DNA of 64,000 nt, taken from positions 2,542,001 to 2,606,000 of the forward strand of contig NC_060023.1 in the NCBI RefSeq assembly GCF_021134715.1, in the 5' to 3' direction. Below the pieces are notes generated by a model. It made no database searches and was not told the origin of the DNA. It worked only from the letters and a program-made list of their open reading frames with translations. Position numbers and translations under genes: made by a program. Source of the DNA: Daphnia pulex. Its lineage: Eukaryota; Arthropoda; Branchiopoda; Diplostraca; Daphniidae. This document shows positions 1-64,000 of the stretch, one piece after another (positions within the stretch are counted from its first letter, which is position 1; every line of letters begins with the position of its first letter).

Positions 1-1
1 T

Positions 2-252
2 GGGAAAAAACTACGTGTTACTCGTATGGTTTGCACGGTAGTTGGCAGTTTTGCCGTCTGTTGGTTTCCCATTCAACTCTTTCTCGTTTTGAAAAGTCTA
101 GCCTTGTTTGAAATGACCGCGCTCACGGTCATGATACAAATTACTTCGCACATACTAGCGTACATGAACTCGTGTGTAAATCCTTTTCTTTATGCGTTTA
201 TTTCGGATAACTTTCTGAAAGCGTTCCGTAAATTTGTGTATTGTCCCAGCAG
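2..252 (+). CDS. Allatostatin-A/galanin-type receptor, 3' part (TM6-TM7)
   Basis: This exon encodes the end of a class A G-protein coupled receptor: the tail of intracellular loop 3 (KKLRVTR), TM6 with the CWFP core, a short extracellular loop, TM7 with NPFLYAF (the NPxxY motif) and the start of helix 8 (DNFLKAFRKF). The LKSL stretch after TM6 and the ending SCVNPFLYAF followed by a helix-8 KAFRK resemble insect allatostatin-A receptors and vertebrate galanin receptors, which couple brain-gut neuropeptides to G proteins at the plasma membrane. The frame is open from base 2, so the exon starts before the window. It ends at a good splice donor (AG|GTAAGA at 252/253) in phase 2. I could not place the cytoplasmic tail exon with confidence. 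One option begins after the AG at 1086-1087, but that reading looks like no known tail. Receptor-family confidence is high; the exact ligand is inferred. Confidence 0.8.
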
Positions 253-2055
253 GTAAGAATTCCACCGAAATTTGTATTCATCACTCGTATATTCACCGAA
301 AATGTTATTGCTTGATAAAAAATTTTATTTCCGCTTTGAAGTAATTATCTTAATTAATTTTTACTAGTGTAAGAGTGTTTTATTGTAAGCAATTCTGCAG
401 ATTGCAGTTGCCATCGAAAATTCGAAAGTTTGTTGCGGAAAATAAACGGCAACTCTGCTTGAATTATGAAACATGACAGTAAATGTATGACATATCAGTT
501 ATCGTTGACTCATTGTTTAAGAGGCTTTTGACCATGGCTGATCTTTTCGTGAAAATGTAATTAATGTGCACCAGGAAATAGACTATTTTATTCATGGTGA
601 TGCTGTATACGTCTTGTTCCGAAATTATCTTGGCTGCCATTGCTCAAAGTCTCAGACAGCCAAGAGAAAGTGCTTGCACATCACATCTTTGGTGAGTGTT
701 CATCTGTTTAACTCGACTTATCTTTAGTCTTACAACGTATTTATTCAAGAAACGCGATCCTTTTGCATCATTAAAATTGCTAGTCAATAACGTGCAAAAC
801 TGGCCATTTATTTGTCATTAATATAAGATTTCCTCTCGAGACATGTGCTTATTGTCTGAGAAATGGCATATTATTAACACCAGAGGCAGTGCAAACTGTA
901 ATATAAAGTACAAAATGTCACATATATGTCTCTGGTCCTATTCCACCGAATAAATGTATTAAGGCTCACGCCCCTTATTTGAACGGTTCACTGTGTCTCG
1001 TTCCATCCACTGCTGTATGTTCAAAATCCCAGAACTCAATTTACTTTTGGATAAGACAGCTTTTGCTTGAAGAATTCACGCTTGTAGGTGGGGGCCGCTG
1101 AGTTCACAAGTATGTTGCAGCCGTCATACCCATGGATCTGTATTCTTAATGAGTCAACTTGTGTTATTACTCAGTCTGTTGAACTTGACAGTAATTTCTT
1201 TTACTGTTATGAACTATCCCAGAACTTGTTGGTATATAGCCCACGTTCAAACTCGATGTGTCAGTCGTTTGATTTCAAACTTTCTGAAGGCTGCTACAAA
1301 GTAATACAAACAAGCCGTCAAGGCGAGCTTTCAATTTGTATGTCAATAGGCAATGTTAGGAGAAAAGACTAATCAGTTCTTATCTTTTATATTTGTGTTC
1401 ATATTAGAATTCGTTATTAGTCTATGCTCATCGTTAGAATATGCTAATTTTTCCTTACTTTTATTTATAGACGGAAGTAACTCCCACCTGTTGATTTCCT
1501 TCAAGTGCTTCAAGGTCTCCAGCTTAATACTTCACGGTAAATAACCCAGATACATACTATTCATTACTCTAGGCTACATTGTGATAATTCTTATTTTAAG
1601 TTGTTTATGATAAGCTTACTTTCTTCTTTGGAGAGGAAGAAGCTTTCTTATGTCATTGCAACTTCTAAGGACGAAGGGCAAGTCGTGTTAGAGCCCATTA
1701 TCATTAATTTGCCCATATTTTCATACCCGGTATTGTTAAATTGCCGTATAACTCTCCGCCCCCATGAAGGCTATTGCAACAAAATCAAAATTTTATTTAT
1801 ATTTAATTAGTAAGGTCATTCTAGAAGACTTGAGCTCCACGTGACTTGAGCCCCACGGTTATAGTTCTTTTCCAATTAACAAGTTAGCCGCACCCAGGAA
1901 ACGGTCGAGTCCTATTTTTTATTTTAAAAACAGACTTTTTTTGTCACCGTTCTTTTTCTGTCCTTATTAGTCTGAGACGTCTTAGTCTTGTAGTTGAAAT
2001 CTGCGTAGGAATGTTTTTGACTCAAGTCAAGAAATAATTATTATGTTAAATATTT
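253..2055. other. Intron or intergenic DNA, no confident gene
   Basis: AT-rich sequence after the receptor exon. It probably holds the remaining intron and tail exon of that receptor. Open frames at about 1088-1372 and 1601-1810 show no domain or convincing splice structure, so I do not call them. Nothing else is recognisable. Confidence 0.5.
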
Positions 2056-3848
2056 GGTTATCCCCTTTGCCGTCGTCTTCATTCAACCCAATTCTGAGAT
2101 GTATTGGTTACCATTGATTTTTAAACTAAATTGACGTCAATGTGAAGTCAAGTCAGTCTGTTAAGATCCATTTTTTTTTCTCACTTTAACAATGGAGATA
2201 AAATTAATGAGTCTTTTCCATTCTGTTGTATTACCTTTTGACATGACAATAATTTAAGAAAACGTCACCATTGCGCAAAGAAACAATATTTTTTTTTTTT
2301 TCAAAATTGGCTTCACACAAACTTTGCGGGTTTTCTTATTCGGGCTTCTATGCTGACGATTCTAATTTTTCTCACAAATAAATGGCAACCACTGGTCGCA
2401 AGGCAATGTAGCCCATTTAGCGTCGGACATTGATTCCGGGACAATACGAACACATGGGTTAGAAATGCCGGTATTGGGCTCACCATAAAACCAGTTGACG
2501 AAAGTGAACGGCTCTAACCAGGCGAAACCCTTTTGTCCAGTATTGTAAGCTCCTGACGTCCAGATTCCAATCTGCTTTGAAACAGGGTCTGAAAATGGAA
2601 GCGCAATTTAATGACAAGTCGTGTTACGATCAAGTTAAATTCCGTTAGCTCATATTTACTTACAGCCTAAGACGAGAGGCATCAAAATATCTGAAACGTC
2701 ATTTTGCACAGATTGTGTTTTGATGCTGAGTAGCTTCATGTCATAAGTATTACAGTAATCGTTTGCTTTTGCCCAAGATAGCTATGATTTCAAGATAGAA
2801 AAATCAGAAACGAACATTTTCAATTGAAAGTTATTGACATCAACTCGATTTGAATTGTTTTTACCTGCGTTTTCACGTAACAGTAACACACTTTTTTGAC
2901 TTTCAGGCACGTATTCGCTGGACCCATACTGCCCTCACAGGCTACATGGACCAATGAAAGATTTTTAAATTTAATTATTTTAAAAATTCCGATTTAGATA
3001 GATGTAAATCCTACCTGCTCTTTCGCCTCCTTGCGCAATATCAGATTCTTGGCTAGCACCCACTGCAAACTGTTCACTGCCTTGCGCTAGAAATTAGAAA
3101 TTGAATAGTGCAATTAATTACTTTAGTTAGTAGAAACATTTTCCAATTTACCGTTGAACAAGATGACACCGAAGATGCAGACCAGAAGGCTTGGTAAACT
3201 AAACACTTTCATTTTCGGGATTTGTAGTGTGTGTGGTGCGCTTCTCTTGTAATGTACTCTTCGAGTGTAAATATTTTTCCAAATCTTTCAGCTTTTTATA
3301 GGCAATCGAGTTAACGAAAGGGTGTGGCCATCAGCCTATAGACGCCACTTGACCTCTCCAATCTGATTGTAAGAGGAGGCGAGAGGTCAGAAATCGGCGG
3401 TGTATATTCCTATGGGTACAGTAGTGGCTTAAACGAGTTTAGTGACCGATGGAGAACAAATGTTCATGATGAAAGGGACGCTTTTGCCTTCCGGGTTCAA
3501 AGACAAAGTTGGGGTAGGTTCTGTGCAGTTTACTTTCAATATGTTAACAATTAAGTCCGGGTCATTGTCTCGTATTTATGGGCTATGAACTGACCTTTGA
3601 TGAATAACCAGAAACAGAATTGAAATTTCCACTTTTGCAATTTTATTTTATAGAGGCCGTCGACACTTGTAGTAAACAAAAAGTCGCTTCTCTTTGACAA
3701 TGTCAAATTTTACTGTGAGGGTACAACAATACGCCACCCCATCGCGTAATCGGACTACGCCCATTGAATCTTGCTTGAAAGTTTTAATATTGGCAATCTA
3801 ACAATCATACATACAAATCAAGAAATATGCAATCCTTAATTTTTATCT
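2056..3848. repeat. Tandem duplication unit 1 (C-type lectin)
   Basis: A unit of about 1.79 kb, repeated directly at 3849-5640. Both units begin with GGTTATCCCCTTTGCCGTCG, carry one lectin gene on the minus strand, share the upstream block containing TGGCCATCAGCC and TAGACGCCACTTGACC, and end with a matching ATT(G/A)AATCTTG stretch. The units are clearly diverged (many substitutions and small indels), so the duplication is not recent. Confidence 0.85.
2362..3212 (-). CDS. Secreted C-type lectin-like protein, copy 1
   Basis: Five exons on the minus strand (3212-3152, 3086-3015, 2941-2865, 2781-2664, 2588-2362) join in frame to 184 residues. A signal peptide (MKVFSLPSLLVCIFGVILFNG) fills the first exon, then comes a short acidic/Gln linker, then one C-type lectin domain: the cysteine-rich start (CLKVKKVCYCYVK), a WAKANDYC helix, KLLSIKT, WTSGAYNTGQKGF, NWFYGEPN and the closing C...C pair (ATLPCDQWLPFICEKN, then stop). 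The EPN tripeptide of mannose-type calcium sites is present, but the usual WND motif is replaced by WATLPC, so classical calcium-dependent sugar binding is uncertain. The product is small and secreted, as in arthropod humoral lectins. Its neighbour at 4143-5006 is a tandem paralogue in the same orientation. Confidence 0.88.
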
Positions 3849-5640
3849 GGTTATCCCCTTTGCCGTCGTCTTCATCAGCGAAATTCTGAGAAGTATTGGT
3901 TAACATTGATTTTGAAACGTAAATTGATATCAATGTGAAATCAAGTCATTCTAATAGGATCCTTTTTTTTTAAGTTTAACTCTGAAGATGAAATCAATGA
4001 GTCTTTTCCATTCTGTTGTATTACCTTTTGACATGACAATAATTTAAGAAAACGTCACCATTGCACAAAAAAAACAAGTCGTCACTTTTTTTCAAAATTG
4101 GGATTCATGTGTTTTCTTATTCGGACTTCTATTCAGGACAGTCTAATTATCCTCACAAATAGATGGCAGCCACTGGTTGCAATCCAAAGTAGCCCATTTA
4201 CCGTCGGTCAACGATTCCGGGACGATTCGGATGCGAACGCATTGGTTAGAAAGGCCGGTATTGGGCTCACCATAAAACCAGTTGACGTAAGTGAAGGGCT
4301 TCTGTGTTGATAACCAGGTGAAACTCTTTTGTCCGCTGTTGTACGATCCTGAGGTCCAGATTCCAATCTGCTTTGAAACAGGGTCTGAAAATGGAAGCGC
4401 AATTGAATTTCAAGTCGTGTTGCGATACAAGTCAAATTCCGTTAGCTCATATTTACTTACAGCCTAAGACGAGAGGCATCAAAATGTCTGAAACGTCATT
4501 TTGCTGCTTTTGTGTTTCGATGCTCAGTAGCTTCATGGAATTGGCTTTACAGAAATCGTTTGCTTTAGCCCAAGATTGCTATGATTTCAAGTTAGAAAAA
4601 TCAGGAACGAACATTTTAAAATAAAAGAGACTATAAAATCAACTTGATTGAAATTGTTTTTACCTGCGCTTTCACGAAACAGTAACACACACTTTTGACC
4701 TTTACGCACTTGTTAGTTGGACCCATACTGCCCTCACAGACTACATGGGAAAATGATTGAATAACATTTTTAAAAATTCCTTTTGAGTTAGATATTATCT
4801 CTTACCTGCTCTTTCGCCCTCTTGCGCAATATCAATTTCTTCACTAGCACCCACTGCGAACTGTTCACTGCCTTGCGCTAGAAATTAGAAATTGAATAGT
4901 GCAATCAATTACTATAGTTAGTAGAAACATTTTCAAGAAATTTACCATTGAACAAGATGACACCGAAGATGCAGATCAGAAGGCTTGGTAAACTAAACGA
5001 TTTCATTTCTTAGGATTTTTGGTGCGCTTCTCTTGTGCAGTACTCTTCGAGTGTAAATAGTTTCCCAAATGTTCGAGCTATTTATTGGTACTTGAGTTGA
5101 CAAAAGGGTGTGGCCATCAGCCCATAGACGCCACTTGACCTCACCAATCTGATTGCTAAGAGGAGGCGAGAGGTCATCGACAACATTTGTTCCTAGGGGC
5201 ACAATAGTGGCTTAAACGAGTTTAGTGACCGATGGAGAACAAATGTTCATGATGAAAGGGACGCTTTTGCCTTCCGGGTTCAAAGACAAAGTTGGGGTAG
5301 GCTCTGGCAATTATTAGTGCAGTTAACTTTCAATATGTTTACAATAAAGTCTGGGTCATTGTCTCGTATGGGCTATGAACTGACCTTTGAATAATCAGAA
5401 ATAGAATTGAAAATTCCACTTTTGAAATCTTTTTTTTTTTGTTTTATAGAGGCCGTGTACACTTGTCGTAGTAAACAACAAGTCGCTTCTATTTGACAAT
5501 GACAAATTTATTGTGAGGGTCAACAATACGCCACACGAAATCGGACTAAGCCCATTAAATCTTGTTTCAAAGTTTAATTATTGACAATCTTACAACTCTA
5601 CGATTTTTGACTGCGTAGGTTTTATCTTGCGTTACAACAT
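3849..5640. repeat. Tandem duplication unit 2 (C-type lectin)
   Basis: Second direct copy of the 1.8-kb unit at 2056-3848. The five exon/intron boundaries and the upstream block (TTTAGTGACCGATGGAGAAC and following) are conserved. The right edge is approximate. Confidence 0.85.
4143..5006 (-). CDS. Secreted C-type lectin-like protein, copy 2
   Basis: Paralogue of the 2362-3212 gene with the same five-exon layout, joining in frame to 189 residues: signal peptide (MKSFSLPSLLICIFGVILFNG), acidic linker, then one C-type lectin domain (CVKVKSVCYCFVK, WAKANDFC, KLLSIET, WTSGSYNSGQ, NWFYGEPN, WATLDCNQWLPSICEDN, then stop). It has five extra residues before and after the EPN loop (STQK and an RI repeat) and differs from copy 1 at many surface positions while keeping all cysteines. 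As in copy 1, EPN is present and WND is absent. The intact frame, conserved splice sites and retained cysteines argue that both copies are functional. The promoter-side sequence is shared with copy 1, so co-expression is plausible but not shown. Confidence 0.88.
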
Positions 5641-7075
5641 TTCAAATATTGAATCATTTGTGAATTAATTTCGAATTCAGAATAGCGGTACTTTTGTAAA
5701 GGTTCGCCGGGTACGCTAGAACATCATTGCGCGTGCGTGTGCTCATTTCTTGATTATTCTTGGCGCTTGTTTCGACCTCTTTTCAACAAACGTACAGCAG
5801 TTTGTTCTTCCACTCGTATGCTTTCTTACTACGATATGAACTACGCATTCATGCAGATGAATGCGTAGTTCATGTTTCGATTTTTCGGAGATATTGCTCC
5901 GCTTATATTAGTCGTATGTGACATTTGATGACTGTTTCCGTACTTTTTGACGTAATCGATAATTGTCTTTCGCATGTCTGTGCATAATCATGCGCTTCAC
6001 GGCCTCATTGTGGCGAATATTCTTGAGACTGATTACGTCTACACGCATTTGGCTTAGTTGGAGATGTAGCAATGACCTACTTTGCAAGAACGAGTCGCTG
6101 GACTCTATATAGGTCTTGAGCACCGAAATAATATACCATAGCTGTTGAGCAACTTCTTTTGGGGTTTCGGGCCAAATAATTTACATAGTGCAAGTCATCA
6201 TTTCGCCCTGCGAAATTTTTGGACGTCAAAGTGTCCTAAACGACTTTCTGCACATTTATTTATATAGGCCTCTATATTTCGCAGAATTGCGTCACCATTA
6301 GTCATTAATAAATTCGATGGTTTGCCCTTTTTCATTTGTCATGCGCATTACACTTGCAGCCAAAGTCCTTTCTTCATGTCTATCTGAAACCTTTCTAACT
6401 ATAGTTATTGTTATACAGTACATGCCGATTATTTTATACATTTTCGAGTCAATTTTGCTTATGTCCATACATAACTGATCTTCGGGACCTTTGCTCTTGT
6501 TTTTATTCGATTAGAAAGAACAAGTCACTCGAGAGCTGATTGTCTTAACGTAGAAATATTTCTATTGCATTTTTAAACCTCGGGATTTCTCGATCCGTCT
6601 TCCCGTTTTGAATTGTTGGATTTTGAGCATAATTCAAATTAACGAACAAGAGGCTTGTATGGTTGAAGGTTTGACACGAAATTTATTGTGTTTTCTGTTG
6701 TATTATTAAAACCCTCGCATCGCCAGTTCTAATGAAACAGAAAACTTTAAACAGTAGAAGTTCTAAAACAAGTTATAGTATAGTATCTACCAATTAAAAC
6801 TGAGCCAGCCAGGAGAAGTCACATATTCCACCAATATGAATATAGTATGCCGTTAATATACAAATCTCTTTCTCGGTATAATTAAATAATCATGTGACAT
6901 TGTGTATAGAGGGTCGTTTGCATGCAAAGGAAACTCTTAGAATTACAGGCGTTTGTAAAATAATAAGTATTTAAGTTCGCGCCTGTGTCGCAATTAAAAA
7001 TACCAGCATTTTGATTTTGAACACTCTGGATGAGTAGGTAGACTACCGATGTCGGGTGTATTGAATACCGTAGTT
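5641..7075. other. Intergenic, one strong hairpin
   Basis: No gene recognised. The stretch holds the perfect inverted repeat at 5836-5873 and otherwise AT-rich sequence. A minus-strand open frame at 5908-6123 shows no domain and is probably chance. Confidence 0.5.
5836..5873. repeat. Perfect 17-bp inverted repeat with 4-base loop
   Basis: ATGAACTACGCATTCAT (5836-5852), loop GCAG, then the exact reverse complement (5857-5873). It could form a hairpin in DNA or RNA. No flanking T-run or gene end explains it. Confidence 0.9.
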
Positions 7076-9053
7076 TCACGAAGTCCCCGGGAAACACTTG
7101 CGCCGCTGTTGAATCGAGAGCACGCAGTCGGAATAGAATTTTTCGACGGAAAAGATGGGCGACCCACTTTCGGCCGTAATAGTCGAGTAATGCTCTAAGT
7201 GATAGTCGGCTGGGCTGAGGCAGGTGTCGTATTGGCGTGGCGTGAAAGGGACTTTATCGGGAAAAAGTTCCCTACCAACTTCGTTGGGGAATAGAAACCA
7301 ACGGAGTTCGTTCGCTTTGGCGTTATTGTTGAAGTTGATTTGCTGTTGGGTTGGCGGAGGCGATGCCGAGCTGTTTTCGAATGCCAGTTCGAATATCTCT
7401 TCGCCTTTTCGGAGGAACTCGTTGTACCGGATTGCCTTGGGCAGTGAGCCATTTTTTTCCGGATCAATGACAAACGTCGATTTGTTAACTAAATGAAAAT
7501 CCACATTGGCTAGCAATTTGTCATTGACGAATGGAAACTGAAAAAACAACCAAAATTGTTTAATTAACAAAAATTGATTATTTGTTGAATCGAATGTTAC
7601 GGATACTCACTAATTGCTTGTTTTGGTGATGCCATTCGCCAGTTTCTGTATTCATCTCGTAATAAGGCAACATGATCCATCCTTTCTTAGCGACGGCAAT
7701 CACAGCCTTGATGATATAATCGATTTCAAAATCGTGAGCGAAATACGGCAGATTCAATCGAGTGAAACCCGGTCTTAGAATATCGTAATAATGGCCATCT
7801 TGAGCATCGACTATCATGTCTTGATATTTGGCGGTGAGAGATTCGTCGATTCCCAGTAAATCCTGAGCGTGGGGTCCGGCGCAAGCGCATCCTCCGCGGG
7901 CTTGTATCCCATAGATGTCGTTGAGCAAGGCGCAGACAAAGTTGTGGTGTAAATAGTAACCAGTGTCCAAGTGGCGGACGACGAACGAGAAAATGGACAA
8001 TCGAGGTGCGGTACTACTCCCGAGAAGAATCAGCTCCGGGATATTTCCCCATTTTTTGAAGGCGAGTTTGGCTAGAAATTCTTCGCGGGCCATGATCCAC
8101 GCGGACGTGACACTTTCCTTTAATTTCATCACCAGACCGGCTCGAATGTTTTCCACGATGGCCGGCGTTCCTCCTTCTTCTCTGATTTCGATATCTTGAG
8201 CGTAGACTTGGTTTTGGCGATCGACAAAGAGAACAGTCCCCCCACCAGGCCCAGTTGGAACGGGACTTTTCATCAAAGATTTTTTGACGACCAAGACTCC
8301 CGCGGTTTGAACGCCGCCCACAAATTTATGCATCGAAAAGTAGATGGCGTCTTTGTGGGCTGTGCCTGATGGATACTCGGCGGATTCCGGATTCATAGCT
8401 ATTTTGACGTACGGAGCCGCAGTGGCGTAGTCCCAAAATGAAAGCGCTCCGTGTCGGTGGAGGATGGCCGTGATTTTCATGTCTTGGTAGAGGGTGCCGG
8501 TGATGTTTGATGCGGCTGAGAAACAGCCAATCATTTTCCGGTTTTCCTTCCGGGCATCTTTCAATGACGCCTCCAATTCTTCCGTATCCAAGAGGCCGTT
8601 TGAATCTTCTTGAATTCGAATCACGCGTGAAGCTATTTCTCTCCAGGGCAAAAGATTGGAGTGGTGTTCACTGGCACCGACGAAAATAATTGGGCGTTCG
8701 GCCAAGTGAAGTCCGGCGACTAGTTTATTCACTGCACCCGTGCAACCACTTCCGGCGAATATCACGGCATCTTCGTGAGATGCACCCACAGCGTGACGTA
8801 AGATCTCCCTCGCTTCATCGCGAAACGTAGTCGTTTGCACAGAAGTAATGGAAGTGGTGGTGTGAGTATTGCCGTAAGTGGGTAAAACTTTGTCCATGAT
8901 GAACGATTCGATGCATTGTAACGGTTTACCCGAGGCGGTGTAATCACAGTAAACCACCGGCCTCTTGCCGAATGGGCTGTCGAATTCGTGGTGTTTACCA
9001 ATCAGGTTCTCGTCGATAAAAGTCGTCGCCAATTTTATGTGTAGATTTTCCAT
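7076..9053 (-). CDS. Class V aminotransferase / cysteine-desulfurase-like protein
   Basis: Two exons on the minus strand (9053-7611 and 7537-7076, joined in phase 0 with GTGAGT donor and TTCAG acceptor) encode 634 residues. The first 480 or so form a PLP-dependent fold-type I enzyme of the aminotransferase class V family: DYTASGKPL near the N-terminus, GSGCTGAVNKL, the PLP lysine in SMHKFVGGVQ (about residue 242), EGGTPAIVENIRAG, and RGGCACAGPHAQ (about residue 390), which aligns with the cysteine loop that carries sulfur in NifS/SufS and MOCOS-type enzymes. A further C-terminal region of about 150 residues follows without a domain I can name. There is no signal peptide, so it is probably cytosolic. 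The N-terminal motif resembles molybdenum-cofactor sulfurases, but the C-terminal MOSC domain of MOCOS is not seen. The substrate is unknown; sulfur mobilisation from cysteine is a family-level guess. Confidence 0.88.
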
Positions 9054-9287
9054 TTGAAGATGCTATTCCGAAGATCACTGTCTTTATTCACAAAATTTTC
9101 AGTTTCCTAAATTTTAGTTTGTTCCAGTTAAAAACAGGCAAAGCGGCAAGCTTTATTTGAAGATAAGTTTTTTTTAAAACAAGATACGTCGAAGTATAGC
9201 TTCACTTACTAAGAAACAAAAATGTGTGGGTTCTTGTCCAATTGAATGCTGCGCAGAATATACAACAGTCGAGCCCAATGACGGCCT

Positions 9288-9295
9288 CTTTTATA
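9288..9295 (-). promoter_or_regulatory. TATA box of the aminotransferase gene
   Basis: The minus strand reads TATAAAAG about 235 bp upstream of the ATG at 9053. About 26 bases downstream lies TCGACTGT, a possible initiator. The 5' leader would then be about 215 nt. The TATA match is seen; its use is inferred. Confidence 0.5.
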
Positions 9296-9299
9296 CTCT

Positions 9300-10522
9300 C
9301 TGCTGGCCCTTCTTGGAGTTAACTATACAAGGTAGTGCTGCTGACGTTGTTTTTTTGGCGCCACCGGCAGAAACAGGTAATAACCGGCTATAAACTTGAA
9401 TACATTATTGGAAGAAAAATAAGGAGGGAAATGTTAATTCGAGTATAAACTCTTTTGGATTTAAATAAGAGTTGGGAAAATGACGAAACAAAATTTGGTT
9501 GTAACTCGTTAGGCACCACAACTTTGTTCCTCATGCACCAACTCTAAACGTGTTTTCTAATCAGGTGATTCTGAATCACCTGACGTCTTTGTCCTTGGTT
9601 CGCTTTTTAAGCATCAATGGCTCACCTGTATCGTTTTATGGCTTGGCAGGTCCTGGAGTTGAGTAGAAATGACCGTGGCGTCTAGATTTCAAGGTTTAAG
9701 GGGATTCACGACTCTGTTGTTGGTACAGGTTGGTGGAGATTGGTACAGGTTGGTACATGATGGTACGGGTTGGTGCTCAACGCGCAACAGCCGCTTTGGT
9801 CCTAACCCTATACTCGCCTATACTCACCTGATAAACGTCCCACTTTGTTGTTAGTCTTTTTGGCAAAATGAAGACGAATGTGTACACTGTGATATCTGAT
9901 ATCCTCAGGATGAAAACTTGTTTATTCCACCTTTATACACTAGCGCGTGGTGAATATAATACGCCATAAAGATTTGTAATTTATCCTCTTTGATAAAACT
10001 GGTAAAACATTTTTTAAATTCAAATGCCTGATTAAATTTTAAAACCTGACTAATTGCCTACCTCTGAGACAGGCAAGAAGTTCGCACTGAATGACCAAAT
10101 TATATTTTTAAAGGAAGGACATCAACAGCCTCGTTAAATCTATTAATGAATCTGTTTGGTTAGTATAGTGTTGTTGTTGCGTCCACTAGTTCAACAAGTG
10201 TCCTTCATGATAACCGAAGTAAATTTATTTTGTTTTATCCGCGTGTATTATTTTGTATGCAGGCGGTGTGTGTGTGTGTGACCATTCTCGTTTTGAAGTG
10301 ATCATCTCGATCTTGGATTTATTTTGGTCACCTGCATAATTTTGTTATTGTTCGTGACCGGCCAATGTGGGTGTTTCTCCGTCGTAAAATGTCTGCTGTT
10401 GACTACAACGAAAGTTTAGGAGAGTATTTTAAAAGAGAAAAGGCAAGTGGTGTAGTTTAACCATAAGGACGATTTACCAACTTTATTCTTTTAAAAACAT
10501 AACGCAACAAGATGAAATTGTT
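9300..10522. other. Intergenic, short GT-rich direct repeats
   Basis: No gene found. Around 9718-9775 the unit TTGGTACAGG(T) recurs imperfectly several times, a minor tandem repeat. The rest is AT-rich spacer between the aminotransferase and the C1q gene. Confidence 0.5.
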
Positions 10523-12392
10523 TCATACATTCAGAGAATGAGAAATGTCCTCCTGTAACAGCCAACCGTTAAAATGGGTGTAATGGAGACTGGTGTCTTG
10601 TAGGACAACACCCATTCCCATGCTTGGGATTTCCAACCATATTTTATCTCCTGACTGCACGTGCAGGGTGGATTGAAGGGAATACATTTCCCATTCAACT
10701 TTACCGGTAAAATCGTTACATTCCGCTCTTCCGACTTCATTTCCATTCAACAACAAGGCCACATCGAGATGGCCGCCCGATGAAGGAATAACTCCGATTC
10801 CGGTGAAAGAAAAGAAATAGATTCCGGTGCGCGGAACTGTGAAAGTTCCTGACGTTGAATTCATGGCGTCTCCCATGTTCAATTTTTCTATCTCGAATGG
10901 AATCGGAGTGCTTAACAAATTGAAGGACTTGCTTTTCTGAACGTAGAAATAGGTAGGCAATGATTTCACGTCATCGTAGCCAATCCATTTCTGGAAACCT
11001 AATCATAACAAATAAACGAGTTAGATGAAAGGCATTTGACAATTTCAAATATTTACCAGCATCGTTAGGCAGCCTCGTGAAATCGCAGTAAACACTTTCG
11101 ATCATTTCAGTTCCCATAACCGAATATAATCCGCTCAAAGTGTGACCCATTCGCCAGAGATCTTGACATGAAGTTGGCATTCCGGCCACCTCTCCTTTAC
11201 CAGTACATTCAAATCTTCCTAGCGTATGCTGACCGGAAGAAGTTTCCAGTATTGTTCTTCCAAAGTTCAGGCGTGTGATAGGAAGTACACTCTTTTCGGT
11301 AATAATTCCTATTCGTTTATAATTTTTTGTAGAGTTAAATAATCGTTTTTTATTATTTAATCCATTTAGAAATCAGCGTCCTGCTTACTTACCACTGTCG
11401 ACTAGCGATATTTGCAGACCGGAATCGCAGTTACAAGGAATAAAAGATTCGACGCAAGTATGCTCGATTCCGCACTGACAGGTGTGTGCACTAGCGTTGC
11501 TTCCCGACCAGAAATATTGCGGATTCCCATTTCTGTCGTTCCACCAGGAATAGTCCATCCCGTTGATTGTAAGCGGCGCTGCAACGCAATCGTACTACAT
11601 TGATCCGTGTAAACAAAAAGTTTTAGTTATTCTAATCAAAGCATTTATGATCACATACTCTGATAGACTGGTGACATTCAGTGGACAACTCTGCCAACGC
11701 TGTCATTTGTCTGAAAGTTGCATTGTAGTTGATAGCCTTTGAATAACATCCAGGATCGGCGCAGTGTCCCACGTCCGTTTTCAGTTCGCTATCGTGTAAA
11801 ATCGATGTCGAACCTTTTTAGAAAAGGTGATGTAGTCTGTTTTCTTTAAAATTATAATTTTATCATGAATTGTACCTGTTGTCATATCGCAATAAACGTA
11901 AATAGGATCGTCACCAATGCCTTGGCCATCTGGATCGATCCATTGCATGCCAGAACTCAAGGACGGATTGGCTGATCTAGACTCATCACACGTTCTGAAA
12001 ATGGCACTTTTTCCGGCCAATTGACTCTCAGGATGAGGACGATTCGATAAAGAAGATTTTAAATTTGTTTGTTTTTCATTCCCGAATGAATTGATGAACG
12101 ATTCTTGATTCTTCACTATGGCCTCTAGTCGAGTTACTTTGGTCTCCAGTTGGGTAACTTTTGCCTCCCATTTAGTTTCTCTTTCTGCCAAAATTTCTTT
12201 GATTTGCATCTTTAAAAAATTTAACATAATTTTATTTATGCTAGACTTGCGAGTGTAATTAAAATGTATTACGTAGTTTTCTCTTATTTGCTGTTGTTGG
12301 TCTTCAACTGAAAGGCTGGCACAGTTGGTTGCAAAAGATAAAACCCAAACACCGAAATGAATTAACATGAGAAAGCGAGTCATGTTAGCCAA
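10523..12392 (-). CDS. Secreted coiled-coil / neurexin-IV-like / C1q-domain protein
   Basis: Five exons on the minus strand (12392-11876, 11813-11659, 11594-11393, 11308-11057, 10998-10523) join in frame to 533 residues. In order: a signal peptide (LMLIHFGVWVLSFATNCA), a short coiled coil (about residues 55-95, KWEAKVTQLETKVTRLEAIV), a fibrinogen/collagen-C-like start (SGMQWIDPDGQG...VYCDM), then HDSELKTDVGHCADPGCYS, YSWWNDRNGNPQYFWSGS and LPITRLNFGR, which match the discoidin/laminin-linked segment of neurexin IV/CNTNAP proteins, then MPTSCQDLWRMGHTLSGLYS, and finally a C1q domain of about 140 residues (GTFTVPRTGIYFFSFTG, ending HFNGWLL). There is no transmembrane segment. This architecture suggests a multimeric secreted recognition protein; ligand and role are unknown. 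ATG 12392 and ATG 12383 are both possible starts. Its last two exons are homologous to those of the two chimeric genes at 18717 and 46250. Confidence 0.85.
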
Positions 12393-12718
12393 TAATATGG
12401 TTCTAGCCGGACTAGTACTATTTTACATCAAATGCATCGCAATTTATGAAGCCTCTCACAAGCCTTATACGATAAGACATACTCATTGTTGTTGCCCTTC
12501 CCTACGGAATCCGAAATACTCGTTATCTCAGTATCCGATATCTGAATGTAGTATGGCATTTAAAAGCTGATTGACAAAATGCAATGCATCAGCAATGTCA
12601 TCACAATAGTCATGCGCAGTCAGGCTTAATTCTACCATAAGATATACTTGGTTTTGTTATAGAAGGCTAAGTATTTATTCAAGATCACGTGGAACCATGA
12701 GATAAAGTGGGATGTTCG
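12393..12718. other. Upstream region of the C1q gene
   Basis: Spacer between the 10523-12392 gene and the tandem repeats. A plus-strand open frame (12367-12570) overlaps the gene's first exon and shows no domain. No clear promoter element is seen. Confidence 0.4.
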
Positions 12719-13770
12719 TATATCAAAATTCCTATTTTAACAAGTGTACATCAGGACAAAACGATTAACTAAAAATATAAATTGTTAAAAATGTTCCTTA
12801 TAAGTATAGCCCCGTAGCACATTTACAAACCATTAAATTTGTGGAGACGATGTGAAGTTGTCCGGACAGCGGATCGAGACTCTCCCGAGGCTGAACTAGT
12901 TAAAACATTTTTTTTAAAGCTAACCCGTTCAGTTAATTGAATTTCTAAAAATTTCCATCTAGTTTAATGGGTGTGATTTTTCACACGGATTTACAATTTT
13001 GGTTTGCCGTCTGAATTACGCTAAATTGTTACTCTTTAAAAGTCGACCCTCTACCAGATTTCATTTCTTAAAATAACCACTATTGTATATCAAAATTATT
13101 ATCAAAATTCATATTTTTACAAGTGTACATCAGGACAAAACGATTAACTAAAAATATAAATTGTTAAAAATGTTCCTTATAAGTATAGCCCCGTAGCACA
13201 TTTACAAACCATTAAATTTGTGGAGACGATGTGAAGTTGTCCGGAAAGCGGATCGAGACTCTCCCGAGGCTGAACTAGTTAAAACATTTTTTTTAAAGCT
13301 AACCCGTTCAGTTAATTGAATTTCTAAAAATTTCCATCTAGATTAATGGGTGTGATTTTTCACACGGATTTACAATTTTGGTTTGCCGTCTGAATTACGC
13401 TAAATTGTTACTCTTTAAAAGTCGACCCTCTACCAGATTTCATTTCTTAAAATAACCACTATTGTATATCAAAATTATTATCAAAATTCATATTTTTACA
13501 AGTGTACATCAGGACAAAACGATTAACTAAAAATATAAATTGTTAAAAATGTTCCTTATAAGTATAGCCCCGTAGCACATTTACAAACCATTAAATTTGT
13601 GGAGACGATGTGAAGTTGTCCGGACAGCGGATCGAGACTCTCCCGAGGCTGAACTAGATATAACATTTTTTTTTAAGCTAACCCGTCCAGTTAATTGCAT
13701 TTATAAAAATTTCCATCTAATTTAGTGGGTGTGATTTTTCATACGGATTTACAATTTTGTCTGCCATCTG
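12719..13770. repeat. Tandem repeat, 379-bp unit, about 2.8 copies
   Basis: The landmark CAAGTGTACATCAGGACAAA occurs at 12741, 13120 and 13499, exactly 379 bp apart, and the whole unit (including GTGGAGACGATGTGAAGTTG and CTCTACCAGATTTCATTTC) repeats with few changes. Only one, more diverged, unit is present at the matching place in the second duplication copy (40739-41100). The repeats sit at the left edge of segmental copy 1. Confidence 0.92.
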
Positions 13771-14749
13771 AACCAGATCGGATTGTTGATGTTTTTTGGA
13801 ATGTTCGATTTTTTTCGGATTTCCGCTAGATGCCGTCAAATTACCTTAGCCTGTAATGGCGACTGTTGTTGTTGTGAAAATTGCCCGTTCTCGTTTTTTT
13901 GTGTTTTCATAGGTAACTGTGATACCAGTGATACCACGGTGATACAATGTACATATTATTATTTCGCCTTAAAAATTAGATTCCATTGGCATGTAGAAGG
14001 TTGCCGAGCATGGGAAAGCGTTACATTTCTTATGATTTTTCTGTTGCAAAACGGTGCATGCACAACTACAATGGAGCTGGGTGTCAAAGTACAAGCTATT
14101 CACCGGCCTTTTAACACGACTAGTATGATTCCAGCTACCGATCGCGCCGTATTTCACCGATGCCCAGTAGCAGTAGCGTTACAATCAAGCATTTTACGAC
14201 TGATTGCTGTAGTGACGTTGGCACGTTGTTCATCAGTTCAAGGCAAGTGGCTACCACTACCCAAGTCATCTCATCAAGCACTGATGCCTTACTCACGTCT
14301 GATCCTTCGATGTGGCAGACTTTGTTCTCAGTTCTCAACTTGGTGTCATCTGTAAATTAAATTCACATAAGTTTGAAGTGCATCAAAACAAGACAAAAGT
14401 TTTTTAACTTGAAAGTGAAATCAAAGTAAAAGATGAAACGCTTAAAAATGCACCAAAATTCCCCTAACATTGCTGGAGAGCAGCCTTGTCTATTATCTGA
14501 AACCAAGTCTGCAACGTGAACTGTACTCGGCTGTTTCCTATTTTGTTTTTTATGTTTTTTATGATGTAGTTAAACATAAACATCTCACCTCTAACTGTCC
14601 AGTTCAGAATTCAGGAGGCATAATAACAGACCATTCAAACAGGTAAAAGGCAGTGCTAAAAAAAATTATGTAGCCTCCTTTTTTAAAAACACGTTTTCTG
14701 CTTAATTGGGTTTGCTAATCAAAACACTTTTTGTTGGATAATGAATGTT

Positions 14750-15118
14750 TCAAAGAAGAGAAATATAAGAAAGGAACAGACTTCTTAATTAGAGCCATGT
14801 AACTTGATCTTTCTGATGCCATATTCCCTGCTAATTGGGTGATTGCTTTGATTAAAGTAAAAAGGTGAGTTAATTTATTTTATCTGTCTAAGATTTTTTA
14901 TTGTTATCTGCCAAATGTATTTTCTTTTTCAGATTTGTAGAGGCCGAAGAAGAATGTAACCCATCTTTAAATCTTGATCCAACCTTATTTGTGAAAGCGT
15001 ATTGTCGTCGCGGCATAGCCCGATCCGCGATCCCATAAAAGTTGCAACAAGTACTTAATGACTTTGAGAAAGTATGAAGTATCGAGCCACATAACAAAGC
15101 TCTGCGCTGCAAGAATTT
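14750..15118 (+). pseudogene. TPR co-chaperone pseudogene (RPAP3/SPAG1-like), copy 1
   Basis: Two exon remnants (about 14750-14864 and 14933-15118) separated by an intron that keeps GTGAGT and TTTTTCAG. Translation gives a TPR pair: KEEKYKKGTDFLIRAM, stop, LDLSDAIFPANW...IKVK, then FVEAEEECNPSLNLDP, VKAYCRRGIARSAIP, stop, KLQQVLNDFEKV, stop, SIEPHNKAL. The pattern 'A..A...DP...KA+.RRG.AR...........DFEKV..IEP.NK' is that of TPR proteins such as RPAP3 and SPAG1. Three in-frame stops make it non-functional. The intron is retained, so it is not a processed copy. The same lesions occur in the duplicate at 42078-42446. Confidence 0.75.
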
Positions 15119-16618
15119 AAACGTCCCTCAAAACTCGAGAGTCGAGAGTAAGGATTTTTCAAATTCGCGATTTTGTCTAAATTCTGGTTTTTGCTAAAAA
15201 AAAACAGGCCATTTCGTTTGGACCCTAAATTTTACGAAGAATTCTGGACCCTTATCAAATTTGATTTCAGTTACTAGTTGGAAGAGATATCGCTTACTTC
15301 CGGTGTAGTTCCGGTACAAGAAATTGATTATCGAATGTGTGACACTGACACTAGATGGTGAGACCGGTAAGATGTCTTGTCTTGTCATGGCGTCATGCGA
15401 AAAATGTCGAAAATTAAGTTTGCTTTTGTGCCGGACGTTATTTTGTTTTTCGGGAGAAATTTAGCCTCAAAATGATATGTATTGTAAGTTAATCTGTAAC
15501 TATATAGTCTAACCACCATGTTTTACTTACACCCATCTCAATATCCTACACTACGTGTGCAATAACTAAACTGTTGTCTCACACAGGTCCAGGTTAAACC
15601 ATAGTCTATGGTTTTACATATGGATTAACTTTATCCTGGGCATTCAACCTCAAGTTGCTGAATATTTCTTATTAAACTTCATCTTTATATCCTGAAACTT
15701 GCTTGCTACTGGTAAGAAAAAATTTTATTTTATTTCTCTTCACACCAAGTTATTTGTTCTTTCACTTCTTTGTAAGCAGTGATCGAGTAGTGAAATTCTA
15801 TCCTAGCTGCCATTCTCTGTTTCAACCTCCCCGTAGGAAGCACACAACAAACTTCCCATGGCAGATAAAGGTAAATGTGTACTACTTTGTTAGTTATTGC
15901 TGAAACATAATTGAAAGCATTTGCTTTTATAGTTAATTTTCAGCAAAGAAGTTATAATAATCATGCTGCCTTATATTTAAGTTTTACGTGGATTTGATAG
16001 AACTTGTCATCTTAACGTAATAATTTTTAACAATCTTTTGATTTGTTGTAATAGATAATTTGCCTCTCAGAAAAAATGCGAGGTATCTGGTCGTCCATCT
16101 AAGGAAAATTATCAGGCATTGACGACACGTCCAACGCGGATCATCGTCTATTATTATTGGTATTGTTATGATTGAACCCTTTGCTTCCCTTTTGTTAGCT
16201 GTGTTCGATCGATTAACCCATAAGGCTGAATTTGTCGCACCTGCCAGAGACTGTCTTTAATATTTTAATTCTTTATATTCTTGAATGTAACACATTTTAA
16301 TCAAATCCAATGATTTTCTAGATACGTCATTTTCGAGCTCATTTTCTCAGCTGCAAAAATCGTCTTTTTATCTGCTATTCTCTTGCTGTGAACGTTCGTT
16401 GGCGTAACTAAACGTAAGTTCCTTTACAAGTTCCTTACAGTTGAGTTAAATACATGTACTGTATTTTTATCGATCCTTTAATTTTTTGTCTCCGATGTAG
16501 AGTTCGTGAACAAAAGGAGTGGAACAACCGAACAGGAAAGGACTTGGCGGCGCGATGATCGAAAACCATCAACCCATCTCACGTGGATCATCTACTTTTG
16601 GTATTGTTTTTTATGTTA

Positions 16619-16965
16619 GTTAACCCGTTGGCTGCCACGCCTTTGTTCTCCCTTGTGTTAGCTCCTTAGCACGGGCCCGCGCTGTTCGGTCTCGTGGTTT
16701 TCATGCCGCGGGGTCGGAAAGTCGCACCAGCCCAGCAAAATTCGCCGTAAGGCGCCTGTTAGGCAATGCACCATAGGGACTTCCCCCTTGTCGATACGGT
16801 GATGGATTCTAGAGGTTGTGCATTCCATCTTCTCCTGTCACCGTGTCAGCCCGGACTTGTCAGCAATGGCAAGTCCCACCTTGGTCATGGATCCTTCAGA
16901 CATGGCGCGTAGAGTAGTAGAAGAACAACCTACGGGTTGTATGGCGTGGCAGCCAACGGGTTAAC
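16619..16965. mobile_element. MITE, PIF/Harbinger-like, 347 bp (copy 1)
   Basis: A perfect 23-bp terminal inverted repeat, GTTAACCCGTTGGCTGCCAC plus GCC at the left end and its exact complement at the right end, flanked by the 3-bp direct repeat TTA (16616-16618 and 16966-16968). TTA/TAA target duplications are typical of PIF/Harbinger elements. There is no transposase gene inside, so the element is non-autonomous. The interior is GC-richer than its surroundings. It is present at the same site in block A copy 2, so it was inserted before the segmental duplication. Confidence 0.82.
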
Positions 16966-18534
16966 TTAAGTGTATGTTTGTATGTATGTATTTGTGTTGT
17001 AAAAAGAGGAGGAATTGTGGGTGGAGGTGGGACAATAAAAGCAATTCCAAACTAATTTAATATACATTCAATTTATTTATCATTACTTACAATAATCGCC
17101 GCAAAATCGAATTCAATCAGACAAATGTGAATTTCAATACTGTTAATATTAGTTTGAAATAATTGTACTATTTATGCAGAAAAAAGATATAACATGCTAG
17201 ATATATTAGACAGTGTACCCAAGACCAGAAAATCTGTTCAACTGCAAAAACAAATTTCAAACAACAAACATTTTCCTTATACTAATGATGCTGCAAACAT
17301 TAAACCCCTTTTTAAAACCCATTTTTTTTTTAAATTTAATTTTATTCAACCTAGTCAGCTTTTCAGTCCACAACAGCCAATACATTTCAGGTAAACACCA
17401 CAGAATACATGCAGCAGCTCCCCTTGACATCACACCGGCACTACACGCTGCATGCAACAGTTCCATTGGACATCACACCAGCACCACAGACTGCATGCAA
17501 CAGCTAACACCACTATTCAGCTGGCTGCAACAAAATCAAAGCCTGTTCTAATCTCGAAACCCTGTAATAAGTGGATAAAAGTTACATTTTAATGAGGCAT
17601 TTATACCAGATAGTACAAAGCATTATTAGCAGATGAGAACTAAATGAGATTGCATTGCCATTTAGTGGCATGTTGAGATAGAATAACTTAAAAGAAAAAG
17701 CCAAAGGAAATTCCATCACAAATCTTAATTTGGTGAAATTAAATGTTAAACCTTAACAGATCCAACATCTTCAATTATTAATTGAAGGCAAACCACAGCT
17801 CGCGACAAGCAGAATTTTCGAAAAATCACACTGCCTTATCTTGGGAAGATCTAAGCATCTAGTCAAAATTCTCTTAGCTATCCTCTACCCCTCTAAATAT
17901 TTGGCGTTCACCTAAGATTTCACATTAACTGGCACCTAAATAATAAACTTCGGTTTTTACATTTTAATTGATTTACAAAGAAAAAACACGAAGTTGAAAT
18001 ACATTCTACAAACCGGACGATCCATTTCACCTGCGAAATGTGCGAACTGTCAGTTGCTGTCGACTCTCATCGAATGCCAGCAGCCATCTTGAAAGTAACG
18101 TACAACATTGCCATTTACAGTTTTGCATAAAACGTTCGCATCTGGCATCTCTGCCAGCCTGCAAAGCATAGACAAAGCGGCAAAAGTCCGACTGCGAAGT
18201 GCGAACTGTGAATACAAAATGTTTAGCTTAACGACTAATTTTTTTAAAGTGGTTAAAACAAAATTGTATGTGGAATCTTGAATAAAGAAAAAGCCGTACC
18301 AGATCCGAAAGGAAGGAGACTGCATTAATAGTTTATTACATCCTTCGTTTGCGAACAAGAAGACTCAATGCCCTAGTTTCGTGATGAACTGCGAAGACTA
18401 AACTGTAATTTGAGAAGATAAGAGATTCCCAGAAAAAAAAACGCACTGATAAATAAATCAAACGCTTCTTTACGTCCACTCGATGAAATTGAAAACTTTC
18501 GAAATGCAAACACACTTCAAAGAAGTCAGCAAGT

Positions 18535-18542
18535 CTATAAAA
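18535..18542 (+). promoter_or_regulatory. Possible TATA box of the 18717 gene
   Basis: TATAAAAA about 180 bp upstream of the ATG. In the duplicate (about 46073) a 3-base deletion changes it to TATAAACA, one of the few promoter-side differences between copies. The assignment is tentative because no initiator is obvious. Confidence 0.3.
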
Positions 18543-18716
18543 ATCAAGTGTTGTCGAGTCTGGGCTGCGCCAGACATTGAAAACGATGAAACATTTTGAG
18601 ATCAACTTAGTATCGTGTAAGCGTGACGATTGCAGCAACTGCTCGCTGCACCCTTGTTCCGTTTGATCGTAGCATTTCTTAATTTAACAAAGACAGAAGT
18701 GTCGTAATTTAGCGTC

Positions 18717-20897
18717 ATGGCGACTTGCAACATCTCAATGAAAAGTCTTGTCCTATTCGCAGCGCAATTATTGGCGACTGTTTGTGGTCAAGATTCTCCT
18801 TCTTCCTGGACCAAACTGCAAATTTCGCCCAACGAACTTTGTTCTATGCCGTTCGGTAGTTTTCGCGTCAACATTTACGAGCACGACGAAAATAGCAAGT
18901 TGAGTACACTTCCCGCCCGTTACAAGTATTTCTACACTCCGATCGCCATGCTGGATCACACAAGCGCCACCAGTTCCTTCAACAATGTCACAAAACAGCC
19001 GGAAATCCGTTTCCGTATTGAAATGTGGAACGATAAGGTCGAAAGTGAAGTGGTTAAATATCTGGGCAAAGTCATCGGTCAACCAGTTCACGATCACCAG
19101 GTACAAGTTATTCCACTGGAGAAAGTAGTTCTGGTCAACACGATACCTTCAACTGCTTTCTCCCTCGGCAATAATTGGCTTCCCTATCAGCTGCACAAAT
19201 TCCTTCAATTTTCTCTGTCGTGTTTTACGCAAAACGATTGCGATCAACTGGCGCTCGACATGCGCTCTAACCCGGAACAGTTCGACCATTTAAAACTTTT
19301 GTTTAGCTTAACTTCACAGGCGTCACAAACAAAGGAAACCACTATTCGCATCGACAATGTCGTTTCGGGACAAATGGTCAGCAATCTCTTGCAACGATTT
19401 GGCCAAACAGACGAGATTCTACTAACGACTAACGATGAGAAGCGACTATTGACAGAAACAACAACCAACATCCTCGTAGAAACGTTCGACGAATCGGACG
19501 TTGTTTCTCCAAATTCGGAATCGCAGATCTACAACATGTTAAGGAACTTGCTTTTCTCTAATAAGACGGTCGTCAAAGAGCAGAGCGACAAGAAATGGGA
19601 CACGGTTTTCTGGAATGAGGAAAATTACCGACCGGACAAGGCAGCAAAATCATTAAACGAAGTCTACAAGAAGTTGGACGTGGAATCAAAGAAGAAACTG
19701 TCGGAACTGTATAAAAATATCAAAAAGATGGACGGCCAAGAAAATGTTTTGTTCGATATTTTTTCAGCGAAGGTACCGGTGACAACAGATTTTGCCAAAC
19801 ACGGATCTACTTCCAAGGACGATATTGATAAATTTTACCAAATGAGTAAAGGCCATGTTGAATGGGATGGAGATAAATTCGTTCCCAAACCGTTAGCTCT
19901 CAGTAAAATTAATCTTAGACAATTGCGTGAAAGGCATTTGTTAAAAGATCGTAAAGTGATCGTTCGTTACTCGATCGCTGTCTTGTCCATCCCCATTAAT
20001 TTTATACAATACCGTGGATTGACTGTCACTGACGAATGGCGAAATTTGAAGGACGAGTTAAAAGGTATTTTGCTGCTATTATATTACGCGTAACGTAAAA
20101 TTTCAAATTTCCGACGACTTCTTTTTTTGAAAGAAACAAGGACCACTCTTTCGAATTTGAAAAAGGACTTCAATGGTAGGAACAATGGACTTTTCCTGAT
20201 TTCTAAATTTTACTGATAAATATTACTGGACAGAGAGAACAAATGCCATCGAGGATATTGGTAGGATCCCAATGTCCTGCGCTGATCTCCGTCAGATTGG
20301 ACATAAAAAAAATGGACTCTTTTCGATTATGGGGAAAAAAATGATGGAAACTGTCCACTGCAATTTTTCGAAGCAATCTAACGAGGAAGGTATTGCTAGA
20401 AAACATTTATAGATAAATTAAAGCTGCTTAAATCGGCATGTGTGTACACAATTATAGGTTTTCAGAAATGGATTGGTTACGTTGACGTCAAATCTACTCC
20501 CGTTTACTTTCATGCGCAGAAGACTTCAAGTTACGCAAGAATCAACACCGCAATCCCGTTTGAAGAAGCAAGGATCAATGTGGGGAATGCCATGAACCTT
20601 CCGACAGGAATATTCGTAGCTCCAAGACCGGGGAAATATTACTTTGGATATTCGGGAATTAGTGAAAGCAATGAGGGACGAGTATTGTTACAAATGAAGA
20701 CTGAAACAGAAGATTGGTTCACAATAGGACAGGGGTTCAGTACAACTAGTTATGAAACCTTTTCGCTTCAGTCTACTTTGCAGCTTCTTAAAGGTGATCA
20801 AATAAGGATGTTCCTATTGCGCGGATCTGTTCACGATAATGCAGCCCATTACACTAACTTCGTTGGAGGGCTTGTCGAGGAAAATGTCTTTGAGTAG
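18717..20897 (+). CDS. Secreted protein: large unknown N-domain + neurexin-IV-like piece + C1q (copy 1)
   Basis: Three exons (18717-20064, 20234-20389, 20458-20897) join in phase 1 throughout to 647 residues. Reading straight through the first donor (AAAG|GTATTT) would give a 458-residue protein ending LLLLYYA, which is probably not the real product. Residues 1-24 are a signal peptide (MKSLVLFAAQLLATVCG). Residues 25-449 form a region I do not recognise: conserved-looking YKYFYTPI, EIRFRIEMWNDKVE, LGNNWLPYQLHKFLQFSLSC, few cysteines, and a Lys-rich helical stretch near 310-340. Exon 2 encodes RIPMSCADLRQIGHKKNGLF, homologous to MPTSCQDLWRMGHTLSGLYS of the 10523 gene. Exon 3 begins GFQKWIGY and is a full C1q domain (GIFVAPRPGKYYFGYSG, ending HYTNFVGGLVEE). 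It is likely secreted and multimeric through C1q. Function unknown. Confidence 0.8.
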
Positions 20898-21515
20898 AAT
20901 CATTTTAGTTGATTTTACTTAAAGATTTCTTATACTACGATGCTGAAAACTTTTGCATGCATTTATTCTGTTCGAAATTCTTAACATATCAAGTCGATTT
21001 TAAATTAGAAGCTATCCTATGAATCACTTTAACTCCTTAATATGTGCACTACCGATGCATTACCTATGCAATAAAGAGAAGGTCACTTACTTTGACTTGA
21101 TCATTGCGTCAGTTTGAGCAGTTTCATGGGCTGGAAATATCCATTTCATACGCTGTCACGTTTCTGCAAGTCACCTACAACCGATTTGTAAGGATTGGAA
21201 TGCTGGCCTCCTCTACGACACATTCAATCGTAAAACCAGGGAAAAAGTTCAATTTAGGTTAACGAATCGCCTCAACGGCGGTAACAGATATATTGACTAA
21301 GACACAGTACAGCTATAAAATCGTAACGACATACCTGTTGGCTTTTAGCTGAATTTACCTTTGAATTTAAATAACGTCTAACATTTAGAACGGACAACTT
21401 AAACTATTGAATAGGATTTTTTGTGCGTTTTTAAGACAGTTAATCCCGATTGTCGATCAGATCATTGATATGTGATTAGCACCCAACTTACAAGCCGTTA
21501 CTACTTTTCAGCTGA
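20898..21515. other. Spacer between convergent C1q chimera and sideroflexin genes
   Basis: The two genes point toward each other. The spacer holds the C1q gene's 3' region and nothing else recognisable. Confidence 0.5.
21070..21075 (+). terminator. Polyadenylation signal AATAAA, 18717 gene
   Basis: AATAAA about 170 nt after the stop codon; the duplicate has it at 48647-48652. It is the first canonical signal after the C1q exon. Confidence 0.5.
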
Positions 21516-22916
21516 TCACAAGCCCTTATTGAAATAGACTTTAGATATTGAGCCTTCGCCAACAGTCTTTTTGAGTTTTTCGTATTGTTCCGGCTCGAAA
21601 CGGGCCAGCGTTGAGACGTCCAAAGAGCTAAAAAAGAAAAATGAGCCACAATGATTTAGTACTCACGGGCGTGCATAAATCACAAAAATGTGTACCATCT
21701 TTGAGGGAAGAGGGCGCAAGCGGCGGGAGTCATGAAGGTGAGACTAGATGGGAAAATAAAATCAATAAGATTAATAACCCTTTATGAGAATGGATTCAAT
21801 TCGTAATTTATGTACATTGCTCCGCAGGCGACGATCTGAAAAGGCGCATGTAAGAATTTAATTCGTTGCATCCAAGAATAGCTCTCCAATTTTTCCATCA
21901 CGAGGGGCAGTAAAGCTGTGCAAATATTTCATTCAACGGATTAGATTCGAAATTTATTTGCAATCATTCATCGACTCAACTCATTCCAGGAGCTGCCATA
22001 GCGATTCGTGAGATTACAACTTGCGTGATTCCTTTAGCAGCGGCCAGCTAAAATGTTGTTTAGTAAAAAAATGTAATTCACGTAGGTTTCATAAAAGATA
22101 AGGCATGGAAAATTTACGCGAGATTCGGTGACAGCGTTTCCATTTTCGTCGTAAACGACGATGCCGTTAATTAATTCCGACTGACGCATCAGTGGAATAT
22201 TTACGCAATTGGCAGCGGCTACGGCAGCAAATGGAACATAGCGCTGTAGAAGACTTCCGGCTCTCTTTTCCAAGAAGGTCTTGAGACCAAGGGCGGTAAC
22301 CAACGCGGATGTTGTCGCCGAAACGTATGCCACGCCCAACTGGGTCGACGAGACTTCTGACTTGGCGTTACGGTTGGTGTAATTCACTAGAGCGTTGAAG
22401 GATTGGTTGACCCACTGCCAAAACACCACAGCAGGGACAGTCCTGGATTATTATGTATGCCAAAGTGAATCATAAATTCTGCATAGTCTATAAGGCAAGG
22501 ACAATTTTTTTTTTTTTTTTAAACCTGTAAAACTGCAACATGAAGCCAGTGATGAGCATACCCCCTGGAACTTGGAAAGACATTCTACCGCAGAAATTCT
22601 GAAGTTCACCAGAGTCAGGGTGAAAAGCAGATTCGTAGAGCTTCCTTGCATACCAAACTTGTTCAGTTGTAGTTCCTGGTGGTTCTCGATGATTCCTGCA
22701 AAATCAAAAAAGTTATTCATCAATAAAAGAGACAAAGTGTTTAATTTTGAGATGTAAAATTAAGTACTTGTATTTCTCGACCAAGGTTTTGGCTTCATAG
22801 AGTTGCTCGCTTGAAACTACACAAGATCTTGGATCAGTAACCCAAAAGAAATGCTTCAGCCTTCCTGAAAATGTGCTCTGATCCCACTTGGGTTGGCTAA
22901 AATCAATTCGCTGCAT
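21516..22916 (-). CDS. Sfxn: Sideroflexin (mitochondrial serine/amino-acid carrier), copy 1
   Basis: Seven exons on the minus strand (22916-22768, 22695-22525, 22442-22118, 22047-21981, 21915-21816, 21743-21696, 21627-21516) join in frame to 323 residues, the usual length of the family. Hallmarks are [78 protein letters not shown], the hydrophobic helices around [13 protein letters not shown] and [16 protein letters not shown], and the C-terminal VYFNKGL. Sideroflexins 1-3 sit in the inner mitochondrial membrane and carry serine for one-carbon metabolism. An upstream in-frame extension exists, but MQRIDFSQ is the family-typical start. In this copy the homology to copy 2 stops about 110 bp upstream of the ATG, so the native promoter seems to have been replaced by block B sequence. 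Confidence 0.93.
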
Positions 22917-23035
22917 CTTTTTGTCCTGTAATGAATCTCCAATCGGCAGCTCACAAGTTTTAAAAAACCTCGACAAAATCGAACTGGCGAATAATTTCGA
23001 CTGAACGTCTCTGCATAAACTAATCAACCTTATAT

Positions 23036-24588
23036 ACATAAGAAAAGTGTAATTTTCTTTTTCCTAAATCCCAGTAGATGAACAGGAAAAAAACATCTAA
23101 CATGTCATTGAATTCAACCGTAATACAGTAGTACGGGGCCCACAAAAAGCCATCTCTAATATATAAGGGGAACATCTAATTAATTGTCTTCAACTTAACA
23201 AGAAACACTTGCCTCAAGGATTAGGTAGGCCTACTTGGCTCGAAGAGTAAAGTGCATTTCTTTTTTGCTGAGATAAAAACAACACATTTTTTGTCATTTG
23301 CTGTTCTTTCTAAACTTGGAACCAGAGGAATATCTATTCAAATAAACAGTTAAACACGATAGAATCAACATTTAGTATTCAGGTGTCATAATAAATCTCT
23401 GGATTGATTGTTGCAGCCAAATAAAGTTAATATTATTTGCATACAATTGCAAGACCTGTGCTGTGAATATAGTATATGGCTACAATATTCATGGGATTTA
23501 AAATTTTGTTTACCAAATATGGAAAAAAAGAAGCAAGAAAGATTTCAGTAGGTAAAGTGAACATTGATAAGGAATAAAGGAACATTAATACTTTTAGACA
23601 TACTTTTATTCCTTTCGACTTTAGAGCTGTTGACTTCCACACCCTGTTTTGAAATGGTGTTGAATGATGAATCACCCAAAGCTTTTAGACTAATGAGAGA
23701 AAGGATTATAGTTAAGAGAACGTTTGTTATATTTTACAGTTAATTACCTATTAATTACCGGATTTATGTTAAGAGAATGTTTACTATATTTACTTAGTTA
23801 TGGTCTTATGGACTTCAATTCTTCGTCGAACTCGAACGGCCATTAGCGTCTGCTGTTTACAAAACAACTCGCCTTTTGAATAATCCAATATTGATGAAAA
23901 TCAAGTAATAAATACCAAAAAAAGCAATTTACATTTTTTAAAAATGTTTTTTAAAGAAAAATGTACATTTTATTCGAGTATTAACGAGTTTATATTGAAA
24001 CATTGAAATACATATCATCTCGGTTATATATTGAACAGAGTCGCGTAGGAGAGTTGAATAAGGCGTTGATATCATCAAGCGGCGTGCCATGGGACCCGCG
24101 TTCGACTCTCCTTGTGTGCCATACTGTTTCTGTAAAAAAAAAAATATCAAAGCAACGACTCCCAAAAAACGAAATTTCTGATAATCACACCAGAGCTCTC
24201 TCAATTGGAGATTAATACCTAGTCGCGTGTCGTTATCTTCAATCTGATTCTATTAAATAGGAGGTAATGCTGCAAGGCTGAAGCTGTACTGATTGTGGTA
24301 AAATATGTCCATTGGATGTAACAATCTTACACTTTGACACCCAGGTGGGAAAGCTCGGATAGAGACTATCAATCAAGTAAATTTTTTGTTACTTTACATG
24401 TTAATAGTATTCAATGAGGAAATCTTTTTAAATTGATAATTTTTTAATGTTAACTTTTCGTACAAATCTGCCTGCCTTCATGAAGGCCATTCTCGTTCAA
24501 GATTTTCTTTCTTCTATAGAGAATTATTAATAAGTGAAAGGAAATATGGCATGTTTTATAATAATAAAAAAATATTTTTTATGCAAAT
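23036..24588. repeat. Segmental duplication block B, copy 1
   Basis: About 1.55 kb matching 38187-40735 in the same orientation, from CATAAGAAAAGTG to TATGCAAAT. It lacks two stretches present in the other copy: about 360 bp at 38335-38695 and the 626-bp foldback element at 39412-40037. It contains no gene. It includes a conserved segment TTTGTCATTTGCTGTTCTTT...CTTGGAAC that recurs in the 26-29 kb region, and the tRNA-like segment at 24040-24112. Confidence 0.9.
24040..24112 (+). repeat. tRNA-derived (SINE-like) segment in block B
   Basis: The sequence has a tRNA-like layout: GTCGCGT, then AGGAGAGTTGAATAAGGCGT resembling a class II (Ser/Leu) tRNA A-box region, then CCCGCGTTCGACTCTCC resembling a T-arm with B-box (GTTCGANTC). 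The anticodon arm is too short and the ends do not pair well, so it is not a working tRNA. The copy at 40190-40262 is nearly identical, and a decayed relative lies at about 27213-27290. Confidence 0.45.
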
Positions 24589-24634
24589 TTATAGTTTCTT
24601 CTTTCATAAAGAAAATTTCTCTTTTCTTTTCTTT

Positions 24635-24639
<5 letters not shown>

Positions 24640-24690
<51 letters not shown>
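24640..24690. repeat. (CT)n microsatellite
   Basis: About 50 bp of uninterrupted CT dinucleotide in an AT-rich spacer, preceded by a CTTTT-rich run. Open frames across it on the minus strand (Arg/Glu repeats) are artefacts of the repeat. Confidence 0.97.
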
Positions 24691-24695
<5 letters not shown>

Positions 24696-25050
24696 TTCCA
24701 TTTTGAGAAATTCACAGCAAGAAATGATTTGATATAAAAAGAAAGAAACCGCCAAACCGGGCAGACACACCAGACACACCATGAATTGGACGGCCACAAC
24801 ACCAGAGAGGTTAATGATAAAACCCTTTGCCTTATATTTTATGACTATACCCAAACGTTAGGAAACGATTCAAGTCACTAAGGTTAAAAGATCCGTTCAC
24901 GATTTTATTTTTTTCTTTCAGACTTTCGTTCTTCCAGAAAGATTTATTTATATCCCTCTCGCCCCCTTGCTATATCAAGTCCGTTTTCTTTTTTGACTTT
25001 TCTCTTCAGAGGCCTCGATAAAACCAAAAGTAATTTTCCATTTTTCTTAC

Positions 25051-25841
25051 CTACATCTCGGAGGGTAATGGCTTCGCTCTGGATCATCCGCTCCAGGCCG
25101 TTGATGGTGCTGATGGCGATGCAAATGTACTCGCCCTGGTGTTCGTACGTCACGTTGGTGATCCGACCGGATGACAATATCCTCTTCGCCGTCCTTGGGT
25201 CGCCTGTGCAGCCAGTCAGCCACTGGTAGCGCGGCTGCGGGTTGCCTTCCGCCTGACACTCGAGCCGAGTCGACTCGTATAGCGTGACCGTCAATTAATG
25301 GCTAACAACCGACCCGACGTTGACAATCATCGGCGAGTCTGTTGAAAAAAAAAATGAAGGAGACAACAAACATTGTCATCAGTAAAAGAAAAAGAAAATT
25401 CCAACGAAAATGGTAGACGCAAGCCCCTCGTGGAATCCAGGGGCCGGAATAGTAGATTTCTCTCACGATTCCGGGTCCAAGTAGAGGCCGGCCAGACAAT
25501 GTATACTGGCACAGGAAGAAGTCGTTAAGGGTTAGACTGTGACTTACATTTGATGTCGATGGGAATCGTGATGAGATATTCGAGGTTCCAATCGTGTTCT
25601 TGGCTTCGCACGAGTAGGTGGCGGAATCTTTGCGCGTGACGGGCGAGAATTCCAGGATCTCCTGGAAACTGTAAATGTCACCCATGCTGGCCACGGGAGA
25701 TTTGTTCGACAGCGACGGATTGCCGCCAACGCGGCGCCAAATCACAGTGGCCGGCGGGTCAACCCGGCATCGCAACGAAACCTGATGTTCGCTTCCAGGT
25801 CAACCGTCAGAGTACCAACCAGTGTCACTTCCGGGGCGTCT
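25051..25841 (-). pseudogene. Immunoglobulin-domain cell-surface protein, broken
   Basis: Two exon remnants on the minus strand with intact splice sites (25841-25549; 25340-25051). The first holds an Ig domain: DAPEVTLVGTLTV, then in a different frame RCRVDPPATVIWRRV and KDSATYSCEAKNTIGTS (the Y-C of strand F), then again shifted EYLITIPIDIK. The second holds SPMIVNVGS, an in-frame TAA at 25295-25297, then LYESTRLECQAEGNPQPRYQWL and YEHQGEYICIA, a second Ig domain. There are thus two single-base frameshifts (near 25800 and 25582) and one stop. The domains belong to neuronal or junctional adhesion proteins with chains of Ig domains (sidestep/echinoid/nephrin type); I cannot name the parent. 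Sequencing error is possible for the shifts but less likely for all three lesions. Confidence 0.72.
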
Positions 25842-28800
25842 AATAATCAAAATATTGTTACCAGCTTAGCAATACATTGTTACACTGTTATGGAGATTTA
25901 ACCAGTTAAGGACTGATAATGGATATAATAACAGGTTAGAATTTCGTGAGCGCTTCAGCACCATATGAAATATTGAATGGTGACACTTTAAAAGATAGTT
26001 AGACATGAAACATTCACCTAATAATATACTCCTGTAGTCATTCAAATGACAATTGCAAAACAAACCAATTGCAAGGGTAGTTTTAACATAAAGCTCAACT
26101 CACCATCACCTATTGTGGATTTCGACCGGAAAGACTGGTGTAAACTCGAAAGCTAGCTTCTATCGTGCAATAAAATGCGCAATTCCAATTGAAGGAACGT
26201 GCTGAATAATGGCTCAGCGCCAGGTCCACAGCGTTTAGTAATCTGAAATTTAATGATACTTGCACTTGTTGGAAGAAGCAAGGATTGTATTCATCCAACC
26301 AATCGGCCAACCTGCGTGATGTTCCTATTTAGTCATCTGATACGTATTTGTTGTTGAAAAAGTTGAAATCGTTCCAAAAAACACGAAAATTACCCGAAAA
26401 GGCATGGGCCATTCAGAGGGGTAGACAACTAGACAGATTATAATAAATAGTTATGATGCCAGTTGTTTCAATGCCTGCTTGGCTTGAAGTGTAAATTGCA
26501 TTTGTTGTTGTTGATGGAACAGTGAACAACAAATTCTTTGTCACTTGCTGTTCCTCTTAAATTTGGAACGGGAGGAATATCTATTCAAATAAATACAATA
26601 GAAAATAGAACCAACATTTTTTAGAAGGATATTGAAATAAATATATAGTTTACCTGTCTCTGTATCGATTATTGCAGCCAAAGGAATTTGGATACCATTT
26701 GCTTAACCTGTACCGTGAATATACCGGTAGCTACGATATTCATGTACTGAATATGGAAAACAGAAATAAAGCAAGAAATATTTTAGTAGGTAAATTGAAC
26801 ATTAATAATAGGCCTACCTTTAGAGCTGTTGAGTGTTGACTTCTACATACTGTTTTGAAGTGGTGATGAATCAGAGTTAAGACAACGTTTATTATATTTT
26901 ACAGGTAATTACTTAGAGTTCTGGACTTCCATTCTTGTCACTCTTAAATAGGAAGGAACTGCGACGAACGGCGACGCTATCGATAAGAATTAGCGTCTAC
27001 TGTTTTCGGCTCTCTTTTCAAAACAACTTGCCTTTTGAATGATCAGTGAAAATCACCTAAGACTTAATGAATACTGAAAAATGTAAATACTGAAAAATGT
27101 AATTTTCATTTTGTAAATGTTTTTTTAAGGAATGAACCAATAAGATACATTTCATTTTAAGTAATAATTAGTTTTTATTGAAACTTAAAATATATATCAT
27201 CTCATAAAATTCGCCTAGGTAATTCGAATAAGGCAGCGCACTATCAATATTCAATATGCGGGATATCATGAGACCCGTGTTCATGAAGTCTTGTTTTGAT
27301 ACTTAAATGTAAATAGTCCTTAATGAGAAATTCTTTTATATTGGTCTAATATGTTATCTCTTCTAAAACGTAAAATCCAGCTGTATAGTAATTATGGGGG
27401 TTGAATAACCAGCATTGAAAACTGACCAATTAAAGCATGCAGAAACTAGGAAGGCTGATTGTCATCTGTTGTTGACTTAGCTTTATATATGTTTGATTTT
27501 CTTCTTTAAGGGTTTTTGAGAAGATGTAGTCATAATAGGTTTCTGGGTTGGATTCATAACCCTCAAAGCTTCCAGTTCGACCCGTCCGTTCGACCAGAGA
27601 CATCTTCTACTCGTTGTCACGGCGGGTGAGTGATCACCGACTGGCGTTGGTTAGTTGGGGAAACGGGGTCAAAGAAAAGAAAAGAGCGCTGATATGCACT
27701 TATCGACATTATGGACTACGTCATACAAGACACTAATCACAAACAAGCAGCCACAAGCATATTTGTCAGATTACCAACATACCCCAGGATAACACAGGAA
27801 TCACAGACTCTTTTCCGACGACACCTTGAACAGACAGAAGTGAAACAAAAAGATTTACTCTATCTACCACTAAATCTATAGCCTTCTTTTACGGAAATTA
27901 CTTGACATAAATTCGATCAAATTACCATTTCAAGAAGTCTTCTTGCAGATCCACTTCAGGTCTTGGTTCTCCATTTCAGGATAACACCATCTCCACAGAC
28001 TGTGTGTAGCAGACTGTTGCATCGCATTGCCAAAGAGTCCTGTGATAAAAACGAAAATGTTAATGAACAAATAAAATTGTGTAACAGATGTAACAGAAAA
28101 CATGTATAAGGTCAGGAAAGAATGTAGTTAGGGCAAGTTTAACTCAATTTAGATTGAATCAAATCAACAGAAAATTCTTTAAATCATTTTTAAAAGTTTG
28201 TAAAATTGTGTGGGAATTATGTTCTAGTCCATTCAAAAGAAAAATTACAACTCAGCACAAGCTGATGAAGCAATGACTCTTTTTTCACAAAAATTCTAGT
28301 TCAAGCAAAAATTTAATTACTAGTTTTATTACAGAAAAAAGGAAATAAAAGGAATATCGGGAAATGAAAATGCATTTGTATGCATTGCCCTGATCAAACA
28401 AAAAAAGATAAAAAATTGTTCACAAAATAGATGGGCTGTTAACTTAATGAAATCCCAATAAATAAAACCTATACAATGTATAAGCTGTTCATGAAACTTC
28501 TTAATTTTTCTTTTCAGTTAACTCTTTTAATTTTTTGAATCTAGAGTGAATAAGATAGTCAACTTACTGGCCTTCAGTCAGTATGTTATCAACACTAACA
28601 ACAAACATAAATGAAAATTCCATGCAGTCTGCACAATTTTTTTATGAGTGAAGTTCCACATTTCGAAAGGTGCCTACAAACAAAAATTACAAGGAAGTGT
28701 CATAATCCAAATTTTAATCAGTTTCTTCAATAATTTTACCATAAGAACATTATACATGCTAGATGTGACTTGGATTCTGGATCAAACAATCAACAGCTTC

Positions 28801-30382
28801 TTACTTTCTTGTATCATATCAAAAGCCAAGTAATTGGTTGTTTGGTTATTGCTGGGACAATGAACATCAAATCCTTTGTCACTTGCGTGTTTCTCCTAAA
28901 CTTGGAACTTGGTACCCTGAAAACTATCTTTGCAACCAACAGCTTCCCACATTCCTGCATCCTCTCAAATTAATAAATAAATGCTCAACAGCTAAATAAG
29001 GAACACTAGACTGATATACTCGGTTCGAAAAATAAAGTTAATGTTGTTGTTACTGGGACAAGGAAAAAATCTTTTGTGACTTGCTGTTCCTTCTAAACTT
29101 GGAACAAGAGGTATAATTATTCAAAAAACTATAGAAACAAAATTTCTGTACTCAGGAATCAAAGTTTACCTGTCTCTGCATTGATTGTTGCAGCCAAATG
29201 AAATTGGATACCATTTGCTCTATATATGCTGTCATGTACTGCCAAGTACCATCAAGTCATTTGAACTGAATATGGAGATGAAAATGAGGAAAGTAAGATT
29301 TCAATAGGTAATGTGAACATTGATATGGTTTATTACCTTTAGAGGTGTTGACTTCCACATCCTGTATTGCAGAATGATGAAACAGCCAAAGCTTTGAGAC
29401 TGTTCTGAAGTAAAGGGTTTGTTGAATAACAATTGCAGTTTATTATTCAGAGCTAGTTAAATCGTGTGAACGCTTGACGCCAAGAAAAGAAGAACACAGC
29501 TTTGAGCTATTAAAAGGCTCCACAGCAATGCGCCCATGCTAAATTTTGATTATCGCCTGATTAAGGAAATAGATGCGACTTGTCATTAATTTAGTGAGTA
29601 ATTTATAAGATGATAGTGGAAACAGTTGCTTGTTTCCAGGTTTTATTATTGTTAAATGACTAATTTCACTTAATCGTACTTAAAGTATATTAATAATTAT
29701 ATTATATAAGTATATTAAAAAAATTTATATATAGTTTCATTTCACAAATAAAATAAAAATAAGCCTAAATGTTTTTGTAAGAAAATACTGCGTCGAGCTG
29801 TAAATGGCGCCACAGGCCCACACTCCCCACAGCCATGCTTGACGACGTTTATTACCTGATTATGTAAATGGATACCTCTCGTCGTAATTATTTTTTTTAT
29901 CACCTAAGATTTTATTTTAATTAAACTGGGAATAATAATGGGTTAATTTTACGTGATCCGGGAAATTATATTGTTTTGGGACATTTATATTCGCAATCTG
30001 TCAACCCTGGTAAAAAACGAAAATGAACTCCTTCACACCATTGTTCGTTCACTCTGGCCGTGGAAAGAAGTTACTTTCTGTATCTAGTAAAATCAATTTT
30101 ACCTTAAACTTAATTCAAAGTGAGCATAAACCTAAACGGTTTTTTTTTAACTTATTAGGACGTACAAGTTTTTATCAAAAAAGCATATCAATCTACCATT
30201 TTATGATTTTATCAACCAAGTTTTTTAAAATCAGCCAGAAAATTGACTTTTCATCCCATTGAACTTACTCTACTACTGAATCTACTATTTACTTTAAGGT
30301 TTGCAAAGCCCCAAGCTTTTTATTTTGCATTTCGTGTAATATATTTTTTTTGCATTTATTCAGAAATCAAACATAGTGCAAA
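25842..30382. other. Repeat-rich, gene-free spacer with decayed block B relatives
   Basis: No gene seen. The stretch contains diverged copies of block B in the same orientation: about 26470-27330 (including a decayed tRNA-like part), a short one at 28830-28920 and one at 29030-29420. Each has the TTGTCACTTGCTGTTCC...TTGGAAC core, and the longer two also have the ATTGTTGCAGCCAAA, GAATATGG and GTTGACTTC landmarks in the same order. About 27957-28045 resembles the GCATGCAACAG-rich segment of block A. Confidence 0.65.
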
Positions 30383-31978
30383 ATGTCCCGAACTCAAACC
30401 CATCAGAGCAAACGGAAACTCTTGCTCGATGAGAATGAAAGTGCAACGCAGTCGAAAAAGGGCAGGATTATTTCTCAACTGCTGGACGCAGTTTCCAATG
30501 GGAATATGAAAGATTTAAAGCGTTTAACGAAAGTCGAGAAGTTACAAGTCAATTGCACTGGTGAATTTTTATTGAAAAATGGACAGCTATTGAAAAACGT
30601 CAGCCCCCTATTTGCTGCTATTTTATCTGATCAATGTGATATGATCAAATATCTCCTTGGATTATATCCTCATTTTAACCTAAAAAATGGAATCAAGAAT
30701 GAAGATGACAGTTTCGTATTCCCGCCTAATACTGAAATAGAAATCATTATTGATTCTCTTCAATTGATTGGCGCTGCTTGTCTCTTCAAAGAAAATACCG
30801 ACCTTCGGAAACACGGGCTAATGTGCTTGAGACAAGCGTTCAAATTACGTTCCGAACATGGATTTTCCAATTCCAAGTTACTTCAATCAAGAATTTCACT
30901 ACTAGCTTTCGGTCAACACGAAGAAATAACAACTACAACAGAGTTAGAAGAAATGTTGAAAATGGAAGAAAACATTTGTCAAATTCAATGTTTGCTAATG
31001 AATCAACGCATTTTGCTCAAGTATGATTGTGGCACATCGGTCTACACAGGATTCTGTATTTATGATTTTGCTCTTCGAGGACGGAAACGAAAACAGTTAA
31101 AACCTACCAATGTGTTTTACATCTGCATGTATTTAATTGAAATCATTGAGCCGATGAAAACCATCAATAGAAAATTATTCGATCTTGTTTTTCAAGAACT
31201 GTCTGAATTATTCAATGACGGAAGTTGGAACCCAAAGGCTTTAAGCCAACAAAATGCGGTACTTACATTTGAAAATTTGATGGTCATTCTGCGTTTCGCG
31301 TGTCCTTACCTGATAAATGCCGACAAACACCGGACTCATTATCAAACTAAAAAGTTACTGAAGATATCTGAATTCATTTTGCAAATTCTAAAACTGTTAA
31401 TGTTATGCCCAAAGACAGAGCAACAAAAGTTACTACTGCAACTTACCCTACAAGCCAGCTTTATAGTTTCTAACGTGTGGAACAATCCAAAATTAAATCT
31501 TCTCTTACAAGTTTGTGAAAATTTCCATCCAATTGACGTCAACAGCAAGGATCTCGACTTGATACGGTTATTGCTGCAGGCAGGAATGAATCCGAATATT
31601 GTCAACGCGGAAGGAAATTCTCCTCTCCATTTGTTATCGAAAAAGGAGTCAAAAAATTCCATCATGTGGCCTTACTCGATTTCGGCAAATTATGAAAGGA
31701 GGTTTAAAGAATTCACCAACACTGTTCGAATTTTTTTCGAGAACAATCATCATCAGTTTCACGACCGACGGAACTTCGAAGGTCAACTATCGACGGAGCC
31801 CTTCAATGGCATGCAATACCCAGATCCTGGATTACACAATCTGCTAGACCATCTGCTAGACCAAACCTTGAACAAAGTGCCCAGTCTTGCTTGTTTAGCT
31901 GCGGTTGCTGTTCGAAATTGGAACGTAGGATATGAAGAACTTCCTATAACTCTTCAAAGGTTTGTCGATCAACATTAA
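30383..31978 (+). CDS. FEM1-like ankyrin/TPR protein, intronless and shortened
   Basis: One uninterrupted exon of 531 codons. An N-terminal basic segment is followed by ankyrin-like repeat LLKNVSPLFAAILSDQCDMI, then the FEM1 central region (SLQLIGAACLFKEN, LMCLRQAFKLR, TTTTELEEML, and CQIQCLLMNQRILL, matching the 'MR.QAL.IRERIL' block of FEM1), then a C-terminal ankyrin repeat (GMNPNIVNAEGNSPLHLL) and the end SLACLAAVAVRNWNVGYEEL...FVDQH, matching the FEM1 'LKCLAAR.I....Y...LP..L..FV..H' ending. FEM1 proteins are substrate receptors of CUL2 E3 ligases; the C-terminal helices carry the VHL box. Most of the seven N-terminal ankyrins that bind degrons are missing. The gene is intronless, AT-rich and sits in repeats, which suggests a diverged retrocopy or a fast-evolving paralogue. 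The open frame of 1.6 kb argues for function. Confidence 0.72.
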   Translation: MSRTQTHQSKRKLLLDENESATQSKKGRIISQLLDAVSNGNMKDLKRLTKVEKLQVNCTGEFLLKNGQLLKNVSPLFAAILSDQCDMIKYLLGLYPHFNLKNGIKNEDDSFVFPPNTEIEIIIDSLQLIGAACLFKENTDLRKHGLMCLRQAFKLRSEHGFSNSKLLQSRISLLAFGQHEEITTTTELEEMLKMEENICQIQCLLMNQRILLKYDCGTSVYTGFCIYDFALRGRKRKQLKPTNVFYICMYLIEIIEPMKTINRKLFDLVFQELSELFNDGSWNPKALSQQNAVLTFENLMVILRFACPYLINADKHRTHYQTKKLLKISEFILQILKLLMLCPKTEQQKLLLQLTLQASFIVSNVWNNPKLNLLLQVCENFHPIDVNSKDLDLIRLLLQAGMNPNIVNAEGNSPLHLLSKKESKNSIMWPYSISANYERRFKEFTNTVRIFFENNHHQFHDRRNFEGQLSTEPFNGMQYPDPGLHNLLDHLLDQTLNKVPSLACLAAVAVRNWNVGYEELPITLQRFVDQH

Positions 31979-32840
31979 TCAATACCACGAAAAACTCTGC
32001 ATTAGAAAAAATCATTATTCGAAAAATTTGCATTTGTACCTTATGTATAAAATTACTTGATTAACATTGTATCAGTGTTAATCCAAATGTGCTAAATCTC
32101 TACCAACTGTTGAAACGCATGAAAAATGTTCTAAATTCATTTTAACTTTTGTGAATTCACTAAGCAACAAGTATTATTTCGCTTAAGACTTTTTTGTGAA
32201 CATGTTTCACTTGACAAAATTAATAACATGACATATATGGATGATTAAACTAACCACTTGTTGCAAACCCCATAATAAATTGAACTATTATAGCAAACTT
32301 TTCTTTTAGTTTTACTTGTAACTCAACCCATTAAATTTTTTTAATCTAGAGTTGAAAAAAGTGTCTGACAGAAGTCCAGATCAAACACTCCCAAAAAATA
32401 GGAATATGGCATTCCTTTCTCTCAAAACCCACGGACCCGCCCACGCTAAACCTAAACTAACGAAACAACCAAAAAGAAGGTAAGAGCTAAACAGCTTGCC
32501 TAAGCCCAATAAATCAGGCCGCCAGTTGGTTTTAACTACCCTACCACATCTATCTGATCTCGTGGACTGCATGTGCTTATGTTATTTTGTGAGCTTATGA
32601 TTAAAACAATATTGGAAAGAGAGGAGTGATAGAAATGACGATCTATTTACCTAACCAGATCAGTCGACTTGAAGCCACCCCCACCTTGAACGAGAACAGG
32701 CAAAAAAAAAAAGGATTGATGAAGAAAAAATTCACAAAAAAGATTAGAAGAATGGCTAAACTTGCAGACGAAACAGCATCTCTCGGATCGGTAGGCGTAG
32801 AGGAGGCAAAGCGTGACGACGATGAGGAAGAGATAGCAAA
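31979..32840. other. 3' flank of FEM1-like gene; copy of a 37.5-38.1 kb module
   Basis: AT-rich. From 32626 to about 32790 it matches two separate pieces further right (37505-37625 and 38027-38070), as if the 400 bp between them had been removed. The open frame 32626-32850 reads through this module and is probably not a gene. Confidence 0.5.
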
Positions 32841-32842
32841 AG

Positions 32843-33013
32843 GCAGCTGAATATCATGATCAGAATTGTGAAATTGTGAAAAGAAACAGGCTCCAATCCC
32901 TTCTCCATGACGTTGCTATTGGGAATTTGGTTAAGCTCAAACGGCTAGTGAAAATTGAGGGGTTAAACGTCTACAGCACACGCGATTATTTTATGAAAAA
33001 TGGACGACAATAA
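32843..33013 (+). pseudogene. FEM1-like gene fragment
   Basis: In frame with 32876 the sequence reads AAEYHDQNCEIVKRNRLQSL, then LHDVAIGNLVKLKRLVKIEG, then YFMKNGRQ and a stop at 33011-33013. This aligns with the start of the 30383 protein (KKGRIISQLLDAVSNGNMKD, LKRLTKVEKLQV, FLLKNGQLLK). Only the first 50 or so residues remain and no start codon is in frame nearby, so this is a truncated paralogue. Confidence 0.7.
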
Positions 33014-36000
33014 AATAGACAAGGTCCGCATATAAAGCAATGCCCCATCACTAATTACCTTTGTCAGTTTTAAATTAATTTTTTGAAAGAACACAATATT
33101 TCAATAAAAAACAAGTCACAAATAATATTTCGGGCAAATTACCATTTCTTTTTCTTGAAGCTTTGCTTCAAGACTTATTTCTCCACTTCTTGATAGCAAA
33201 AACTGCATGTAGAAGATGGATGATCCCGTCGTAAACAAAAGACCTGTTAGGTAAAGAAAGACCATTAATTAAAATTTAAAGCTCAACCAGCTAAAGAAAC
33301 AACATGTGATGGAAGAAAAGAAAGAAGTCATGTCAAGTTTAAATTAAGAATTAAATCCAAGCAACAGCGAAAGTTAAATCGAAAGTTTAATCAAAGTAAA
33401 AGTTGCATCAGAAGTTTTCGAAAAGGAAATACAATGTTCTAGCGTAATCAGAACGATCACAATTCACCAAAAGCTAGTTGAGCAAGCAATTGTCTTTTCA
33501 ATAGAAAAATTCTAAACCCTCTACAATATTTAAATTTAACTTATTAATTAAACTTCCCCTGTTACAACCCAATATCGCAATCTAATCACCAATTCAAGAT
33601 GTCTTCATTCTTAAATTGATGTTACATTTCAGAATAATACCAGCATTGTTGACTGCTTCAAGAAGCTGCAGCTCAACTCGACTTTTTCACCAGCTGGCTG
33701 CAACAAAACCGCTTGCAGGACAGCATGAGCAACACCATAATTAGCTCGTACATCTGACGATGAAAACCTACAGAGCAAAAGAACATAAATGAACAGAACA
33801 CTTTAAATGTGAAAAGAATTCCAATGAAAATACCAAAGTAAAGGAAAAATTGCAATTTTAACTTCAGTCACAAATATAAAATGAATTCAAACATTTAGTG
33901 GTTAAGGCAAGGAAAATAATTCAAACCTACACCACAGAAAGCATGCAGCACTTCCCCACACTAGCACAACCTCGTCATGTAACAGCTCGCCACACCCTTC
34001 ACCAGCTCGCCGCAGCAAGTCCATGTGGACATTCAACTGTCATGAAAAAGCTAACTTCACCAAGCCACTAATCCTACATGGAAAAATAATTAATTACTTT
34101 TCAAGAACAAGGTACTATGCAACAAAATTCAATTATCTACATCATTCCTATTACTTAAAACCCCAAACAGAGACAAAAGCCCCTACTGGGATAAGACTGA
34201 CAAGAATAGAAATGTATCACAGGCATGACAGATTGACAAATGTTTTCTATCCCTGTTCTTCTTAATCTTCTTCGGCATTTAAGCAAAGGCATCTGTTAAT
34301 TTCTACATTCAAAAGTCTTAATGATCTAAAGACTAAATAACCTTTGAGATAGTTGTGAAGAAGAATGTTGGAGTTGACCGCATTGATCACGAACGACGTA
34401 ACTGCCAGTGTCCAGAGAAAATGAAGTCGGACTAACAAGTGGCATACGATTTCCATGTTATTGCCAACATCATCAGACGCTTTTTCCCTGGAAAAAACTA
34501 TTAACCCAACATTACTACTACAAAAGAAAAAAAAAAACAATTGTAAATCAAAAATAATTCTTTTCCCGCTGCATGCAAGTCTGCACGAGCACCTTTTTAA
34601 CACGTCTCTCCTGGAAAATCACTGCACATCAAACAGCCACAACAAAACTGCTCAAACATCAAACTGACCATGGAAACCTAAATTTTCAAAGTAGAACAAA
34701 AAATGAAAGTTTAACTTTCTTAAAATTTAAAATAAATTGTTCAAATACTCAACAGTTGTGGCAATTATACACTTGAGATTTACATTATTTAACTTAAGAT
34801 AAATATAAAGATGGTCTTAGAAGATCATCGAATCATGACGATTTCATTTTAACTTAAATTATGAAGTGAATTTCTAGTATTAAATGAATTTTTAGTGACA
34901 AAACTCTACCATCGGATTAAGATCTTTTCATAAAAGCCGTCTTCTTCATAAGCAGGATACAGTTGCCATTTCATTTGAATGAAGAACTTGATGCTAAAAG
35001 TCAGTTAATTCTAAACAAAATACAAGCATAGGTAGCACACATACATAGAAAAAAATCAAAGCAAAATGCTAACATAGGATTACTTACATTATTATCATTT
35101 CAGATTTCCTATTTCCATCACAATATTGCTTGCAATATATTAGAGATCCTCTTGAGAACCTTCATTAAACGGCAGCGATCACGTACACGTAACGCAATGA
35201 AAAGCTTGGACTTCACCGGGCTGTTGCTAGAAAAATAAAAACTCAATTAACTTCAGAGAAAAAAGTAATAGAATTCTAATTTAGGAACAAAATCTTCAGA
35301 TTTCAGAGTTAATCAACATTATTGCTTTTACTATTGTTAATTACTCCTGAATGTGACGAAACGTGCAAACCAAGAGACGACATTTTGGGGGAAATGTACA
35401 GCAGACCTTATGAACGTAGAAATTAAACCATAAGATTAAAGAAACATAACCATTAGAAATTAAACCATTAGATTAAAGAACTATTAGAAAATTAAACATT
35501 AGAAATTAACCATTCAGTACAAGTCAAAAGCCATGATCCCCATAAGTTTACCAAACAAAATAATTAAATTTAATAACCTTAAGGAATAAAGGCAGGAATT
35601 ATTACAATTTTTATGACAAGCAATGTCAAGAGAGAAAGTTGACTGCAACGGCCAAGCTTAACCTTCTCGGACGGCGTCTCCATAGAAAAAAGACGATGAT
35701 GAAGACAAAAAACTCTCAGCAGCTGATCATCCATCTCAGTGCATTTCTCAACTGGATGACTGCAAAACCACTGCACACCGAACACCATTAACAGATCAAG
35801 CTGAACACGAACCCTACAAAACAAAAGAAATTATTAAATCAAAATATTAAAAGAAAAACAAAGGAATGTTCTACTTGATAAAATTTTTTTCATCTCTTCA
35901 CAAGCTTTTCTTTCACTAGTTGTCTTTATTAGAAGCAGAACATACATCAAAGCTATATTTATAGTTAAATGTACAACCCGAGTTCAATCTAAGCAAAGAA

Positions 36001-38186
36001 CACGACAATGTAGCACACATATTTTGACATAAATTTAAGCAAAATTCTAACCGTCTGATGTGATTCATTCATTCAACAAAAACTTTTCATAATAGCTGTT
36101 ACATGGGAGCCTGAAATAATGTCAATTGTCTTCGACATCAAGAACAGAATCCTAATAATGCTACTTGATTGCTTTCTCAATTTAGCTTACAAGTACTTAA
36201 TTACCTTTCAAATTTCCTCTTTTCATCTCAATTGTCTTGCAAATGAGTCGAGAACCTCTTCATGAAGGCAATGATCACGTGCACGTAATGCAATGAAGAA
36301 GCTCGGACTTCACACTTCACCAGGCTGTTAATAGAAAAATTAAACTCGATTAAGAAATAGTCTTAAACATGTAACCCGTAAATTAACCAGACGGCACATG
36401 TAAAATTATTCAATAGCCTTATAGAATAAAACGGGAATTACCGTTGACGAAAAACGTCAAGAAAAAAAGTGCCCCGCCATGAGCCACATGCTAGGGTATC
36501 GGACAGCGTCACGAAGAAAAAGAAATCTCATGCGGATATGGAATGTCCGATGTGGTATATAAATCCCTCTAGAATTAGACTGAATAATTCAATCCCTAAA
36601 CACACTGAAATGTATAGCCATCTAGTGACAGCCCTTAGCATCCACGGACGACTAGAGTCGGACAGAAAATTTTCAGCTACCTCCTACCTGCGTTAGAAAG
36701 GTACCCGAAGGGATGTTTGCGATTTTTTTAAATTAAAAAATAAACAAATTTTTTAAATTAAAAAATTTAAAAATTTTTAAATTAAAAAATAAAAATAGCA
36801 TAAGACCAACTACTAAAATCTGAAAAAAATAAAATGATATTAAATCCACAAAAAGCCTTTTCAATAAGGTTTTAAAAGTAAATTTCAAATACATAGTGCG
36901 TGCTTAAACAGCATCACACTTAGTAAAAATAATCGAAAACAATCTAATAGGGAGTGAACTATTATTTTGATAACTGCAAAATGAAACTTTGACTTAATTA
37001 CCGTGATCGGGCCTAGGTTATTTCCCGTGATTAAAGTCGTCTATTTTTATTTATTGTAAGGTCTGCCTGTAAGAATGAGTTTCAAAACGTGAGAAAAGCA
37101 GAAGGGGGCGTTCCGTACAGTACGCTGATCAGCGTACAGCATCTTTTATTCTTTTAAACGCTGTACTGTTAATAAAGATGATGAATCGACACTCAGAAAA
37201 AACTTACAGAAAAAGATAAAACTAAAATAAAAAGGGGGGAGAAACAAAAACAAAAGGTCGTATCTCTTTTCTTGTTCCAGTAGGGGTCAGACGAAAGGGC
37301 GTGGTATTTTCTACTCGAAAAAAAAAATCAAAAGACAAACAACTCTAGCATCCCCCAAGACCCCCATGTCTTCTTAATTTCCTTCTCCCCTTTCGAAAAT
37401 GTTTCTCTTTCTCTACAGTATTTTTCTTTAGGTTAACTCGATACAATTTATGGCATCTAGCTTTCTACGTAATGGAAGCAAACAAAACAACAGAAAAAAA
37501 GGCGAGTGATGAGAAATGACGATGTATACCTTTCCAGATCGGTCGACTTGGAGCCGCCCTTGCCTTGAACGAAAAGAACAGACAAAAAAAAAGATAGACA
37601 GAGAAAAATTCACAAAATAAGATGGGAGGAATATATATACCTATATATGTATGCAATATAAATATAACTTAATCAATATGATCCATCAAAACTAGTGATT
37701 TGTACATGCAGGTGGAAGAAAAACAAAGTAACTACAATAAATAAAAAAGGCGAAGACAAAAAACAAAACAAGAAACATAAGAACTATATAAGGGGTGCGC
37801 GTTTGTTAAGTGCATTTTGAAAGCATTGAACGCTAGAGCTGTTTTAATGTGAATCCACCATCAGAGTTAAGTGTACTGCAAGAGAGTGGATGGATATAAT
37901 GGCAAAGTAGACAAGTCAAGAAGAAATGTGTGCTGGTTTTCTTGGCTTTTTCTTTATGTTTTTTTTTTTTTTTTGGGAGGGTAATTTTTCTCAGTTGTGC
38001 GTAATGAATTAAATTTCCAAATGGTAAAAATGGCGGAAGTCACGGTCGAAACAGCATCTCTCGGATCGGTAGTTGCCATGGAAACAGGTTCTACTTTGAC
38101 ACGGGAGAGAAAGCACAGCGAGTTAGACATTTTGACGCGTTCCAAATACAATACGAATTCTTTAACTTAAAAAAAAAGAAAAAAAA
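33014..38186. other. Repeat-rich, gene-free spacer
   Basis: No intact gene. Seen: further GCATGCAGCA / CAGCTGGCTGCAACAAAA segments (about 33635-33740 and 33930-34020); a diverged direct repeat of about 1.1 kb period (34890-35640 against 36060-36480, sharing GATCACGTRCACGTAAYGCA and a CGGACTTCACC-like part); an AT-only tract at 36720-36795; and a minus-strand mini-exon-like segment at about 37529-37562 (GGCGGCTCCAAGTCGACCGA between a good acceptor and donor), whose counterpart at about 32660 has the same 34-nt length and splice sites. A stretch at 38040-38090 (minus) reads MATTDPRDAVSTVTSA. These may be remnants of one gene; I cannot name it. Confidence 0.5.
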
Positions 38187-40735
38187 TTACATAAGAAAAG
38201 TGTTATTTTCTTTTTCCTAAATCCCAGTAGATGAACAGAAAAAAAACATCTAACATGTCATTGAATTCAACCGTAATACAGTAGTACGGGGCCCACAAAA
38301 AGCCATCTCTAATATATAAGGGGAACATCTAATTCTAAAAGCGAAAACATATCAGATGATTTTTGTCAACGCGGATATGTAGATTTAAAGTTACCGGTGA
38401 CTACTGTGATGTCCGTGTTCATGTAATAAAGTGACGCATGAAGATACTCATAGTTTATCTGGATGAAGCTAGCATATCAGGACTAAGCAGCTTCAATACG
38501 GTATCTTTCTCCGTCCAAAATAAACCTTTGAAAACCATATAGAACTGGTTCGGGCCTCTTTCGTTTAAGAGCATCCGTCTCGGGTTGTGGATCTCTTCGC
38601 CGCGATCATCTTCTGATTCTATATGATATCTGTACGCCATTCAGATAACGCTCTTCACAACAAAGTGCCCTGTATGATGCCATCAAATTATTAAATTAAT
38701 TGTCTTCAACTTAACAAGAAACACTTACCTCAAAGTAAAGGATTAGGTAGGCCTACTTGGCTCGAAGAGTAAAGTGCATTTCTTTTTTGCTGAGATAAAA
38801 ACAACACATTTTTTGTCATTTGCTGTTCTTTCTAAACTTGGAACCAGAGGAATATCTATTCAAATAAACAGTTAAACACAATAAAATCAACATTTAGTAT
38901 TCAGGTGTCATAATAAATCTCTGGATTGATTGTTGCAGCCAAATAAAGTTAATATTATTTGCATACAATTGCAAGACCTGTGCTGTGAATATAGTATTAG
39001 CTACAATATTCATGGGATTTAAAATTTTGTTTACCAAATATGAAAAAAAAAGAAGCAAGAAAGATTTCAGTAGGTAAAGTGAACATTGATAAGGAATAAA
39101 GGAACATTAATACTTTTAGACATACTTTTATTCCTTTCGACTTTAGAGCTGTTGACTTCCACACCCTGTTTTGAAATGGTGTTGAATGATGAATCACCCA
39201 AAGCTTTTAGACTAATGAGAGAAAGGATTATAGTTAAGAGAACGTTTATTATATTTTACAGTTAATTACCTATTAATTACCGGATTTATGTTAAGAGAAT
39301 GTTTACTATATTTACTTAGTTATGGTCTTATGGACTTCAATTCTTCGTCGAACTCGAACGGCCATTAGCGTCTGCTGTTTACAAAACAACTCGCCTTTTC
39401 AATAATCCAATGGAGTAGTTGGACATCCTGCGTTGTGCATTCTCCGCAAATGCGAAAATCTCATTTGTGTCCAACTCGGTCTGTGTCGCCTACAGCGTCT
39501 TATGGGAAAACCAACTTTTCCTCGGTAAAAAAATTGTTTTCTTATCTATGACTCTGATTTTCCCCCCTTTTCTTCCTAACAGTTAATACTTTATTCATTT
39601 CTCTATTACCTAATTTTTATTTCTATCCCCAATTCCATCTGGTTAATTTTTAATTAATTTTTGTTTGTGACTGGTTTTTTTGTTCGTCTCCTGTAGCAGA
39701 CGTTTCTAGACGTTTCTAGACAGAATCGACCACGCTACGAACGAAATTCTTCTGCTACAGGAGACAACAAAAAAACCAGTCACAAACAAAAATTAATTAA
39801 AAATTAACCAGATGGAATTGGGGATAGAAATAAAAATTAGGTAATAGAGAAATGAATAAAGTATTCACTGTTAGGAAGAAAAGGGGGGAAATCAAAGTTA
39901 TAGGTAAGAAAACAACTGTTTTAACGGGAAGAAGTTGGTTTTTCCATAAGACGCTGTAGGCGACACAGATCAAGTTGGACACAAATGAGATTTTCGCATT
40001 TGCGGAGAATGCGCAACGCAGGATGTCCAACTACTCCATATTGATGAAAATCAAGTAATAAATACCAAAAAAAGCAATTTACATTTTTTTTAAATATTTT
40101 TTAAAGAAAAATGTACATTTTATTCGAGTATTAACGAGTTTATATTGAAACATTGAAATACATATCATCTCGGTTATATATTGAACAGAGTCGCGTAGGA
40201 GAGTTGAATAAGGCGTTGATATCATCAAGCGGCGTGCCATGGGACCCGCGTTCGACTCTCCTTGTGTGCCATACTGTTTCTGTAAAAAAAAAAATATCAA
40301 AGCAACGACTCCCAAAAAACGAAATTTCTGATAATCACACCAGAGCTCTCTCAATTGGAGATTAATACCTAGTCGCGTGTCGTTATCTTCAATCTGATTC
40401 TATTAAATAGGAGGTAATGCTGCAAGGCTGAAGCTGTACTGATTGTGGTAAAATATGTCCATTGGATGTAACAATCTTACACTTTGACACCCAGGTGGGA
40501 AAGCTCGGATAGAGACTATCAATCAAGTTAATTTTTTGTTACTTTACATGTTAATAGTATTCAATGAGGAAATCTTTTTTAATTGGTAATTTTTTAATGT
40601 TAACTTTTCGTACAAATCTGCCTGCCTTCATGAAGGCCATTCTCGTTCAAGATTTTCTTTCTTCTATAGAGAATTATTAATAAGTGAAAGGAAATATGGC
40701 ATGTTTTATAATAATCAAAAAAATATTATGCAAAT
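38187..40735. repeat. Segmental duplication block B, copy 2
   Basis: The match to 23036-24588, interrupted by a roughly 360-bp stretch (38335-38695) and a 626-bp foldback element (39412-40037) absent from copy 1. It is followed immediately by block A copy 2, whereas copy 1 of block B follows block A. The tRNA-like segment is at 40190-40262. Confidence 0.9.
39412..40037. mobile_element. 626-bp foldback element (long terminal inverted repeats)
   Basis: Starts GGAGTAGTTGGACATCC and ends with its exact complement. The two arms of about 280-290 bp are near-perfect inverted copies around a short centre near 39700-39750 (TCTAGACGTTTCTAGACAG). It carries no transposase gene. Block B copy 1 shows the empty site (CCAATATTGATG), and the filled site reads CCAAT-element-ATATTGATG, consistent with a 2-bp AT duplication or a TGGAG...CTCCA element without one. 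The insertion is therefore younger than the duplication. Confidence 0.93.
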
Positions 40736-42077
40736 GCCCTTTAAAAGTCGACCCTCTACCAGATTTCATTTCTTAAAATAACCACTATTGTATATCAAAA
40801 TGATGATAAAAATTCATATTTTTACAAGCGTACAGCTGTAAAAAACGATTAACTAAAAATGTTAATAGTTCAAAATGTTCCTTTCAAGTGAAGCCCCGTA
40901 GCACATTTACAAACCATTAAATTTGTGGAGACGATGTGAAGTTGTCCGGACAGCGGATCGAGACTCTCCCGAGGCTGAACCAGTTAAAACATTTTTTTTT
41001 AAAGCTAACCCGTCCAGTTAATTGCATTTATAAAAATTTCCATCTAATTTAGTAGGTGTGATTTTTCATACGGATTTACAATTTTTGTCTGCCATCTGAA
41101 CCAGATCGGATTGTTGATGTTTTTTGGAATGTTCGATTTTTTTCGGTTTTCCGCTAGATGCCGTCAAATTACCTTAGCCTGTAATGGCGACTGTTGTTGT
41201 TGTGAAAATTGCCCGTTCTCGTTTTTTTGTGTTTTCATAGGTAACTGTGACAACAGTGATACCACGGTGATACAATGTACATATTATTATTTCGCCTTAA
41301 AAATTAGATTCCATTGGAATGTAGAAGGTTGCCGAGCATGGGAAAGCGTTACATTTCTTATGATTTTTCTGTTGCAAAACGGTGCATGCACAACTACAAT
41401 GGAGCTGGGTGTCAAAGTACAAGCTATTCACCGGCCTTTTAACACGACTAGTATGATTCCAGCTACCGATCGCGCCGTATTTCACCGATGCCCAGTAGCA
41501 GTAGCGTTACAATCAAGCATTTTACGACTGATTGCTGTAGTGACGTTGGCACTTTGTTCATCAGTTCAAGGCAAGTGGCTACCACTACCCAAGTCATCTC
41601 ATCAAGCACTGATGCCTTACTCACGTCTGATCCTTCTATGTGGCAGACTTTGTTCTCAGTTCTCAACTTGGTGTCATCTGTAAATTACATTCACATAAGT
41701 TTGAAGTGCATCAAAACAAGACAAAAGTTTTTTAACTTGAAAGTGAAATCAAAGTAAAAGCTGAAATGCTTAATAATGCACCAAAATTCCCCTAACATTG
41801 CTGGAGAGCAGCCTTGTCTATTATCTGAAACCAAGTCTGCAACGTTAACTGTACTCGGCTGTTTCCTATTTTGTTTTTTATGTTTTTTATGATGTAGTTA
41901 AACATAAACATCTCACCTCTAACTGTCCAGTTCAGAATTAAGGAGGCCTAATAACAGACCATTCAAACAGGTAAAAGGCAGTGCTAAAAAAAATTATGTA
42001 GCCTCCTTTTTTAAAAACACGTTTTCTGCTTAATTGGGTTTGCTAATCAAAAAACTTTTTGTAGGATAATGAATGTT

Positions 42078-42446
42078 TCAAAGAAGAGAAATATAAGAAA
42101 GGAACAGACTTCTTAATTAGAGCCATGTAACTTGATCTTTCTGATGCCATATTCCCTGCTAATTGGTTGATTGCTTTGATTAAAGTAAAAAGGTGAGTTA
42201 ATTTATTTTATCTGTCTAAGATTTTTTATTGTTATCTGCCAAATGTATTTTCTTTTTCAGATTTGTAGAGGCCGAAGAAGAATGTAACCCATCTTTAAAT
42301 CTTGATCCAACCTTATTTGTGAAAGCGTATTGTCGTCGCGGCATAGCCCGATCCGCGATCCCATAAAAGTTGCAACAAGTACTTAATGACTTTGAGAAAG
42401 TATGAAGTATCGAGCCACATAACAAAGCTCTGCGCTGCAAGAATTT
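42078..42446 (+). pseudogene. TPR co-chaperone pseudogene, copy 2
   Basis: Duplicate of the pseudogene at 14750-15118, in block A copy 2. The same three in-frame stops (after LIRAM, after ARSAIP and after DFEKV) and the same retained intron are present, so the gene was dead before the segmental duplication. Confidence 0.75.
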
Positions 42447-43946
42447 AAACGTCCCTCAAAACTCGAGAGTCGAGAGTAAGGATTTTTCAAATTCGCGATT
42501 TTGTCTAAATTCTGGTTTTTGCTAAAAAAAAACAGGCCATTTCGTTTGGACCCTAAATTTTACGAAGAATTCTGGACCCTTATCAAATTTGATTTCAGTT
42601 ACTAGTTGGAAGAGATATCGCTTACTTCCGGTGTAGTTCCGGTACAAGAAATTGATTATCGAATGTGTGACACTGACACTAGATGGTGAGACCGGTAAGA
42701 TGTCTTGTCTTGTCATGGCGTCATGCGAAAAATGTCGAAAATTAAGTTTGCTTTTGTGCCGGACGTTATTTTGTTTTTCGGGAGAAATTAAGCCTCAAAA
42801 TGATATGTAAGTTAATCTGTAACTATATAGTCTAACCACCATGTTTTACCTACACCCATCTCAATATCCTACACTATGTGTGCAATAACTTAACTGTTGT
42901 CTCATACAGGTCCAGGTTAAACCATAGTCTATGGTATGGTTTTACATATGGATTAACTTTATCCTGGGCATTCAACCTCAAGTTGCTGAATATTTCTTAT
43001 TAAACTTCATCTTTATATCCTGAAACTTGCTTGCTACTGGTAAGAAAAAATTTTATTTTATTTCTCTTCACACCAAGTTATTTGTTCTTTCACTTCTTTG
43101 TAAGCAGTGATCGAGTAGTGAAATTCTATCCTGGCTGCCATTCTCTGTTTCAACCTCCCCGTAGGAAGCACACAACAAACTTCCCATGGCAGATAAAGGT
43201 AAATGTGTACTACTTTGTTAGTTATTGCTGAAACATAATTGAAAGCATTTGCTTTTATAGTTAATTTTCAGCAAAGAAGTTATAATAATCATGCTGCCTT
43301 ATATTTAAGTTTTACGTCGATTTGATAGAACTTGTCATCTTAATGTAATAATTTTTAACAATCTTTTGATTTGTTGTAATAGATAATTTGCCTCTCAGAA
43401 AAAATGCGAGGTATCTGGTCGTCCATCTAAGGAAAATTATCAGGCATTGACGACACGTCCAACGCGGATCATCGTCTATTATTATTGGTATTGTTATTAT
43501 TGAACCCTTTGCTTCCCTTTTGTTAGCTGTGTTTGATCGATTAACCCATAAGGCTGAATTTGTCGCACCTGCCAGAGACTGTCTTTAATATTTTAATTCT
43601 TTATATTCTTGAATGTAACACATTTTAATCAAATCCAATGATTTTCTAGATACGTCATTTTCGAGCTCATTTTCTCAGCTGCAAAAATCGTCTTTTTATC
43701 TGCTATTCTCTTGCTGTGGACGTTCGTTGGCGTAACTAAACGTAAGTTCCTTTACAAGTTCCTTACAGTTGAGTTAAATACATGTACTGTATTTTTATCG
43801 ATCCTTTAATTTTTTGTCTCCGATCTAGAGTTCGGGAACAAAAGGAGTGGAACAACCGAACAGGAAAGGACTTGGCGGCGCGATGATCGAAAACCATCAA
43901 CCCATCTCACGTGGATCATCTAATTTTGGTATTGTTTTTTATGTTA

Positions 43947-44290
43947 GTTAACCCGTTGGCTGCCACGCCTTTGTTCTCCCTTGTGTTAGCTCCTTAGCAC
44001 GGGCCCGCGCTGTTCGGTCTCGTGGTTTTCATGCCGCGGGGTCGGAGAGTCGCACCAGCCCAAAATTCGCCGTAAGGCGCCTGTTAGGCAATGCACCATA
44101 GGGACTTCCCCCTTGTCGATACGGTGATGGATTCTAGAGGTTGTGCATTCCATGTTCTCCTGTCACCGTGTCAGCCCGGACTTGTCAGCAATGGCAAGTC
44201 CCACCTTGGTCATGGATCCTTCAGACATGGCGCGTAGAGTAGTAGAAGAACAATCTACGGGTTGTATGGCGTGGCAGCCAACGGGTTAAC
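43947..44290. mobile_element. MITE, PIF/Harbinger-like (copy 2)
   Basis: Same element and same insertion site as 16619-16965, with the same 23-bp terminal inverted repeats and flanking TTA. It is 3 bp shorter inside. It arose with the block duplication, not by a new transposition. Confidence 0.82.
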
Positions 44291-46249
44291 TTAAGTGTAT
44301 GTTTGTATGTATGTATTTGTGTTGTAAAAAGAGGAGGAATTGTGGGTGGAGGTGGGACAATAAAAGCAATTCCAAACTAATTTAATATACATTCAATTTA
44401 TTTATCATTACTTACAATAATCGCCGCAAAATCGAATTCAATCAGACAAATGTAAATTTCAATACTATTAATATTAGTTTGAAATAATTTTACTATTTAT
44501 GCAGAAAAAATATATAACATGCTAGATATATTAAACAGTGTACCCAAGACCAGAAAATCTGTTCAACTGCAAAAACAAATTTCAAACAACAAACATTCTC
44601 CTTATACTAATGATGCTGCAAACATTAAACCCCTTTTTAAAACCCATTTTTTTTTACAATTTAATTTTATTCAACCTAGTCAGCTTTTCAATACTTCAAG
44701 AAATTTAAAACAGCATTTCCAGAGAGTGGCCTGTTGTTCTCAACCATGATATTAACATTTAGGTTTTTTTTGGCCAGAAAACAATTTAAACCAGCAGTTA
44801 TCAATTGAATCATTCCTTATCTTGTAAGATCAGGTTGTATCAATCATCATACTATATGGATGATGCACTCAGGCATGGACACAGATGACGAACAACTCCA
44901 CAACAGCCAACACATTTCAGGTTAACACCACAGGATGCATGCAACAGCTCTCCTTGACATCACACCGGCACTACACGCTGCATGCAACAGTTCCATTTGA
45001 CATCACACCAGCACCGAAGACTGCATGTAACAGCTAACACCACCATTCACCAGCTGGCTGCAACAAAATCAAAGCCTGTTCAAATCTCGAAACCCTGTAA
45101 TAAGTGGATAAAAGTTACATTTTAATGAGGCATTTATACCAGATAGTACAAAGCATTATTAGCAGATGAGAACTAAATGAGATTGCATTGCCATTTAGTG
45201 GCATGTTGAGATAGAATAACTTAAAAGAAAAAGCCAAAGGAAATTCTATCACAAGCCTTAATTCATCAGTGTAATTAAACATTAAACTTAACAGAGCCAA
45301 CAGACTTCAATTGTTAATTGAAGGCAAACCACAGCTCGCGACAAGCAGAATTTTGGAAAAATCACACTGCCTTATCTTGGAAAGATCTAGGCATCTAGCC
45401 AAAATTCTATTAGCTATCTTCTACCCCTCTAAATATTTGGCGTTCACCTTAAGATTTTACATTAACTGGCACCAAAATAATAAACTTCGGTTTTACATTT
45501 TAATTGATTTACAAAGAAAAAACACGAAGTTGAAATACATTCTACAAACCGGACGATCCATTTCACCTGAGAACTGTCAGTTGCTGTCGACTCTCATCTC
45601 ATCGAAACGAATGCCAACAGCCGCAGCCATCTTGAAAGTAACGCACAGCATTGCCATTTTCAGTTTTGCATTTAAAAAGGTCCGCATCTGGCATCTCTGC
45701 AGTTGCAAAGAGCCAAAGCGGCAAAACTGAAAACCGCAATAGTCCGACTGCGAACTGTGAATACAAAATGTTTAGCTTAACGACTCATTTTTTAAAAGTG
45801 ATTAAAACAAAATTGTATGTGGAATCTTGAATAAAGAAAAAGCCGTACCAGATCCGAAAGGAAGGAGACTGCATTATTACATCCTTCGTTTGCGAACAAG
45901 AAGACTCAATGCCCTAGTTTCGTGATGAACTGCGAAGACTAAACTGTAATTTGAGAAGATAAAAAGGATTCCCGGAAAAAAAAAACGCGCTGATAGATAA
46001 ATCAAACGCTTCTTTACGTCCACTCGATGAAATTGAAAACTTTCAAAATGCAAACACAGAGAGGTCAGCAAGTCTATAAACAAGTGTTGTCGAGTCTGGG
46101 CTGCGCCATACATTAAAAACGATGCATTTTGAGATCAACTTAGTATCGTGTAAGCGTGACGAAGGCAGCAACTGCTCGCTGCACCCTTGTTCCGTTTGAT
46201 CGTACCATTTCTTAAGTTAACAAAGACAAAAGTGTCGTAATTTAGCGTC

Positions 46250-48440
46250 ATGGCGACTTGCAATATCTCAATGAAAAGTCTCGTCCTATTCGCAGCGCAA
46301 TTATTGGCGACTGTTTGTGGTCAAGAATCTCCTTCTTCCTGGGCCAAACTACAAATTTCGCCCAACGAACTTTGTTCTATGCCGTTCGGTAGTTTTCGCG
46401 TCAACATTTACGAGCACGCCGACAATAGCAAGTTGAGTACACTTCCCGCCCGTTACAAATATTTCTACACTCCGATCGCCCTGCTGGATCACACAAGCGC
46501 CACCAGTTCCTTCAACAACGTCACAAAACAACCGGAAATCCGATTCCGTATTGAAATGTGGAACGATAAGGTCGAAAGTGAAGTGGTTAAATATCTGGGC
46601 AAAGTCATCGGTCAACCAGTTCACGATCACCAGGTACAAGTTATTCCACTGGAGAAAGTAGTTCTGGTCAACACGATACCTTCAACTGCTTTCTCCCTCG
46701 GCAATAATTGGCTTCCCTATCAGCTGCACAAATTCCTTCAATTTTCTCTGTCGTGTTTTACGCAAAACGATTGCGATCAACTGGCGCTCGACATGCGCTC
46801 TAACCCGGAACAGTTCGACCATTTAAAACTTTTGTTTAGCTTAACTTCACAGGCGTCACAAACAAAGGAAACCACTATTCGCATCGACAGTGTCGTTTCG
46901 GGACAAATGGTCAGCAATCTCTTGCAACGATTTGGCCAAACAGACGAGATTCTACTAACGACTAACGATGAGAAGCGACTATTGACAGAAACAACAACCA
47001 ACATCCTCGTAGAAACGTTCGACGAATCGGACGTTGTTTCTCCAAATTCGGAATCGCAGATCTACAACATGTTAAGGAACTTGCTTTTCTCTAATAAGAC
47101 GGTCGTCAAAGAGCAGAGCGACAAGATGTGGGACACGGTTTTCTGGAATGAGGAAAATTACCGACCGGACAAGGCAGCAAAATCATTAAACGAAGTCTAC
47201 AAGAAGTTGGACGTGGAATCAAAGAAGAAAATGTCGGAATTGTATAAAAATATCAAAAAGATGGACGGCCAAGAAAATGTTTTGTTCGCTATTGTTTCAG
47301 CGAAGGTACCGGTGACAACAGATTTTGCCAAACACGGATCTACTTCCAAGGACGATATTGATAAATTTTATCAAATGAGTAAAGGCTATGTTGAATGGGA
47401 TGGAGATAAATTCGTTCCCAAACCGTTAGCTCTCAGTAAAATTAATCTTACACAATTGCGTGAAAGGCATTTGTTAAAAGATCGTAAAGTGATCGTTCGT
47501 TACTCGATCGCTGTCTTGTCCATCCCCATTAATTTTATACAATACCGTGGATTGACTGTCACTGACGAATGGCGAAATTTGAAGGACGAGTTAAAAGGTA
47601 TTTTGCTGCTATTATATTACGCGTAACGTAAAATTTCAAATTTCCGACGACTTCTTTTTTTGAAAGAAACAAGGACCACTCTTTCGAATTTGAAAAAGGA
47701 CTTGAATGGTAGGAACATTGGACTTTAAAAACTTTTTCCTGATTTCTAAATTTTACTGATAAATATTACTGGACAGAGAGAACAAATGCCATCGAGGATA
47801 TTGGTAGGATCCCAATGTCCTGCGCTGATCTCCGTCAAATTGGACATAAAAAAAATGGACTCTTTTCGATTATGGGGAAAAAAATGATGGAAACTGTCCA
47901 CTGCAATTTTTCGAAGCAATCTAACGAGGAAGGTATTGCTAGAAAACATTTATAGATAAATTAAAGCTGCTTAAATCGGCATGTGTGTACACAATTATAG
48001 GTTTTCAGAAATGGATTGGTTACGTTGACGTCAAATCTACTCCCGTTTACTTTCATGCGCAGAAGACTTCAAGTTACGCAAGAATCAACACCGCAATCCC
48101 GTTTGAAGAAGCAAGGATCAATGTGGGGAATGCCATGAACCTTCCGACAGGAATATTCGTAGCTCCAAGACCGGGGAAATATTACTTTGGATATTCGGGA
48201 ATCAGTGAAAGCAATGAGGCACGAGTATTGTTACAAATGAAGACTGAAACAGAAGATTGGTTCACAATAGGACAGGGGTTCAGTACAACTAGTTATGAAA
48301 CCTTTTCGCTTCAGTCTACTTTGCAGCTTCTTAAAGGTGATCAAATAAGACTATTCCTATTGGGCGGATCTATTCTCGATAATGCAGCCCATTACACTAA
48401 CTTCGTTGGAGGGCTTGTCGAGGAAAATGTCTTTGAGTAG
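46250..48440 (+). CDS. Secreted protein: large unknown N-domain + neurexin-IV-like piece + C1q (copy 2)
   Basis: Duplicate of the 18717 gene with identical exon structure (46250-47597, 47777-47932, 48001-48440) and 647 residues. Signal peptide, unrecognised N-terminal region, RIPMSCADLRQIGHKKNGLF exon and C1q exon are all intact. By eye there are about a dozen amino-acid changes in the N-terminal part (for example EHDENSK to EHADNSK, DKKWDT to DKMWDT, LFDIFSAK to LFAIVSAK) and about five in C1q, most of them clustered near its end (MFLLRGSVHD to LFLLGGSILD). The clustering in a C1q surface loop may reflect relaxed constraint or diversification. A poly(A) signal lies at 48647-48652. Function unknown. 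Confidence 0.8.
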
Positions 48441-49093
48441 AATCATTTTAGTTGATTTTACTTAAAGATTTCTTATACTACGATGCTGAAAACTTTTGCA
48501 TGCATTTCTGTTTGAAAATCTGTTTTCTTAAGATAAACTGCTTGTAAGATGAAATTCTTAACACCAAGTCGATTTGAAATTAGAAGCTATATCCTATGAA
48601 TCACTTTAACTCCTTTATATGTACACTACCGATGCATTACATATGCAATAAAGAGAAGGTCACATACTTTGACTTGATCATTGCGTCAGTTTGAGCAGTT
48701 TCATGGGCTGGAAATATCCATTTCATACGCTGTCACGTTTCTGCAAGTCACCTACAACCGATTTGTAAGGATTGGAATGCTGGCCTCCTCTACGACACAT
48801 TCAATTGTAAAGCCAGGGAAAAAGTCCAATTTAGGTTAACGAATCGCCTCAACGGCGGTAACATATATATTGACTAAGACACAGTACAGCTATAAAATCG
48901 TAACGACATACCTGTTGGCTTTTAGCTGAATTTAACCTTTGAATTTAAATAACGTCTAACATTTAGAACGGACAACTTAAACTATTGAATAGGATTTTTT
49001 GTGCGTTTTTAAGACAGTTAATCCCGATTGTCGATCAGATCATTGATATGTGATTAGCACCCAACTTACAAGCCGTTACTACTTTCCAGCTGA

Positions 49094-50492
49094 TCACAAG
49101 CCCTTATTGAAATAGACTTTAGAGATTGAGCCTTCGCCAACAGTCTTTTTGAGTTTTTCGTATTGTTCCGGCTCGAAACAGGCCAGCGTTGAGACGTCCA
49201 AAGAGCTAAAAAAGAAAAATGAGCCACAATGATTTAGTACTCACGGGCGTGCATAAATCACAAAAATGTGTACCATCTTTGAGGGAAGAGGGCGCAAGCG
49301 GCGGGAGTCATGAAGGTGAGACTAGATGGGAAAATAAAATCAATAAGATTAATAACCCTTTATGAGAATGGATTCAATTCGTAATTTATGTACATTGCTC
49401 CGCAGGCGACGATCTGAAAAGGCGCATGTAAGAATTTAATTCGTTGCATCCAAGAATAGCTCTCCAATTTTTCCATCACGAGGGGCAGTAAAGCTGTGCA
49501 AATATTTCATTCAACGGATTAGATTCGAAATTTATTTGCAATCATTCATCGACTCAACTCATTCCAGGAGCTGCCATAGCGATTCGTGAGATTACAACTT
49601 GCGTGATTCCTTTAGCAGCGGCCAGCTAAAATGTTGTTTAGTAAAAAAATGTAATTCACGTAGGTTTCATAAAAGATAAGGCATGGAAAATTTACGCGAG
49701 ATTCGGTGACAGCGTTTCCATTTTCGTCGTAAACGACGATGCCGTTAATTAATTCCGACTGACGCATCAGTGGAATATTTACGCAATTGGCAGCGGCTAC
49801 GGCAGCAAATGGAACATAGCGCTGTAGAAGACTTCCGGCTCTCTTTTCCAAGAAGGTCTTGAGACCAAGGGCGGTAACCAACGCGGATGTTGTCGCCGAA
49901 ACGTATGCCACGCCCAACTGGGTCGACGAGACTTCTGACTTGGCGTTACGGTTGGTGTAATTCACTAGAGCGTTGAAGGATTGGTTGACCCACTGCCAAA
50001 ACACCACAGCAGGGACAGTCCTGGATTATTATGTATGCCAAAGTGAATCATAAATTCTGCATAGTCTATAAGGCAAGGACAATTTTTTTTTTTTTTTAAC
50101 CTGTAAAACTGCAACATGAAGCCAGTGATGAGCATACCCCCTGGAACTTGGAAAGACATTCTACCGCAGAAATTCTGAAGTTCACCAGAGTCAGGGTGAA
50201 AAGCAGATTCGTAGAGTTTCCTTGCATACCAAACTTGTTCAGTTGTAGTTCCTGGTGGTTCTCGGTGATTCCTGCAAAATCAAAAAAGTTATTCATTAAT
50301 AAAAGAGACAAAGTGTTTAATTTTGAGATGTAAAATTAAGTACTTGTATTTCTCGACCAAGGTTTTGGCTTCATAGAGTTGCTCGCTTGAAACAACACAA
50401 GATCTTGGATCAGTAACCCAAAAGAAATGCTTCAGCCTTCCTGAAAATGTGCTCTGATCCCACTTGGGTTGGCTAAAATCAATTCGCTGCAT
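49094..50492 (-). CDS. Sfxn: Sideroflexin, copy 2
   Basis: Duplicate of the 21516-22916 gene with the same seven exons and 323 residues. Coding changes are almost all silent; I found one replacement, near the C-terminus (STLARFEPE in copy 1, STLACFEPE here). Hallmarks are as in copy 1 ([36 protein letters not shown]). This copy keeps longer upstream sequence (50493-50660 and beyond) that does not match block B, so it more likely has the original promoter and is the parental gene. The family acts in the inner mitochondrial membrane as a serine carrier. Confidence 0.93.
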
Positions 50493-50608
50493 CTTTTTGT
50501 CCTGTAATGAATCTCCGATCGGCAGCTCACAAGTTTTAAAAAACCTCGACAAAATCGAACTGGCGAATAATTTCGACTGAACGTCTCTGTACAAACTAAT
50601 CAACCCCC

Positions 50609-53600
50609 AAAATCTATTGTTTTCTAGACGGACGTTGAATCCTTCAAAAATCACGTCTACTATTCAACAACAACCTCATTAAAATGCACTACAGGTGTTC
50701 CATCAACTAGTCGAGAGATGACACCGAAATTATAAACAATACAAAAATCTCGAAGCCATCTAGCGCTAATAATCAAAAGTCCTTGATGAGGCAATAAAAC
50801 GAAAAACAAACGAGCGATAAACACACACGAAAAACACATTTTTAATAAAAATATTGAATGACATGATGGATAGCAAGGTCTTGCCATTCTGACAAACGAT
50901 CAAGTACGCGATTCCATCATCCGCAAATTCTTTCCTTGTGTATCAAACGATTGAAAAAAACAAAAATAAATGCGGGTCACGGTTTGCATGTATCTCTACG
51001 ACACACACAAAAAACAACCAACAAACACACACACCGCTCGCAAAACCAAGTGTATAAATAAACTCGATCCGCAGAAGCGCATATTTAGGTGACGGGGATC
51101 GATCTTGGATGCGCTCAAGATCATCATGTCTGTGCTGGGCTGGCGGTTAAAAGCGCGCGGAGAGATAGCTGATAGTGAATGAATTTCAAATAAAAAAGTG
51201 AAAGTTCTTTGGTGTCAGTCGCGCCACCGTAAACAAATATGCTCAAATAGATTTATCGGACTGATGGTTGACACTGTAAAATGTTGTTTGAAAAATACTT
51301 CCGTAATAGGTCCGCCACCAGGTGTGATTTCTTTTTTTGGTAATCAAGCGGAATGCGGAATAGAAAGGTTAAACATATATCCGGACGGAGAGAGAGAAAT
51401 ATATAAAGTCCTTGGCTGATCGATTTCCCCCTTTTTTTCTTTTCTTTTGTACACCGAAAAACTTAATTTATACACTCACTCAGTCAACCCGTCATTTGAA
51501 TGTATTCACACTACATCGAGCTCATCCAGTAAGAGCGCTGGATTTTCTTCTCTCTCCGGAGGCGAATAGAGAGGAACGTACACGAGCCAAAATAGCGTGT
51601 GACCACCCAGAGCGAAAAGACTATTTTCATGTAATATTATAGAAAAGATGGTCAGCTTTTTTTTTTCTTTTCAGATTCGTGTGCCAATCTCTTGTGTGTG
51701 CGCTGTTGCCGAAAAAGAGGCAATTCATCATCGAGTCACGACCCCCTCCTCCTCTAACAAGAAAAGTGGAAGAGAGAGAGAAAAAAAAATGCATTACATT
51801 ACCGCGAGTGTAGGTATATATATGATTACATATTTATGAATGATGAAACACATCTCCAACTAAAAACACAGCCGCCGTATAAATATAATAATAATAATAA
51901 ATATAATGGACCGAATTAGTAGTTGATTTAATACATACCTACATATACCGGAGATATAAAAAGCGATACGCCTTTCAGGTTTACGCATTAAACTGAGAAG
52001 ATTTTTTGGCACGCGGCAAACTTTTTCAACAATTGACCCGCGCGCGTCTACACAAAATCATAGCGCTCCACCAAAAAGAAACAAGGCAGGAAGGAACTTG
52101 GCTAGGCGTCTGGAAAGAATGTCGCCGTAAAAGTTTGGTTCACGGTCGATACGCGATTACATGCGGGTGGTGGTGTGTGCTGCTATTATTATTCGTCCGA
52201 TCGACCCTTTTTTATTCCAGAGTGGTTATACAAACCAAAGCAAATGGAGTCAATCCGTCTCCATTTCCCAAAAGGGAAAAACAGTTCCGTCAGTCTCACT
52301 TGGATGATATCCTCCCCGAAAAAAACACGCCCCAGTTTCTTCCCCACAAATGTTCCTTCCGTTTTTATACATTTCTACATATACTCTTCTTTTACGGGTT
52401 TTTTCACTTGTAACCTTCCAAAAGTCTCGAGTATTTCTTTTGGATTTTCCAAACGGCAATGGCGTTGGTGGGCGCAATTTCGCCATCCATCTTTTGCCAG
52501 CAGCTACATATCTTTTTGAAATGACGCGCGCGTTTCTATTTATGCGTGAGTGTGTCGTATATACCGGCCGGCGTGAAAAAAAACCCCGGTATAGATGCAC
52601 TACTAGACGAGTCGATTGGCTCGATCTCTTTCGTTGATATGTGCCCTCGCCGCGCGATATTTAGAGGTTGTTGAGATGATGGATCCGCATCTTGCTCATC
52701 TGTCATCAAAGAGGTCGGGAATATAAGCAAAACAACCACCACCCGAAATGAATAAAAAGGAAAAAAAGATATACTATAAGGTGCATTGAAGATGTTTTTA
52801 AAAAAATGAAATAAAATAAAATTCTTGGCTCGTGAAAATGTCTATCCTATATCAAAGATAAAAGGCTACGCTATATTATAAAAAAATAAATTAGCGGGAA
52901 ACACATCATCAAGAGTCAAGAGATCCATTGGCGAATTGAATCCAGCAGTTTCATCCTTCGTCCCCTTTGGGGATTATGATGGATCTGTTTTGTTTAGATT
53001 ATAAAACTCTGCGGCTGTGTGTGTAGTATAGTATACGAGTGAAATGATAATCTTGCGTCCAATAATAATGGCTGTCATTTATTCCTGTATGTTGTGTAAA
53101 TTCAATTTTTTTTCCTGGAATTCGAATCTACCCAACGCCCCCTGATATCATTCTGTTCACCTTCCGGCGCTGAATTCAAATGAACCAAAAGGGGAAACTC
53201 TCTCATTAAGTTGTTTTCTGTTTTTCTTCTTCCAAACTACTTTCGATGGCTGCTGGTAGCATTGGGTGTTAGCTTCGAATGAAAATGATGAATGCGATAT
53301 TATACTCAATTCAAATTTGGCGGTAACAATTTCGAAAAACTTTGAAAGGGCGGTGGACGACAGTCAGTTACTTCTGTCTTGATTCATCATGTGATGGCTC
53401 TTGACAACTCTGAAAATCCCGAAAGTAAAAGTTGAAATCTTTAGAAAAATAAATTTTTCAAGGATTTTTAAAAAAAGTTGTTTTTCTGCTTAGGAAAAAA
53501 GATGCGCGAAAGAAAAAGTTGGGAAATGTTATTCTTGTTGTAGAGACTTTTTGGCGTCGCCAGAGTTTTTTGGGCGACGTGCTGCTGTGCGAGGTTTTTG

Positions 53601-54349
53601 GTGGGAGGGGAAGCAGACTCTCAGCCTCTTCTATTCCGTTGGCAGTCCAACAGCGAACGTGCCACCGTGCAGTCGCGTGTTTGAACGATCCCTCCCAACA
53701 TATTTTCGTTAGTGTGTTGTTTGTTTGTTTGTCGGTTACATACAATTCGGTTCAAGTTTCGCTTTCTTTCTCTTGGAGACATTCCGAGCGAGCGGTTGAA
53801 TCCATCGTTTGGCTGTCTCATTCAATGTGACAACGAAACCGGAAGAAGGAATTTCCTGCATCCAGCGGACAAACATACAAACAATCCAAAAAAGATTAGC
53901 TCATCTATTCCTGTCGCGCTGTCGCTATCCGTACCATACACCAAACAACAACAACAATGAGGTGCTAATACACAGCTGCTGGGCTGCCGGATTCCTTCTG
54001 CTGCTTCCGCCAGTGTGTCTGTGTGTCTATTTGTGCGGATATCTGAAACTGATCCGGTATTCCGTCGAAGACTGGCCGGCTTCAATTACTACGTGATCCA
54101 TTTATACAAGCAGTGGACAACAATAAATCCCCACCACCAATAGGAAAAAACTTAGTTCATTTAAAGTTAATTCCTTTCCCGCCGACCACACCTGGCGTTC
54201 GCTATTTGAAAAATTCACGACTGACGCTCTTTGACTTTTATCGGCGACTGCACTTAAAATTTCTAAAAATACCGACTGCTATAGACAAAAAGATTTTTAA
54301 ACAAAATTGTACCCGCGGGCTGTGTGTGATGCCTTGATATCAATTCCCA
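50609..54349. other. Intergenic and 5' region of the GPCR gene
   Basis: No gene recognised. Overlapping small open frames on both strands at 52.0-54.3 kb are long mostly because GC content rises toward the GPCR. They share no domain. A 5' untranslated exon of the receptor may lie here, but I cannot place it. Simple-sequence patches (AATAAT at about 51885, ACACAC at about 51000) are present. Confidence 0.5.
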
Positions 54350-56422
54350 ATGACCGGGATCACGACGGAAGATTTGGTGCTGCGTCTGCGTGAACTCTTG
54401 CTCCAGGAGGCTCTGCAGCTCCAGGAGGCGGCCAGTCACCCGCAAGTCGAAACAGTCGCATCCGGATCTCAATCCAACTCGGATCTGTGGCAAACGGCCG
54501 CCGCCACGGCCGTCACGGCCGTCACTTCCGTCATGAACGGTAGCAGCCCTTTCCAGACGGCGGCCGCCCGTTCGACGCCCACAGTAGCCGGACATCACCT
54601 CCACCACCACCACCACACCAACGGCAGCAGCAGCAGCCACAACAGCAACAGCAGCAACAGCATCAGTCAGGCTATCCTCACTGTCCTCCAGGGCATCCGC
54701 CCCCGTCATCAGAATAACTCACGCACCTCTCAGGTATACATAATGTGACGTGAACGGTGATTAATGGCCCTCGTGTCTCTGGCAAAAGGTAAAAGGGTAT
54801 CATTTATGGCATTTCACCATATCAGATTGAGAGTTGAATCATTAGGCAATCCGCTTTGATTGATAATCGATACCCAAAATGATAATAATTAACACAAATT
54901 TATGTATACTAATTTGTTTGGTGAATGAATGAATTGGGGCCCCTTTTCCTCCACCCCACCGCCCAGTTGGATTGGGTGAGCGATGATCAGCAGCACAATC
55001 CATCGGTGTGGAACTCGGCCAACTGGACGTTTCCAGACTTGGATCTGACATCTTTCATGGAGGCGGACATGGATGGACTGGGCTCCAGCGGATCAGACGG
55101 TTCGTCGTCGTATCAACAGCGTAGCAGCGCCGGATTGAGAACTGCCATCATCGCCACCGCCTACGCCCTGGTGATGGCAATTTCACTTTTCGGCAATTTG
55201 CTCGTCTGCTACGTCGTGTTCCGGCACAGGAGACTCCAGCGCAGCATCACCTACACATTCCTGGTGAATGTGGCCCTGTCTGACCTTCTCATGACTTGCC
55301 TCAATATCCCGTTCAGCGTCTCCAGAGTCCTGCTGGATCACTGGCCATTCGGCCAATTCCTCTGCTCCCTGGTGCCGTTCGTTCAAGTCATGAGCGTCTA
55401 CGTTTCGTCGCTGACTATGGCCGCTATCGCCGTCGACCGCTATCGGGTCATTTTGACGCCCTTGAAGCGTCGATTGAGGCCCCCGCACGGCCTCATCATC
55501 ATGGCGATTCTCTGGATCTTGGCCTCGATGGCAGCCCTGCCCTACGCTCTCTACAGCGAGGTCGTCCCCATTTTCACCTATAGGTTAGAAAGGAAAACAA
55601 AAAAACAAAATGACATTTGGGTGGGGATAAGACAAAAGGAATGATAATCGATTTGGATCTTTACCAATCCAACAGGCCTCTGAGACGGTGCCAAGCCAGA
55701 TTTCCAACTCCGGCGCTGGAATTCCGGCGATATTTGACATTGATCACCTTCGCCACCCAGTACGTCATCCCACTGGGCATTTCCGGACTGGCCTATGGAG
55801 CTATCGTCCGACGAGTATTTGAATTCAATCATTTTTTTAGAAAATCAAACCAAATTCCACTTCATTTTCTCATTTTACCATAAAGTTGTGGATGAGATCT
55901 TTTGTCGGAGCGGTTACGGATAACCAACGAGTGCGGCAGGATCGCGCCAAACGCAAAACAATTCAAATGGTATGAAAATATGACAAAATAAAAACCTAAT
56001 TTGAAAATGAGTAACATTACGAGGGGGTTAAACAGTTATTAGTGGTCATATCGCTATTTGCCCTTTGCTGGTTGCCACTGAATGTCTACCATTTGGTGAG
56101 TGACGTCGGAGCTTCAGAGTCGGCCACACGGCACAACTCGACGGCCTTTTTGGTTTGTCACTGGCTGGCAATGTCATCCGTCTGTTACAACCCATTCGTC
56201 TACTGTTGGCTCAACGCCAATTTTCGCGACGCCGTTCAAACCTGCGGACGGCTGTGCATGCGCAGCGTTTGGTTTCGACGCAATCAGCGCAAACAACAGC
56301 CCAGCATCATCATGCACAACACGACGACGGCCGTACTTCACCAACAACATCAAGGTCGGGTGACGATTGTTTTACAACCGCCTACAACTTGCTCTACAGT
56401 GTGTAATACGATATGTGGGTGA
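54350..56422 (+). CDS. Neuropeptide-type class A GPCR (NPY/GPR83-like)
   Basis: Five exons (54350-54733, 54967-55583, 55676-55814, 55886-55969, 56036-56422) join in frame to 536 residues. The N-terminal ectodomain of about 190 residues is rich in His, Ser and Asn runs (HHHHH, SSSSHNSNSSNS). Seven helices follow: TM1 AISLFGNLLVCYVVF, TM2 VNVALSDLLMTCLNIPF, Cys before TM3 (GQFLCSLVPF), TM3 ending AVDRYRV (the DRY motif), TM4 LWILASMAALPYAL, ECL2 with RRCQARFP, TM5 around YVIPLGISGLAYGA, TM6 ALCWLPLNVYHL, TM7 CYNPFVYCWLN (NPxxY). The DHWPFG loop, WLPLN and NPFVYCWLN point to the NPY/RYamide/GPR83 group; the ligand cannot be told. An alternative last exon at 56498-56658 also fits in frame (see separate entry). 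Confidence 0.85.
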
Positions 56423-56497
56423 AAAAGTGTCACATGTATAGTTTTTTTCTTTCTCTTCTTCTCTCTCTATCCCGCATGTACACGCTAAAAAATATAG

Positions 56498-56658
56498 AGT
56501 CGACATCTAACACCATCACCGGTCTCATCATCACCACGAATCCGGCCAGCCGGCCACAGAACTCGATCGACTCGGTCCAGCTAATTGAGCAGCTCGAATT
56601 GCTCGTGCCGGATAACCCGACACAGTTAACCATCAACGAGGAAACTTCCCTGGTGTAA
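56498..56658 (+). CDS. Alternative C-terminal exon of the GPCR
   Basis: If a donor at 56354/56355 (CATCAAG|GTCGGG) is used with the acceptor ending ATATAG at 56497, the reading frame continues (phase 1) for 53 residues: STSNTITGLIITT..., ending INEETSLV. The total would be 567 residues. The last four residues, TSLV, fit a class I PDZ-binding motif. The TAA stop at 56656-56658 overlaps an AATAAA poly(A) signal at 56657-56662. The open, low-AT sequence and good frame fit support it; which form is made is unknown. Confidence 0.55.
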
Positions 56659-56971
56659 TAAAAGTTTTCTTTAACTATATTATAAAAATATTACTTTTTT
56701 TTTTTACATGAACTCAATTTTTAATCAGAATTTGTTTTTCTTCAAAAAATTGTTTTATGTATAAAATTCATCAACCACAGTTTTTCCCTTTTTCGTGTGT
56801 ACAATAACTCAATAGAACATTTCGTTTTCCAATTTTAAATTATATTTTACTAGGAATATTGTGTTTTGTGTCTGTTTGCACGATTTTTGACACTGACAAA
56901 ACAAAAAATTGGCGATGTATAGACGTGTAAATATAGACGCAAAGAAAAACTTTGGCTGGTCTTGCCTAACA

Positions 56972-58146
56972 TCACACTGTTTTAAATGGCAGTACGCTGG
57001 CAGTGTTGGAAGTGTCCAATACGGGATTGGACACAACTAGAGGAACGTCAGCGTCAGGTGAATCGAGAGAAGGATAATGTTGTCGATAGCAAAAGTAAGC
57101 GGTGAACAATCCCAATAAGGAGCCGCAGAGAACATCTTTTTTTCCGGAAAAAAAAAGATTTTGTTGACAAAAAACTAGAAATACAAAATGAGGGCGTGTT
57201 TTTTTTTCTTACCTTGCCAGTGGTGATGATAGTCACATGTCCTACTGAGAGCGACGGTCAAGGCTATGAGCAGAGGTAAAAGGGAGACTAAAAGACGAAG
57301 GCTTTGCCCACGTCCTTTCACGTTGAACACGCCCAATTTCCCTGCCATGTATAGGCTGATGAAACCTAAACTGGCAAAGGAAACTGCATGGTCCAATCAA
57401 AAAACAAAAAAACAACATTTTGACATGATTGAATATGTTGTCTTTGTTAAGAAACAAAAGAAAAGTAATCTTACATGAGGAGTGGCCACTGGGAAAGCTT
57501 TTCCTTCCTTCAGTTATTACAGATGGATCTCCCGTACAGTGCATGGCGGGATTGGCATGCCCATCCGGAAAACATCGCCAGAAAAAATCTGGACGTGGTC
57601 TGCCTAGATTAAACAGTACAAAAGGTCAAAATAAATAAATGCAATTGTGTTTAACTTTGATACTTACCAACAGTTAATTTAATAATGTCTGTAATTATTC
57701 CGTTGATCCCTAAAGCAAGAGTGAGAGAGAGAAGAGCCTGTGTCACATCGGTCACTTCCCGTCTGAAGAAATACATCACAAATATCACAATTAAAGGGGC
57801 AAACACCACAATTGGCTGTGGAGTGAAAAAAGATTAAAATTCTGTTTTATAATCACATTCATATGTTAATATTACCCAAAGCATTTTAGAAGGAACATAA
57901 CTTTCAGTCACTGGGTTTTTGTACAGCCATAGTTCATCAGGATGTATTTTCCTTTCAAATGGCTGGAGTTTTTCCATCAACCTAGAAAAATGAATGGCAC
58001 CAATCAAGCATGTGAAAATTAAATTCTAAATAAGTAATCAAGTACCAAACCTACACAAAACTAATAACCAAGGAAATTCTGACAACAACTTCAATCCATA
58101 ATTGCTGATGTTTCATGAATCTCTTCCGAAATGCAGTGCTCTTCAT
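56972..58146 (-). CDS. PAP2-family lipid phosphate phosphatase (PLPP4/5-like)
   Basis: Six exons on the minus strand (58146-58055, 57981-57876, 57815-57668, 57603-57475, 57383-57213, 57135-56972) join in frame to 269 residues, the usual length of PLPP4/5 (PPAPDC1). All three PAP2 signature motifs are present: [19 protein letters not shown] (K-x6-RP), KSFPSGHSS (PSGH) and [12 protein letters not shown] (SR-x5-H, the phosphohistidine relay). Six membrane helices flank them (for example [43 protein letters not shown]). The enzyme removes phosphate from phosphatidate, diacylglycerol pyrophosphate and related lipids at membranes. The start ATG at 58146 gives a short basic N-terminus typical of the family. 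Confidence 0.92.
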
Positions 58147-59691
58147 GACATTCACTTGTCAGTTGACTGAAACAGAACTGTCAGAAAGTCCAAAATTTGT
58201 TTACATGCGAAAAGTGCCACGACGATGCCACATCATCTCATATTTCCGCGCGTCATTCGAATTATCTTTCTGTTTTCGGATTTATTCTGTTACTTTTTTT
58301 TTAGATATGGACTATGGTATAGGCCTACTTTGTTTAGTAGGAATACATTCTAGTAAAAGATGGGCAAATAATTTCGAGGAAAATAGGAACACATTGAAAT
58401 TAAAAAATTTAAATGAAAAAAAGATGGCGTCATGGGCTGTTATATTCAAATTGATAAACTAAATTTCTTAATCTGTGACAAGGTAATCATAACTCGTATT
58501 TCGTAAATTCTTAACCAAATAAAAGGTCCAGCAATCCGTAAAACAGTACATTAATACTTATTTTAACCGGCCTGTTAAATTTATTATTTTTCAATTTGCA
58601 TAAATTGTCACGAAATAAGAACGACGACTTCATCAGTAATTATTTATCACCCCTAAAAAAGCCTTCCAAGAAGAAACATGACATGGGGGCTACTTTTCTG
58701 AGAAAAAGTAGTTAAAAATTAAATAGCGAAATATTCAAATCGTTACGTAACACATAGTAGAAATGTTTCTAAGAGGAATTGTCATGGTGCCTCCATGATA
58801 ACGGAGATGTATTGATTAATTCATCGTCCTCAAACAAAAAGAAAAATGCATCCAGTCAAAGATATTGTGGATATTAGGAAGTAATAGCGGCACTGTTTTC
58901 GGCTGACTTGTATCGGAAACCAATAAGAAGATCTATTCTCTCTCTTTCATTGTTAAAAGGAATCGATATGCCGATTGTGTCATGCCCATGACAGTATCAA
59001 ACATTGATTTATTTGGTATCAACAAACACTCTAAATGTCATGTCTGTATCGGTAAGAGAAGAAAAGGTCCACTTGAAGCCATTAAATGGTATTGATGGTT
59101 TCAAATGCCACTTTTACATCTATCTGATCTTTTAATTAAAAACATGTGCTTTCTTTACGGATGGATATTGGCATTACGTGAAAAGACAAAAACTGGTCGA
59201 TAACACGACGTCAAGCATCGCTAGTCTCTCGGAAATGAAGTTGGACGTGTGTGTGTGTGGTAGCTAGGATGCGTGCTATGGGCCAAAGAGCGCTGGGTTT
59301 CCATCAAATCCAATTAAAGCATACCAATGATCTGCGCTGTGTACCAGCGCTGTTGACAAAATCCCACCCACCCTTTCCTCAGCGGGACAAAAAGTTAAAA
59401 ATTGAAACGAAAGAAAACAAGAAAGGCGGAAGCCAAATAGTAGTAGTGATGGATGGAGTCGCAGTTAGCAGAAAAGAACAAACGTGAACGACAGACAACC
59501 GCTCATCCCAGTTGCTAGTGCACTTCAAAAGGCTCCTTTGCACGTTTTCGCTGTCTACGGCGAAACGTGACTAGGTTCCGGCCCGCTTCAACGCCAGTGA
59601 ATCAGTCGACATCCAGACTCGACTTTGATCACAAGTCGCCAATCCTTTCGCTCTGAACGTTCGTCTCCAAGAAAACTCGCGACTAACAATC
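58147..59691. other. Divergent promoter region, PAP2 and GMC genes
   Basis: The PAP2 gene runs left and the GMC gene runs right from this stretch, so it must hold both promoters. An open frame at 58115-58462 overlaps the PAP2 start on the other strand and is not a gene. No TATA box stands out for either. Confidence 0.5.
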
Positions 59692-62202
59692 ATGAAACTG
59701 TCTTGGAAGCAAGGTAAAATATAACAAACTGCCTAACATTTTGTCAAGTTATGTAACAGTTTGTGTTTTTCAAGGTTTGAGCGCTTGGGCAGCTACGAGT
59801 TGTTCACTACTTTTAGCTGCATGGCTCAATTACTATCTGAGCGACAATGGCTTCATTAAAGAACCAAATCAGACTTACGATTATATCGTTGTGGGAGCTG
59901 GAACATCCGGATGCGTCCTGGCCGCCAAATTGGCAGGGTCCAACAGTAAAGTCCTGGTGATTGAAGCAGGAGGCGAACCACCTTGGTACAGTTGGATTCC
60001 TCTCATCGCGCCAATCCTTCAAGGATCCCAACACGACTGGCGATTCCGCACTGTTCCGCAAAAATTCGCAGCTGGAGCCCTTCACGGCAACGTAATGAAA
60101 ATTCGTTAACATTTATTTAAAAAAATAATCGTCTAAATTTATAAAATATGTTAACAAATTAGCAAGCCTTCTGGCCTCAGGGGAAAATGGTAAAAATGAA
60201 TTTTCTTTCTAGAAGCTTACCGTTACCGTCTTCTAAGATTTAAACTTGTAACCAATCGATCGGTCGTCAGGTTGGTGGGAGTGGCCAGATGAATTTCCTT
60301 ATTCACACAACTGGATCACCTGGAGATTTCGATTCCTGGAAAGTTCCTGGTTGGGATTCACAAACAATGAAAAACACTTTAGAAGGGCTAACCTGCTGGA
60401 CAAAAGGCAATGTAAAACCAAAACCATTTGGGACTCGACCCTCTTTTCTACTAGACGATGAACCTGAGATGTGCAGTGTCCCCGTGTTGACAGGTTAGTT
60501 AAAGGGAAACAATACTAACGCACTACTCCTTTTCCCTTCACAGATTTATTGATTTTGTGCCTCTGATAAAAAAAAAAATCCAAGACATAGAAAATTCAAC
60601 TTCTTGCAGCGATAAAATGCAACATCACCAGTGTTCGTCAGCTGCCATTAAGTTACAGCGGGTTAATGCCACCGAAAAACCACTGCTCAAGGCTTTCCTT
60701 GACGCTGGACGGGCCTGCGGACATTCTGTTTCCGATATGGATCGATGGAGTGACACGGGATCTTTCATGGCCTCACATAACACTATTGACGGATTGGCTG
60801 GCCAGCGCTGGAGTACTTACCTAAGCCATTTAATGCCGGCAATGAAGACTCATAATAACTTGCACGTCTTGACAAAGTCCTCCGTCACCAAACTGGTGTG
60901 GAAGCGAAACAAGGTTATTGGGATCCAATATCTCGATAATGACGGCCGGATTAAGCACGTCAAAGCAAACAGGGAAGTTATACTCTCAGCTGGAACTATT
61001 AAAACCACTCAGATACTTCAACAGTCTGGCGTCGGTCCACCCCACGTCCTAGAACCGTTAGACGTACGAAACAAATTTCAAAATATTCAACATGAAACTT
61101 ATAAATCATACAATAATCTCTTTTCGTTTAGATACCTATTAAAGCTGATCTTCCAGTGGGTGAAAATCTACAAGATCATCTTCAAGTCCCTCTTTTTGTC
61201 GAGCTCAATTCATCTGTGAGCATGAACGTGATCAAGATGCTGAATCCTCGACAATTTTGGAATTACATGGTTCATGGCAAAGGAGCTCTTTCGACATCTG
61301 GGATTGAAGGGATCGCTACACTAACTAAGACAAGGGAAAATGGAAAATCTTCAAAACCTTATGGCATGTTGATTCTTTTTAACATGGGCTCGATCAACGC
61401 TGACGTCTACACATCTGTGGCCAACATCAAGAAAGAGGTGGGAAGAAAATGTTTAAGTTTAAACGAAAATCGACGCTAACAGAACTTTCTTGATAGGCTT
61501 TCCATCGTTGGTTTCCCAAGAGCAGTAGTCTGTCTCAAGAAGGATTTGTTCTCATTTCGGTTTGTCTTCATCCACGCTCACGCGGACATGTCAGGATAAT
61601 TTCCACTGATCCTACCCAACCTCCCGAAATCGATCCAGCATACCTTAACCATGAATACGACGTACAATGCAGCATCGACAGTGAGTAAAGAGGATTAGGT
61701 TTTTTCCACTTCAAACATGTGAAAATGTTAATGACATATGCGCCTGCGCTACCATTTTTCCAGCTATTAAACAAGGAGTCGAGCTGCTAAATACGGATGC
61801 GTTTAGAGCATTGGGGGCTAAACTACACTGGCCCACGTTTCCTGAATGTGGAGGCAAACAAGGGAGTGATAATCAGCGCTACATGGAATGTCTTGTACGT
61901 ACGGCTGCGTTGACTATGTACCATCCAGCCGGAACAGCTGCAATGGGGAGAGAGGATAATCCCGATGCCGTGGTGGATCCTGAGCTCAGGTTGGAATGAC
62001 AATCTAATTTGGGTTTGAAGTGTTAAATAAATTAAGTGTTATAATTTTTAATTACAGAGTACGAGGAGTGACGGGTTTGAGAGTTGTTGATGCCAGCGTA
62101 CTTCCTCGTTTACCTTCCGGCCCACCAAACTCGGTCTTGATAGCCATAGCAGACAGAGCGGCCGATTTTATTTTAGAGGAAAAGATTAATATAAGGAAAT
62201 AA
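59692..62202 (+). CDS. GMC oxidoreductase (glucose-dehydrogenase-like flavoenzyme)
   Basis: Nine exons (59692-59713, 59776-60092, 60163-60189, 60271-60493, 60642-61063, 61132-61437, 61497-61680, 61764-61989, 62058-62202) join in frame to 623 residues. A hydrophobic N-terminus (SLLLAAWLNYYL) suggests secretion or membrane anchoring. Then the FAD-binding YDYIVVGAGTSGCVLAAKL and VLVIEAGG, the GMC signature WPQGKMVGGSGQMN (spread over a 27-nt mini-exon and its neighbour), VILSAGTIKTTQILQQSGVG (second signature), VGENLQDHLQVP, and the catalytic pair YHPAGTAAMG (His) and GPPNSVLIAIAD (Asn). Insect relatives oxidise glucose, ecdysone or other alcohols in cuticle, reproduction and immunity; the substrate here is unknown. 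The acceptor at 60641 was chosen because it alone restores the frame. Confidence 0.9.
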
Positions 62203-62360
62203 GGTGCGATGTATGACTGGATTATTCTCTATAATACAACATTTAAATTTCGATTCAACATGAAAGATATCTGCATTGTGTTTATGCAAAAATACTTGAC
62301 TTGCAGGGAGCAAGAGGGAGACGTGAGTGAAAAACTTTAAATAGAGAGGGAAGAAAGGAT

Positions 62361-64000
62361 CTAGTCTTCGTCTTCCATGTCTTCCAGAACGTTTACTTCA
62401 AACGGTTTTTTTTGAGGCAGTCTTTTGTAGAAGACGTCATCAGTACTAGGTGGTAGAAGGTCGTTTTTCTTGTAAAAAGTTTTCAAACATTGCTCACACA
62501 AGTTCATCGGTTTTGTTGGCAATTGTTCGTCGTCAACATAGTAGCTAAGAGCGAAAATTGTTAAAATTATTTTTTACTTTATATGATTATCATACTACCA
62601 ACGGTGTTACCTTGTGTCGTGAACATCACAAACGCCGCAGTACATCAACAAGTTAGTATCCGCTTCAACGGCTAGTGGATATTCATCAACGTTTTGCAGA
62701 TCATCTGGAACCATAAGCCTAAAAAGTAAAAAACAGATAAAAAGGATGGAACTATGGAAATTAAGGCTATAAATAAAAGGCGAGAATTACCTGGCATCCA
62801 CAAAGGTTATTAAATGCTCACAACTCCCGAGATGGACAAAGACGTAGGGATAACCAAGTCGAATTTTGAGATCTGCAATCGTGGTGTATTCCATTTTCTT
62901 TTTTTCAAATGGACCTAGGTTTTTTTCTGGATTATCTTTAGCCCACTTTTCTATCAAATCTCCATAGTCGATGTTCGTATAATCTCGAAAATCAGAGTAG
63001 AATGTGTTGCCAATAAAAAACATGCTAGCGTTTAAGAGATCCTGAGAACACAATTATTGTAAAATAAAATTTTAACAATAACAAATTTACTTGTACAATT
63101 TTATTACCTTTATTGGCCGACCGGTCGAGAGAGTGCGAGGGTTAGAGTCTTCCGTAACCATTATTTCATCATTTAGGCACTGCAATTAATAGTCAATTGT
63201 GATGTATTGATTAATTGTGATTTACTTAATTTAAAAAATGAACTTATTGTAAATTACAATTATTTTATCCCTAAAATCAACCAAATTCTGTGAACCCAGC
63301 AACATGAAGTCCTGCATATGGGGAACTCTACATTATAAAGAAAACAGGTTGGTTAAAGGCAAAAATTTTGCATATTAGCTTTTAAGACTCACATGTTTGA
63401 ACCTAAGTTGCTTTCGAATGGCCTGAACACTCTGGCGATCACAACATGGTTGTCTAGTAACTTGAATACAGGAGATGGATTCATTTCTTGTTCCTATAAA
63501 CCAGCAAAGTAAAATAGGAAGTGTTCCAATTGAAAATATTCAAATTTAAACTCACAAATTGTGGAATAGCTGTTCTTCTCAACTCTCTAAGTTTACTTTC
63601 ATATTTATGGTTACATGCTTTAAGCGCTTTTAACTCCACAGCAGTTGCTAGTTTCCTAGTAGCTCGTCTCTCAGGATCTACACTAATTGTTAGTCACAAT
63701 TTTCATAAGAAATTAATTAACACAAACTGACCTGCTAACTGACCAGCTTTTGTTTCCATCTCAAGTGGATCACATTGCAACAGAGCAATGCTGACAATTA
63801 AAAAAATTATGGTTAAAATCAACTGTGCTGGGGCAAAATTTATAACCTCTAACCTGCATCTTTCTTCCAGTCGATGGTATTCCCTCATTTCAATTCCCAA
63901 TTGGGAAGCAATTTTTTCCTCATCACTGTTAAGTCTTTCCAATACACCTTGGTTAATGTACCAAGTTTCTTTCAACAACCTAGAGTACTTTCTAAAGTAA
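62361..64000 (-). CDS. SNAPC3: snRNA-activating protein complex subunit 3, 5' end outside window
   Basis: At least eight exons on the minus strand, ending at the TAG at 62361-62363; the gene continues past 64000. Visible protein includes HRLEERCR, ERRATRKLATAVELKALKAC, VVIARVFRPFESN, QDFMLLGSQNLVDFRDKI, GNTFYSDFRDYTNIDYGDLI, GYPYVFVHLGSCEHLI and the zinc-binding end YCGVCDVHDT...LCEQCLKTFY, followed by an acidic tail (EDMEDED). These are the core blocks of SNAP50/SNAPC3, the subunit that contacts the proximal sequence element of small nuclear RNA genes for RNA polymerases II and III. The protein is nuclear. The exon at 63391-63492 joins the next (about 63243-63333) in phase 2, giving ESNIVPHMQDF. 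No lesion seen. Confidence 0.92.

Follow-up and report, generated by a model that had tools for sequence, protein, structure and literature searches.

Cycles of templated insertions are known from somatic cancer genomes (Li et al., 2020, PMC7025897). As set out in that work, a string copied elsewhere returns and re-replicates the host segment, so that the product reads A-insert-A. Duplications through circular intermediates were described by Chicote et al. (2020, PMC7450558); in the cases presented there the pairs are non-tandem, with swapped order, and the joints are non-homologous, with gains or losses of 1–27 bp. Those authors favour NHEJ for closing of the circle, consider either NHEJ or MMBIR/FoSTeS for its insertion, and argue for a single reintegration and against a rolling circle. 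Takahashi and Innan (2020, PMC7188851) deal with eccDNA-mediated duplications and note that a block-X-block pattern can also come from tandem duplication followed by partial deletion. In the Daphnia literature on circular DNA, on gene conversion or tandem duplicates, and on segmental duplication or template switching, no title or start of an abstract among the matches listed concerned the locus described here.

The window, that is the whole stretch of DNA analysed, comprises 64 kb of Daphnia pulex chromosome 7 (2,542,001–2,606,000), and paralogues were searched for in a genome of 133.19 Mb in 13 contigs. It is gap-free, with no N bases, and an Rfam scan at gathering thresholds gave no match. 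Features are given in window coordinates and lie on the + strand unless stated otherwise. Self-BLAST of the window, together with the joint sequences, showed two blocks, A and B, each present twice and all on the + strand, in the order A1-B1-S-B2-A2, as the first-pass annotation had described. A1 (13413–23029; 9,617 bp) carries a C1q-domain ORF and part of a sideroflexin gene, and A2 occupies 40739–50605 (9,867 bp). B1 lies at 23035–24588 (1,554 bp) and B2 at 38188–40735 (2,548 bp), separated by the segment S (24589–38187; 13,599 bp). The four main self-BLAST matches all had E = 0.0, and chance is therefore excluded as the source of the repeats. A1 and A2 differ by 203 substitutions over 9,569 aligned sites (2.1%), and B1 and B2 by 20 over 1,552 (1.3%), in an alignment that begins 2 bases left of B. 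A high-copy repeat is present inside A1 at about 16.6–17.2 kb, and part of A has near-identical tandem copies 104–131 kb left of the window.

The DNA wedged between the A copies amounts to ~17 kb and is scrambled, resembling other chromosomes. The locus is best read as L-A1-[B1-S-B2]-A2-R, where L and R are the flanks: a putative tandem duplication of A in which an insert occupies precisely the junction. It had been argued earlier that no tandem duplication with a spacer could leave B twice, but this objection falls away when B-S-B is taken as possibly one insert with repeated ends. Host segment A flanks B-S-B on both sides in the same orientation, as templated-insertion cycles require.

The ends of S are related to an Ig-domain gene on chromosome 5. 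The start of S (24589–25856, − strand) holds the 5′ part of such a gene, with two Ig-domain exons, and 24662–25856 is 90% identical to C5:7724031–7725228; the chromosome-5 homology stops near 25856. The end of S (36946–38187, − strand) holds the 3′ part and is 89–91% identical to C5:7719684–7719854 and C5:7721563–7722453. When five chromosome-5 ORFs were tested, three matched Ig families, and the other two had no family match or only one below the cut-off. Chromosome 5 has this gene in one piece, while in the window S begins with its 5′ part and finishes with its 3′ part. At 7.7197–7.7252 Mb the chromosome-5 order is S_end-B′-S_start, where B′ matches B at its edges, against B-S_start…S_end-B in the window. 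The block order is therefore swapped between the two loci, with the chromosome-5 locus a relative of the donor and not the donor itself.

Two further copies, at C3:3.225 Mb and C7:5.536 Mb, lack the chromosome-5 introns and carry four stretches of the chromosome-5 gene in the chromosome-5 order. The first three stretches abut, and the fourth follows after ~66 and ~32 bp, compared with ~1.2–1.3 kb on chromosome 5. Judged from this arrangement, both resemble retrocopies in which the order of exons is preserved. One chromosome-5 Ig ORF (L033:6862–7146) was not seen in either of them. About 67 bp of the transmembrane stretch of the chromosome-5 gene is missing from the window at 38071/38072. Intron loss was considered for this absence and rejected; a deletion is more likely, because the chromosome-5 reading frame crosses the missing part as a hydrophobic stretch (by eye).

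The chromosome-5 paralogue was then compared with the window across the joints between B and S. At the S_end|B2 joint (38187/38188), C5:7722519–7722736 aligned to 38071–38301, with a 14-bp gap within an A-rich run (38177–38190) over the joint. Scored singly, the two sides reached 74 (shuffle maximum 39) and 124 (maximum 44), each above all 1000 of 1000 shuffles. At the B1|S_start joint, C5:7723957–7724119 aligned gap-free at 24588/24589; the S side scored 66 against a maximum of 48 in 1000 shuffles, and the B side was weak alone (41 against 40). As controls, the end of A1 and the start of A2 were scored against the chromosome-5 stretches and stood at shuffle level, with 936/1000 and 677/1000 shuffles as high or higher. 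Because the chromosome-5 paralogue continues through both, the B1|S and S|B2 joints look original.

A paralogue on the same chromosome bears on the left edge of A1. A 379-bp tandem array of 2.8 copies (12721–13772) lies across this edge; its unit includes the initial ~360 bp of A and a linker of ~19 bp, and A2 has a single partial unit. An inverted relative at C7:2.436 Mb (L045; 70–76% identity) crosses the joint between linker and A1. Its reverse complement spans 13412/13413, with scores of 63 (shuffle maximum 41) and 31 (maximum 26) on the two sides, whereas for the control, the end of B2 against L045, 553/1000 shuffles scored as high or higher. The joint between left flank and A1 also looks original, since this paralogue continues across it. 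For A2|R no paralogue was found in the genome, and we infer by parsimony that it too is original.

The two remaining joints look new. Between A1 and B1 there is a 5-bp filler, TTATA (23030–23034), and between B2 and A2 a 3-bp filler, GCC (40736–40738), both apparently novel; neither joint has homology common to the joined sequences, and the short fillers are all that lies between them. The first-pass annotation had called the A1/B1 junction abrupt, which agrees with the five bases found. The five bases that follow the end of B1 on its right are likewise TTATA, a sequence with a frequency of 0.0018 per position; in view of the many comparisons made, we give this little weight.

This dating of the joints bears directly on the origin first suggested for the locus, in which A1-B1 gave rise to an excised circle of A+B that was cut open at the A/B boundary and went back in as B2-A2. 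Block order by itself is compatible with such a circle, and the divergences of A (2.1%) and B (1.3%) are broadly similar. However, the scheme needs A1|B1 to be old, while that joint looks new by comparison with the paralogues, which contradict it: on chromosome 5 the neighbours of B are the ends of S, on both sides, and the ends of A have no match in the chromosome-5 stretches tested. The circle would also have to reopen precisely at the A|B joint. We consider this origin very improbable. What survives of the earlier proposal is that something was permuted and that a circular or dimeric intermediate is plausible. If there was a permuted circle, it would have held S+B rather than A+B, because the gene whose 5′ and 3′ parts form the ends of S is in one piece on chromosome 5. 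Dating the joints against paralogues in the same genome can in this way resolve what appears to be a circular permutation.

The locus has the appearance of a scar left by an accident in DNA copying and does not look like an excised A+B circle. Our leading account, in which we place roughly even confidence, is that the insert B-S-B came from a locus like S_end-B′-S_start on chromosome 5 and was placed into tandem A by replicative template switching, the most economical mechanism if there was a single one. A fork that broke in the germline would have left A at its right end (23029) and copied an S-B template, which could be a circle, a head-to-tail dimer or one locus visited twice. Reading would have started at the left edge of B and run for more than one lap, the lap being 13.6 kb of S plus ~1.9 kb of B (the size of B before the deletion in B1). 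Copying would then have re-entered the chromosome 9.6 kb upstream, at 13413, duplicating A. No coincidence would be needed, because A and B would simply be the overlaps of leaving and returning points. With B at both ends of the insert, the template would have to be circular, head-to-tail dimeric or visited twice. It must also, judging from the comparison with chromosome 5, have been a derived copy and not the present chromosome-5 locus, because a repeat of ~1.4 kb in B stands in the place of Ig ORFs on chromosome 5, to which it is unrelated. We infer a single event, with a circle or dimer as template and with copying rather than cut-and-paste. The account in its most specific form, a germline repair that ran more than one full lap of a ~15 kb circle bearing a scrambled gene fragment and returned 9.6 kb behind its starting point, is tentative and, taken as a whole, rather unlikely.

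A templated-insertion cycle (PMC7025897) likewise yields A-insert-A. The locus differs in that it lies in an animal genome assembly, its copies have diverged by 1–7%, the ends of the insert are repeated (B) and the template is permuted. Relatives were found elsewhere (89–91% on chromosome 5 for the ends of S, and 89–91% on chromosome 8 for 31380–32847); the exact template was not found in the genome. With the circular-intermediate duplications of Chicote et al. (PMC7450558) the locus shares permuted block order and small non-homologous scars at the joints. In contrast to the cases presented there, the insert here is longer than one lap, and a copy of the target stands on either side of it. A circle opened at one point would leave each block once in the derivative, whereas B borders S at its left and at its right. 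No joint at which a circle would have closed was located. The eccDNA-mediated duplications of Takahashi and Innan (PMC7188851) are similar in that the copied fragment is permuted and inserted elsewhere; patterns with the same block on both sides are conservatively left out there (Fig. 4A), and B-S-B has that pattern. If confirmed, the locus would represent in the germline a kind of structure known from tumour catalogues, and the overlap in the template would be evidence that more than one lap was read from a circle or dimer. Structures of this kind can pass for tandem duplicates in swapped order or for errors of assembly.

The same product could also have been reached by separate events. A-B-A may have formed first, with an S-B circle or dimer then integrated by homologous recombination at B; alternatively, in an allelic form, an S-B circle may have been inserted to one side of A on one allele and to the other side on the other, with unequal recombination then giving A-B-S-B-A. 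Known types of recombination suffice for the same final order, and B1|S and S|B2 would be original joints here too. However, two or three events are required, and the allelic form supposes that a segment for which the searches gave no second near-identical copy went in twice, at sites 9.6 kb apart. We regard an origin by separate events as possible, with a probability well short of even.

Template switching into tandem A leaves the composition of S to be described, and S, its ends included, is a mosaic by its matches elsewhere in the genome. Its interior contains an ankyrin-repeat ORF of 533 aa (30377–31978), which from 31380 on is 89% identical to C8:4.905 Mb; the whole of 31380–32847 matches that site at 89–91%. 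The stretch 33011–36951 is a relative of a multicopy sequence (best match 83%, C8:9.81 Mb; others on chromosomes 5, 12 and 11), in which no ORF of at least 120 aa was found; by eye it appears to be a decayed relative of the ankyrin ORF. S may accordingly consist of several templates strung together, or go back to an older patchwork, instead of deriving from a single circle. When S and B were searched piecewise in the genome, the pieces recovered themselves, and no second near-identical copy of any long stretch was found among the candidates scored (the best 40 of 308, 40 of 107 and 40 of 461, with two pieces scored fully), and the best long matches elsewhere were 76–91%. The pieces cover S and B outside 25001–25699; that stretch was covered by a query with all of S, which did not return S itself and is no evidence of absence.

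These searches bear on a further origin, in which a chromosome-5-like segment was tandemly duplicated and the resulting longer array was partly deleted at both ends beside a duplicated A. Tandem duplication with partial deletion does yield block-X-block patterns like B-S-B, as pointed out in PMC7188851. However, deletions on both sides would be needed in addition to the duplication of A; in the comparison of the window with itself, no match >150 bp placed S sequence to the left of B1 or to the right of B2; and the piecewise searches brought up no second near-identical S. A trimmed array is in our judgement improbable.

The two B copies differ by more than substitutions, as B2 carries 363 bp and 628 bp that are missing from B1. 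A chromosome-1 relative (L005) aligns to 38318–38947 at 72% and runs through the 363 bp. The alternative of an insertion in B2 was rejected, and a loss of this stretch by B1, between AATT repeats, is more likely, because the chromosome-1 relative aligns through it. The 628 bp correspond to a palindromic MITE-like element (39411–40038, no strand assigned) that is present in B2 and not in B1. Five further full-length copies occur in the genome at 98–99% identity (chromosomes 9, 3, 8, 4 and 1), and the element is a gain of B2. In its middle part, about 1.4 kb long in B1, B is unlike the chromosome-5 Ig stretch, where Ig ORFs stand instead; this part belongs to a repeat, whose longer pieces are 68–83% identical to sites in S and on chromosomes 1, 5 and 10.

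Two kinds of mobile element were considered for B-S-B and rejected. For B as the LTRs and S as the interior of a retrotransposon, the chromosome-5 gene locus continues through both B|S joints, no full copy of B besides B1 and B2 was found in the genome (where partial relatives only, 68–83% for pieces >100 bp, were seen), and by eye there is no duplication of the flank at the end of A1 and the start of A2. Helitrons have a 5′ end TC and a 3′ end CTRR. B1 begins TACATAAG and B2 finishes ATGCAAAT, followed by GCC, and by eye, on the given strand, these ends do not fit.

The differences between copies also bear on whether A1|B1 or B2|A2 could be an assembly artefact. In favour of an artefact, repeats are frequent locally, and part of A has its near-identical tandem copies 104–131 kb to the left. 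Against this, the sequence is gap-free, the new joints join non-homologous sequences with short fillers, whereas assembly misjoins usually sit in shared repeats, and the copies differ by 1–7% as well as by the MITE-like element and the deletion. An artefact is quite improbable.

Divergence between A1 and A2 is strongly uneven along the block. It is 20/362 sites (5.5%) at 13413–13774, falls to 41/3,583 (1.14%) at 13775–17365, and rises to 87/1,299 (6.7%) in a divergent patch at 17366–18700, followed by 12/310 (3.9%) at 18701–19010, 41/3,946 (1.04%) at 19011–22960 and 2/69 (2.9%) at 22961–23029. In 200-site windows the differences had a variance/mean of 6.3, where 2,000 shuffles reached 1.75 at most; the copies were identical over up to 1,036 consecutive sites, against at most 513 in 2,000 shuffles. 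Because the divergence is uneven, later gene conversion is suggested, by which the greater part of A and B has probably been homogenised. The pattern in A would be best explained by conversion from which the edges and a single patch escaped, and selection on the coding parts of A may contribute. At 18.2–19.0 kb the distance of a chromosome-7 paralogue (2.411 Mb) from A1 and from A2 is roughly that between A1 and A2, which points to conversion among the three loci.

Sequence comparison placed relatives of part of block A, the 9.7 kb repeat, at five sites on the same chromosome (loci L044 to L047 and one more; C7:2,411,454-2,438,471), 104-131 kb to the left of the window. Four of the five matched 18363-20582 of A1 at 95%, and these four were spaced 6.09 kb apart. 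When three of the four were compared, L045, L046 and L047 showed zero differences across 2,360 aligned sites, suggesting either an array of very recent origin or else an assembly effect.

The similarity of A1 to the copies at C7:2.41-2.44 Mb ends at 20582, within a C1q open reading frame, and a match to C8 begins at 20574. Given these endpoints, the C1q gene in A1 may be a chimera. Both sideroflexin copies of block A (22115-22904 and 49693-50480) matched only positions 1-217 of the 319 in the family, suggesting that they may be truncated; comparison of the family matches showed that positions beyond 217 were matched in the C10 gene only.

A dispersed repeat at about 16560-17184 in A1 was 83-93% identical to at least 38 places outside the window, with 37 of the 38 matches listed there lying on other contigs. 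Self-comparison of the window also revealed a further tandem duplication near its left end (2051-3804 and 3844-5595; 83% identity over 1.8 kb).

Two loci, L035 (C3:3.2248 Mb) and L036 (C7:5.5363 Mb), are partial, intronless copies of the chromosome 5 Ig gene, 88% alike across about 950 bp, and are likely retrocopies. The stretch 33011-36951 of S belongs to a multicopy family, of which another member (73-80%) is found on C5 at 7713519-7717200; in both places the family member is a direct neighbor of the Ig gene on its 3' side.
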